Of a stretch of 64,000 nt of DNA, positions 1 to 64,000 are shown in pieces (position 1 is the stretch's first letter; each line of letters opens with the position of its first letter). The stretch is from Branchiostoma floridae (lineage: Eukaryota; Chordata; Leptocardii; Amphioxiformes; Branchiostomatidae). Under the pieces are notes generated by a model. It did not search any database. It saw only the letters and a list, made by a program, of their open reading frames with translations, and had not been told where the DNA came from. The stretch is taken from the NCBI RefSeq assembly GCF_000003815.2, contig NC_049980.1:2601460-2665459 (forward strand). Reading direction: 5' to 3'. Made by a program: the position numbers and the translations under genes.

Positions 1-147
1 GTTCTGTTGGTGCAGGAATGAAGACTACACGGCCGATCTGCTAGTTATAGTTCTGTTGGTGCAGGAATGAAGACTACACGACTGATCTGCTAGTTATAGT
101 TCCTTTGGTGCAGGAATGAAGACTACACGGCTGATCTGCTAGTTATT
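1..147. repeat. 49-bp tandem repeat, three copies
   Basis: Three near-identical head-to-tail copies start at 1, 50 and 99. Each begins GTTCTGTTGGTGCAGGAATG (the third has a variant start) and ends in CTAGTTAT. The array may continue to the left of the window. Confidence 0.9.
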
Positions 148-751
148 CTATTGCTACAGGAACCAGTACCGTATAGATCACCGTTTGCGTTCCCGTCCAA
201 CTTAGTATCTCAAATTCACACCATGTGATTATAGATTTATAGACCTGTGATCATATTAGTTATTCAAATGTTCAAAGGTAAAATGACAAGTTCATTATGT
301 TCTTGTATCTTATAAATCGTCAGTGTGCACCTGTAAAACAGGCGAGACGTTGACGTTCCTAGGAACAACTGAGACAGCTTTATGGTCATTACCTTCAAGT
401 GTGAGACGATATGAGTAAAGCTTTGTAAACTACATCAATATGTACAACTTAATCTTTAGTTCTAAACAGATGCCTGCTACTTAGAAAGCTAATTTCTTAC
501 ATCTTCATCAAGCTGATGTTGTTGATTTTGAACCTATTCGGGCCTGAGTTGAACAGAAACAGTTCTAACTGATCAATTCTTCATTTGTCCATTCTACCGG
601 CACGGATAGCCAAGAAGGTTATATTCAGTTACTAGTATGTTACTAGTATGTACGACCATACATATTTGCATTTTAGATACTTATTTTTGCATCGTTTGTT
701 TCGCTTTTCCCATACTGTAGAGTGATTTCTGGTGTACTCATGCGAGGTCAT
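148..751. other. No gene seen
   Basis: AT-rich unique-looking sequence. Reading frames here are short and have no recognisable domain. I see nothing else that can be supported. Confidence 0.6.
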
Positions 752-823
752 AGCCTGAGTACCATCCTCCGTAGTGACCGCTGTAGTGAGCCAGCGGTCA
801 TTACGGAGGATGGTACTCAGGCT
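752..823. repeat. 72-bp fold-back
   Basis: Two 32-base arms (752-783 and 792-823) are inverted complements with one mismatch and an 8-base loop. The outer ends read AGCCTGAGTACCATCCTCCG and its complement. A related half-site (ATGGTACCCAGGCTAGGG) occurs near 1065. This looks like a tiny non-autonomous inverted-repeat element. Confidence 0.8.
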
Positions 824-1860
824 AGTGAGGTCATCGGTGACGTCACAAACATGTGCGGAGGAAACTGCGTGACGGGATGTGACGTCACACGACATGTTTT
901 TCAGGTATGGTTATGAGAATCCTGGTATGATTTCAATAATTTAGATGGATTTAAGTAATTTCTGAAACGGCGGAATTGATAATAAAACATTGTACCCAAA
1001 ATAATTGTATTTGGCGACATGACGGGCGAGGGTAGCGAGTGTAAGGAGCCCCGGTAGAATACCGATGGTACCCAGGCTAGGGGGAGGGATCGATAGAAAA
1101 CAATCTTCCACAGGAGAATTGGACAGCCTGTCAAGTAAAAGCACCATAAACCCCTAAAAGAACATAGTTACTTAAGTCTTAACTACGTGTCTGTTAGTCA
1201 TGCCCGATGGAGTGGCCATGTACGGACACAAATCATGGTAAACCTGAATTCTATTGGTAAGCGTATGCGGAAGTGTAAGGACAAGAGATGACGTCACACA
1301 TCTTGCATCGTGATTAAAGCAACATTGGCAGTGGCCAGGCGTGAAGCGGTTAATTTAGTATGTGATGTATGAAGATGTATGTAAGGTAAGAAAATGATAT
1401 AATTTGTCTGTTATGGTAACGTGTTGGTAGATAGGTTTCGATCATTGGTCATTTATCAGCGTAGTATACTATATAATTCAATTACAACACCAATATCAAA
1501 TGATACCTAAGATACAAGTTTATGCTCATGCACGGGATGTGAAGAGTCATCATCGTAGACATGGACAGAAGCTGAGAGACAGATGCAAAGGTTTAATGTT
1601 TGGAAGCAGCCCTTAAGATGGATAAATGTGTGGTTATAAACACCACTTGAAGAGGACCACTTTATATCTACAAGCGCCATGGTTTGATGACCAGAACAGC
1701 TTTGCGTAGAAGTTGTAACAGCGTCCCCTTACGCAGGAACTCAATGTTGCAAGAGCCCAGGCTTAGGCTCCTGCACTGAGTAGATCAAAGATGCCATCTA
1801 CCGATTTGGACACGAAATACTTTTATGAAGGTTAGACATCCAGATAAACAATACACAAGT
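824..1860. other. No gene seen
   Basis: Short frames only, no domain and no convincing splice-linked coding segments. It holds the diverged half-site of the neighbouring fold-back near 1065. Confidence 0.5.
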
Positions 1861-1861
1861 G

Positions 1862-2000
1862 TGGCGTCGGGCGTGGCTTGTGTGGCGTCGGGCGTGGCGT
1901 AACTGGTAGAGCTTTCGGCTCGGAATCTATGGGTCCTGAGTTCGATTCCCACCGTGCCCCCGACGTTGTGTCCTTGGGAAAGGCACTTTACACGACTTTC
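1862..2000 (+). mobile_element. tRNA-derived SINE fragment
   Basis: A Pol III A-box-like TGGCGTAACTGG (about 1894) is followed at tRNA spacing by a B-box-like GAGTTCGATTCCC (about 1937), then by CCTTGGGAAAGGCACTTTAC. The last block recurs in diverged form near 28730. The cloverleaf is not intact, so this is a tRNA-related SINE head and not a working tRNA. A 16-bp GTGTGGCGTCGGGCGTGG duplication lies just upstream. Confidence 0.65.
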
Positions 2001-2403
2001 CTTCTGTCTGTACCGTGTATGTGGCATTGTTAATATAAGTTACAAAAACTTGAGTGCAGTGCCACATCGTCCTCGTCTGTCCAAAAGCAAATAGAAAAAA
2101 AAACAATACACGCCGAAGAAGAGTGTTAGGTCATTTAAAAAGTCAATCGCCCATTTTATCCAGTTGTAGAGATTGAATTGCATTTGAATATTGATTACCT
2201 GGATGTCTAACCTTAGGAGTACACAACATCTACATGGAATCAGTATTATGTCATATGCATACAATATGGTTACAAAACAAGGAATTTAACTCATATAAAA
2301 CCAGAGGCTCTGCTGTGTTACCAAGGTCACACACCAGGAGGCCCAAAATCTATCTTTCCACATGACAGATGTGATTAGAATCCATCTGAAGGTCCTTACG
2401 TTA

Positions 2404-2507
2404 TGCTGACCCACCCTCAAACTCAGGGTTGACAATCGCGGCAAAGCCTAACGATATCGCTAGACTTTGCCGCGGTTGTCAACCCTGAGTGTGAGGGTGT
2501 GCTGACC
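2404..2507. mobile_element. 88-bp palindromic micro-MITE with 8-bp target duplication
   Basis: Arms 2413-2446 and 2465-2498 are near-perfect inverted complements. The element (2412-2499) starts CACCCTCA and ends TGAGGGTG. It is flanked by an exact 8-bp direct repeat TGCTGACC at 2404-2411 and 2500-2507. The 8-bp duplication and CA/TG ends fit hAT-type elements; the family call is inference. Confidence 0.8.
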
Positions 2508-2747
2508 ACAAAGATACGAAAACACAGAGGTACCGACACAGACACAGACCAAGCACACATACACACCATGACCAAGCACAATATTTTGAAGACAAAATCA
2601 AGCACATCCCACTCAATATGTAGACAATTCACGTGCAAATTGTGGATACTACTTTTGTTACTTCTTGTCCAATGTCGTTCAATTTACTGGCTCAAGTAAA
2701 GTGGATGGTCCACACCAGATACAAGCATATTTACTAAAAACTTCAGC

Positions 2748-3546
2748 TTCGAACGAGAACCCCCGGATCCATTGTTTTGAGCAGGTTGCCATCCAGCCAC
2801 AGAGTTGTCATGATTTGGTGAAAGACTAGAACCAGTTCTCCCATCCCGCTCAGACCGTTAAACGTCCCCCGTTAGTGAGATTGCGGTTTATCCAACTCGA
2901 GGAGACGTCCATATACTGCATTTTACCGAATCTGTAGAAAGCTTTATTGTCTATGGTGGTGAGAGACGGCTGCTGCCAGAAGGCTAGATCCTGCAGTTCC
3001 GTCAGCTGCAGAAAAGCTTTAGACGGAAGCTCTCGAACGTAATTCCTTACCTGATCCAAGGCCAAGGGATTCCGTCGTCTTTAAGAATTCGCAGTTAACA
3101 ACTTTTAGTTCCTTTTTGTTTTGGAAAGCTCCCGGCGCCGTGGTCTCGACTTTGTCATCAGAGAACTCCAGATGTACGATTTCTGTCATGCAGGTTTGTA
3201 AACGCGTCCGCTTTGACCTGGACTGCTCTGTTGGAAATGGGATATCATAAGTCAGCTTTGAGGGCAGGTAGGCTGGGAAAGGATTTTGTTAAGGACAGGT
3301 CGAGCGTTTTTGCAAAGGTCAACTGACTGTTCAGTTTGTTATCGCTCAGTTCTATCGAGTCTACAGATTTGAGATATCTAAAGTTGATTTTGGAGACAAT
3401 GGGGATGTCTGCTGTGTTGAAGGATGAGATGTACGCCAGTCGGGATGCCTAGCGCCTGAGGGGACTGATGTGAGACCAAGCCGGCTGCACTTCATGATCT
3501 TCGTTCCTTCCAGACACTTGCAGCCCTTGGGACAGACCGCCTGAGG
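2748..3546 (-). pseudogene. Decayed LRR gene related to the intact LRR gene next door
   Basis: Minus-strand segments match the intact neighbour in order. An LRR N-terminal cap (CPKGCKCLEG, KCSRLGLTSVPSG, near 3540-3470) is followed by LRR blocks (SKINFRYLKS, SDNKLNSQLTFAKTLDLS). After a break comes the block at 3065-2850 containing LTELQDLAFWQQPSLTTID, then LWLDGNLLKTMDPGV near 2750. The frame is broken after the cap, an in-frame TGA follows near 3245, and later blocks need further frame changes. No signal peptide joins the cap, and no C-terminal cap was found. It is a tandem duplicate in decay; an unusual multi-exon paralogue is less likely because of the in-block stop. Confidence 0.7.
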
Positions 3547-4104
3547 ACAGCCCTAGAAACAGGTCGCATTGGGGCGGGATAGGCCAGCTTGGCACAGCCC
3601 CCAGCACCAGATGGGACACCGACCTAACGCCTGACATTTTCTGTAGCCAGGACTTTGTACCTAACGTCAAAGTACAACATGTACGGTTCATATAAATCAG
3701 CTGCCTTATGAAAAAACAACAACCTGAAGCAACATCAAAATATAAGTTTTTGCACACATGAGATGTACACAGAAAGTGTTCAAGGAATGGAATCGTTTAA
3801 TACATGAATCCGCATTAAAGTGACAATGTGTTTAATCCAACAAGCAAGTTTCTCACAGCCGTCGACAATCGCTTTACATGTAGGATCCCTATCCGAGAAC
3901 ACCATTGGCACAGTTTCTCATACGACAGTGTCTCAGTTACATTACATAGGTTACATGAGCACGGTTTTATCTGGTCGTAAGGAACCACTACTTAATCGTG
4001 GCACGTGACTGCTTTACGCAACAAATCAGGGGTCTTTACTTTACACATGATCTAAGAAAAACGGCTCTCAAATAGACTGGATTAAAACTTGATATTAGTC
4101 CCCG

Positions 4105-5649
4105 TCAACTGCACACAAAATCATTTGGAGAAAGCGTATCAAAAGCCCGTCCCTTGAGTTTGGGCGGCGCATTACACACATTGAGGTGAGGATCTTGAAT
4201 GGTCGGAGCGGTGTTGTTGTTGTCGATGTGTTCCTTGAGCCAGCGGAGGTGGCAGTCACATGTCCACGGGTTTCCCCACAGGTACACTTCCGACAAGCGG
4301 GGTAGAACGCTAAAGAGGAAGGGACGTGTGCGTTATACAGTGTATTTGTTACTGGCCTTTTCTGACATAGCAGCAACGGTAGTGAACAGTTATCTTTCTC
4401 TAGCAGGTGGGGCCGTTGGAATAAGCATTCCGGACCATTTGAATAAACATTCTGGACCGCTCGAATAAGCATTCTGATCCAAACATTTCTAAAAAATGAA
4501 AATGGAGGATAAATTTAACTTTCAAGTCAAGATACACCTGATACACTTCATGTTTGATACCACTGAACATAACTTCAGAAACACTTGTAAAAAGGGAAAC
4601 GACCGATGACGTAGTACACACCTCGTATCAAGAACCTCGGGAGAGAGCGTGGTGATGAGGTTCGCATCCAGCCACAGGGACGACAGGTTCTTCATGTCGT
4701 GGAAAGCTCCTGCTGGGATCGCTGGGATCTTGTTCAGCGACAGGTACACCTGCCAGGTCCCCGTCAGACCGTCCATCGTGCGGCCCGTCACCCTGTTCAA
4801 CCCCGTGGAGGTGGCGTCCAGGATCTGCAGCTTCCCCAGACCAGCAAATGCGTCATCATCGATGGTGGTGAGGGAGGGCTGTTGCCAGATCTCCAACGTC
4901 TGGAGCTCAGTCAGGTTGGAGAAGACTCTGGACGGGAGCTCCACGATCTTGTTCCCGACCAGATCCAAGTGTTCCAGACCTGGAGGAAGGTCTACAGGAA
5001 CGCGCGTCAGCTGGTTAAACCTCAGGCCCAGGATAGAGAGTTTGCTGGCCGGCTGGAAGACGCTTGTAGGGATGCCGTTGTCGTTAAGTTTGTTGAAGTC
5101 ACAGTAAAATACGGCCAGGTTTGATAGGTTGTGAAATGCACCGGGTGCGATAGACTCCACTCCGTTGTAGGAAATATCCAAGTGGATCAAATCAGACAGG
5201 TTTGCGAATGCTTCTTTTTTGACGTGCTTGAGGCTATTTTGTATGAAGTACAGAGTCATCAGCTGTGAAGGTAGGTACGTTGGGAAGTCTTCAAACTTCC
5301 TGTTGTCCGACAGATCCAGTGTCTGGAGGGAGGGAACATCATCAAACGCGTCTGCCGGGATCCCCTCACTGTTTAACTGGTTAGAGCTCAGGTCTAAGAA
5401 CTGGAGAGACTTGAGCCCTCTGAAGTTGTCCCGTGAGACCTTGGCGATGTTGTTGTTCTCCAGGATGAGCTGTTGTACGTTAGCGGGGATGGCGGTCGGG
5501 ACGCGCGTCAGGCCCAGGCGGCTGCAGTTCACGATGAGGGTCCCGTGCTCACACTCGCAGTGCTCCGGGCAGCCTGGAGCAGCCACCGTGACCCAGGCCA
5601 ACAGGACGGCTGGCGTCAGGAGGAGAATAGCAGTTCTAAAGGAGGCCAT
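4105..5649 (-). CDS. Secreted LRR protein, chondroadherin-like, two exons
   Basis: Exon 1 is 5649-4622, intron 4621-4310 (GT-AG), exon 2 4309-4105 ending in TGA. The junction falls inside a Ser codon and restores an LRR (EVLDT then SVLPRLSEVYLWGNPW), giving 410 residues. The protein starts with a signal peptide (about residues 1-24). An N-terminal cap follows with spacing CX3CXCX8C (CPEHCECEHGTLIVNC), then about eleven LRRs. The C-terminal cap (NPWTCDCHLRWLKEH, later two Cys) runs to the stop. No transmembrane segment or GPI signal is seen, so it is probably secreted. That Cys spacing is the one known from chondroadherin; family assignment is inference, and other secreted LRR proteins remain possible. 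A single intron just before the C-terminal cap is a clean domain boundary. A decayed relative lies downstream at 2748-3546. Confidence 0.85.
4408..4482. repeat. Short ~25-bp tandem repeat in the LRR intron
   Basis: Three diverged copies of a GGAATAAGCATTCCGGACC-like unit lie head to tail inside the single intron of the LRR gene. Confidence 0.6.
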
Positions 5650-6440
5650 TTTCTACTGACGTTCCTTACTGCAAAGCTTGAGTTAACCCTCGTGATATAA
5701 TCAACCTTTGGCTTCGGTGCACGTCTCTCTAGGAAGCACGATCACAAATATTTGAACAATCGACGAACAAACATTCCCCTGTGCTGATTGTAAAACTTCA
5801 AAGAATGTGATTCAGTGTCTAATATTCAGTGTATGATCGGAAGTAATTGACACGTAAAAGGCAAGGTTCAATAGATGCGATGTCACAAATAAATTGTTTG
5901 GTTCTTAGGTTTTGTCCCGAAGACGCACTGTCGATGTAAGAACAGCGTCAAAATATCAATGGTCGGGGACCAAAGGCTATAGGTCAAAGAGTTCACGTGG
6001 AATATGGACCGTCCCTCCCCTGCACCTGACTGTGTACGCTTATAGTTAAAATGGTAAATAAACTCTTGGTCCCGCTCGTTCAGACTTCAATTTGGGAAGC
6101 AGAATGGGGAGTACAACGACGTCGTGCCGCGCGGTGGAGGGGGTCAGTCATGGGTCGGAGGTCATCGTCCGGACCCGGGACGGTCTCGTTTTTATATCCA
6201 CATGGGTACCTCCTTTAAGAACCCTAAAGAATGAGTGAGAGGAGTCAAGAGTTAGCCAGAAGAAAAGTCTGGAGCCACGGGCTGAGTCTGTAGGAGAATC
6301 AGGAGGGCGGACAGATCAGACTGTTTAACGTCAACCATCACAAGGTTTGTTTTCCCCGTGAAAACGGAGGTATTGTAATCAGTTATTGTTTCGTTTGTTG
6401 TCTTGATGAGTCCTACATGCGCTTCCGCAGTTAGGTAAAT
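5650..6440. other. Upstream flank of the LRR gene, no gene seen
   Basis: This is the 5' side of the minus-strand LRR gene and must hold its promoter, but I see no clear TATA box or initiator that I would defend. No coding frame is supported. Confidence 0.5.
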
Positions 6441-6625
6441 ATGTGAATCGACAGGAGCGCATTCAGGATACCCAGAACGCGCTCCTCGCTTGCGACGTAT
6501 TCTGGATTTCCCAGAAGCGCTTTTGGGATAAAAGACAATCTGGGATGCAGACCTATCCCAGATGTGCTTCTATCCTAGAAGCACTTGTGGGTAGAAGACA
6601 ATCTGGGATATAACAGCAACATGTT
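6440..6625. repeat. Imperfect direct/inverted repeat cluster
   Basis: The block AGACAATCTGGGAT occurs twice (about 6533 and 6596). Copies and inverse copies of CCCAGAAGCGCTT, CCCAGATGTGCTT and CCTAGAAGCACTT surround it, giving an imperfect hairpin with direct repeats. It is probably the remains of a small inverted-repeat element. Confidence 0.55.
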
Positions 6626-8110
6626 AGGCGAACTGTGTAATAGGATACTTGGAGAATTGGATGCATAGTTAGACTCAGGTCTAATGGTATTGTTCTTGAG
6701 AGCAATGATAACTGATGGCCACACAGTAATATCAGGTTATTGGGGGTACCCGAATAGAACCCGTCTGATGTTTGATTAATTATATCAGTGTCTTGCATTT
6801 TTCATTCAATGATCAAAGATCGTCCACCGGCTCGCAGCATCCTTGGGAAATATCAATCGATAATTAATTGTTGCTACTTTTATGTAATTATATAATTATC
6901 TTTCTGTCTTTCTTGTCAATAACCTGCCATTTCCATTTTCTTTAATTAATAGCGGCGCCAATGTAATTTGCCTGTGTATGTTTCTTTATTAAAAAAATAT
7001 ATCGACCGATGGAAAATATGACAACTTTTGACGTGGTGTGTGCCTATAAACTTCCTGCATCATTTCCAAGTGTTAATTTTCAAAAGTAACAAGTGACCGT
7101 AGGTAACATAGTCTGTGACGTCGGTTTGGTATTTTTTTGGTTGTTATGTTCTTTTTGCTTGTTGTTTGCTTATATTCTTTATGTATTTAATCATGGTGTT
7201 AAACAGATGGTATATGTAAGTTTGCTTGTGATGTCTGCGTAATATGAAGCAGGTTGACTGAAACCTATGTTGTTTGGCGATCCTCTTTACTGAGGTTGAC
7301 CATGATGCACGTAGCTTTCTTTTGGGGCAGGTGATATATATATATATATATATATATAACGTTAAATATATATATATATAGATGTATATACATAGGTTTA
7401 CTGATATCCAGTTGTGATTCTTCATTAAACATCCAGTGTCAGGTGCACACAATGAGCAATGCTGACACCACATTTCCTGTCTCCTCCAATCTCATTGATG
7501 AATCTATGAAACCGCACATCCACGTCCCCATTATAACGAAGAGAGCAAACACTACCTATTGAGCAACGCGAATTGTAAGATGTTGCGGCAACTTTCCAAC
7601 GACTTTGCACGTTCTAACCATAAAGGCATATGACTACCAACCACGCAAATTATTTTTTACTATAGTATGTGATCCCAGCCTCAATAATAAAGGCACAATG
7701 CCGGAGCAAGGGGAAAACAGCATAGTGCAAGAAAAATCAGTTACGTACCATCAACTGCAGTGCCAGGCAGAAAGTAATATTGAACAACACGCGGAAGTCA
7801 GCATCACACAAAAGACCACAAAGTCAACTCACAGCCACACTGTCTAGATCGGACAAGAGACTGATGTACAAGCCTTGAAGACAGCATTATCATAATTAAG
7901 GTACCAACCATGTTAATTTAAAAAGTAAATGGCGATTGGCCCGCAGCTACTTAGAATTACCGTAAATAGGTGATACTGTCATATTCAAAGTAGATCGATG
8001 TTATAAAAAATATCATGACCAGCTGGTCGCGGCTGTTGACAACATGTACAGCTCGTCACAGCTGGCCACAGCTGGTCACAGCTGGTCATAGATTTTGACG
8101 AATTTTGAGA
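6626..8110. other. No gene; TA microsatellite and short repeats
   Basis: AT-rich sequence with an alternating (TA)n tract at about 7330-7382 and a short cluster of CACAGCTGGTCACAGCTGG-like repeats at about 8045-8095. Frames of 80-109 codons here have low complexity or no recognisable domain. Confidence 0.6.
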
Positions 8111-8129
8111 AACTTGTGTGAATGGTAAA

Positions 8130-10250
8130 ATAAATATCCAACATATTTCGAGAAAGGTGAACAACTGTCAAAGCGGCCCAGAACCGAAATACACCGCCAA
8201 AACAAACCCACGTGCATCATCGACAACCTCAGTGTACATAGCGGACCTGCCAAACCACATACGATTCAGACAGAGAACATACAGATACAAATACGACCAC
8301 GCGTAAACGTGATAAAACGACAACGGAAATATGCAAATACAGATGAAAACGCGCGTGAAATTGACTGTACATATCACGCTTGAACAAGCAGACTTGGACC
8401 AATACATCGTGAAACGTACAAATACAAGGGGTGATATCTGACATTATTACATCCATACTGAAAGCAACTAGCGCGACAAAAAAAACACCGTGCGTCATCG
8501 TCTAACACTGTGCAGAGAACCTGCCAAACCACAAACGTATGCGACAACGGAAACTACAGATACAGGTACGAATGCGCGTTTGACGACAAGAAAACATTAC
8601 GCCTTGCAATATTTCATTATGGCAAGACTCACACAAAGCGGCTCTGGACCAAAACACCACAAGACGAAGAAATTGTAGGGGTGATATTTACCACAAGACG
8701 AAGAAATTGTAGGGGTAATATTTTTATATACATCCATAATAAAACGAGCTGCCGCGAAAAAAAAACGTGCATCATCGTCAACCTCAGTGCAGAGGACTTG
8801 CCAAACAACGTACGTATGCGACAACGGGAACATGCAGTTACAGGTGCGAATGCGAATTAACTTTGACGATCAGATAAAACCACGTATCTGCTTGACAATA
8901 TCAATTAACGCATGACCCATAGGCCATGTTGATTTGATTATATGGATGACATCCTCCGGGAACTCCAAAACTGATGCGAGCGAGCGAATAAAAAAAAAGT
9001 TTGGCCAAAAAAAAAGTTGCCTTCAGTATGAAATCAAAGTGGCCAGGAAGGTTGAACATAGGACTAAACACACATAGTATGGTATACCAACAGTTAGGTG
9101 TAGGGACCAGTACATCATACGGGTGCAAAACATTTTTTTCTTCTTGGACCAATCCGAAAAAAAACAGACCTGAAAAAAGCAACAGAGGAACAGGTTTCGC
9201 CAATTACAAAATGGACACACTATGTCGGCAGCCATTTGGGGTCTAACCGGGGGGCCAAGATGACAACAAGAGCGAAGTCAAGTAGAGTTTATAGTCAATT
9301 GCACCAAGTTTCTACAGTCAAAGGTACAGAGACAGTTAGCCTTTGTTACATGGGATTTCAAAATGCAGTGGGAGTCCAATAATCCACCAAACAGATTCGT
9401 TTGTAGCAAAATTGACCAATTACCATTGTTTTGAGTATTGCCAGTTCTCAAGTTTCCACAGACAATCAGGTCCAGGTTCAGGTCCGGACCTGGAAATGAT
9501 CCTCTGGACCTGAATTTTCTGTACTGGTACCTCCCCCAACCAACAATAGATTTTTTTTTTCTTTCTGTCCTTTCACATCTTATTCTTTGACTTTAGATTT
9601 ATTTTGGCATTCTATGGCATTAGTTATCTGTTTTCTGATACTTTTTTTTTCAATCTATGGAATATTTGTGCTCATTTTACAGCTGCTTTGCACAATTTAT
9701 TGTGTGGTCGAAAACTTTTTTTGGGGGGGAAATGGCCGAAAATTGGTGCGAGCGCGGATGTCATCCATATAATCAAATCAACGTGGCCATATACAGGGGA
9801 TCTGGACCAATACACCGGAAGATGAACATTTTGTAGGGGTGTTATTTTTATAACATCCGTAATAAAACCGGCAGCCGCGAAAAAAACAAAACAACGTGCA
9901 TCATCGTCAACCTCAGTGTAGAGGACTTGCCAAACAACGTACGTATGCGACAACGGGAACATGCAATTATAGGTGCGAACGCGACTTAACTTTGACGATC
10001 AGATAAAACCACGTATCTGCTTGACAATATCAATTACCGCATGACCCACATACAGGGAATCTGGACCAATACACCGGAAGATGAACATTTTGTAGGGGTG
10101 TTATTTTTATAACATCCATAATAAAACCACCTGCCGCCAAAAAAAATCCACGTGCATCATCGTCAACCTCAGTACAGAGGACCTGCCAAACCACATAGAA
10201 TTCAGACAATGGGAACATATAGATACAGCTGCGAACGCGCGAAAACCAGA
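8130..10250 (+). repeat. ~250-bp satellite, about five units, interrupted
   Basis: Diverged tandem units each carry GTGCATCATCGTCAACCTCA, then GACCTGCCAAACCACA or a variant, then a TACAGATACA-type stretch. Most units also carry GGACCAATACACC and TAGGGGTG. Unit starts marked by CTGGACC or TTGGACC fall near 8394, 8643, 9801 and 10060 (last spacing 259 bp). An 867-bp element sits inside one unit at 8922-9788. A 33-bp internal duplication (CCACAAGACGAAGAAATTGT) is visible near 8665-8730. Confidence 0.85.
8922..9788. mobile_element. 867-bp non-autonomous inverted-repeat DNA element, copy A
   Basis: Left end GGCCATGTTGATTTGATTAT, right end its near-perfect inverted complement (about 33 bp). It is flanked by ATA at 8919-8921 and 9789-9791. 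No transposase frame is present. A second copy lies at 24453-25140 with a TTA duplication, and one terminus at 56855-56905. The 3-bp AT-rich target duplication fits PIF/Harbinger-type elements, although ATA is not the usual TWA form; the superfamily is inference. Confidence 0.85.
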
Positions 10251-10310
10251 CAAAACTAAAAGTCTGTCGACCAGAGGTTCTGGTCACAGACTAATAACAC
10301 TATATAAAGA

Positions 10311-10442
10311 ATACAACACGGTGTATTCCGTTTCACCCGAGGTACCAGCCCGACCGTGGGTAGGATCGCCCGACGGCCGGAGGGTGATCCGACCCGCGGG
10401 AGGGCTGGGACCGAGGGTGATGCGGAATACACCGTGTTGTAT
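10311..10442. mobile_element. 132-bp fold-back element
   Basis: Terminal 20-mers ATACAACACGGTGTATTCCG and its exact inverted complement close a GC-rich imperfect palindrome with internal CACCCGAGGTACCAGCCC arms. No convincing target duplication is seen. It is probably a MITE. Confidence 0.8.
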
Positions 10443-11050
10443 TTTATTTATGTCATACCCACCTGAGAAAACACATGTTTCTCACTATGCGAAATGCGCC
10501 AGAAGTTCAGAAAATTTAATTAGTGCCCATGAACAAAGTTTGTTACAATAGCGATTCCAGTGTCATATTCCAAGATACGGACACATATTTGACAGTTTGT
10601 GACAGATTTTTGTTCCCTATACATATGATATTGGTCACTAATCGCTTTTTTGGCCTTCCAGTTTCCTATCTCCGCGCTAGCTGAACGTGGTTTGCTACAG
10701 CCGCTCCCATGCCTTCGTCACAGCAAAGGGTATCAACGCGAAAAAGGACATCAACGCGCCTCCTAGCGGAAGCGACACCGCGCGACAGGCGCCCAGTATC
10801 ATCACAGGTGGGAGGTGCGGAAAGAAATTGGGAAAATATTGGGGGGTGGCCATGATAGAAAGGGAGGGATAGGAAAAAAAATTCTAGTGCTGCTCGTCCC
10901 ATTTGGCTCCGTTGTCACGTGACAGGATAATTCTGGCTGGTGCATTTCATTGATACTTGGTACAATATAGGCAACAGGTCACAAAACATACGTATAACCT
11001 TGAAACTGACATTCGCGTCTTGTTGTCGGCATGGCAAAGAAATGACGGGT
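10443..11050. other. No gene seen
   Basis: Short frames only. One G-rich stretch lies near 10805-10870. Nothing else is supportable. Confidence 0.5.
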
Positions 11051-11051
11051 G

Positions 11052-11388
11052 CACTGCGGAGGCACTGTGAAAGAACTGCGCAGGCAGAGGCACGGTGGAG
11101 GGACTGTGGAGGCACGGTGGAGGGACTGTGAAGAAACTGCGGAGGCACTGTGGAGGAACTGCACAGGCACGGTGGGGGCACTGTCGAGGCACGGTGGAGG
11201 CACTGTGGAGAAACTGCGGAGGCACTGTGGAGGAACTGCGGAGGCACGGTGGAGGAACTGTGGAGGCACGGTGGAGGAACTGCGCAGGCACGGTGGGGGC
11301 ACTGTCGAGGCACGGTGGAGGCACAGTGGAGGAACTGTGGAGGTACGGTGGAGGAACTGCGGAGGCACGATGGAGGAACTGCGCCTTA
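11052..11388 (+). repeat. 15-bp GC-rich minisatellite
   Basis: About 22 units of a 15-bp repeat, GGAACTGCGGAGGCA alternating with variants such as GGCACGGTGGAGGAA. The unit length is a multiple of three and the unit lacks stops on either strand, so all six frames stay open and give long artefactual proteins. No start context, splice signals or domain supports coding. Confidence 0.9.
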
Positions 11389-11515
11389 GAAATTCAGTGT
11401 TATAAATCATTTTCAAACGTTTATGTGTTTTTAACTAGTTCTATTCTGAATAGAGTAACCTTTTTATATAGCGCCTTCAGGATGATTTCTTAAAATTTAA
11501 AAAATGCATAACATT

Positions 11516-13653
11516 AACTAGAGTTCGGCGACCTCATACCTCCATGAATATTAAGAGCTTTTGTAAATTTCATGCAATTAACTGATACATTAACATAATT
11601 TATGCATGGTATTGTTCACCATTGACTAACGTACACGTGTCACAATAATAAAATTTCCATCATCAATTATAAAGCGGTTTAGCAATTTTTACATAAATTA
11701 TGCAAATAAGTTCCTCATTACCATATTTGGTATCTGCTTATAATCCACCCATCATAATTAACATGTGTTGCATTTATTGAAGTCCAGTTATTGAAAGCAA
11801 TCGAATTATACAATTTCCTCAGTAATAATGCAAATTAATTCCTCATTTGCATAACATGCATATCATTATGAACATCTTTGCCCAAGGTACCTGCATGCCT
11901 AATATGATGCCAATCCCTCAATCCTTTCTGCAGTTATCCTCTTTGGAATGTCTTGACAAAAACGCCCCTGCAGTTCCCAAATTACATGTTAGGGGGCTGA
12001 AACTTGCTTCACTCTGTCATGACACAAAAAGCTATCTACCGCTTAAATGTCAAGACCATAGCATGTCTAGAACAAGAGATACATTGAAAAAACTGCTATG
12101 ATAGAATATTCTCATTTATTATGCAAATGTGTTCCTATTTTGCATAATTAGTATCTTATCTTGTACAACATTGTTTAAGGTACCTACATACCAAAAATCA
12201 TGAAAATCTGCTGTTCCATTCTTGAGTTATCCTCTTCAGAAGTTTTTGACAAAAATGCCCCTGCTATCCCAAAACTAGACGCTAGGGGGCCCAGACTTAT
12301 GTGACTTCTTCCTGAGCACAAGAGCTATCTAACACTCGAATATTGTGACCATAGTATGTTCAGAACACCCAGATAGCAAAACCGGAAGTTGCGCTGCAGT
12401 ACCAAGCAGAGTCACTAGGGGGCTTAAAATCCAATCATTTCCAGCTTTCATCACACACTACCAACACACCAAGTATGAAACCAATCCACCCAACCGTTCT
12501 TGAGTTATTTTGTTTACACACACACAGACAGACACACAAACGCAGGGTAAACTAGAGTTCGGCGACCTCATATCTCCATGAAAATTTAGAGCTTTCGTAA
12601 ATTTCATGCAATTGACTAACACATTAACATAATTTATGCATGGTGTTGTTCATCATTGACTAACGTACACATGTCAGTTATAAAATTCCCATTATTAATC
12701 ATAAAGTGATTTTGCAATTTTTACATAAATTATGCAAATAAGTTCCTCATTACCATATTTGGTATCTGCTTATATTCCACCTATTATAATTAACATGTGT
12801 TACATGTATTGAACCAGTTATTGAAAACAATGGAACTGTACAATGTCCTGATTAATTATGCAAATTAAGTCCTCATCTGCATAACATGTATATCATTATG
12901 AACTTCTTTGCCTAAGCTACCCGCATGCCTAAAATGCAGGCAATCTGTCGTTCCTGTCTGTAGTTATCCTCTTTGGAGTGTCTTGACAAAAACACCCCTG
13001 CAGTTCCACAATTAAATGCTAGGGGGCTGAAACTTGCCCCACTTTGTCATGACACCGAAAGATATCTACCACCAAAATGTCAAGGCCATAGCATGTCTCG
13101 AACTAGAGATACATTGAAAAACTGCTATGATAGAATATTCTCATTAATTATGCAAATGTACTTTTGTTTTCCATAATTAGTATCTTATCTTGTAAAACAT
13201 TGTCTAAGGTACCTACATACCAAAAATGATGAAAATCCGTTGTTCCCTTCTTCAGTTATCGTCTTCAGAAGTTTTTGACGAAAATGCCTCTGCTTTCCCA
13301 AAACTAGACGCTAGGGGGCCCAAACTTTTGTCACTTATTCCTGAGCACAAGAGCTATCTAACACCCTAAAATCGTGACCATAGCTTGCTCAGAACACGAG
13401 ATAGCAAACCCGGAAGTTGCGGTGCAGTACCAAGGTAAGCCGCTAGGGGGCCCAAAATCTAATCATTTCCAGCTTTCATCACACCCTACCAACACACCAA
13501 GTATGAAACCAATCCACCAAGCCGTTCTTGAGTTATCTTGTTTACACACACACACACACACAGACAGACAGACACACAGACAAACACGGGGTAAAATATA
13601 ACCTCCATGACATTTCATGGAGGTAAATATAACCTCCATGACATTTCATGGAG
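11516..13653 (+). mobile_element. AT-rich ~1.04-kb element, two tandem copies
   Basis: Copy 1 runs from about 11516 and copy 2 from about 12553. Both begin CTAGAGTTCGGCGACCTCAT and share TCTTGACAAAAAC, GCTAGGGGGC and TATGAAACCAATCCACC. They end in a (CA)n/(GACA)n tail. After copy 2, two 31-bp units each form the hairpin ACCTCCATGA / TCATGGAGGT (about 13592-13653). The 5' end also carries CCTCCATGA, so short terminal inverted repeats exist. No protein is encoded. A diverged relative lies at 58850-59690. Confidence 0.75.
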
Positions 13654-14255
13654 GTAACAACCTGCTCAATCTCCCAGAACGTTTTCTTATTACAGAGAAT
13701 TTTTAACGTTTCGGTTTCTTCTCATAGTCCTGTCAGTGTCACATGCACATTAAAACGTCCACAACATCCGTCGCTACAACAGCCCTAAAAGTGACAGTAA
13801 TCTTCTACTTACCCAGTAACCTGTTAAAGGTCAGAGGTTAAACGCCCCAGCTGGTGTTTACATTTGTCGCAAACAATCAAACATCAAGCATCCTAAACAC
13901 ACGTAGAGTCAGTAAATACTAGACATATCATAAGATGGCCAGTGCCTGTGGAGTATAATTTAACCTCTGGTCTGTGTCACAAAAAAGGCGTCCATCCACA
14001 ATTAAAGGTTAGGACAGGTGTCGAACAGGTTAGCGCTCTGGTACTAGTATTTACAAAACAAACAGGACGACTTGGTGGGTTATTTGTTTGGTACTGACGT
14101 GCAATCATGTAAAACAGTGACAGTTTTTTGTTTGCTTGAGAAAAGACGTAAGAGAGGTCATTTTAACACATTACAAAACGATAGATTTAGGCAGAAAGGT
14201 AACAAAACTGCGTTTTAACAAAGCAATTTTATGCCAAAGCCCAATTTACAAAAGA
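13654..14255. other. No gene seen; downstream side of tRNA-Cys
   Basis: Unique-looking sequence with only short frames. The minus-strand tRNA is followed here by TTTT (14253-14250), a Pol III terminator. Confidence 0.55.
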
Positions 14256-14327
14256 AGGGGGCACCCGGATTTGAACCGGGGACCTCTCGATCTGCAGTCG
14301 AATGCTCTACCACTGAGCTATACCCCC
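14256..14327 (-). tRNA. tRNA-Cys (anticodon GCA)
   Basis: The minus strand reads GGGGGTATAGCTCAGTGGTA at the 5' end. The 72-nt sequence folds into a full cloverleaf: a 7-bp acceptor stem (GGGGGTA with TGCCCCC), a D-arm with the A box, anticodon loop CTGCAGA with GCA, T-arm GGTTCAAATCC (B box) and a discriminator T. CCA is not encoded, as expected for a nuclear gene. The Pol III stop TTTT follows at 14253-14250. It appears intact and functional. Confidence 0.95.
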
Positions 14328-16300
14328 TCTGATACAGTAGTAACCAATTCTAACCACAAAGCAGCGATTTGATAAAAGATAAATACATATACAATATACA
14401 GTGTATTGGAGTCTGCACAATTCACATGTTTTACTCGAACATCATGCTCACTTACTTACTTACTTAGTTCGAGCTCCCGCTCGAACCAATCCAGAGATCT
14501 CCAATGCACTTGGTCCTCCAAGGCCCTTTGTAGGGTTTATTTGCAGGCCTAGGCACAATGTGTCCTTAGACACGGTAGCATTTAAGTAGAAAACTGAAAG
14601 ACTACATTGTAAATTCGATATTGATAGACTACACCTGTATGGTCAAGTCCAAAACTGCTGTCTTATAATAACCAGCCAAAGCAAATGTTTGTTATCAATT
14701 GGTACAAATATTTCACTCATGGTTCTTCGATTCTTTCATGCACTTCGACGTTCTATTTGTTGATGTTTTTGTACAAGCTTTTCATTCTACTAATTATAAT
14801 TTGAACCCTCCGACGACCATGTTGGCGGGTAATTGAATTGAGTAGTAGCATCTTCGTGTGGTTTACAAACGTACACTGCAATCCAACATGGCGCAGATGA
14901 CGTCGATTGAAAAGCCTTATTACGCATTTGACAGCTGTCTGACATATGAACGCATTAAGAGATACGAGTTCACTGATTAAGTAATTCCATGTTCTTCATT
15001 CTCCCAAATCTTTGTAAGTTTTTATACACCTCGATGTTCTGTTTTGTATGTGTTCTGATGGCATAGAAAATGGGACGATTGTTGTCACCTGATAACGCGG
15101 TGTTGTGAACACCTGTCCGACAGGTAGACAGGTAAGTACGTAATGAGAGCAATTTAATGGCAGAGGAAATAAATTATCCCCTAAGGACAGACGCTTTCTG
15201 AGAGCCAATCAGAGATCAGATAGCGGACAGTTATTAAACTCTTTCCCCGAGGGGAGAACTGAGTACGTGTTGTCTGTGTGAGGCCGGCAGGGAATGAGGG
15301 AACGAAAGAACGACAGAAGGGAGAACGCACAAAGCGCGTCTGTCACTATCAGTGAAGCACAGCAATGAAGAAAGAAAAAAATCTTGAAAGAAATGGACCA
15401 TGCCACAACTAAAACGGGTTTTGGTAGAGGACGAGCTATCCATTGTGTTTTCTGTGCATGAGTCTTGAGGCTCTAGATTTTAGACAAGGCCAGCAGGACA
15501 CAATCCTCTTATTTTCTACCTTGCAAGTGACGATGTGCTATGTGTACTATCACAGGCTGTGGATTGTCCTATAAAATTTTTCCCATAGCATGTATATTCC
15601 GCATTGCATTACCAGCTCATTGGAAAAGCATCATGCACCATGTCGTTTCTGAATGAAAAGAGACTGGAATATCATCCGTATCGGCAAAAAAAGAATCTGT
15701 GAATATTTTCGCTGGGTTATTCTTGTTTTGTTGTTGTTGTTGTTTTTCTTTTCGAACATGGTAGTGATAAAAGATGTGGAATGACCAGGCTATTACCTCG
15801 GCGTGTCAGAGTCTTCGTACAGACCATGTGACCTGTCCTCACATAGTGTTTGCACTACAGCTGACCTCTGCATTGTTATCCCACTTAAAGATACGCGTCA
15901 CAGTAAACATCATTTGTTGTCATTTTCGTTCATTCCTAAACGTCCCAACACCCAAAATGGCGTGTAAACACCTCGCTACACGGCTGTCTCCCCCGCGTGA
16001 AGGTGAGAACAAAGACATCTCGCCGCCAGGTGAGCGTGTCTAATGAAGCAGACACGCCCACCCGAGGTTGGCACGCTAGCTGCGGTGTTATTCAGTCCGT
16101 GACCTTTACACGGCACAGAGCTGGCGCGGGGAGGGCGAGCCGCCACGCAGCCCTGACTGTGAGTTTCCCGCGCGACAGTGACTGTCACTACAGCTGGGAG
16201 GGTCCCAGAGTTCGTACCGAGGGCAGATAGAACCCTGCTGACGGCGGAGAACTCTGCTGATCCGTGTATGTGATAGTCAACACTGTGAACAGCCGTCGCC
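14328..16300. other. Intergenic and 5' region of the IF-KASH gene
   Basis: No coding frame is supported to about 15950. From about 15960 to 16300 the sequence becomes CpG-rich, as expected for a 5' UTR or promoter next to the start codon at 16301. The 209-codon minus-strand frame at 15976-16605 is the antisense of this GC-rich region and exon 1. I cannot place a transcription start. Confidence 0.5.
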
Positions 16301-16827
16301 ATGAGTGCTACCGATAAGGCAGGCGGTGTGGATAAGGCAGACGTTGCTTCCGCCTCTGTTGTCACCGCGGCGTCGTTTACGTCGAGTGACGGCGACGACG
16401 AGGGTCTTGGGACGACGACGTATAGCGTCAGCACGTCGTCAGACGTGGAAAGCACGGCGAGCAGCTCCACCGTGACCGAGGTGCGACATAAGCGGTACGT
16501 GGTGACCAGCTCCTCGGGACGACTGTCGAGCGTCCCCGCCGACCCAGGTCCCGAACCCCCCACCTTCCCCACCACCGACATCGTGTCGCTGAACGCCCGC
16601 TTCATGTACTACGTGGACCGCGTGCGTTTCCTGGAGCAGGAGAACCGTACCCTGCGCCACAGCGTGACGGAGCTGGAGGTCAGGTCTGTGTCCCCGGAGA
16701 TGTACCGAACCTTCCAGCAGGAGATAGACAGGGGGCGGCAGAAGGTGGCGGACCTGGGCGCAGAGAGGGCGCATCTACAGGTGGAGGTACAGAGGCTGGA
16801 GAGGGAGATGCGCGAATTCAACCACAA
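16301..16827 (+). CDS. IF-KASH exon 1: head, coil 1A and start of coil 1B
   Basis: The ATG has a good context (GTCGCCATGA). The first ~93 residues are a Ser/Thr-rich head with VRHKRYVVTSSSGRLSSVP near the end. Then comes the helix-initiation motif LNARFMYYVDRVRFLEQEN, very close to the conserved IF motif LNDRFASYIDKVRFLEQQN. The coiled coil continues to LEREMREFNH. The donor (CAA/GTGAGA) leaves phase 2. Known lamin and type III IF genes also end exon 1 inside coil 1B in phase 2, so the boundary looks ancestral. Confidence 0.9.
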
Positions 16828-19800
16828 GTGAGAATTTTGTTTCCTTCTTACGTTGTTATTGATAATTTTAAAAAATCTTACCAATTTTTTTTTTTTGGCT
16901 TTTTACGTTTCGTAACTAGTACCCATAAAAAACTTTGTGTTGCTGTCATAATGTGGTAAGTGCAATTATAACAATAGAACACTAATACCAATCTATTTCT
17001 TTGTTGTCGTATTCAAAAATTACTAGAAGATGAACATGAAAACTATGTCTATGTCATGGCACACAAAATCGCAGATAGTGAATATATTTAGAGCCCTCCC
17101 ATCCCTCTTTTTTGTTGTTGACATTTTGCTGAATTTGTGCAATGGGATTTTTGTTAGAATTAGGAAAATAGTAATAGTGATTTATAAAAATCAGTAATCA
17201 GTACTAGACAGGTAACATTTGCAAGCAAATACAGAATGTTACCTTCACATGGTCTAGCCTAGCATTTCTACCAGGAAGGGTAAACTGAAATAGTTGCAGA
17301 TGTTGACACAGGATAAGACAAGAAGGTACAAATAAATGTTGATAATTTTTTATCTGTAACGTTATGCATCTTGAATAATGAACACAACGTCTAATATTGT
17401 TCCACACAGGGTTTCTCATCATCATCTCATCTCAGTCCCATAGCTACAAGCCACAGGGCAGTCTGTCTGTCCATAAAGGTTCTCCATATTTCTGACGGTC
17501 GTCAACAGGGTTTACTCGACGACATTTAGCGTGGGGAAGACGGCCGTCTGCGGGAGGGTCAGGGCCTAGGAATTTTTTTTCAGCCTCACGTGAGACAAGA
17601 AGCACACACAGTCACAATTTTATTGTCAAAAGGAAGCCAAAATATTATAGAATTGAATTCTCGTTTCTGTCTTCTTGAATTAGACTAACTTTGAATAGAG
17701 CAAAATTAAAACAAGCCTACCAAGTTACGGCACACTGTCTAGCGTAGCACAAAAATCGGAAGGTACATTCACAAAAACGTCTCACAGAGTTTGCCGCTTG
17801 TACTACGCAGCGCGAAGGGTTCTCCTCAGCATGCTCTGTCACACTTTTACGTTTTCTATAATATACCCAGTGTGAAATCGAAGGCTACACAATCCTATTT
17901 ATGTCGCAGTAATAGCGCGGCGCGATCGCCGTCTAGTGGTTACCAACTACTGTAAATCGCACAAATTCATAGAAACAGCTGGTTAGCGTAATCGCTAAAA
18001 TTGCCACAAATCTATTATATTCGTTCACGTCACGCAGTTGACAGATACTCTCAGTGCTGAAATTGATATGGCTACCCCTGCACACTCCATGTAATCTTCA
18101 CAGTACGCAGCTCTTCTCCGCTATATGCTTCCTCCGCTATATGATTCCTGTCAATCTGTGTAAATTCATTCATATTTGAACGGCTCGATCATTTTTTTCA
18201 GAGTCCGCAATTCACATTTCATAAATTTCTTTTAATTTTTAGCAAACAATTTTGATTTACGTTTGATGTACGTAGTTTGTTTATGCCCTCATTATCAACA
18301 CGTGCCGCCCGGCACACTTCGAACCCGTCCGCCTGTCAATCATGCAAACTTTAAGGGGTTAGGTTTCTGCTACACTAAACTTTCGCGTTGACTTTGTGCC
18401 TGGGGTTTTGTGCTGTGCCGGCCACTCCCACCGTGTATAAAGCTGCACGTAGCTTAATTGTAATGTACCCAGCTGACTTCGTTTCCGTGCTCCACTTACT
18501 TGCTGGGGACCAACGCAGCGCTGTGGTAACTTACATGATGAACAACAAGGTGAAAGGAATGACCGTGACCTAAGATGGGGCGGGCGTTCCACGCTGCAGT
18601 TAATCATGTTTGTTCAAGGTCAGTTTAATAGCGAAATAAACTCATCAAGTCCATCGTTTTTGTTTCACATACCTTTATGTCTCAGGCGTAAAACTTTGAG
18701 TTTTTTTATGTAACCGCCGGCGACACGCAGTGACCTTGCGTCTAACGTAGTCATGTGTTTCTTTTTGCTCAAATGTTTTTTTTTTCTACTCAAAAATCGG
18801 TTAACTAGAACCGTGACACCATTCCGTGTTTCATTTGGACGACAGCTCTATGCATGGACTTGAGTAAACGTTCCTATTCAGTACTGTGGATAAAAACGAA
18901 CAGGTCTCGCTACATTTTTATGATTATATGTCAGTTACTTATAATGTCAGGAAACATCCAAAGAAATCCCCACGTTACCACATACACGTAGCGTTACCAC
19001 AGTTATTGGCCTGTCTGAGAAAATTGCACTAGTGCTAACGTTATTAGTTATTCTCTCTGAGTGCGTTTGTTCACCAATATTATCGCGCGGAGCACGCAAC
19101 TCAACCTCGGCTTTTACAGAATCGTGAAAACACCAGTGGAATCAAAAGACGAGTGCTGGCGCACTACACACCGTGTGTGTTCTCGATTCTACGTAACTCA
19201 AACACAACATAGAATTCTCGCCAGACCTTTTCAGCATAGCGGGCCGATACGCTGTCGGCTGGAAAAATGACGCTGTAAAAAGCCCGCTACGCTGCTTTTT
19301 CATCCAGCGTAGCGGCAAAACATGGGGAAAAAATAACAAAATATCGTAGTAAAAACACAAAAGCACGCGCCAAGCACGCGCCTCCGCTGTTTCAAGAAGT
19401 TATCAGCTCGAAGGGAGGTGTTTCAGAGCACCCGCCGTGCCGTTGTCTCGCAGCCCCTCCCACCCAGGATCGCCCTTGCGTTCGCGCGAAATGATTGTAA
19501 ACAGAGGACTTGCCGCCACGAGTGACCAGCGGGGTGGGATCCCTCCCCGGAACAGCCAAAATGTATAAGATTTCCCGCGAAAGTCCTTATTTGGGGAGCG
19601 GGGTTGATCAACACAAAGGCGCTTGCAACTAGTTGCGTCATTTCTTTTTCACCGCGGAAAATAGAATCAATTCTTTCTGACACATTTCTAGAGCAAGAGC
19701 GGGTCGCGTCCCCAAATTTCCTGTTCTAAATTTTGCGTGTGCCGGCCTTGCGTTCGTGCAAAAATGTAAACAGGGTAGCGAGTAGGCCTTGCCGCATGTG

Positions 19801-22800
19801 ACCAGCGGGGTGGGATCCCTCCCCGGAACAGCCAGATTTCCCGCGAATGTCCTTATTTGTTGATCAACACAAAGGCTCTTACAACTGGTTGCGTCATTTC
19901 TTTTTCAGCGCGGAAAACAGAATCAATTCTTTCTGACATATTTCTAGAGCAAGACCGTCCGCGTTTCCAAATTTCCTGTTCTAAATTTGAAGCTCTTTGA
20001 TTCGGCAATGTAAAATTCAAACCATCGTAAGTTTGTATGTAAAACCCGGGCATTTCCTTTCGGGGCCGGGGCTTTCGGGGGAGAAGCCTCGCCATGTGGC
20101 CCCGCCCACACCGTCGGCTTCCTTGTTACCAAGGCAGTGCACTTTTTCGCCCACTTCATCAAAGGCCGCCGCTGTTGGTTAGAGTTTCAAACAGCCGCGT
20201 GCCAGTTGACAGCGAACTTCATATGCTACGTGATTATTGCATTCCTTGGACTTCCCCACAGCGGTGCTTCTACAAAATATTTATTAGACTGTAACATTTA
20301 TTCCCACGTAACGTTACGTGTTTTATAGAATAGAATCTGACGCGGAACAGCGGTTTCGCCGGATATTTTCCTTGAAACAGGTCCGTTGGAATATCGTCTG
20401 ACAGCGAGGCGGCGACGTAGGGATATAAGACCGTCAACAACAATCGCACGTCACGGCAGCGCAGCGAAGGTACTAGCGCTATAAAGAAGCGCTTCAGCTT
20501 CGGATGGCAAACTGGACGATAGTTATAAGTACTGTTGAGCTGAGTAAAGTTTGTTGTTTATGAGTTTTTAGTTGTCTTTGACTCTTTGACCCGAAATACT
20601 GCTATGTTAAACTGCTGAAAAGAAGTTAAGTGACTGCTACGATTATCGTAGATATGGCCCTAAAAACTGATAGAATAAGCCTTCTGATTAGCCTAAAATG
20701 CAAGAGCTTAAGGGGGGCTTCGTCTAAAGCAAGATGAAGTCATCATTTGACGGGCGGACACTTCCGTGTTGCGTAGCAGCGGTCGTTGACCTCGTTCGAA
20801 CACCATGTTCCATATCTCCCGGGCGGGTTCCATAGCTACCGGTCGTTGACCTCGGGTCCTTGGAACGTAGTTCCAAAGTTCTATTGGGGCTCGAAAGTTC
20901 GATTTTGTGTTAAAATTGCTAGTTTTTTCACCCTTTTTTGCCCCATAAAATCATTTTTTGGTATCTTTAGGGGACCAAATGACCAAGGTGCAGTGTCTTA
21001 TGTGCAGACCTACCAGCTTGCTGAATTACGAGATATTCCAAGGTCTAGTTTCGGAGATATTCATGTTTTTTATTTGTGCGGAAAAGAAGAAGAAACAGAG
21101 CAAAAACAGTATGTACCTTCTGTGAAGGTAACATAAATAGGTCTTGGCTACACAGTAAACGGACTCTACTCCACCCACCACCCCTCCATCCCTTAACAAC
21201 ATGGGTGGGTATCATTCTTTATCAATGAGTAGGCGTTAGCCGGTACAACGCGCCCAACAAATGTCACTGACACATGACCGGGGACAATTTTATCGTCTCC
21301 GGTTTCCGAGGCAATGCTTCACACGCATTTAACCGTCACTGTCTGTCTGCCATGGAATGGTTCAGCACTGTCAATATCAGGGGGAATGATGAAAGTTTTG
21401 TTTGAGCTCAGCTGGTTTGTTGTATGTATGTATAAGTGTGTTTGGGTCAGTTTGTTTGGGCTGTTTCAATACAGACTGTGTGTGTTAAGTCAATTGTTAA
21501 GGTACCCACGCATATTTGTGTGTACAACTTAAGTAACGCAGTAAATTTATGGCATTCTCCGGGCGGTCATTAAAGTGTCGTACAAAATTCGGCTGTCTTC
21601 CAACAGATAAGATCTATGTCGTCAACATTGACTTCTGCTTTTAGCCTCGCAGAAGAATGAGAAAATAAAGTGGCCGTGACGACGCCTGACCATACCACAG
21701 TGACGCCATATCCGAGTGACGACATTTTTTCCGGTTTGTCTGTCGGCGAAAAATGAATGTTTGCCAGTCCCCCTTCCATGTTATGGTTATGAGGCTGCGT
21801 ATACTCGTACAATGACAGTAAGCCAAGGTCACATTGTTGGCGCCATATTTGTTGCCGTTCTTTAGGGACGTACCATGTTATTGTGGGGGCGGAGTTAAGG
21901 CCTTTAGGCATTATAAGTAGACTAGCCCTTTTACCATGTTTACTTGCCACTTGTTCAACCACCACATTCAAACTTCTCACAAGAAACGTAAAAACTACAA
22001 TAATTTCCCCTAATTCCAATCCCCACTAACCCCATTCCTATCATTCCTACATCAAAGAAAACATCAACTCCTTTTCGAGACCCCCATTTGGCCGAGTAAA
22101 ATGTAGTAAATGTATTACGAAAGGCAATTAACTAGATAGCAATTTGCTAACTTGCTGTTTAGCACAGTAACAATAAAGAATCGTTCTGTTTCCCTGCTAT
22201 ACAAACAGAAATAAAACTGTGATCAGCATATCTCACGAAATATCGTGTCAGCTGGATGGGAAAAAAAGAAGAATTGACCAAATAGGGACAAATAAGTTGC
22301 CATGGGATTTCAGTCTTTTTTTTTTTTTAGTTTATCCAGCTATGCACCGGCCGGTAAGTTTGACTAGGCCAATTGACTCCTACTACTACTTTTATTCCTA
22401 ACTTGGCCAAAGTAACCTATTACCATTAGGTCAGGCCGGAGTCTGGTAAAGACTGCCCATCTGTACAATGTACGTGATCAATGGATTCTACCGTTCTGAT
22501 TGACATGCACAGCACGTAGTTCAGACGTTGCGTGAGTATATGCCACCCCAAAGTGACTCCAATAATGTATCAATCAGTCATATCTGAACATCCTATATAC
22601 TCTTACAGCCTGGGACCGCCGCCAAACAAAACTGAACCACCTCAGGAACGCTTCCAAATGACACAAAAACTGATCNNNNNNNNNNNNNNNNNNNNNNNNN
22701 NNNNNNNNNNNNNNNNNNNNNNNNNNNNNNNNNNNNNNNNNNNNNNNNNNNNNNNNNNNNNNNNNNNNNNNNNNNCTATTTGGTTGATATCACTGTTTTT

Positions 22801-25800
22801 CCGTTCACATATGGAGACTCGTAGAGACGAGTCTACTATTATACTGAGAGTGAGGTGATGACTATTGTGCGACCAAGTTTAAAAATGAATATTATTGATA
22901 AAGAAGTGTATTTTGTTAGTTTTGCGTGTTGTAAATCTGCTACTCTTCAAATTTTACTTTTGATATCATACATCATAACTCATAAAGTCATAGGTCATAC
23001 AGATCCTGTTTTGTCGCTTAACGATCTCAATTCAGCGGGACATTAACAACCCAATGAACAATCTCAGTGGCCTTCGCCACAGAATCTTCTAGATATATCG
23101 ATCTGTGAGTCCGCCGGACACTCTAGTGTACATCTCAGAGCTGATGTAAAGTATGCGTTAATATAACTGCACTGTTTTAAAGCTATCAGCACAATCATAT
23201 AACAATTAGGAAACAAAAGAACTCGACAGTGATGCTTGCTACAGTATGAAAAATAACTCGTTCGGCACAATAATGCAGGTGGACTTGAGGATAGTATCAG
23301 CTAGCCCAACATGCATAATTGAACGCAATCAATAATTTATTGTTGAACCTGATCAATGATTCAGCGGTCCAGTCGGTCACGACCATCCCTGGTGCGGAGG
23401 CGTCAGGTTTTTCTGTGATTCCCGTACAATCGACAATCTGTTGTTTTTTTTTGGGGGGGGGGGCATAATTACATTACAGTTGATGCAATGTACCACAATG
23501 GCATCATAACTCAAGAATGTTTCAAAACATCTATATCTTTTAGTGTGAGTGAGTAACATCTGTATCCGCATAGCCGATATAACCACCCTTCGGCGTAACA
23601 CGTCAGTTTCAAAGGCTAAATCGCTAATCGTGGACGAGCAAAGTCCTGGTATGCCCTGAGATGCGACTATAAGTCATTTGATAGATCCGACAAGTATGGA
23701 AATAACTTGTTTGAGAAAGTCGCTTTTGTCTGTTTATGGAGGCTGTACTCAAAGGTCTATATTTTGAGCAGTGCTTTTTAACCTCCTTGGTTTGAGGTAG
23801 TCTCTACCAGACTCCGGGGAGCTGGAAAACCACCACAAAGGTGACATCATTTTCAGTGGAAATCCAGAAGAGTGTAGCCAGCCAGCTGCAAATGCTTTAA
23901 TGGCAGTTGTTAACCACAGTACTTGCAGACAAGCAATTACCTGGACAAGTACAGACCTTGATGGTGTACTTTTTCAAGGAGATGCACTATACACCTACAT
24001 AAAACCATCACTAAGATCTGGTGTGGAGTTCCTCTCCGTTGATGATATTCCAGACTATTTGCAACTTTACAACAATACTGTACGTGTATCAATAAAAGAG
24101 TCTTACACTGGAGACATATTTGCCACAAAAGCAGTCTATCCTTATTACACCTTAAAGAAAGCCCTAGAAGCAGCATTTGCTGANNNNNNNNNNNNNNNNN
24201 NNNNNNNNNNNNNNNNNNNNNNNNNNNNNNNNNNNNNNNNNNNNNNNNNNNNNNNNNNNNNNNNNNNNNNNNNNNNNNNNNNNCTCTTTTGTTCATTTCT
24301 CGGTTTTCCAGCGACCCGGAGTCTGGTAGAGACTAAGTTTGAGGTCATATACTGGCGCTTTCTCTGATGAAGTATGTAGGGATGATGTTCAGCACCGGAA
24401 CCGATCCTGTCGTATAGGGTGTCTAACTGGCTCATATGTTAGAGTCATGTTAGGCCATATTGATTTGATTATATGGATGACATCCTCTGGGAACTCCAAA
24501 ACTGATGCGAGCGAGCGAATAAAAAAAAAAGTTTGGCAAAAAAAAAATTGCCTTCAGTATGAAATCAAAGTGGCCAGGAAGGTTGAACATAGGACTAAAC
24601 ACACATAGTATGGTATACCAACAGTTAGGTGTAGAGACAAGTACATCATACGGGTGCAAAACATTTTTTTTGTCTTCTTGGACCAATTCGAAAAAAAAAT
24701 AGACCTGAAAAACAGGTTTCGCTAATTACAAAATGGACAAAATGTCAGCAGGCATTTGAGGTCTTACCGGGGCCCAAGAAGACAACAAGAGCGAAGTCAA
24801 GTAGAGTTTATAATCAATTGTACCAGGTCCAGGTTCAGGTCCGGACCTGTAAAAGATCCTCTGGACCTGAATTTTCTGTACTGGTACCTCCCCCTACCAA
24901 CAATAGATATTTTTCCTTCTGTCCTTTCACATCTTATTCTTTGACTTTAGATTTATTTTGGCATTCTATGGCCTTAGTTATCTGTTTTCTGATACCTTTT
25001 TTTCAATCTATGGAATATTTGTGCTCATTTTACAGCTGCTTTGCACAATTTATTGTGTGGTCAAAAACTTTTTTTTTTTGGAAATGGCCAAAAATTGGTG
25101 CGAGCGCGGATGTCATCCATATAATCAAATCAACATGGCCTTATGTACAGTAACAAGAGAGTCCATTCGGGAATAAAAATGGGTCATCTGTACGCGTTAC
25201 GTTACGTTACGTTTATACACATTTCATGACATATAACGTAACGTAACGTAATGTAAAGCGTACAGATGACCCACCATTCTTCCCGCATGGACTCTCTTGT
25301 GTCTGACCTTTTACGGGTTAGGTAAAAAGTCTAACAATGAACAAATATTTGTTCAGTGAGTCGGCTATAAAATGTAGGATAACTGGAAAACACATTAAAT
25401 CTGCTAGCAAACTATACTTATTTTCCCCGAGTGTCTTTCGTGGGAAGCTAAGTTGCTCAAAAATCGATAAAAACTGTTCTACTATAGTAAAACATGGGTG
25501 CGGTAAAAGTGCACTATGTTAACAACGACCAATTTTTGTTGAGAGGACAACTTGTGGTAATACCAGGATGATCCCTGTACTCCCAGCCGTCCGACCGGTG
25601 GCTGCCTGACCCGGGAGGAGCTGACCCGGAACTAATCCTACATTTACCCAGCAGACCTCAGGGTCATATCTATTAGAATGTACCCCTTCAGAGAAACCAG
25701 CGGACCAAACAACAACAAAGGCAGCCCGGCCAGTCTGTTTGGCGATTCTTGAATATTTCTCAATCTGTGTCAATGAGATGCAAACACACAGTCTAACATG

Positions 25801-28800
25801 TAGTCCGAGGGACATGTTGCTGATGCGGAACTTTCTCCTCAGTGTGGCGTAGTTGCCATGGCGCAGAACTGTACATGTCCTCTAGCTGTGCAGTCTTTTG
25901 GAAGCACGTTGTAGATTTGCCTGTTTAGAAACGTTATCATATATACTGGGTTAAAACACCGTGAAACCAAACATGACATGCTTGGATGTGTGAATAGAGT
26001 TTTCTCTGTGTCTGTTTGATATGTTTGATAAACAAAATTATCATATAGCCAGGGGACGTGGGCCAATCAGAAGGCCCCATTTCATGCTGGTTATGACGCC
26101 GTAACAGCCGTGCATTGAATTTTTGATTATCACATGTGTGATAAAACTTTTGAAAGTTTAAACCAATCAGGAGTACAGACAAACATGACGCTGGCCAATC
26201 AGAATGAGATATCCAGGAATCGTCCATCTGCCAAGATAGGGGAATAAGTACAGGCATGGCAGGGGGGATGGCTCCCTCTATTAACATCGGTAGTGCGTGT
26301 TTCTTTGTTCAAAGAAAACATTTGCTGTCTTAAAACAACATTGAATTACCTATAACATTTAAGACAATAAAATCTATTTCAAGTCATGTCCAATTTAAAC
26401 TGCAAATGGAAAATAAAATTATTTGCACCCCCGCCCATTCAAGTTCAGACGACAATAACACCACGGTCCGCCATTGAGTAGCGGTCATGGCGCTGGAGGA
26501 CCAAAATACTACCTTTCTTCGGAGAAGTCGTGTCTGGGTTCGTAGTGAATGAGATTCTCAAGAGCTGTGAAGCACAGGGATCCCGGAATACCTCAGGAAA
26601 GCCGGCAGAGATTTAGCGCCTGATACGAACGAACTCGACAAACTGGAGAATGGGCGAGTGGAGAAATACGGAGCGTGCAACAGTTTGTAACATAATGAAT
26701 CGACTTTGTTCTTATTTTAAGTCTTGGAACAGAAATACATTTCACGTTCAAGTTTTATGTTGTTCAAATTCACTGTTCAAATGTATGTACTGAATAAAAG
26801 ATGTATGTTTTAGAAAAGAATTTGTCGCTCCCACTCAACTGGAAACTCTACTCTACTCTAATCTACTCTTAAATGGGTCAGTGTGGGTAGGCTATATGAA
26901 AAGAGGGTTAATGACTCACCCGCTCCTCGNNNNNNNNNNNNNNNNNNNNNNNNNNNNNNNNNNNNNNNNNNNNNNNNNNNNNNNNNNNNNNNNNNNNNNN
27001 NNNNNNNNNNNNNNNNNNNNNNNNNNNNNNNNNNNNNNNNNNNNNNNNNNNNNNNNNNNNNNNNNNNNNNNNNNNNNNNNNNNNNNNNNNNNNNNNNNNN
27101 NNNNNNNNNNNNNNNNNNNNNNNNNNNNNNNNNNNNNNNNNNNNNNNNNNNNNNNNNNNNNNNNNNNNNNNNNNNNNNNNNNNNNNNNNNNNNNNNNNNN
27201 NNNNNNNNNNNNNNNNNNNNNNNNNNNNNNNNNNNNNNNNNNNNNNNNNNNNNNNNNNNNNNNNNNNNNNNNNNNNNNNNNNNNNNNNNNNNNNNNNNNN
27301 NNNNNNNNNNNNNNNNNNNNNNNNNNNNNNNNNNNNNNNNNNNNNNNNNNNNNNNNNNNNNNNNNNNNNNNNNNNNNNNNNNNNNNNNNNNNNNNNNNNN
27401 NNNNNNNNNNNNNNNNNNNNNNNNNNNNNNNNNNNNNNNNNNNNNNNNNNNNNNNNNNNNNNNNNNNNNNNNNNNNNNNNNNNNNNNNNNNNNNNNNNNN
27501 NNNNNNNNNNNNNNNNNNNNNNNNNNNNNNNNNNNNNNNNNNNNNNNNNNNNNNNNNNNNNNNNNNNNNNNNNNNNNNNNNNNNNNNNNNNNNNNNNNNN
27601 NNNNNNNNNNNNNNNNNNNNNNNNNNNNNNNNNNNNNNNNNNNNNNNNNNNNNNNNNNNNNNNNNNNNNNNNNNNNNNNNNNNNNNNNNNNNNNNNNNNN
27701 NNNNNNNNNNNNNNTAATTGACGAAGGTCATACGAAGGTATGTCAGGTAAAGAACGAAACTTTAAGTGCATTCTTTGTAATCCCTCGGTGCAGAACGCGC
27801 TAGGGTCCCTGCCATGACTCTTCTTCCGTATTAAATATCCATCGATTGTTCACATTTGGGATGGAATAGCGACCAAAGGTCCTGTTTGCATTTTTATGTG
27901 CATTATCTTTGTAGAAACGTCTAACGCCGCGCTAAACTGCGCGATCCTGTCGTGACTAACTCCCTCCCCTGGTTCACAGGAGCTGTACGACACCAAGAAG
28001 GCCTACAAGGACGCCCAGGAGAACCTGCGACTTCGGGCGCAAGAACAGGACTTCAAGACACGCACACACGAACAGGTAAGAAAATGACTCAGTATGAAGA
28101 CAGTTAGGATCGTTTTAACAAAACAAAACACCACGCGTAACGCCTTTGTCACATCGTCACATTGGCAACGACTTTCAACCGAAATTCTTGACCGCCAGAA
28201 ATCCACCGAATTTCAAATAGCGCCTTTTCCCAGAAAATCCACCTTGTTACATTATACCGAGCCCAGTGAACTGTTATCTCTAAATGTTATCTGATTCCTA
28301 GAATTACACAGTGATCGGAAGGATGTGATTTACCAACTTGGTGGCTGTGAAACGTACAGTCCTACAGGCGATGCCATGTTGCTAGAAGACTGCTACTTTT
28401 GACAGGATTTCGGAAGTTAATCCCGGACGGATCTCTCTTTGTCCAGATAAGACTTATCCCACTCAGCAGCTGTAGATGGTACACGGAGAAAAACACATCA
28501 ATTGTCAAGCTTAATCGTTTGATTGTTCCCTGTCTTGTCTTGTCGTCCAGGAGGTGAAGGAGGTTCGGAAAGAGATCCTGAACATATCCGTGGAGCTGGA
28601 GAAACTGAGGAACGAGGTGAGTCGTCTTCGCTATCATTTTGTTTGTCGCAATCGGTAAGATGTTTGACCCAGGCTCCAGACGTAACAGGTTCAAAACCGC
28701 TGATGTGTCACCGATGCTGTGCCCTTAGGAAAGGCACTTGACAGGACTTTCCTCACTTCACTCAGGTGAAAATGATTACCTAGCTTTGGTTAGGGCCGAC

Positions 28801-31800
28801 CCTCGGATAAAACGTTAAATGGGGGTCCCGTGTTTGAGGAGAGCCACACCTCGAGCACGTTAAATATCCCACCACACTTATCGAAACGAGTAGGGGTCCT
28901 TCACAGTGTTAGTGGTTTAAAACCTACAGTCCCATGGCCGCATCTGGGACAATTACTGTCGTATTAAGGTCACCTGAGTGGCGCCGAATGGCAGCTCGCT
29001 CCAGACCCTTGCGATGTAGCCGCGCCTATTGTAAGCTCCTCGCAATTCAGCCCCTGGTTGCCAAGAGAGAGTAGTCGGGCCATCCAAGAACAAAATTAAC
29101 GTCATCTCTACCCAAAGCTTAAGGAACCTGCAGTGCAAGATTCATCATGACTTCAAAATCATCTTATAACGTCTTGCTGAAATGGAGACATGAAAGACTT
29201 TTTAAAAAATCACGAGCTGGCTCGTTGTATACTTCAGTTTGGGTTGTCGCCGCACCTTAAATGTCACGAGAATATACATGGGCAGTTTCTTGTTCTGTTA
29301 TCGGAATCTTTCTTAGTGAATGGGCCGTGAGAGTTATAAATGAGCCGTAGAGCAGACTATCCCATTCTCTACTGTCTGCCGCTGTACGCCGTTCTGTCGA
29401 AAGGTAAAACGACCATCCCCGCATTGACGTGTCACTGGACATACTTAATACAAAAAACAAAGTTAGTCAAACAACTGGATAATGTTTGCAAACTGTCAGA
29501 CGTTTCAGACAACATCCGAAGTCTTTCGGCAGTAACACTGCTGCAACAAGCCGCTGACGGAAGATAGTGGATGCTGTCTGAAATGTCATACCGTTTTTAA
29601 AAATCATCCAATAACTTTTGTATTACCCCATTGCCCGGATATCTAACCTTCATCAACGATAAAACGGCATGTTTTAGAGATTGATCTGACTGCAACTCGA
29701 TTTCAGAACACAAAGGTTGCGATCGGCGTCCTGGGAGCACAGGGGGAGCTGCAGCAATACGTCACCGGGAACGAAGGGGTAGGAGCTGGTCGCCCCCCTC
29801 CCCATCATGGCGGCACTGTGGTGTCTCAGGGGAACCATATCAGAATTTTCACCTCCTTAAGCATTACTAACCACATCCCTAGTCCCACTTTGGAAGAAAT
29901 CACTTGCAAATGTTCACAGGGTGAGAGGTCCACAAGGTCAACACTAGTTGTTATGATTTATTCAGAGCATGATGACATAATTATTTCTGGGTCAACTATA
30001 ATGAACTTGCATCTTTAACCAAGGAGTTGGTGTAAATATAAGCATGTTTTTCCTGCCAGAATGCACAGCTGCAGTCAGAAGTTCATCAAGTTTCCCACAA
30101 TGCCAGCACGGAAGTGACGCAGTACGTGTCGATGCTAGAAAAGAGGGAGGTCGAATTAGAGGTGAGGAAAACAATAAGGAATCGTGGTGCTACATAATCG
30201 TGGTACTTCCATAAACTACATGCAACTAGTCTCCAAGCAGACCCTACGGCGCCTTAGAGATAATGGTGCCGCTATACTAAGTCCCTTGTCAGCTTTGATA
30301 CTATTTCTAAGGTACCGTAGGGTCTGATTGGAGACTACATGCAACAGCTAACTGCTCCAATACTTATTAACACCTATTCCCAGACCTTTCCCATGTCCTT
30401 ACGATTTGACATCTGTTCACATGTCTTAACCTACTGACACCTGTTCCCATGTCCTAACCTACTGACACCTTTTCCCATGTCATTATTCACTGACACATAT
30501 TCCTATAGCTATGTCCTTACCCACTGACACCTGTTCTCATGTCCTAACCCACTGACACCTGTTCTCATGTCCTAACCCACTGACACCTCTTCTCATGTCC
30601 TAACCCACTGACACCTCTTCTCATGTCCTAACCCACTGACACCTCTTCTCATGTCCTAACCCACTGACACCTGTTCCCATGTCCTAACCCACTGACAGCT
30701 GTTCCCATGTCCTAACCCACTGACACCTGTTCCCATGTCCTAACCCACTGACACCTTTTCTCATGTCCTAACCCACTGACACCTGTTCTCATGTCCTTAC
30801 CCCATGACATCTGTTCTCATGTCCTTACCCACTGACACCTTTTCTCATGTCCTTACCACTAACACCTGTTTCCGTGTCCGTATCCTTGAATAATGACACC
30901 TGCTCCTATGTCCTAACTGACACCTGTTCTTGTGTCCTCACCCATTGACACCTTATCCCGTGTCCTTACCCACTGACGTCTGTTCCAATATCCTTGAATA
31001 CTGACAACTGATCCTATACCTGGTTCCTATTTCTATAACCTTACCTGACACTTTCTCTCTTCTTGCCTTCTTGTCCTAATCAACAGAAACTTGTTGTCAT
31101 GTCTCACCTACTGACAACAAGTTTCCGTATCCTAACCCACTGACACCCGTTACCATGTCGTCCTTGCCTACAGGCACCTGATCCTATATCCTTGTCTACA
31201 GGCAACTGTCTCCATGTCCTTTACTATTGACGCCTGTCCCAATGTCCTTGCCTATTGACACCACCTGTCCCCATGTCCTAGCCTATTGACACCTGTCCCC
31301 ATGTCCTTGCCTATTGACACCTGTCCCCATGTCCTTGCCTATTGACACCTGTCCCCATGTCCTTGCCTATTGACACCTGTCCCCATGTCCTTGCCTATTG
31401 ACACCTGTCCCCACGTCCTTGCCTATTGACACCTGTCCCCATGTCCTTGCCTATTGACACCTGTCCCCATGTCCTTGCCTATTGACACCTGTTCCCATGT
31501 CCTTGCCAATTGACACCTGTCCCTATGTCCTCGCCTATTGACACCTGTCCCCATGTCCTTGCCTATTGACACCTGTCCCCATGTCCTTGCCTATTGACAC
31601 CTGTCCCCATGTCCTTGCCTATTGACACCTGTCCCCACGTCCTTGCCTATTGACACCTGTCCCCATGTCCTTGCCTATTGACACCTGTCCCTATGTCCTT
31701 GCTCAGACCCTGCACCGCAGCCTGGAGCAACAGAGGGAGGAGTACGAGAAGCTCATGCACATGAAGCTAGACCTGGAGCTGGCACTGAAGCATCATGGAC

Positions 31801-34800
31801 TGGAGTACACCACCATACAATATGAGTGAGTTTTGCCCATCGCCTTTCTACCTTTCGTCTTTTAGGGAACAAAAAGCATCAGCCCCTTGTGGAAAGGTCT
31901 GAAACAGATGAACAGCATACTGCATACATTTCGCATTAAACATATCTTTGTTGGTAGGTATAGGTATAGGTTATAAATTCGAAATGAACACAAGAAATAG
32001 CAGCCTATCAATGAGTGGGGTATATCGGCTGAAAGACCGTAGGCATGTCAGCAAATTATGTCAGCAGATAAGTTTGATAAAACTTCATTAATTCATCAAA
32101 GTGTTTTTGCCTTCCAGTGTGCACGACTGGTCTCCGTCCCACCGCAAATCATCTACTCCAAAGGGCACACCAATCCGTCGTCGCCCCCTCCATGAAATTA
32201 ACCATTCCAACAAAAAGAGGAAAGCTGAGCACCCATCACCTGCAGATGGTTCATTCCTGACGGATGAGGCTGCTTATGTCTCTGCAGAAGGCTTCGCTAC
32301 TGGTGAGGGGCGCGCTATGCAAACAAGCCACTCTGTCGCTAACGCCGCGGGGTTATCACAGGGTTTCGGAAATCAAGGGTTTCTACCACAGGGTTTTGAA
32401 TTCCAGGCTAGTCCTACTGGTGCGGGTGTGAGCGTTAATGGTGTGGGCCATGCTGCTGTTGCTACTGCTTTTTCCCAGGGAATCGCGGCGCACGCTAGTC
32501 CGGCTGATACCGATGTGTGTGTGCTCCATGCTACAAACACCCATGCGGGTTCTGCTACCGCTGCAGGTATATCCCAAGGTTTAAGAACCCAGGGTACTCT
32601 TGCTGGCTTGGGTGTGAGCGATAGTGGTTCAGAGACCTATGTGAGTTTTGCAAGCGCAGCTCCATCCCGAGCAGCTGGTGCCGGTCATGCTACGCAAACA
32701 TATGCGGGTCATCCTGCCGCTAGTCCCGCACACCTACCACAGCTCCCTGATCCCCATACGGGTGCAAGTACGGGTCATGCTAGTTTCTCTGTGGCTGACA
32801 GCGTCAGCCTTCTTCCCTCCGCTCAGCCTGCTGGTTGCGCTGTCTCTCCGGCGTCTGTCATCCCTCCGGTTGCTGCAGTCGTGGCACCTGCTCTGGGTGG
32901 TCCAAAGCGTGTTCTGCTGTCCTCTGGGGAATATTCGGCTGTAGACTCGAGTACTTTTGGTACGAGCCCCGCTTATGACAGTATCAGTAGTACCCCTACT
33001 GTCACTAGTACACCTACTGTCACTAGTACTCCTGCTGTCACTAGTTCCACTGTAGTTACTAGTACCATTGCTGCCACTCGTTCCACTGTAGTCACTAGTT
33101 CCATTGCTGTCACAGGCTCCACTGTAATCACTAATATCCTTCCTGTCACTCGTTCCACTGTAGTCACTAGTACCCTTGCTGTCACTAGTCCCATCAAGGC
33201 CACTGTTTCTTCGCTTGCTGTTGGTAAAGTTGGTACTTTTGATCCATCCTTTTGTCTTACTCCAACGACTAGAAGTGGTGAAAGTACGTCTCTCTCTAGT
33301 GGCTGCAGGACTGTACCCGATACTGAAAGGCTAGAGGGATCTGAACTTGTTAGTCCGCAACGAGTGCTCCTGTCCTCTGACGAATTTGTGGTGGTGGACT
33401 CTACTACTGAAACTAACACAGTCACTTTTCTCACCGGCAGTGCTGCTGGTACTCGTACTATCAGTGGAGTGACTCCTGGTGTTGCTGATACCGTTACCAT
33501 TGGTGAAGGGACTGTATCTGTTGGTACCAGTACCACATGTGGAGTGGCTTCTGGTGCTAGTGGCACCAGTGCCAACGGTGGAATGACTCCTGTTGCTAGT
33601 GGCATCAGTACCACTGGTGGAGTTACTCCTGATACTAGTAGTACCAGCACCTCCGGTGGAGTTACAACTATTGCCGTTAGTGCTGTTACTAATGGTGAAG
33701 GGTCTCCTGGCACTGGTACCACTACTGCAGTTACTCCTATACATGTAGATACCAGAACTGGTACTGTCTGTGGTGTTATTCCAGTTAGTGCCAGTGCCGG
33801 CCACACCATCGATTCCGTAACTCTCGTGGGAAAAGTGCGGGGTGTACCTTCGTCTGGCCTGTGTGGTCCGGAGCGCATAATTACCCCATCTGGAGAATAT
33901 GTCTTGTCTTCTCCAGGTGGAAATATTGACGCTATCGACGGTGCCAGTACCACTATAGATTCCGCGAGGGGTATGGCCGATGCAACACGTGCGGCTGTGC
34001 CTGATACTAACATGGGAACTGTCATTGCTAGCGGGGCTGCCTACAGATCCCGTGATGTGCTGCCCTCCCCCCACACCCATGATCATCCGCTTTCTGCTTC
34101 GGCTCTAAACGTCGCGCAGTCCACCAAAACCCCGCAAGGTGGCACTGTTGTATTTGGCTCTGCTACACCTGGGGGCAACACAGTTTATATTGGTGAGGGC
34201 TATGGTGCTGCGAACTTTCCAACTTTGTCTGGTGAGAACGTGGTGCCTGCGGAAGATACGGATGACAAAGGGGCTTCAACAACCAGCAGCCAAGTGCGAT
34301 CGCTAGGGGGCGCAGTGGTAGAAGGGGGAGCTGCCGAGGATGAGTCCAGAATTGCAGCTGCTGCAACAGTGGACGGTGTAGGAATGCCGCAGGGCTTCAG
34401 TGGTGGTAAGCAGGGTACTTATGGTAAGATAGTAACAGGCTTGCTTGAATCACCGCAGGTTAGCGACGTGTCGCCTGGCGAAGCCCCAGAAGCTGCTGTT
34501 GAATGCATGCTGACCAGATCATACGCGTCTAAAGTCACTGAGAAGAAACGTGAAATTACTGTACCCGATGACGCCCGAGCCTCTAGTGGTGGCCAAGCGG
34601 GTGTTACAGACACGGAGCTTGCCGTTGAGTCATTCAGCAGTACATCTGCTGATGCGGTTAGCTATGTAGATGTAGACGGCAACGTAAGCGCAGCTTTTGT
34701 AAGCACTACGGATGAGGCAGGTGAAAGTTGGAACCCTTTGGTGTCATTAGAAAGTGCTTATTATCAGGGCGTTACCTTGACAAGTGCTGCCCAAGCGGCC

Positions 34801-37800
34801 ACTGCGTGTGTCCATCTCGCCGCTGTGGCTAAAGCTGGAGTAAGTAGCTTCATTGTCAGGTCCGATGACGACAACTCGGACGACAGTATGCCTGGTGGCT
34901 ACGTACCCACAAAGATGAACGGTGATACAAAGAACAGACACATGAAGGAAACTACCCCAGCAGCACCATTCCCTACGTCGTCGTTGGGCGTAACAGCGAC
35001 TTTACCAGAGATTTTCCCCGGGGTACCACACAGTCCACACTTCGAAGCTACGTCAACCGACGTCAATGAGACCGCATTTGTCATACCGAGCACATCCCGA
35101 ACTGTTGGCGGTAAATTGTGCGGTTTTGCCGCCGGTGTCCTTGATGACGATGCAGATGAAAACAATGAGCGAGCAGAGAACAGATTTCCTGATTCAAGCA
35201 TTCGGTGCGTCATTTTCCCTGAATCATCATCGCCTGAAAGTGAAGCCATATCCATCGGTAACTCTGACAGTCAGATAATCTGGCAAATGCATTTGTTGCA
35301 CGGTGGCATATCAGCTTTTAGGCTTCGGGAAACAATAGCTTACATCGACCAGTTTCCGCAAAATTCTCCTGTAATTCGCATTCAACTCTTTGTCATGGTA
35401 AGCAAGGCTTTAGTTTGATAAATGCAAATTAAAGGTGCCAGTACGAATGGAGTAAGAAGTTCTGTGGGGAGGTACTGCAAGAGAACACATGATAAACTCT
35501 GCGTATCTTAATTGTTCATATGGTGAAAAAGTAGATTGCAAGCTACCTTTTATTTGCTGTGCCGCTGAGTGTGCGAGTGTCAGCTACATTTTGGTTACAT
35601 TTTAGTAAGCTAAGCCATATCTAGGCTCGCTGACTCCAGCCTTGTCAAGGAATGATCAATCCACCGCTTGTGATATAATGTTGCCAACACAGATACAATC
35701 AATTATATATTACGATATATTTCACATATAGATAGAAGATGAATCTATAGGAACTGTTGCAAAAATTTGTCTTTTCTACATTCTCGCAGAATCTGGAAGC
35801 CAGTCAGGGTACATCATCACCGAGAGTTACACCATCGATGGAAGCGCGTCACAACAGCGGACACAGCGCGATGAAACGAATGGAACAGCAGGAGGTGTTG
35901 GCGATGGTCAGCTGGTGATAGGTGAAGCTCGAGCCGTTGATGCTCCTGGGCTTTCCGGCCCGAGACGAGTCATGACAGCTTCCGGGGAGTATGTGGTGGC
36001 GTCCGCAACATCCACGGTCCGTTGTAGCGGAGAGGAAGGCGACACGGCCATGGGGCTGACATCAGAAGGCCAGATGGCGACTACGAGGGCCACAGCTGAC
36101 GATCGCCCCGGTCTCTCAGGCCCGAAACGCATCCTTACCGCCTCAGGAGAGTATGTCATCGCAACATCCTCGGAAGAGCAGACAACAACTACGACGGCCA
36201 CAGCTGAGGACCGGCCCGGGCTCTCAGGTCCGAAACGCATCCTTACCGCCTCAGGAGACTATGTCATCGCAACATCCTCGGAAGAGCAGACAACAACTAC
36301 GACCGCCACAGCTGAGGATCGACCCGGGCTCTCTGGTCCGAAACGCATCCTTACCGCCTCAGGAGAGTATGTCATCGCAACATCCTCGGAAGATCAGACA
36401 ACAACTACGACGGTCCAGTCTGAAGATCGACCCTGTCCTTCAGGTCCGAAACGTATCCTTACTGCTTCAGGAGAGAATGTCGTAGTGACATCTTCGGAAG
36501 ATCAGACGAAGACTACAACAGTCAAAGCCGAGGACCGCTCTAGTCTTTCCGGTCCGAGACACGCCTTGACGTCCACAAGGGAGTATGTTGTAATGACTTC
36601 GTCTTCGGATGAGCAAACAACAACTACAACGGCCACACCTGAGGATCGACCCGGTCTCTCAGGCCCTAAACGCATCCTTACCGCCTCAGGAGAGTATGTC
36701 ATCGCAACATCCTCGGAAGAGCAAACAACTACGACGGCCAGAACCGAGGACCGACCCGGTCTCTCAGGTCCGAAACGCGTCCTTACACCTTCAGGAGAGT
36801 ATGTTGTAACATATTCGGAAGACCAGACGACGACGACCGTCCAGGTTGAAGATCACCCCGGTCTCTCCGGCCCGAAACGCGTCCTGACGGCTTCTGGGGA
36901 GTACGTCGTAGTAACTTCGTCTGAACACCGTACAGCATCTACAACCAAAGACGGCGTGAGCACTGAACAAGTGAAACGAGGGTCTAATGCTCGTGATGGT
37001 GGGATAGGAAGCTATCTTGGGACTGATGTTGTCGACGCCACCAAATCGACGTCGGGCGGCTACGTCGTTGAGTCGTCAACAAAAGAAGGGGTGTACGAGG
37101 GTCATGGGAAGGCGCAGAAGTATTCAGCTGACGTTATGGAGACGACAACAACAAAACGCCGATCGAAAGGAGGCATCGGCCACTCAGAAGGCCCACCGAT
37201 ATCCTACAGTTTACACCAGGAAACCCAAACGGTAAGTCAAACTGTTACTTTCTTATGGTGTACTGTGCTTTAGTAACGTGCTGTGTTCTGGATTGTCCCG
37301 ATCGGTATGCTTGAGATTGTCACCGGGTGCATGTGATGGTAAAGGGAACCCTCTGACGTAGCCGTGGCATGTCCATTTTGGTTTGTTTTGGTTTTGTTTG
37401 GTTTGGTTTAGAAAGAGGACCGTTCCTGCAAAGCGGCGACAGCAGTGATGCCTGTGCAATGGTGCAACGTAGTAGCGGTAATACCCCTGTCTCATTTGTC
37501 GAAATCGATTGGGCGACGATTCTGCAGCAATCGCCCGAGCCTCGCTTATGTAACTATAACTTTATTGCACAAAAATTGTACAAGGTACAAAGTATGGCTT
37601 ATATGTAACAAAGACCGTTTTCAGTTGAAAAGTACGCGCAACCCTCTGTCGATCTTAGATATGGTCGATCTTTCATCCATACGCACGGAGATCGTGGATA
37701 ATGTGACAGGGGTATAACCGTCATTCTTACTCTCCCGTCGCAGAGGAAAACTCTGGAGAAAGCTGATTTTGAGGAGGGAAGTGTGCCTTCCCGAGAAATC

Positions 37801-40800
37801 GTACAGGACAGAACAGCGGATTCACTGTCGTTTTCTGGGGACACGCACATGATGAGTGTACGAATGTGGGGAAAATTTCCCACCAAGCGAAGACAGATGG
37901 TAACATTGTCCTTTTTACAGTTCAGCTGGTGAGCTGGTGGAATGGGTTCTCGACGTGAGATGATATTTTTGATGGTGGCACATGGACATGGGGCCGGTGG
38001 TTGTCTGCATCTCATATCGTTAGTGAAGTCATCGCACAATTTAATGTAGTAGTGTTTTGCGATATAGAGACCTATATACACTGTGGTTACACTATTTTTC
38101 CTTATGCTGTTTCACAGTACGATGGTGATAGCAAGTTTGACCGGGTGATAGGGAGAAAGGGGGTGAACAAACCTGCGTATAGATATCTACAAAATGCGAC
38201 CTGTGCTGTATTTAACAGACCGCGGAAAAATTACTAAAAATTAAAAGTGAACATTTTATTTGTATTACAAGAACACCAGTGATAAGATTGTATCAGCGAC
38301 TTCGTCAATGGAGTCGAGCGAAACACAGACTTCAAGCACCATCACCAGAATACCGGAATCCAGTGTCAGTGTTTCCACATCCGACTCTACCTCTTCCGGT
38401 CCCACCACGAGCCCTTCCGGACCCGGTCTCAGCCCTTCCGGATCCAATGCTTCACTACAAACCCTGACAGAGTCCGACAATACTTTGCTGAATTCCCAGA
38501 TGGCGGTGCATTTCTGGGGGCGACGTGCTAACAGAAAAAGTTTACCATCGGTAAATGGATTGTGCAATGGTTGGCATGGCATTTTGCGGTGTATGTACAG
38601 GTCGGAAGCTTAAGGAAAATCGGTTCCTCTTGTCCAATAGCCGCTATGATACGAACGATGCCTAAGTTGTTTTACTTGCTGGATTCCAGGTTTTGTGCTC
38701 GGAGTTGCAGGGGCGAATGTCTTCCACCGATCCTAGGAAGAGTATGGTACGAATGCATGAATGCGAGCAGGGTAACACGTCATGCAACCACCGCATTCAG
38801 AGTTGGACAGAGCGAGGCCTACCAGTACCATAGATATAATTCTATCGACATCGTGTGACAAACTGCACGAAAGTAAAGTGCACTGGTTCCAGTGTCCAAA
38901 CACGAAACCTGCAACATTTGATTTTGTTCCTTTAATAATCATTTCAATTCACCTTCAGGGAACACCGACCTTGTCGGAGTTGAAGGCAGACCGATTTGGA
39001 GGGCCGTTTGCTGGAGACAGATTCACAAGTGACCCCATCACAACCATTACTTCAACCTCTACCTCAACAGAACGCACACGTACCAGCGACGGTGGTGCAA
39101 CACATCCTGTCACTGCCACCAGTACCTTCTCAACAACCAATAGAGCAGAGGTGCTACACAAATACTGACTAAACACTTTCTAATGCTACTGTCACTTCAA
39201 CTTCAGTAGTCATCCTTCTATTAGTCCCCACCAGGAGAAACGTAGAGGTGCCACATTGCTTGGGACTTGACAGCGCATTTTTGCGGCTTATGTGCCTCTC
39301 ATTACATTGGTGCGTCTTCTGGTATAAATTCGTGGTTCCGTGGAAAGATAGTGGTTGCAAATAGCTGTTTCTGGGGATTTTCTATCCTTTTCCTCTCCAA
39401 TGCTTGACCAATGCCTTTTTCGACGGAATTGTTGTTTTCAGGTTCAAGATATGTCGGAAGCGTCTGCAGAAAAATCCGGTTGGGGGCGCTTTTTCGGGCG
39501 GCAGTCAAGAGTTATCCGATCTATCCAGCACCGCACGCCGTCACACCACGCGTCCGGGTTTCGGCAACTGGAATCTAACTTCTGGGGCAAATCCGTCAGA
39601 CGGGAGAATACGCGGACGGTGAACCTGTTTTGTTTTCCCTTCGGGTTCATTGGTGCCGCCATGTTGGTTTTAGACGTCACGGGTCGGCAATCTTGTTTGA
39701 ACTTCTCATACACATACTTTCCGCGTATCCCACTATTTCGCTAGTACACGTACGGTCTAGGGCTACACATTTGTGAAACCTGGCCTTGCTTTGCTGTGTT
39801 GGGATGTAGATTTTAGTCTGCAATTTCCACACCGTTTCTTAAGGTGGTGATGGTTTCAACATTGCCTTGATAAATCTCCTTGGGAGTTCCTGGTGAGGCG
39901 AATATGGTACACAATTGGGCAGCACTGGCTGTGTGTCCCGCGCAAACCAATAGATAAATAAATCCGTAGGAATAAATAAATGAATCCGTACTAACATTCT
40001 TCAGTGTCATCTAACACAAAACATTACCTTCAGCAGAACCCGGCCAGTGCTACTGATCTCATAGGCAGGAGCTGGTGGAGTCGTCTGCTGGGTGTGCCCA
40101 GCGTTGCCGCCGTCTCCTCTGTTGACTCAATACAAGGCGTGGTAGGCATCGAATTCGGTTTACCCAGTTGCATAATACTGGTCGATTCTTGTTCGTTAAC
40201 CGCTGCTTTGTGGTGCTAGATAGCTTTTCGGTGAATAGAGATGCGAAAGGCAGCAGAACAGCAGCAAGACGAAGGGGAATATGATCTTCTGTGAGTTTGT
40301 TAATCGTGAAACTACGTCATGCCAGTTACGCGGAGGAAGTCCAACTTTCTTACGTACCGTAAGTGTCAATCGCGGTTTCCCGGGTGTAGAGGTCTGTAGA
40401 TGCCATCTCAGATGTGCTGGGAGTAGCTGTCTGTGTTTTGCCTTGATTTCTGCAGTAGCTAAGCCCCGTGCTTGGGTATTTGAAAGTTCTGTAACACATG
40501 TGATCACAGATTGTATGCATTTCATACATCGTATATAAGTATTTTCAACATGGTCAAATGTAACGTTACATGCTGCTATTTTTCATTCGTTCGTTATTTT
40601 TATGCCTTCTTTTATGTCATATCGTCTTGCAGTATCAACGATTGTACTATTGATGTACACTTATCAGACTAATTTGATTCACAGAATGATCATTTCAAGT
40701 TGGTGAAGCGATGGTGACGTCAACTTGACGATACAGCGTTGTCTTGACTAAAAGTGCATTATTTTGAGATGTTTGAGACGAAATTGTTGTTTTCAGGATC

Positions 40801-41926
40801 AGGATGACATGGATGCCTCTTCTGCAAAATCTGGCTGGTGGCGCTTTTTAACACGACAATCGACAACGTCAACTACAAGACATTCCTCCCAGGCCATACA
40901 ACGTGAGCTGACGTCAACTGGCTCGTCAGGAATGACGCAACTAGGGTCCAACTCTTGGGGCAAATCCACCAGGCGAGAAAACACGGGGATGGTAATTTGT
41001 TTGGGAAGCTCTGATTTGACCGCTTTTCTCCTATCGCTTTTTTGAACCTACAGACCTACAGAGCCATGGCATGAATTCCTCTAAGCAATGCGCTATACAT
41101 GCGTTTTTTGTCGCTTGTGCTGCTTGTAGGTTGCTTTAATGATCACAGCACCTTATACTCCTGTGCGTTTAGTGAAAGCGCAGAGAAGTGTTTTTTCCGC
41201 TTAATGACTGTCGCATGTTCCACTACTCGCAGGACTTCTCTTGGCAGGTTGGCAAGCATGCTGCAACATAGTGTGCTGTGGCACCGCCATGGAATTTCCA
41301 CGTTATTTTCTCTCTTCACCATTTGTCTACTAGCGCTTTTAAGGCAAATTATCAATGTAAAATTTAATTGCTTGTGGCTTTTCTGACAGCGTGGGGTTGA
41401 CGAGACCGACACAACAGCCGTTTCTGCTACACATACGACTGTTACTACTACTGGAAGGTAAGTCTTCTCACGTTGTACAACGAATATAAGTAAGTAAATA
41501 AGTGCACAAATTGATTTAACGAAACGGAAATTGATTACCATTCACAGAGAACTCTTGTACATGATTCAAATGTTTTCTGTTTTTGTAATTTAAAAGAACT
41601 GTTTATGAACGACCATTCTTTCGTTATTCATCTTCAGTGACGGTGCTAGTGGCAGTAAAAAAACCAGGAGGACTGGTGCCCGGCAACTCGTCGATGGAAG
41701 CGATAAGACCTCTCGGACCTGCCTCTCGCGGATTGGCCGCTTGTGTGTCTGGCTACTCCCGCTGCTTTTCCTCCTCCTCCTACTTTTCTTCCTCCTGTCC
41801 TCCCTGTTCCCGGGTGGGATGCTGGGGATGCTCCTGGGCTGGGAGAGAGGCAGCTGCCACTTGCAGAACAGCTTCCGCCAGTCCTGGCGGTTCATGCTTA
41901 GGCACAGGAGCCCCCCTCCCATCTGA
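16301..41926 (+). CDS. Intermediate-filament rod protein with C-terminal KASH domain (gene model)
   Basis: Proposed exons: 16301-16827, [one missing exon], 27980-28075, 28551-28616, 29707-29778, 30060-30161, 31707-31825, 32118-35257, 35790-37231, 37744-37899, 38272-38550, 38959-39150, 39442-39618, 40034-40141, 40797-40991, 41390-41457, 41638-41926. All introns are GT-AG and all visible junctions agree in phase except exon 1 to 27980, which needs a short exon of length 1 mod 3. With a 61-bp exon there the total divides by three, for about 2,360 residues. The order is head, IF rod, basic NLS-like stretch, Ser/Thr-rich tail with about 12 GPKR-type motifs, W-G-K cassettes, transmembrane helix, KASH tail. 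Known KASH domains bind SUN proteins between the two nuclear membranes; IF rods form coiled-coil dimers in the cytoplasm. The fusion suggests direct anchoring of filaments, or of the protein's own coiled coil, to the nuclear envelope. Weakest points are the first junction, the donor of the 3.1-kb exon, and several small tail exons. Confidence 0.75.
19470..19990. repeat. ~260-bp direct duplication
   Basis: Two diverged tandem copies share GTGACCAGCGGGGTGGGATC, TGATCAACACAAAGGC, GTTGCGTCATTTCTTTTTCA and AGAATCAATTCTTTCTGACA. They lie within the first intron of the IF-KASH gene. Confidence 0.8.
22676..22775. other. Assembly gap (100 N)
   Basis: Exactly 100 N, so the true size is probably unknown. 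A fragment CCGGAGTCTGGTAAAGACT lies upstream at about 22437; it resembles the terminus of the element at 23798-24336. Confidence 0.99.
23840..24183 (+). pseudogene. Partial transposon protein, C76/OTU-like cysteine protease domain (tentative)
   Basis: An open frame runs from GDIIFSGNPEECSQPAANAL through WTSTDLDGVLFQGDALY to YTLKKALEAAF and then into the gap. The pattern GD-x-N-x-C-S-Q-x-x-x-N-A-L followed by W-x-DLD-x-L-x-QGD-x-LY resembles, from memory, a papain-fold cysteine protease-like domain found in large eukaryotic mobile elements; the Cys in ECSQ would be the nucleophile. It lies inside the inverted-repeat element. No start codon is convincing and the 3' part is lost in the gap. The family call is tentative. 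Confidence 0.5.
24184..24283. other. Assembly gap (100 N)
   Basis: Gap inside the element at 23798-24336, directly after its coding fragment. The internal part of the element is missing. Confidence 0.99.
24453..25140. mobile_element. 688-bp non-autonomous inverted-repeat DNA element, copy B
   Basis: Same family as 8922-9788. The left end is GGCCATATTGATTTGATTAT and the right end its inverted complement, with TTA duplicated on both sides (24450-24452, 25141-25143). It differs from copy A mainly by lacking about 180 internal bases. It is inserted in the first intron of the IF-KASH gene. Confidence 0.88.
25153..25300. mobile_element. 148-bp fold-back element
   Basis: Arms ACAAGAGAGTCCAT...ATGGACTCTCTTGT enclose GGGTCATCTGTACGC and its inverse, then (TTACG)n on one side and (GTAAC)n on the other. 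It lies 12 bases after copy B of the 3-bp-duplication family. Confidence 0.8.
26487..26690 (+). pseudogene. Remnant of a small unidentified gene with two frame breaks
   Basis: ATG GCG begins MALEDQNTTFLRRSRVW. After one frame change comes FVVNEILKSCEAQG, and after a second IPEYLRKAGRDLAPD to ELDKLENGRVEKYGACNSL and TAA at 26688. AATAAA follows at 26793. The residue make-up looks protein-like through all three blocks, with single-base changes of frame between them. I do not recognise the protein. It could be a processed pseudogene, although no poly-A tail is seen, or a sequencing error in a real small gene. Confidence 0.4.
26930..27714. other. Assembly gap (785 N)
   Basis: Longest gap, about 265 bp upstream of the 96-bp rod exon. 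All long frames across it are made of N. The missing short exon of the IF rod probably lies here. Confidence 0.99.
27980..28075 (+). CDS. IF-KASH 96-bp rod exon (coil 1B)
   Basis: Phase 0 to 0, 32 codons, starting ELYDTKKAYKDAQENLRLRA and ending RTHEQ, flanked by TTCACAG and GTAAGA. Vimentin and desmin genes have 61-bp then 96-bp exons after exon 1. This exon has the same length and phase as their 96-bp exon. That supports both the IF assignment and a missing 61-bp exon. Confidence 0.85.
28551..31825 (+). CDS. IF-KASH rod exons 4-7 (end of coil 1B to end of coil 2)
   Basis: Four exons: 28551-28616 (EVKEVRKEILNISVELEKL), 29707-29778 (NTKVAIGVLGAQGELQQYV), 30060-30161 (NAQLQSEVHQVS to KREVELE) and 31707-31825 (TLHRSLEQQREEYEKLMHMK to TTIQY). 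Phases run 0, 0, 0, then 2 at the last donor. The last exon matches the conserved rod end (EYQxLLxxKxxLDxEI) through EYEKLMHMKLDLELAL, but the following TYRKLLEGEE motif is lost (KHHGLEYTTIQ). By my exon model the rod is about 50-60 residues shorter than the usual ~310, so coil 2 is short. Canonical filament assembly is therefore doubtful. Confidence 0.75.
28655..28960 (+). mobile_element. SINE, tRNA-related, in an IF-KASH intron
   Basis: A B-box-like ACAGGTTCAAAACC is followed by CCCTTAGGAAAGGCACTTGA, CACTTCACTCAGGTGAAAAT and GGGGTCCCGTGTTTGAGG. The AAAGGCACTT block is shared with the SINE at 1862-2000. Confidence 0.65.
30368..31706 (+). repeat. 28-bp minisatellite filling an IF-KASH intron
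   Basis: About 47 units of 28 bp, of the type CCTATTGACACCTGTCCCCA plus TGTCCTTG in the 3' half, and a diverged 5' half with CCTAACCCACTGACACCTGT. The array abuts the exon at 31707: the last unit runs directly into GCTCAG, so it supplies the pyrimidine-rich tract of the acceptor. Confidence 0.95.
32118..35257 (+). CDS. IF-KASH large tail exon: NLS-like stretch, Ser/Thr-rich repeats, three GPKR motifs
   Basis: The acceptor TTCCAG joins in phase 2: Y, then a split Asp codon, then VHDWSPSHRK. About 20 residues in is RRRPLHEINHSNKKRK, a bipartite NLS-like stretch placed where lamins carry theirs. The rest is Ala/Gly/Ser/Thr/Val-rich, with 9-residue repeats like TSTPTVTST near 33000-33200 and SGGVTP-type repeats near 33540-33720. 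Three copies of a motif occur: GPKRVLLSSGEYS, SPQRVLLSSDEFVVVD and GPERIITPSGEYV. The frame stays open to a TGA at 35416. The donor at 35257/35258 (TCG/GTAACT) gives the phase 1 needed by the next exon. A stronger-looking donor at 35398 (ATG/GTAAGC) does not fit in phase. Retaining the intron would give a protein without KASH. Confidence 0.75.
35790..37231 (+). CDS. IF-KASH repeat exon: nine ~36-residue units
   Basis: The acceptor CTCGCAG begins with two bases of a codon. The exon reads SGSQSGYIITESYTIDGS and then nine units like GLSGPKRILTASGEYVIATS followed by EEQTTTTTATAEDRP. Units two to four and seven are almost identical, while five and six are diverged (GPRHALTSTREYVV). The unit is about 108 bp in DNA. 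A degenerate STSGGYVVESS follows. The donor ACG/GTAAGT is strong and phase 0. The same core motif in the previous exon links the two exons as parts of one gene. Confidence 0.85.
37744..37899 (+). CDS. IF-KASH tail cassette 1
   Basis: Phase 0-0 exon of 52 codons between CGTCGCAG and GTAACA. It reads RKTLEKADFEEGSVPSREIV and ends with VRMWGKFPTKRRQM. The W-G-K motif near its 3' end recurs in later cassettes. Confidence 0.65.
38272..38550 (+). CDS. IF-KASH tail cassette 2
   Basis: Phase 0-0, 93 codons, Ser/Thr/Pro-rich (TTSPSGPGLSPSGSNASLQT), ending AVHFWGRRANRKSLPS before GTAAAT. It has the same W-G-basic motif close to the donor as its neighbours. Confidence 0.65.
38959..39150 (+). CDS. IF-KASH tail cassette 3
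   Basis: Phase 0-0, 64 codons after CCTTCAG: GTPTLSELKADRFGGPFAGD, then a Thr/Ser-rich stretch (TSTSTSTERTRTSD). The donor GTGCTA is weak and the W-G-K motif is absent, so the 3' boundary is uncertain. Confidence 0.5.
39442..39618 (+). CDS. IF-KASH tail cassette 4
   Basis: Phase 0-0, 59 codons. It starts VQDMSEASAEKSGWGRFFGR and ends LESNFWGKSVRRENTRT. It is homologous to the cassette at 40797-40991 over its whole length, and the intron bases before it (AATTGTTGTTTTCAG) are the same, so exon and splice site were duplicated together. Confidence 0.75.
40034..40141 (+). CDS. IF-KASH tail cassette 5
   Basis: Phase 0-0, 35 or 36 codons; AG pairs at 40033 and 40036 are both usable acceptors and differ by one Gln. 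It contains NPASATDLIGRSWWSRLLGV, a short form of the SGWWRF motif. The donor is GTAGGC. Confidence 0.6.
40797..40991 (+). CDS. IF-KASH tail cassette 6
   Basis: Phase 0-0, 65 codons. It starts DQDDMDASSAKSGWWRFLTR and ends LGSNSWGKSTRRENTGM before GTAATT. It is a duplicate of the cassette at 39442-39618. Confidence 0.75.
41390..41457 (+). CDS. IF-KASH penultimate exon
   Basis: Sixty-eight bases from phase 0 to phase 2, RGVDETDTTAVSATHTTVTT, acceptor TGACAG and donor GTAAGT (strong). It ends in AG, which joins the T of the last exon to make Ser. Confidence 0.7.
41638..41926 (+). CDS. IF-KASH last exon: transmembrane helix and KASH tail
   Basis: The acceptor is ATCTTCAG. A basic stretch (GSKKTRRTGARQ, later LSRIGRLC) precedes a hydrophobic helix (VWLLPLLFLLLLLFFLLSSL). 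A 38-residue tail follows, with one Cys, then NSFRQSWRFMLRH and the end SPPPI, and TGA at 41924-41926. This is the KASH signature: a single C-terminal transmembrane span, about 30-40 luminal residues, a Cys about 22 residues from the end, and a terminal PPPX. In nesprins the corresponding region reads NNFARSFHPMLRY before GPPPL. The final four residues bind the SUN pocket and the Cys can form a disulfide with SUN; both features are present. I am confident in the domain. Its link to the rod rests on the exon phases upstream. Confidence 0.9.
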
Positions 41927-43013
41927 TCACGTGATGATCACATGGTCCTCACGTGTCTATATCCTGATCACGTGGAGACCACATGGCCGCCACATGCTTA
42001 CATTTTGATATTAAATGTCAAAAGCAGTTGGTAATCATGAAAATGGTATAGGCCAGATATCTTGTAACAGCTACAAATTTAATGTTCTTGAGCTTAGCTT
42101 GTCCTGTATTTGTGTGCGTTCACACTGCGAATAAGATAAGAATGGGACATTTTAGCTAAGCGTATGTACCAATACATCTCAGGTCTAGATTGCGACCTGC
42201 ACTTCCATGTCTAGAGATTAAAAGACATGTTGTTCATGCATTGGATCGTACATGTTCTGTTGGTCGATGGGGCAATACCAGCAATCTTTGTGTTCCCTAT
42301 CATTATAATCATCTGTTTACAGTTGTCTCTTGATGATGAGAGTTCTCCGATATTATTTTTCAATTAAAGGTGGAGGTGAATGTATTTGAAAGGGAATGAG
42401 ATCATTCTATGCAATACTTTCGTAGGGTCTTCCAAAAATTGTGTAAAATGTAACTTTGCTTAATGCAAAATGCACAAACATTGGATATAGGTAAACTAGC
42501 TATAATTCTTAAATATATAGATTATGCTTATATATTTGCATATATTAACATGTGGCCTTTACAATTGACATTTGGACCAAATTGCTATGTGAGGTGCAGT
42601 GGTCATTGGTGGAATAACGTGTTTAAGGAGTGGTAGTATTTATTACATTTGTATGAGTAAGAAATGTATTTTCCTCGTCCTCGGCTCATTCTCTACTTGA
42701 CATGTTTGAGAAGCGCCTTGCGATTTTGTGTGTACGTACAAACGCACATGAAGCTTTTCGTTGTGTTTTGATGTATCATCGAAAGAAAATTGACCGTACT
42801 GGATCAGATCTTTGAACGGACGTATAGCTGTAGGGAGAGCATGGTTGTGATTATTGTTCATGTACGTAGCTTGATATTGGTGCCTCTTCTATTGGTGCAA
42901 TATTTACTTGTTTTCGGTCGAACAGACGATGCATTCTGGTGGCCTAAAAGTGGATTTTATTTTGGTGAATAAACCTACCATGGAGATGTGTTTCCGTCAT
43001 TTGTATCTGATAG

Positions 43014-43123
43014 AGAATGAATGAATGAATGAATGAATGAATGGATGGATGGATGGATGGATGGATGGATGAATGAATGAATGAATGAATGAACGAATGA
43101 ACGATCGAATGAATAAATGAATG
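43014..43123. repeat. Tetranucleotide microsatellite
   Basis: (GAAT)n, then (GGAT)n, then (GAAT)n again, about 110 bp. It yields a false His/Ser/Phe/Ile-rich frame on the minus strand. Confidence 0.95.
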
Positions 43124-44869
43124 AATTTTATTGCTCGACAATCGCACAAGGTACAAGCATGGCAACCAATAAAAACTAATAGCTAAATAGACAATATTAC
43201 TAAGAGGATACATACAAACAGCAATATAGAAGCATTCCGATCTGAGCGCGCCTCCGGCGTTGTATGTGTTGGGGAGGGGTGCTCAGTGCAGATAGGTACC
43301 AAGGGACAGTCTATATATAACGCCGGGTCTTTTAGAAGAGTTAAAAAGACTTTGTTTCCAACATTTCAACCCTCTTCATCAGGTAAGTACTGTTTTATTG
43401 AGTCCAACTTTGACACACGGATTTGTACACATTTGACACCCTTCGGAGTGGAATTAATATTTTGAACCTTTACTCCCAGATCCTAAACCAAATTTAGGTT
43501 TAGCCAAATTCTTTCCTGGTAAGTTCAGGGCAGGGAAACTCGACCCACACATGTGTGATCACAGTTCATCCCCAGTTTGCTACTTACCTACTGATTTTTA
43601 AAAATACGTTGTCTGGAAAGTAACGACGGCAATGATTTGAAATTTGGATAATATTGATAAAACTATTCATACTGAGAAGTTGTGCCTCGAAATTGAGTTG
43701 TGCTTATTATTTTTGGGTGAGGCCGAGAACTCTTGATCTCCCCTTCAATATGTCGCTTATGGCAGCTGACCAGATTAATTTGTCCAATCCAACTGACAGA
43801 AGAAAGCTTCTGCTTGAAAACTGTCTTCTGGCACGTTCAGGCACGAAGTCTGGGAAAATAAAGTTAGATGTTTGATAGAGTTTAGGGAGGCCTCCACTTG
43901 CAAGGGACACCTCCTCAACTCTGTCCTTGCAGTTAAGCTGCAAACTGATCTTGGCACACGTAATGATTGGTTACAAAATCTTAAGTAAACAGATTCAATT
44001 GGGCAGGCAGGGATTGGAGGTTTAAACGCGTCCCATATATATTTCGGAACCATACAGGATAATGTGTATGACACATGCGCCAAAGAGTTTGTTTATAACG
44101 CCGCTACATGTATATACAGTTCCTAAGCTAGCTGGAGCCAAAATCACCACTTCTATCTTACATTCATATACCGGTATACTAAGTAGACTTAAAAACACAA
44201 AATATCAAGACCACAGCTACCTCAGGACATGTGATACGAAAACTGATGGCACTACTGCAGTACCAAGTTCATTCTCCTGTAGTCCCAGACCAAACATCGA
44301 CCATCAGAACGTATACAGGTCAATATCTCAAAGGGGGGACGTGTTTGTACCTTTCAAACCATGTCGGGGTAGTAAACAGTGAAGTGAGAGGTTTGATTTA
44401 TCAAGTAAGCTCCAAAAAGAACTTCTCTTTTTTACCCTTTTCAACTACCAATTACAGTTAATTACCAGTTAACGGAGAATGAGTGCTACAATTTACATGC
44501 CCCTTTTCTTTTTATCTAAATATGTGTACACACATTCACGAATATCTTTTATATCGCGTCAGTAGTAGAAATTCTGTTGCTTATACAGGGTGGTATATGT
44601 GCAATAGTAGTCTACAACATCCTAAATCCATACATATCGCGTAATCCAAGCATTTAGTCTCACGTTTGTCAAAAGGCTGTGTTCACGTTGCTATCATATC
44701 TCTGACTAGACCAGTGTCACTGTCCTATGATGGATCACAGTGACTCCATCCATCTCAGTCTGCTTGTAAAGTTTTAATCTATCAACAAGGAAATACGACA
44801 TGCAAAATATCAAAACTAAGCTATCATTTGTCTTCATTTATCTTTCTACGGTCTAGTCTCTCTACATTC

Positions 44870-44872
44870 ATC

Positions 44873-44912
<40 letters not shown>
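44870..44912. repeat. (GAT)n microsatellite
   Basis: About 14 uninterrupted trinucleotide units, 25 bases 3' of the ZP-gene stop codon, so probably in its 3' UTR. Confidence 0.95.
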
Positions 44913-44914
<2 letters not shown>

Positions 44915-44936
44915 CATGCCTCTGCAAGCTAGCAAT

Positions 44937-45394
44937 CTAGAAGAAGGTGTCACAGTCCCTGTAGGTGTTGGGTTTTGGTGCTCCCCTCGGTGAATGTATG
45001 ACAGCAAAATTGTCATGCCCCGTAACTGTAAAAATACAGATATGTGTTTTGAAAACGGAGTAATACAACTTTCTATGATCATATTTGAAAATATGATTTT
45101 TGATTTTTGAAAATAATGATTACACCGACTCCATTACTATTACACACTATCTATGATAAATGAAAGCTTTAAAACAATCATTACTAATAAGTCCATTGTA
45201 CTATTCATACTTTTACAACACCGACGAATGCCTACTAGTACTACTAGATCAGCTAAAGGAAGCCCTACCTTCCACATCTTTGGAATGATTGTTACGCTTT
45301 CGACGAAGGCACATGACGGTTGTTATGACGACAAGGACTAGAGCTGCTGCACCTGCAGCACCTGCAGCTGCAGGAACCCAATCATCCGAGACAC
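44937..45394 (-). CDS. ZP-gene last two exons: transmembrane helix and cytoplasmic tail
   Basis: Exon 45394-45269 encodes SDDWVPAAAGAAGAAALVLV, continuing to VITTVMCLRRKRNN: a single span with an Ala/Gly-rich start and a basic stop-transfer. Intron 45268-45026 follows. Exon 45025-44937 encodes VTGHDNFAVIHSPRGAPKPN and ends TYRDCDTFF, then TAG. Reading through the first donor would give a shorter tail (EGRASFS). Confidence 0.85.
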
Positions 45395-48300
45395 CTGCAG
45401 CAAGGAACAAACCACAACATTTAGTAAGCTCCTCAGGATGAAAACATATTAGTAAGTTTTTAAAGTAATACGTGGCACTTCCACAGTAAACTTGAACGTG
45501 CAAACGAGCCAGGGCGTGTTGGGTCTGTATGTAGGTCAACAGCATATAACTCAAGAAGTTGTGGATGGATCTTGGTGATATTTGGCAGGTATGCAGCGGC
45601 TGTAGAAAGGCAGGTCACGTTTGAAAATTGTTTACCTGGTACTGCTGTGGGTTTCGCATTTTTGTGTGCTTGATTGTGGACAACATAACTCGAGGAGCTG
45701 TGACTTTATTTTCACAATATTTTGTAGGCGTGTAGCAGTTGTGAAAAGGAAGGTCGAGTTTTCAAATTGTTTGCCTGCCGTTTTCCTACGATACTGCAGC
45801 AGGCTTTGTATTTTTGTGTGTTTGTCTGTAAATAACGACTTGAGAACCTGTCATTCTCGACATATTCACGACATTTGGCAGGTAAGTAGTGGCTGTGAAA
45901 AGGAAAGGTCAAATTCGAAAATAGTTTACCTGCCACTTTCTTACGTGTCTGGAATGAGCTTTGTACTTAAATGTGTTTGTCTGTGGACAACATAAGTCCA
46001 GACATTGTGAATGGATCTCCATGCTATTTGGTGGATGGAAAGGGTTTGCAGAAAGGAAGGTCAAGTTCGATTATGAGCCTCCTAGCAACGAGTTATGGTA
46101 CTGCAGCTTAGGGTCGAATTTTGAGGACAAATTTTCTGGAAGTGCTAGGCTCATGATTTTTGAGTAGTGGATTGATCTTGGGACTGGGAATAAGAGGCGT
46201 AAGTTCCCCCCTCCCAGCAGCTTGTTGAGAACTGCAGTGCGTATTTATTTTGGATACTTATGCTGGAGACTAACTCAAGCCTAGGTTAATGGATTTTTAC
46301 TGTGTTTGGTAAGTAGATAGTTTGCTGATGGCTACATAACAAGATATATTTCATGCAAGGCAGGTCCTGACGAAAATATGTTGCAAATCTGTTACAAATA
46401 TCAAAAGCGAGATTTCAAAATTCAGAATACTTGTTCTTTTGACGCCTAAATTTTACAATGACGTTACATCCCTTAATTAATGTAACATTACCATACACTG
46501 AGCATGACTCATAAAACAAAAATAAAATTGTTTCCTCCTCTTCCACAATACTTGTCATTTAATTGATTCATTTATGATGTGATAATTATTGATGATAATT
46601 TATATGATGTAACCAATCATAATATAAAATGAAGCGATTGACACATTCATGTCTACCAACAGCATTCTTCATAATAACCCTTATTTGTTTGGCAAAGTTA
46701 TGTGTTTGTGGAATCAAGTTCTAGTTGTATTGTACAACAAGACACGACTTGATTACCTTGCCATTCGCAGACCCTCCCAGGGCGTGCTTCCTCATCCGGG
46801 GACTTGTCCCGGTATCCCAGGGTGCACCTGCATGAGAAGGAGCCCGCCGTGTTGAGGCAGGTGGCATGGACGGAGCAGTCGGTGCTCTCTGGGTCCGAAC
46901 ACTCGTCATAATCTAGATTTAGTTTGAGAGAAAGCAGTGTTTCAAAAATACTGCTATGGTAATTGAAGTAAACGGTTGAGAGTGTTGAATAACCATTATT
47001 GAATGCTACACTAAGCTAAATCATAATTTAATGCAACTTGATGTTGTAGGGATTTATAAATTTGTTTGAGTACTTACCCATTATCAAAATCTCATTCGCG
47101 TCTATTTGAAGAGCTGTTCCGTTAGCTTTCTCAACAAGGACCCTGAACTCTTCTGACACAAGAGAGACATCGGCAGAAACCCGGATGTAAATCACGTGAT
47201 CCACGAGGACACTGCCTTGTCGGAAGCCGAGGACGATGATCCCCAGAAGGTCTCCTGACAGGCTAGTTTGTCTGTACAGAGGGTCCAGCTAATGGGGTTA
47301 TGAGGAGACTGTGTGTGAGATATAAATGTGGACTATGGACAACACTTTGAACGCCCGCCCATTAAGAGGCAACGTTGGGAAGAGAATATCTACTTAATAG
47401 GTAGATATATGAATGTGATTTTATATTCAACATAATATGATGAACAGGAATAGATACCTACCGTTCCAACGACCTCACTAACAAGATCCACGTACTCTTG
47501 GCTTTGCGGATCTTCCAGTGACGAGGAGAAGCTTCTGGCCATTATACGGACGGCGGAACTGTACGCAAGCGCAGCTGTAGACATTGAAATAGGTTTGACG
47601 ATTTATATCTTTGTCAGATAATTAACCCATGGTCAAGATACATTGTAGTTGTATTTTCATATGTAAAATGCGCTCATAATCACAGTTACAGATAATATAT
47701 CAATGTTTGAGTGAGTGAGTGATCTTACTATTAACATCAATATCTGTTTACTAACGCTGGGCACTTGTGATCAACAGTTGCTGAATTTCGTTCGAACAGC
47801 GATTGTTAGAAATTTAAAAAAAAGCATTTATTTGGCAAAATGATAAATGGCTATTACCAAAATTGACTTGGAATTATCACTGGACTACAGAAAGTATACA
47901 TGAGAGATGACCGTGGACTGGTAAGGACTAGTATCCAAAACCGTGATAAACTATGTATCCTTGGCCTAGCACACTATAACCTGTGCGAACAGAATGAAGG
48001 CCTTACCTTCACAGACCCCGTCTACCTCCAGGAAGCCAGAAACGCACTCACACCTGTAGCTTCCCGGAGTGTTCACACAGCGCTGGTTGTCCCCACAAGA
48101 CAATATGGTGCACTCGTCGAAATCTGTAGCAGTTAATTTTTTAATTTAAGCTTTTTCCGTAAATGTATTTCTTATGAGTTCCATTAACTACAGTCGCTCA
48201 GAATGTCACACGCTATCATATTGGCTCAGAGTTTCTGGAATTATTCTATAATAGAGATTTCGGTCATGGGCCATAAGTGAGTGAGTGAGATATTTAAGTG

Positions 48301-51300
48301 ATACTATTGCTAGTTTCACAATAGATCACATGCTTTAAACAAAGGGATTTGATGTAGCTGTAACAATAAAAAGCATCACCATCAGTTGATTCAATGTAGC
48401 TATAACAATAAAAAAACATCATGTATAGCTGCGAATTACAAACAATGTTTACAATGACGTGTCAGAGAACAATAATGGTAGCAGGCCAGTAGTTACCCTG
48501 GCAGTGGGCACCGTCACCCACCCACCCCGGGTCGCACTGGCAGGCTTGTGTCACGGGGCTGCACGATGCGTGGTCATGGCACAGTTCAGCACATGCTGAA
48601 ACGGACAAAGTCAAGAGAACAAGTCTTTAACACTAATGTCTCCGTTAGCAATAAAGGCATGCAGTCCAATGTATAGGGTCATACCTAGACCATAAAATAA
48701 GATTTTTGTGAAATACATTTGACGAAGCAGAAAATTTGTATGAAGGGCAATATAGATCGGTCGACAGAAACAGATTTTTTTAGACCCAATTATTTATAGG
48801 AACACTGTACATTTACGGGACCTAGAAACTGCATACTCTCTCACCGGTTAAAGTCTCTTCAACAACCAACACGATGGGCCCCTGGACCAAGGCAACGCGC
48901 TTTTCTATGCTGCCGTCTGCGGCACGTCTGCGCCTGCGCGAGCTGATGCAGCCTTCGTCACATCGGGAGCCAGGATTGTCCTCCAAACAGACCATGACGT
49001 CACAGTGGAGGTACACGTACGGCTGGACAAGGAAAGGTTTTGTTGTATCATATAAAACAATTATCAACACATGAATAAGTTTATCAGGTTGGAGAATGTT
49101 TAGTCACTCATCATTTACTAATATCTATGCAAGTGTGAACATACTTTTATTGGGAACAGCATTGTAACACAGCAGAAGCGACACCTAGCTGTAGTGAAAA
49201 GTACAGCAGGTCATTACAAAGAAGAATATGACCGACTTTTGTAAATATATGTGTATGTGACTGTAGATAAAGAACTTGGCCATCTGTTTATCCATATATT
49301 AATATATGGACGCGCTGACCACAAAACGAACGACTGAAATTTGTGTAACGTTAATCTTGCTTCTCTAGCGAATCACCACTGAACTTCTATATTAATTTCA
49401 ATAAAGACCAACTACACAATCTATGGCATATAAATATAATTCTTCCCTCACTAAAGATTTCAAAACATCAAAATGTCATAGCATTTATTATTAAAAAGTT
49501 ATGAAGGTCTAAGATGATAACAAGAATGGATCATAAATGAAAGGTGACACAACAGTGAACATTTTAGAAAGTTACCTGCGATTCGTTAGCGAACTGGAAG
49601 GCAGATATCCCATAATTCACAGATGTCGGCGAGTCTGTTGAAAACACTTGAAGGGTGTTGTCTTTCTGACATCTGGAAGGCAGCACACAACATTTGGTAA
49701 TGTTAAAATAAATGAATGTTATGTTAACAGAATCATTCTGTGGCTTGCTTGATATATTTAAGAACTTGTGTTTTTATCAGTTAGGTCACTGCAAAGTTAC
49801 ACCATGTTTGTTAAAAGCATTGGACCGTTCTGTCTAACATCATAACAAACAAACAGAACGTCGGTCAAAAACAGCTCTAGTAGGACAGAAGTGGCTAAAG
49901 GAAAAGGCTATGCTTTGTTTGTTTGTTTGTTTGTTTGTTGAAAACTACACCTGACGAGTGAAATTGTTTTGGGTAAGGTGCTGCATGATATTACTTCTTT
50001 GGCGGGCAAGATTCACGTGTAAAGAACGGGATTCTGCACAGTACTAAATTTTGTAGTATTGCTGGCATGTGGTACATACTCCGTCTCAGCGAGTGCCCGA
50101 GCGGCTTTCTTCTTCCTTTCGTATTTGTCCTGTATGCAACAGACTTAATGGGAAACTAGTCACATATAAACATACTCTACTAGATATACAAGTGCATCCG
50201 CCGCATGTCAGCAACCATCCATTCCTCCCTACCTGCCCATAATGCTCCATTGTATTGAAACCTACCCGTCCTGTATGATGTAGTACTGTGTGGAGTCGTC
50301 AGGGTTGGACGAAGGGGTCGCTTTGCAGTTCTCAACAAACAAGACCAGTCCAGAAACGGCGGCCTCCACCGAGACGCCGAAGTATACGTTGTCACTGATC
50401 GTTACCTAGTTACAGACAACTTTAGTTTTATACAATGTCGAGTGAGTTTTCATACATTTCTATACATTACAAAGCGAATGCAGAGCAAAGCGTGTGTCAG
50501 AGAATTCTTCTATTGTACTTATTTTCACTGTGATAAAGAAAAAAATTCTATCAGTCTCCAGACTTAGTGGGAATGGATAAAAGCACGATACCGAATCAGC
50601 CCCTGGTAGCGAGAGCTAGCGTAAAACAGACTATAAGAACTTCTGTTGTTGCCATTTACAAACAATTAAAAGTTTAAACATTACTGAATCCTAAAATGTA
50701 ACGTAACGGTTCTTACCTCCACCGGGAAGTCCGCCTGTCCATACGGCTGAGTAAACCCATCAGACGGATACAGGCTCATGCTGAAAGTGAAGGCGCCGTC
50801 TCCGTACAGGATGACCACGCTATTGGGAGGGGGTGTTTGTTATTACAAATATCTCTCCATACCACAGGTTTGGATGAAATGCCGTGTTATATTTCACTCC
50901 ATACCGAGGTTTGAATGAAATATAATATTATATTTCATTCACCTCAGATGTGCGTAATATATTAAAGATTAAAAAATAAATAAACAACAAAATCAACATT
51001 TCCCTAAGCTTCTCATAACTTCTCGCAACCGACCAACAAACATTCTTCTTGCTAATACCCCCTTAAGCTTTCCACTAGGACGGCGCTCTCGCGGCGCTCT
51101 CTCTGCGACCTCAAATTGGGAAGAGCGCGGTGAGAGCGCGACGGGATCGCCAAGGTCGCCATGGGAGCGCGCAGAGAGCGCGGTGGGAGCGCCATGGTCG
51201 CCATGGTCGCCATCACCTCCGCGACTGTTTTGAACCTGCTCAAAACAGTCGCCGTGAGAGCGCCGTGGACGGCGATCCAATGATGAGCGCAGAGAGAGCG

Positions 51301-54300
51301 CCAAGAGAGCGCGCAGCGAGCGCCGTGAGCGCCAACAGAGCGCACAGCGAGCGCGGTGAGCGCAATAGGTCTCAACAGTGGTTTATGAAGCCAATTTAGC
51401 TATAGCTAGGACGGCGCTCTCACCGCGCTCTCTCTGCGCTCTCAACTGCGGTTTGAGAAGAAGTATATTTGACATATAGACAGAACCAGGAGAAATGTCC
51501 AAAATGTACCGGTGATGAACAATTAAACAAACTGAGATGGAATAAGCAAGGTTTAAAAACAAAGGTTTATCATTTCTCAACTAATTTTTGAATTTCAACA
51601 TGATGACATCAGGTTTTCTTGTTCTCCATCTGTACATTTAGATTGTTGAAGTCCCATTTTCAATTAAATTTTCAGTTAAAATGTGTTTCGGTGTTGTATG
51701 ATTTACACAAATAACGTGGCATGATAAAGATATTTATGGTGAACAAGCTACATGACAGATTTAAGAGAAAAACAGCAATAGAAACATGTATATTTCAGTC
51801 TGAGTGACTGTACAGTGACCAAAATTGGATTTGTTTACAGCCTTGATTTTATACTTTGAATGTTATGTAAGACGTAAAAGGATGACTTCAAAGATACCAA
51901 AATACACTATACGTCAAAAGATTCGTTCTTTATCTCTGAAATTCGTTGAGTATCTTTCGAATCTTTGCAAGCTCATAAAAAGATGCTGACATTTGAGTTT
52001 TTCGTCGCGGTGAGAGCGCGCTGGGGTCGCCGGAGAGATTCCACTAGAGCAGCTTTTTCCGGCGTCGCAGCGCTCTCACCGCGCTCTGGCCAATTTTCCA
52101 TCGCAGCGAGAGCGCCGTGAGAGCGCCGTTAAGTGGAAAGGGGGCCTAAAGTCGTCCATCCCCTTTACAAGAGTGATTCAGAAAGTAATATGCCATTAGT
52201 TTTATAACAGGCTCATTTTTTCATCGAATGAACTGAAATTTTACACAAAGGTAACGACACATATCCTTCTGAGATTGAAACATTTCAATTTATTGTTCAC
52301 GTTTTTATGAGTGACTGAGTTGAGTTCAAGATAACCACACCCTTGGTAGCCCGTCGGAAGAAAGGAGAGGCCTTAATTAACGAGTAATTGATAATGTCCT
52401 GACCCACTTGTAGCCATAACAACAAATAACGTATTTGGCTATTATTCAAACTGCCTGTAATATAGCAACTCACTCCATTCTAATAGCTGTAGAAGAGGAA
52501 CCATTGACAGTTCGGAAATGAAAATTGGCATGTAAACTATAGAGACACTCACTCACTATTATACGTGAAATTTCAGCTCCCTACATTGTTTATAAATGGG
52601 ACAGATCTAGAGAAACTGATCTTCTTACAAGCTTTCAAAGGGTGTGATCTTTTTTAAATCAACCCAGTTGATCATAAAAATCTAGAAAACAAATTGAGAT
52701 ATTTCAATATCAAAAGGATATATGCCTTGACGTTTGTACCAAATTGCAACTCATTCGATGAAAAAATGACCTTGTTATAAAACCAATAGAATTACTTTCT
52801 GAAGCACCCTCGTATCTATGAAAATGTTGGACAATTCCAAACCTAATACATACGGAAAAGAAGTTAAACCCAACGAATAGTTTAGGTAGACTGGGGTAGA
52901 TTTAGAATCATTTTCCTTCTTAGTTCAGTATACAATTATGTATACCACTGCTTTACTTTGTTTTCAATTAGCCTTTGGGCATCAACTTGCAATAAAGTTA
53001 TAGTTAAAGTTATATTCAAATAACTTCTATTTATAACTTATAACTTATAAAACCATTCTCAGCGTCCAAGATGTACTGATAGACATCGGAAATTTGGAGG
53101 TACGCTCTCTACCTTTAATAAATAGGCACTGTTCGAAGAAAATTTATAGTAACTTATAACTTATGTTTTTTTGCTGTGCTTTGTCGTCACCTTGTTTTTC
53201 TGTTATGTGGTGAAATGTGTCATTTTTTTCATTTTTGCAATATGAGCCTTAAGATGATCTAATTTGGATTTCCAATTTCATAGCAAAATATATATTTTGG
53301 GCTTTCATCATCACTATTATCATTTTGTTCCATATTACCTTAAAAGACTAAATGACCTAAAATTTGGTATAAAGGTGTGTACATACTGGGAGTTATTTAC
53401 ACCAATGGCATACATCATCACATGATTGAATTTGGGATTTGGGGCCGATTCTAAATCAAAGATATGTATTTTGGTCTCCTGCCCCTTTGGCATTTAAACG
53501 AAGTCTCATGAAATTTGGCACAGGGTCACTAGGACACATCCGCAAAGAATTCTTCTTACTTATTGTTGGGGGATTGGGGGCTATTATCAGACTAATAATG
53601 TTTTGGGGTTCTAAAACCTGGTATTGAAACCAAATGACCTGAAACTTGGTTTGCTGTGTACCTTCGTCACTTCACCTTTTATAACCGACAGTTTGCAAGT
53701 TACATAATCCATTTCAACGTACTGTCATAGAAGCGTATACTTATGGAAGTGAGTCATCACAATGGAAGAAGTTCAGTACAGGGAGCTACATGTACTAGTC
53801 GAGACTTTTGTTTTTAAATAATGGTAATTTCGTCTGTGTGATAGCAATAGACTTGTTTTAGGACAAAATTGATGGAACAGTGTTGACCAAATCTTAAATG
53901 GTTTGTAAGTTACTTAAAGTACTAGTGCATCGCATCATGATGTCTAAGATTCATGGTGCCTACCTTGGTGCTGGCACAGGAAACAAGGTGTCGGCTGCTA
54001 TGGTGTCACCGCGAACATATCTGCAGCTGATCGTCCAGCGGTCTTCCTCCGGCCTGGCGATGACGTTAGCGCCGTCCGTCGTACTTTGTTCCAGAGGTGC
54101 AACGATCTCATTACTGTAGATGATCTTGTTGGATGTGGCGTTTTCCTAGAAATGGATCTTATGAATCGCCAAGTGTGCATAAAGAACTGCAAACCTTAGG
54201 GCATTGACGTTAGGACTACCGTTCAAATTTTCATTCAAAATCTAGGCATTGAATAAAAAATCATTTTCCGGTGTTGTTCCTGGAATTTCTTGCAGTCCAC

Positions 54301-57300
54301 TAGATTGACCAGCCGTGCATTGTGTTACGTAATGTTGTGTTGTGTTGTGCTGTGTTGACGTACTATGTTGCACTATATGTTTTGTTCCCTCTGCCCGTTT
54401 GTATGTCAAAGCAATGTTTGTCACCAAGATAACTAGAGAATGGATTGTTTTGATATTTGGTATGTGAGTATGCCTTTATATGACAACACAAAGAAATGGT
54501 AGGAAATACGGTTCGGTAGGGCGCTCTAGCGGTGTGTTATGGTATACTGTAGCGGAAATTTCGGTTTTGATATTTTTGTTCTGCATTTGCTATGGGCATG
54601 ACTTTGTGGTAGGTAGCTGTTAGAAGGGATAATAAGGTGTGTACGTTTTGGCTCCCTAGCAGTTTCTCTTGGGCGATAGAGGCCAATTCTTACGGCTTTG
54701 CATGGCCAAGAGGATGTTTGTACTTGAAAAGTAGGATGAGTGTGGCTATTTCGTAATGTCTTGTCCACACAAAGTATAAGGTCAGAAATACTGTTTTATC
54801 TTGATAGTACATTATACGCAATTATGAAGTCTGTGGTGGCATCTCCTGTATACAAAAAATTGATATATATCATATATTATGATATTATATTCTATGTCAT
54901 ATATGTATATATAATATAGAAGACAATACAGGGTGTTCCGTATCGTGTCCCCCACGACGGCCTGCCTTAACACGTGTCATATTTTGTTGTTTTGTACTAA
55001 TCCTGTGCTGTGTTGTACTGAGCTGTCCTGTTTTGTGCTATATTGTGTTATGTCGTGTCGTGCCGTGTTGTGCTGTGCTGTGTTGTGCTGTGCTGAACTA
55101 GGCTATGCTGTGCTGTGCTGTGTCGTGTCGTGCTGTGTTTTGTTGTGCTATGCTATGCTGTGCTTTGTCGTGTCGTGCTGTGTTTGTTGTGTTTTGTTGT
55201 GCTATGCTGTGCTGTGTCGTGCCGTGCTGTGTTTTGTTGTGCTGTGCTGTGTCGTGTCGTGCTGTGTTTTGTTGTGCTGTGCTATACTGTGCTGTACTGT
55301 GCTGTGTCGTACCTTGCTGTGTTGTGTTTTGTCCGGAAAGAGATGAGATTGACACTAACTTCAAGTTGATTTAAAGCTAGTTCAACATGTAGAGTGAAAC
55401 TCACCAGCGCTGTTGTTCCACAGTCACCAAGAGCAGAGATGAAAGTCACGTGGGTTCCATTGACATCTGCAGTGCATGATGGGTCAAGCAGCCGCATGCC
55501 GGAAACGTCGTATCCGTCCAGCAGATCAAGGGGAAAGGTGACCCACATGGTGGTGGAATTACAGTACACGTCACCCTGCACTGTCTCCTCCGGTATTTCC
55601 GGTGAAGTGGTCATTGCCTCATCTGGGGTGATCGTCGTATCCTGTAGTTCAGTGGGTTGGTACGAGGCCGGTGACGTCTCCTGTACGATGCCTGTAGTGT
55701 AAATGTCAGCCGAGGTTGATTGCCCCTCACTCGTCGTGAATTGTTCAAGGGTTGGCACTGCTGTAGTCACATCCGATTCGGTATTTGATGATGTTGGAAG
55801 ATCTCCCGTGGAGGTTGACAGTTTTGTTGTCCCGGCTCGGGTTGATAACGGTGAGGTTGTTGTGTCGAGAGAGGATGTAATAGTTACAAGGGAGGTTGTT
55901 GTATCGACTGCCGTTGTTAGCGATGAACTTGTTGTATCGAGTGGCGTTATTACCGGCGATGTGGTAGCTGCAGCTGACGTTGTTTCTGGTGAACTTGTTG
56001 TGTCGACTGGAGTTGTTACTTGTGAATTTGCCGTGTCAATTGGCGTTGTTACCGGGGAGGTTGTAGTCGCTACTGTCGTGGTATCTGGTGAGCTTGTTGT
56101 GTCAAATGGTGTTGTTTCTGGGGAAGTTGTTGTTTCAACGGCCGTTGTTACCAAGGGGGCTGTTGTGTCGACTGGTGTTGTTACCGGTGAATCTGTTGTG
56201 TCAAATGGTAGACTTGTTGTGTCGAATGGTGTAGTAACCGGGGCAGTTGTTGTGACGAGTGGCGTTGTTACCAGGGTTGTTGTTGCTACTGAAGTTGTAG
56301 GTAATTCTGGAAGATGCCAAATGAGGATACATTTTATTCTATATCCGAATCCACAGTATATTGTCTAGATACTAGATCTCAATAGAACGCCGCTTATCAA
56401 TGACTTGAGGTGAGGATGACAGTTTGCAGTGGTGTCGTTCTCTGAGCTTCTCGAGAGTGCAACCATTATGACGTGTATATGACGTAATTATGACTCATCA
56501 ATTGATTTTATTAGCTAAAAGGTGGCACACAAAAAGTTAACAATAAAGGTTTTCTTATCAATATTAATATTATAAGTTCTCTAAGACTTTTTTCAAAGGT
56601 CACCACGACGCCGTCAAAATAAAATTTCAATCCGCCATCTTGGATCATCAACCTTAACTGTCTTTTAAATGACTTTGACCAACTACGCCATCACATTAGC
56701 ATAAAGTATCAATATCTAATTACAAATGTTACATTAGAATATGTTAGATATTGAATATATATGAAAACAACTATACAAAGTGTAGCAAGAAAATATCAAA
56801 ATCACATTGTTTAACCAAAATTAGTGAATGTTGTAAAATATGCCTTTCAGAAACCCAGTTTGGGGGTTCCGGGAGGATGTCATCCATATAATCAAATCAA
56901 CATGGCCCAAGAGCATAACAAAAATATAAATTAATTTTCGATATCATGATTCAACAGAAATTTCACCATCTAAAATCGAATTTCTTTTGATGATTTTCTA
57001 GTCAAAAATATCATTTATTTGGCAATATAGTGCATTTATTCACATTACCTATGGGATGATTGCCTGATGATTTAGACTTACTCTGCGTATCTTGCAAAAA
57101 TTGCGCTGCATATCTAATTTTAAATGATCGAAATCCGTCAATGAAATCCGGTCATATGAATGTGTCAATATTGTTGCTAAGGAAGTTGCTATGGCCGTTG
57201 CTAAGGAGGTTTCAGATTGCCGTCCACTAGTAAACTCAGAACCAACGTTTCTGTAGTATTTGCTTCAATGACCTTAGTAGAAGTGTATGCATAATATAAT

Positions 57301-58495
57301 TTACGAGATGACAAAATAATGTGACTCTCTACTATAGTTTGCTCAAAACATGACTGAATACCCCCTTAGCAATTGGTCATTATTCTGAGAGAAATGACAT
57401 AAAATATATTTCTGCATCTGTTAAACGTTTAACATTACAACACTTTTCCTTACACTTCTGAGGTCATCAGAATCGATGTGTGATTTTTGGCGCCCCCCCC
57501 CCCCTCCAATCCTTGTTTATGACAAAAAAAATTCTTGAAAATTAGATGGTGATAAGTTTAAAGGCTAATAGCCGGTATAAAGCTACTATACTAGAATGGC
57601 TATTACATCAAAATATATACCACAGGCCTTCTAATATTAGAAAAGGAGAATTTACCACCTCAGAGGTAGCGATATGTCTTTCGGCAAAAAGCCATGCTCT
57701 AGTACGACTTCTATTTTCTGTGTCATTTACTCACATCAGAAAGGATCTAAATCCTACAAGAATTTGGCTCCCAACGTAGCGTCATTCTAAAATGTAAAAG
57801 TAGATTTTATATTGGTTTCCTACCATCAACTCCGAGTAGCTCCATACGCAGTCTTAGTGCACCGACCCAAGTCTGTGGGTTGACGAGAACAAACTGGGCC
57901 AAGATGTACGGATCGAAGTCTTGCTGGACAACAGTCTCGTTGTCGTTGTTGCCTGTGAAGATCTGAACAAATGTGGCTTTGTGAGCAGTCTTAATGCTTA
58001 AGTTTAAGCAAGTGGCAAGCGCAATTTTAGGGCTGTGAGTCCATGACTACTTTGATGTAATGAATTGGCGCTATGTTTCCTTAACCACAAAAAACGCGTC
58101 ACTACATTTAAACATATGAATAGACTTTAAAGCTATTTCTAGAAACCTACATTATTTCGGTAAGGTGCTTACCTTGCCACTTCCACCGTCCTCTGAATAC
58201 AGAACGAATGATGAATTGCCGTCCTGTTGGAATATGATCCTGTATGTCTCCACGTAGCCATCTCCCTGTCCCTGGGTCTGGATACCGAAGATATAACGAG
58301 GATACTGCAGGTCAACCGCCAGGAACTCAGTACCTTGTCCTGACGGCTGCCATGCACCATCACCGTACAGGCGGCCCCTGTAGGCCTCAGATCCATTTAC
58401 TTGGGATGAAGCTGTCATCAGACCATCTGGGATGATTGAACTATTCTGAACTCCCAATGGGAGATACAGGCCTGGTGACGTAGCAGTCTGTGTGT
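44937..58495 (-). CDS. F5/8C-mucin-ZP-EGF-SEA membrane protein, 5' end missing (gene model)
   Basis: Exons in coding order: 58495-58173, 57962-57824, 56306-55405, 54145-53964, 50819-50717, 50405-50266, 49672-49576, 49022-48845, 48595-48497, 48123-48007, 47574-47462, 47288-47078, 46912-46757, 45394-45269, 45025-44937. All introns are GT-AG and all fourteen junctions agree in phase, giving 990 residues plus a partial first codon. The first exon present starts with two codon bases, so at least one exon with the signal peptide lies upstream, beyond 58.5 kb or outside the window. The order is F5/8C, Thr/Ser/Pro stalk, ZP-N, ZP-C, polybasic site, EGF, EGF, SEA, EGF, transmembrane helix, ~40-residue cytoplasmic tail. 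ZP modules polymerise and SEA domains self-cleave in known proteins, so a shed or filament-forming surface protein is likely. I cannot name an orthologue; the EGF-SEA-EGF part recalls membrane mucins and the ZP part uromodulin-like proteins. Confidence 0.85.
45545..46190. repeat. ~150-bp tandem repeat in a ZP-gene intron
   Basis: About four diverged units carry TTTGTCTGTGGACAACATAA, an AACTCGAGGAGCTGTG-like block, a TTTGGCAGGTAAGTAG-like block and GAAAGGAAGGTCAAGTT. Spacing is about 136-156 bp. Confidence 0.75.
46191..46756. other. ZP-gene intron sequence, no feature
   Basis: AT-rich intron sequence between the transmembrane exon and the last EGF exon. No coding frame or repeat stands out. 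Confidence 0.6.
46757..46912 (-). CDS. ZP-gene EGF domain 3 (membrane-proximal)
   Basis: One exon, phase 1-1, DYDECSDPESTDCSVHATCL, then NTAGSFSCRCTLGYRDK and a final Cys. D-x-D-E-C at the start and the N-T-x-G-S-F-x-C pattern mark a calcium-binding EGF. It lies between the SEA domain and the membrane. Confidence 0.85.
47078..47574 (-). CDS. ZP-gene SEA domain (two exons)
   Basis: Exon 47574-47462 (ALAYSSAVRIMARSFSSSLE and later QEYVDLVSEVVGT) joins exon 47288-47078 (LDPLYRQTSLSGDLLGIIVL, GFRQGSVLVDHVIYIRV, EILIM) in phase 0. GSVLV (about 47216) matches the G-S-V-V-V-type autoproteolysis site of SEA domains, so the domain may self-cleave into two parts that stay together. Confidence 0.8.
48007..48595 (-). 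CDS. ZP-gene EGF domains 1 and 2 (two exons)
   Basis: Exon 48595-48497 encodes CAELCHDHASCSPVTQACQC then DPGWVGDGAHC, an EGF of the non-calcium type. Exon 48123-48007 encodes DFDECTILSCGDNQRCVNTP then GSYRCECVSGF, a calcium-binding EGF. Each exon is phase 1-1, as is usual for shuffled EGF modules. Confidence 0.85.
48845..50819 (-). CDS. ZP-gene ZP-C half with polybasic cleavage site (four exons)
   Basis: Exons 50819-50717 (VVILYGDGAFTFSMSLYPSD), 50405-50266 (VTISDNVYFGVSVEA, VLFVENCKATP, YYIIQDG), 49672-49576 (CQKDNTLQVFSTDSP, ISAFQFANESQ) and 49022-48845 (PYVYLHCDVMVC, SRCDEGC). Conserved ZP-C Cys are all visible. SSRRRRRAADG (about 48938-48924) is a furin-type site. The hydrophobic VALVQGPIVLVV after it resembles the external hydrophobic patch that blocks polymerisation until it is cut away. 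Confidence 0.85.
51058..52147. mobile_element. ~1.1-kb palindromic element rich in GAGAGCGCC
   Basis: The outer ends share about 75 bp in inverted orientation: TTTCCACTAGGACGGCGCTC on the left, and on the right the inverse of TTTCCACTTAACGGCGCTC. Inside are further inverse copies (51240-51450, 52005-52110), so a smaller element may be nested in the left part. It lies in a 3.1-kb intron of the ZP gene. No transposase is seen. Confidence 0.75.
52148..53963. other. ZP-gene intron sequence, no gene
   Basis: AT-rich intron sequence. One 62-codon plus-strand frame near 53439 has no domain. Direct repeats of TTATAACTTATAA lie near 53030-53165. Confidence 0.6.
53964..55575 (-). CDS. ZP-gene ZP-N half (two exons)
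   Basis: ZP-N begins near 55573 in the large stalk exon with VYCNSTTMWVTFPLDLLDGY, then LLDPSCTADVNGTHVTF and LGDCGTTAL up to the donor at 55405. Exon 54145-53964 continues ENATSNKIIYSNEIVAPLEQ and WTISCRYVRGD to the linker VPAP. The four ZP-N Cys are at the expected places, and NST, NGT and NAT are N-glycosylation sites. Confidence 0.85.
54985..55330. repeat. TGTGC/TGTCG pentanucleotide array
   Basis: Irregular tandem pentamers (TGTGC, TGTGT, TGTCG, TTTTG) run through about 345 bp. They give Cys/Val/Leu-rich false frames on the plus strand and Gln/Thr/His-rich ones on the minus strand. The array ends about 75 bp from the donor of the stalk exon, inside the following intron of the ZP gene. 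Confidence 0.9.
55576..56306 (-). CDS. ZP-gene mucin-like Thr/Ser/Pro stalk
   Basis: 5' part of exon 56306-55405, about 240 residues. It is made of irregular 11-residue units such as VTTPVDTTSSP, ETTPFDTTSSP and LTTAVDTTTSL, followed by less regular sequence to PEIPEETVQG. High Thr/Ser/Pro with no Cys predicts dense O-glycosylation and an extended stalk between F5/8C and ZP. The opposite strand is also open over most of the exon but is a shadow. Confidence 0.85.
56307..57823. other. ZP-gene intron with one MITE terminus
   Basis: AT-rich intron. At 56855-56905 it has the inverted terminus of the 3-bp-duplication family (see 8922-9788): GGATGTCATCCATATAATCA to CATGGCC, without a partner end. 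A poly-C run lies near 57495. No coding sequence is seen. Confidence 0.75.
57824..58495 (-). CDS. ZP-gene F5/8C (discoidin) domain, two exons
   Basis: Exon 58495-58173 encodes TATSPGLYLPLGVQNSSIIP, GLMTASSQVNG, AWQPSGQGTEFLAVDLQ and IFGIQTQGQGDGYVETYRI. Exon 57962-57824 encodes IFTGNNDNETVVQQDFDPYI and ends LRLRMELLGVD. The PLGV, TASS, W-x-P, VDL, TQG and R-x-E-L-x-G landmarks are all present. Both terminal Cys that form the usual disulfide are missing (YLPLGV at the start, LLGVD at the end). Such domains bind phospholipid, glycans or collagen in other proteins; the ligand here is unknown. Confidence 0.85.
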
Positions 58496-58849
58496 CTGTA
58501 GAAAGAGATTTTGGACATGGTAATTTGATATTCCTATGTCTAAAAGAATCATATGAACGATGTATCAGTATATTGATATTTAGAAATCGCTAAGAAGATG
58601 ATTCATTTTCATTTCAAGACGATCATTTCTTGGTAAACCCCCGTCGACCCCCACCCGTCGTGTCTTTCATACCACAAAAGAAAAATAACCGTGGCAATAA
58701 AAACTATTGCCATGGCAACGGTTTTATTGTTTATAAGTGTTAATGATTGTTGTTGTAGGTGTGTTGTATTTGTGTTCTATCCTTTCGCCTGGCTGTATGT
58801 ATGAAGGTTGTTTTACGCGATGGATGTTTGTAGGGTATTGCTGTTAACA

Positions 58850-59690
58850 TTAGAGGTGATCTCTTATGAGGAGTGACATATCATAAATGTTTATATATAA
58901 TGTTTGATTACACAAATGAGGTCCTCATTTGCATAAAAGATATCAGTTGATCTCCTATACCTGAATAACAATGTGTTCAAAATATGAAATTCGTAGCAAA
59001 GAAAGGATTTTGTCATGAATTATGTAAATGAGACCCTAATTTGCATTACATACGTCCGCATGTTCAAGTTAACGTACATGTTGCTACCAAATGTCGCAAG
59101 AATGGAATTTTTGCCATTTAACACTATGATAACAATTTCACATTGATTGTATAAATTAGGTAACAATTTGCATAATTGATGTCCATCGACATTTCTCTCT
59201 TTTCTGGTTACATATGTTATGTTAAAGTGCCTTAATGGTAATGAAATACTGTGGCTGAATAAACTGTGCTCATTAATGATGCAAATTAGCCCCTGGTTTG
59301 CGTTGATATTTGCCCATATTTACGCAAGGCATCTCCGAAGTTATCTACATACAAAAAAATCACGATGATCCGTCAGCCCCTTCCCGAGATATTCCCTTTT
59401 AAAGGGATGGTGCAATCACGCACGCGCAGACGAATTGTTGTTAAATTTCGGAAATTTTTGCCTATCGGATACATTCTTAACAGTTCGCCTAATATTTCTT
59501 TTTTTTAGTTACATATGGCATATTTTGTAGACTTCTAACATGAAATGCAGTGTATTTGTAAAATGTCCTCATCAATTATGCAAATTAGCACCTGATTTTG
59601 AAGCTATCTACATTTCAAAAATCATGAAGATCCGTCAGCCCATTCCCGAGTTATTTCCCACTAAACGGATTATGTAAGTACACATGCCTG
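58850..59690 (+). mobile_element. AT-rich element related to the 11.5-13.6 kb repeat
   Basis: It has repeated TTATGCAAATTAG and CCTCATTTGCAT blocks and GATCCGTCAGCCCCTTCCCG-like stretches (two), as in the duplicated element at 11516-13653. Ends are not clear. Confidence 0.55.
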
Positions 59691-60774
59691 TAGAAAAATT
59701 CCTGAAATGCCTGCGAGATTTTGGGAATTCTTGTCAAACGGTCACAAACTATACTATTAGGCTCGTCCCTGAGGCGTCGCTAAAAAGAGTTTCAACATTT
59801 TGCTTTCGTATTATTAAACGTGGTTACGGGTTTGTTGTCATATCATATGACAGATCTTTCTCCCGTCCACTCCCATAGGCTCAGCGGGAGTCCCCGACAA
59901 CGTCAAACTGCGTATAAAGAGAACGCGTCGGGCTCCCGACAGCGGGAGTCGGGGTCTAGGCGATTATTTCAGTGCGTAGCCATAACTTATCAAGTCATCA
60001 CTAAAAGAAAAGGATCTTCTATTAAACAGTTCGCTTTGAATGGGTTTTAAAGCCCTTTTTTATCAAAAATTTGTGGTCGACGTTACCGGAAGTGTCAGCG
60101 AAACAACAACGTAGTCAGAGACTATTTGAATTTTCAATCACTTGGAAGTGGTAAGCAATCAAAAAATCAATTTTTGTTCAATATGGCAGCGTGCAGCTAA
60201 AAAAAACTACGATCTTTACGGTTAGACTTTCCCGCGGGTGGGTTGGGCTGGTCAGATTGAATGAAAGTATGATACCACCCTGGGAACTAACTGTTGCTGT
60301 TGCATGGGGGCTACCACAATTCATGTTGTCTATGTACTGTAAAAGCACCATTGGTCAAATTGTGCAAATAACCTTCCAATGTCAAGTGATACGTCACTCC
60401 AGAAATAAATCTTTAATGAATGTCATCAAGAACACACACCAAGGAGATTACCACCTTGAAGTTAGCAGCCGTTTCGGCAGCCGATTCCAGCAGCCGATTC
60501 CAGCAGCCGATTCGAGCTATAGTAAAGCTAGCATCCGATTCGAATCCATCACTATTTATCATTATTTTATTATTTATCCCATTTATCAGATTTTCCCAGT
60601 AAAAGTGACCTATATGAATAGAACAACGCTTCTTTGAAAACGTAAGTGAAAAATTTTAAAGTCGGCATATTCTAGATTGGCAAAAAAGAACAAAAATTAA
60701 GAAAATAAAAAAAAGAGCGTCCTCTATTGACCTAAGTGTAAACTGCAGGTAATCTTAAGCTGCCGATCATCGTG
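59691..60774. other. No gene seen; small inverted repeat
   Basis: AGCGGGAGTCCCCGAC and GTCGGGCTCCCGAC with CAGCGGGAGTCGGGG form a GC-rich direct/inverted cluster at about 59880-59955. CAGCCGATTC repeats three times near 60480. No signal-peptide exon for the ZP gene was found here. Confidence 0.5.
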
Positions 60775-63700
60775 GCTTACTGATAGCTAACGATCTACAT
60801 GTATTGCGTATGTATGAGAGCTAACATTGTACTACTTCTTACAAAAGTTTAAATTTTTACATGCCAGATTTAATTAACCTCACACAGGGACACTAATTGG
60901 GTACAAGACATTAGGATTTTAAACTTCTTGTCACTATTGATAATGTAGTGGAAGACGGGCTTTCTGTTACTAAACTAAATGAGGCAGGTAAACTTCAAAG
61001 GTCAACTATAAGAGCTAACATTGTAGTTTTTCTTGAATAAGTTTTAATTTTTACCTGCCGGATTTTACTAACCTCCCACAGGGACACTAATTGGGTACTA
61101 GAGAATAGGATTTCAAACTTCCCGCCACTATTGCTTATGTAGTAGACACGTACGGGCTTTCAGTTACTAAACTAAATAAGGCAGGTAAACTTAAAAGGTA
61201 AGATATGAAAGCTGACAGTCTAGCACTTCTTACAAAAGTTTCAAATTTTACCTGCCAGATTTAATTAACCTCCCACAGGAACACTAATTGGGTACAAGAT
61301 ACTAGCATTTCAAACTTCCCGCCACTATTGCTAATGTAGTAGAGACGGACTTTCTGTTACTAAACTAAATGAGGCAGGTAAACTTTGAAGGTCAGCTATG
61401 ATAGCTAACAGTCTATCACTTCTTACAAAAGTTTTAAATTTTACCTGCAAGATTTAATTAACCTTCCACAGGGACACTAATTGGGTACAAGATACTAGGA
61501 TTTCAAACTTCCCGCCGATATTGTTAATGTAGTAGAGACGGACTTTCTGTTACTAAATTAAATGAGGAAGGTACAATTTGCAGGTCAGCTATGATAGCTA
61601 ACAGTCTAGTACTTCTTACAAAATTTCAAATTTTACCTGCCGGATTTAATTAACCTTCCACAGGGACACAAATGTATTACAAGATACTAGGATTTAAACT
61701 TCCCGCCACTATTGCTTATGTAGTAGACACCGGCTTTCTGTTACTAAACGAAATGAGGCAGGTAAACTTCAAAGGTCAGTAATGATAGCTAACAGTCTAA
61801 TACTTCTTACGAAAGTTTCAAATTTTCCCTGCCGGATTTAATTAACCTCCCACAGGGACACTAATTGGGTACAAGATACTAGGATTTCAAACTTTCCGCC
61901 ACTATTGCTGATGTAGTAGAGACGGACTTTCTGTTACTAAACGAAATGAGGCAGGTAACTTCAAAGTAAGATATGAAAGCTAGCCGTCTAGCACTTCTTA
62001 CAAAAGTTTTAAATTTTACCTGCCAGATTTAATTAACCTTCCACAGGGACACTAATTGGGTACAAGATACTAGGATTTCAAACTTCCCGCCACTACTGCT
62101 AATGTAGTAGAAGACGGGGCTTTCTGTTACTAAACTAAATAAGGCAGGTAAACTTCGAAGGTAAGATATGAAAGCTGGCAGTCTAGCACTTCTTACGAAA
62201 GTTTCAAATTTTACATGCCGGATTTAATTAACCTTCCACAGGGACACTAGCTGCATTGGGTACAAGATACTAGGATTTCAAACTTCCCGCCACTATTGCT
62301 AATGTAGTGTACGTAGAGACGGACTTTCTGTTACTAAACTAAATGAGGCAGGTAAGCTGTGAAGGTCAGCTATGATAGGTGACAGTCTAGCACTTCTTAC
62401 AAAAGTTTCAAATTTTACGTGCCGGATTTAATTAACCTCCCACGGGGCTACTAATTGGGTACAAGATACTTGGGTTTCAAACTTCCCGCCACTACTGCTA
62501 TTGTAGTAGAAGACGGGCTTTCTGTTACTAAACTAAATGAGGCAGGTAAACTTTGAAGGTCAGCTATGATAGGTAACAGTCTATCACTTCTTACAAAAGT
62601 TTCAAATTTTACCTGCGGGATTTGATTAACCTTCCACAGGGACACTAATTGGGTACAAGATACTAGGATTTCAAACTTCCCGCACTATAGCTAATGTGGT
62701 AGAAGACGGGCTTTCTGTTACTAAACTAAATAAGGCAGGTAAACTTTGAAGGTAAGATATGAAAGCTGGCAGTCTAGCACTTCTTACAAACGTTTCAAAT
62801 TTTACCTGCCGGATTTAATTAACCTTCCACAGGGACACTAATTGGGTACAACATACTAGGATTCAAACTTCCCGCCACCATTGACAATGTAGTAGAGAAT
62901 TGCTTTCTGTTACTAAACGAAATGAGGCAGGTAAACTTCAAAGGTAAGATATGAAAGCTAGCCGTCTTGCACTTCTTGCAAAAGTTTCAAATTTTACCCG
63001 CCAGATTTAATTAACCTCCCACAGGGACACTAATTGGGTACAAGATACTAGGATTTCAAACTCCCCGCCACTATTGCTAATGTAGTAGACACGGGCTTTC
63101 CGTTACTAAACTAAATAAGGCAGGTAAACTTTTAAGGTCTTTTATGATAGCTTACAGTCTAGTACTTCTTACAAAAGTTTTAAATTTTACCTGCCAGATT
63201 TAATTAACCTCTCAAAGGGACACTAATTGGGTAGTAGAGACTAGGATTTCAAACTTCCCGCCACTATTGCTAATGTACTGGAAGACGGACTTTCTGTTAC
63301 TAAACTAAATGAGGCAGGTAAACTTTGAAGGTCAGCTATGATAGCTAACAGTCTAGCACTTCTTACAAAAGTTTCAAATTTTACCTGCCGGATTTAATTA
63401 ACCTCCCACAGGGACACTAATTGGGTACAAGATACTAGGATTTCAAACTTCCCGCCACTACTGCTAATGTAGTTGAAGACGGGCTTTCTGTTACTAAACT
63501 AAATGAGGAAGGTAAAATTTGAAGGTTAGCTATGATAGCTAACAGTCTAGCACTTCTTACAAAAGTTTCAAATTTTATCTGCCGGATTTAATTAACCTCC
63601 CACTGGGACACTAATTGGGCACAAGATACTAGGATTTCAAACTTCCCGCCACTACTGCTAATGTAGTAGAAGACGGACTTTCTGTTACTACACAAATTGA

Positions 63701-64000
63701 GGAAGGTAATTTTTAAGGGTCCTCTATGATATTTAACTGTCTAGAATTTCTTACAAAAGTTTCAAATCTTACCCGCCGGATTTATTAAACCTCCCACGGG
63801 GACACTAGTTGCGTCCAAGATACTAGGATTTCAAACTTCCCGCCACTTTTGCTATCGTCGCAGACACGGCATTTCTGTTACTAAACTAAATGAGGTAGGC
63901 AAACTCTGAAGGGCAGATATGATAGCTAACAGTCTAGCACTTCTTACAAAAGTTTCAAATTTTACCCGCTGAATTTAATACACCTCCCACGGGGACACTA
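60775..64000 (+). repeat. ~190-bp satellite, about 17 units, runs off the window
   Basis: Units share TTTACCTGCCGGATTTAATT, CTCCCACAGGGACACTAATT, ACTAGGATTTCAAACTTCCC, TTTCTGTTACTAAACTAAAT and GAGGCAGGTAAACTT. Unit spacing measured in the middle of the array is 191-193 bp. Divergence between units is modest, and every frame is closed in each unit. Confidence 0.95.

Follow-up and report, generated by a model that had tools for sequence, protein, structure and literature searches.

Gene structure at the locus

The window, that is, the whole stretch of 64,000 nucleotides that was analysed, contains one plus-strand Branchiostoma floridae gene at positions 16301–41926. In its product, a rod of the intermediate-filament (IF) kind is followed by a tail of Ser/Thr-rich repeats, a single transmembrane (TM) helix, and a KASH peptide ending in PPPI (Table 1). 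Three landmarks that an earlier sequence-only reading of this DNA had claimed on the plus strand are all located there, namely the helix-initiation motif LNARFMYYVDRVRFLEQEN at 16589, the rod end EYEKLMHMKLDLEL at 31740, and the terminus PPPI with its stop codon at 41912.

The exons coincide with a public B. floridae predicted protein of 1376 residues (P0002), named 'serine-rich adhesin for platelets-like'. The translation of exon 1 is identical to its residues 1–175 (175/175), and the 15 other translated window exons are identical to its residues 197–1376 (1180/1180). Between exon 3, which starts at 27980, and exon 16, which closes with the stop codon at 41926, all exon junctions possess GT/AG borders and a matching phase, and over this part the phase-consistent model proposed earlier holds. 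It fails between exon 1, whose donor at 16827 is in phase 2, and exon 3, whose start is in phase 0; one exon is therefore missing between them. Public relatives supply this exon 2 as a 61-nt exon, the size being deduced from P0002, where it encodes residues 176–196. Translation of the 64-kb window in six frames does not reveal the exon-2 peptide of P0002. Furthermore, the intron at 16828–27979 was scanned for coiled-coil-like exons with splice sites; the best 30 candidates all have lower scores than the known exons, and the exon-2 peptide is not among them. Three N gaps exist in the window, at 22676–22775 (100 bases), 24184–24283 (100 bases), and 26930–27714 (785 bases); the missing exon probably sits in one of them, the last being the likeliest. 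The single break in phase consistency is thus probably due to an assembly gap.

The exon borders 31707, 32118, 35790, and 40991, proposed from the letters of the DNA, are all used by P0002. Two further proposals hold in part. The donor at 35257 is phase-consistent, but P0002 takes an internal donor at 32302. Likewise, the border at 40991 is real in the proposed step to a last exon ending at 41926, but the small exon 41390–41457 lies between, and the KASH exon begins at 41638. One other small exon at 38690–38746 fits the phases but is absent from both P0002 and a second model (P0001), and it was dropped. In addition, a 28-bp minisatellite at 30384–31702 fills the intron up to the acceptor of exon 6, so that length variation beside this rod exon is possible.

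Table 1. Features of the rod–KASH gene, with positions in the window
Feature	Positions	Strand	Evidence and remarks
Exon 1: start codon, Ser/Thr-rich head, coil 1A, start of coil 1B; donor phase 2	16301..16827	+	Pfam Filament E=2.6e-15, profile 5–90; 175/175 against P0002
Assembly gap (N), likely home of the 61-nt exon 2	26930..27714	.	Predicted placement, preferred over the gaps at 22676 and 24184
Exon 3, 96 nt, phase 0 to 0, coil 1B	27980..28075	+	Exact in P0002; length and phases as human desmin exon 3 (PMC3535371)
Exon 4, 66 nt, rod	28551..28616	+	Exact in P0002; missing in B. belcheri P0005
Exon 4b, 72 nt, apparently alternative	29707..29778	+	Exact in P0002; not in P0001
Exon 5, 102 nt, coil 2	30060..30161	+	Exact in P0002; with exon 6, Filament profile 240–298, below cut-off
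Exon 6, 119 nt, rod end EYEKLMHMKLDLELAL, donor phase 2	31707..31825	+	Exact in P0002
Exon 7, short form: post-rod segment with WSPS, STPKGTPIRRR, NLS-like KKRK	32118..32302	+	Exact in P0002
Exon 7 extension (whole exon 32118–35257): low-complexity tail, GPKRVLLSSGEY-type units, three listed	32303..35257	+	Open and phase-consistent; unused in P0002
Exon 8: tail of ~36-residue repeats, consensus near EDRPGLSGPKRVLTASGEYVVATSSEEQTTTT	35790..37231	+	Exact in P0002
Exon 9, tail	37744..37899	+	Phases; exact in P0002
Exon 10, tail	38272..38550	+	Phases; exact in P0002
Exon 11, tail	38959..39150	+	Phases; exact in P0002
Exon 12, tail, homologous to exon 14 (SGW.RF..RQS ... WGKS.RRENT)	39442..39618	+	Exact in P0002; shuffle test
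Exon 13, tail	40037..40141	+	Exact in P0002
Exon 14, tail, duplicate of exon 12	40797..40991	+	Exact in P0002; shuffle test
Exon 15, 68 nt, phase 0 to 2	41390..41457	+	Phases; exact in P0002
Exon 16: stalk, single TM helix, predicted luminal KASH peptide SCHLQNSFRQSWRFMLRHRSPPPI, stop codon	41638..41926	+	Pfam KASH E=2.3e-7; exact in P0002

Related models in lancelets

The full-length model was searched against 5.8 billion proteins, of which the 7986 best candidates were scored, covering lengths of ~1285–4090 residues. This gave at least five matches; the five listed are Branchiostoma proteins annotated with Filament as well as KASH in the precomputed Pfam column. The rod alone (3963 candidates scored, ~757–2408 residues) returns seven matches, again all from Branchiostoma; five of the seven carry both domains, and three are new. 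A search for short forms (best 7992 scored, ~229–728 residues) yields at least five vertebrate keratin-type proteins, none with KASH in the Pfam column. Such searches reach only proteins sharing exact five-residue words, and ordinary lancelet IFs and lamins did not surface; hence, these results do not imply that the protein is absent outside lancelets.

Eight distinct Branchiostoma proteins were found, all of them predicted gene models. Filament and KASH occur together in six of the eight, on five different contigs, in line with the earlier proposal that both domains belong to one protein. The six comprise models from B. floridae, B. lanceolatum, and B. belcheri, together with two hybrid records. 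Below, P0003 and P0007 denote B. lanceolatum models, P0005 and P0006 B. belcheri models, P0004 a hybrid record, and P0001 a hybrid record with B. japonicum. The two models without a KASH match differ from each other, as P0007 stops before the KASH exons and P0006 retains the last 19 residues but has no TM helix; either KASH-less isoforms or faulty annotation may account for them. The public names of these proteins ('serine-rich adhesin for platelets-like', 'mucin-19-like', and 'GFAP') hide the gene, and the present finding would correct them.

Conservation is distributed unevenly along the chain. Compared with P0003, P0005, and P0004, respectively, P0002 is identical at 77, 78, and 78 of 84 positions in the exon-1 rod, at 29, 30, and 29 of 32 in exon 3, at 32, 33, and 33 of 34 in exon 5, and at 35, 36, and 35 of 39 in exon 6, while the TM helix and KASH peptide share 60/63 in each comparison. 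Against the same three models, the identical positions number 70–72 of 92 in the head, 50–52 of 62 in the post-rod segment, and 340, 327, and 341 of 481 in exon 8. Further along the tail, identities amount to 29, 21, and 23 of 52 in exon 9, 33–39 of 59 in exon 12, and 45–48 of 65 in exon 14; exons 10 and 11 are without a good counterpart in these models, and exon 13 reaches 9/35 at best. P0001 is nearly identical to P0002 throughout. Such conserved distant ends, joined by a fast-changing middle, form the pattern that would be expected of a tether.

The intermediate-filament rod

A head of ~92 residues precedes the rod. Exon 1 alone exceeds the curated cut-off of the Pfam Filament profile (PF00038). 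The exons starting at 27980, 28551, 30060, and 31707 jointly match the same profile with E=8.5e-12 and 45.8 bits against a cut-off of 40, and the rod completed with exon 2 borrowed from P0002 reaches E=3.8e-29 and 102.7 bits. A Filament match is present in 5/5 proteins scanned with Pfam; in P0003 and P0007, it is recognised over profile positions 5–142 only. Other coiled-coil families give weak Pfam matches, all under their cut-offs. In P0001, the heptad core positions are mostly hydrophobic, with the lowest windows at 121–148 (3/8) and 205–232 (4/8), as raw counts.

A typical IF rod contains ~310 residues and closes with a TYRKLLEGEE-type end. In B. floridae, KHHGLEY occupies the position of this end, and no full-length rod with such an end is found. 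When the B. floridae rod parts are searched apart, the N-terminal part covers profile positions 5–163 (74.2 bits), and the C-terminal part covers 240–298 of 313 (24.1 bits, below the cut-off), so that ~75 positions in the middle of the profile (163–240) and the last 15 are unmatched. The span from LNARF to LELAL measures 193–239 residues in six of the eight models, with values of 215 or 239 in those resembling B. floridae, and 309 residues in both B. lanceolatum models, where the greater length arises from insert exons. By eye, residues ~229–345 of the two B. lanceolatum models consist of a Gly/Pro-rich insert and extra exon-4b-like copies (IDILG.KGELQQYITGSE), so exon duplication may determine how long the rod is.

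'Filament-type coiled coil', the wording of the sequence-only reading, is therefore a fair description, but it does not imply filament formation: the B. floridae rod is short and its end is divergent, which makes self-assembly doubtful. It is a genuine but altered IF rod.

The post-rod segment and the repeat tail

The motif KKRK follows the rod, behind WSPS, in 8/8 proteins. It resembles a nuclear localisation signal (NLS) and stands directly after the rod, as the NLS of lamins does, and it is regarded here as a putative signal.

The tail is built largely from repeats. A 108-bp tandem repeat occupies 36080–36907 in exon 8, and a counterpart of the long exon 7 is visible by eye in P0003 from B. 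lanceolatum. The alignment score between exons 12 and 14 is reached by 0/500 shuffles; among the 15 exon pairs tested, this pair and part of exon 10 with exon 12 pass. Two Pfam matches in the tail exceed their cut-offs, Inhibitor_I66 in exon 8 and TruB_C in P0005 and P0006. In neither case does a single stretch pass, and both were rejected as repeat artefacts.

The transmembrane helix and the KASH peptide

The last exon matches the Pfam KASH profile (PF10541) with 31.5 bits, the curated cut-off being 23, so both profiles, Filament and KASH, recognise the model above their curated cut-offs. Three of the five proteins scanned (P0002, P0003, and P0005) likewise contain KASH above the cut-off; P0006 and P0007 do not. 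Within the 1376 residues of P0002, one hydrophobic stretch exceeds the threshold (19-residue windows starting at 1309–1330), and none exists near the N terminus, which points to a tail-anchored topology. The single C-terminal TM helix is followed by a short predicted luminal tail ending in SPPPI, in agreement with the PPPX end of KASH proteins.

The closest solved KASH peptide is that of nesprin-3 (E=0.0039), followed by nesprin-1 (0.1 and 0.23). From the cysteine to PPP, the lancelet peptide aligns without a gap to the nesprin-3 peptide of 6WME. This cysteine, earlier described as well placed, is situated at −22, close to the position of about −23 that is characteristic of KASH proteins. At the kink position, the peptide has a phenylalanine and not the proline that marks KASH1/2; a proline kink separates KASH1/2 from KASH3–5 (PMC10719071). 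Furthermore, a histidine replaces tyrosine at the aligned KASH position −7, and this tyrosine is needed in nematodes (PMC10719071). According to the same paper, a SUN–KASH disulfide has been shown for KASH1/2, and the SUN2/KASH3 structure it describes has none although KASH3 possesses the cysteine (PMC10719071); a disulfide in the lancelet protein is therefore uncertain. The last four residues of nesprin-3 are required for SUN binding (PMC6886330), and SUN proteins are widespread in eukaryotes (PMC5630835).

Comparison with known systems and origin

Nesprin-3 is the nesprin that links the nucleus to IFs, through plectin (PMC6886330). The lancelet protein resembles nesprin-3 (SYNE3) in its tail-anchored KASH domain, in having it as the closest solved KASH peptide, and in the missing proline kink. 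However, nesprin-3 contains spectrin repeats and binds IFs indirectly via plectin, whereas the lancelet protein carries an IF-derived rod in the same chain. As had been claimed from the sequence, Pfam detects no spectrin domain, either in the pieces of the window or among the five scanned proteins, and identity as a nesprin was rejected because no spectrin repeats precede the KASH domain.

With cytoplasmic type II/III IFs (keratin, desmin, and vimentin), the protein shares the helix-initiation motif, the Filament domain, the exon phases, and the 61- and 96-nt exons. In contrast to these IFs, it has a shortened coil 2 (in B. floridae), a divergent rod end, a long repeat tail, a TM helix, and a KASH peptide. 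Lamins are similar in the IF rod, the post-rod KKRK, and the nuclear-envelope theme. Unlike lamins, the lancelet protein lacks a lamin-tail domain and a CaaX end, its exon sizes differ, and its anchor is a TM–KASH tail; identity as a lamin was rejected for want of the Ig-like lamin tail and CaaX. Cytotardin, a lamin-derived cytoplasmic IF protein of tardigrades, is comparable as a lineage-specific membrane-associated IF protein; it differs in being aligned with the plasma membrane, and KASH is unmentioned in the main text of that paper (PMC4829535).

The exon plan bears on the origin of the gene. The rod exons follow phases 2,0,...,2; exon 2 has 61 nt, as deduced from P0002, exon 3 has 96 nt, and exons 4–6 are shorter than type III sizes. 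Desmin exon 2 has 61 nt, and lamin exons measure 157, 126, 171, 126, and 221. The plan fits a chordate cytoplasmic IF gene and not a lamin gene, partly on sizes taken from general background. Desmin exon 3 comprises c.640–735, that is, Asp214–Glu245 or 32 codons (PMC3535371). In the likeliest history, a chordate-type cytoplasmic IF gene would have gained a TM–KASH tail, and coil 2 would have changed later. An IF gene would thereby have taken up a nuclear-envelope anchor.

Proposed role and alternative readings

The IF rod and the KASH domain are each known; the new element is their union in one chain. Among the matches listed from the open-licence literature, no title or abstract opening describes an IF–KASH protein. 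The locus probably represents a single lancelet gene whose product is a tail-anchored LINC adaptor, its cytoplasmic coiled coil being derived from an IF; for this protein, we infer nuclear-envelope localisation, SUN binding, and filament binding. In the proposed mechanism, the protein would be inserted post-translationally in the outer nuclear membrane, its rod and tail facing the cytoplasm, and the KASH peptide would span the perinuclear space and bind a SUN trimer, placing the PPPI end in the SUN pocket. Simultaneously, the rod would dimerise and dock on the cytoplasmic IF network or become part of it, and the tail would act as a long flexible spacer with its length set by splicing. A single molecule would connect SUN with IFs, and neither spectrin repeats nor a plakin adaptor would be involved.

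A more specific version is put forward tentatively: an IF protein with an acquired KASH tail would co-assemble with cytoplasmic IFs via its own rod and pull on SUN without nesprin-3 or plectin, and KKRK, if it works, would direct a soluble KASH-less splice form to the nucleus, so that one IF gene would serve both faces of the envelope. A described KASH–IF route runs through the spectrin-repeat protein nesprin-3 and plectin (PMC6886330). With rod and KASH in one chain, the IF–nucleus link could be direct, and force experiments could make use of a LINC adaptor that occurs naturally as one chain.

Alternatively, the rod may be merely a dimerising coiled coil that has lost contact with filaments, the repeat tail tethering other cargo. 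The shortened B. floridae rod with its lost end, the LNARF-to-LELAL span that varies over 193–309 residues across the eight models, and the long repeat tail with duplicated exons would all suit this reading. However, the rod exons are among the best-conserved parts across species and the helix-initiation motif is clear, and such a loss is considered rather doubtful.

An inner nuclear membrane protein is unlikely. Here, the lamin-like NLS would carry the protein through the pore, the rod would lie in the nucleoplasm by the lamina, and KASH would meet SUN in the same membrane. The KKRK shared by 8/8 proteins, in the layout found in lamins, agrees with such a route, and lamin A/C is the second-best solved-structure match, after vimentin. 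Against it, exons of 61 and 96 nt are the sizes expected of a cytoplasmic type III gene and not of a lamin gene, and KASH proteins typically reside in the outer nuclear membrane. Moreover, Pfam scans of the window pieces and five proteins reveal no lamin-tail domain, and the KASH forms end in PPPI with no CaaX.

It is highly improbable that gene prediction falsely fused adjacent IF and KASH genes: every model is a prediction and P0007 ends ahead of the KASH exons, but the joined form recurs in six of eight models on five different contigs, related repeat units are common to exons 7 and 8, the phases agree at each junction from exon 3 to exon 16, and both ends are conserved together. Accordingly, two separate genes, or a lack of rod–KASH linkage in lancelets, which the sequence-only reading had named as grounds against itself, are contradicted by the public, predicted gene models.

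Neighbouring features in the window

Upstream of the gene, the minus strand contains a leucine-rich-repeat open frame at 4522–5652 with an LRRNT-like cap (LRR_8, E=1.8e-49), probably a neighbour gene, and a tRNA match at 14256–14327 (Rfam RF00005, 72 bits). Downstream, two minus-strand regions at 55282–56364 and 58152–58589 harbour an open frame rich in Thr that matches ZP-N weakly (5.6e-5, narrowly missing the cut-off), together with an F5/8 type C match (3.9e-9), and both are possibly pieces of genes for extracellular proteins. A satellite-like array of ~16 copies of a 193-bp unit extends from 60813 to the window end at 64000.
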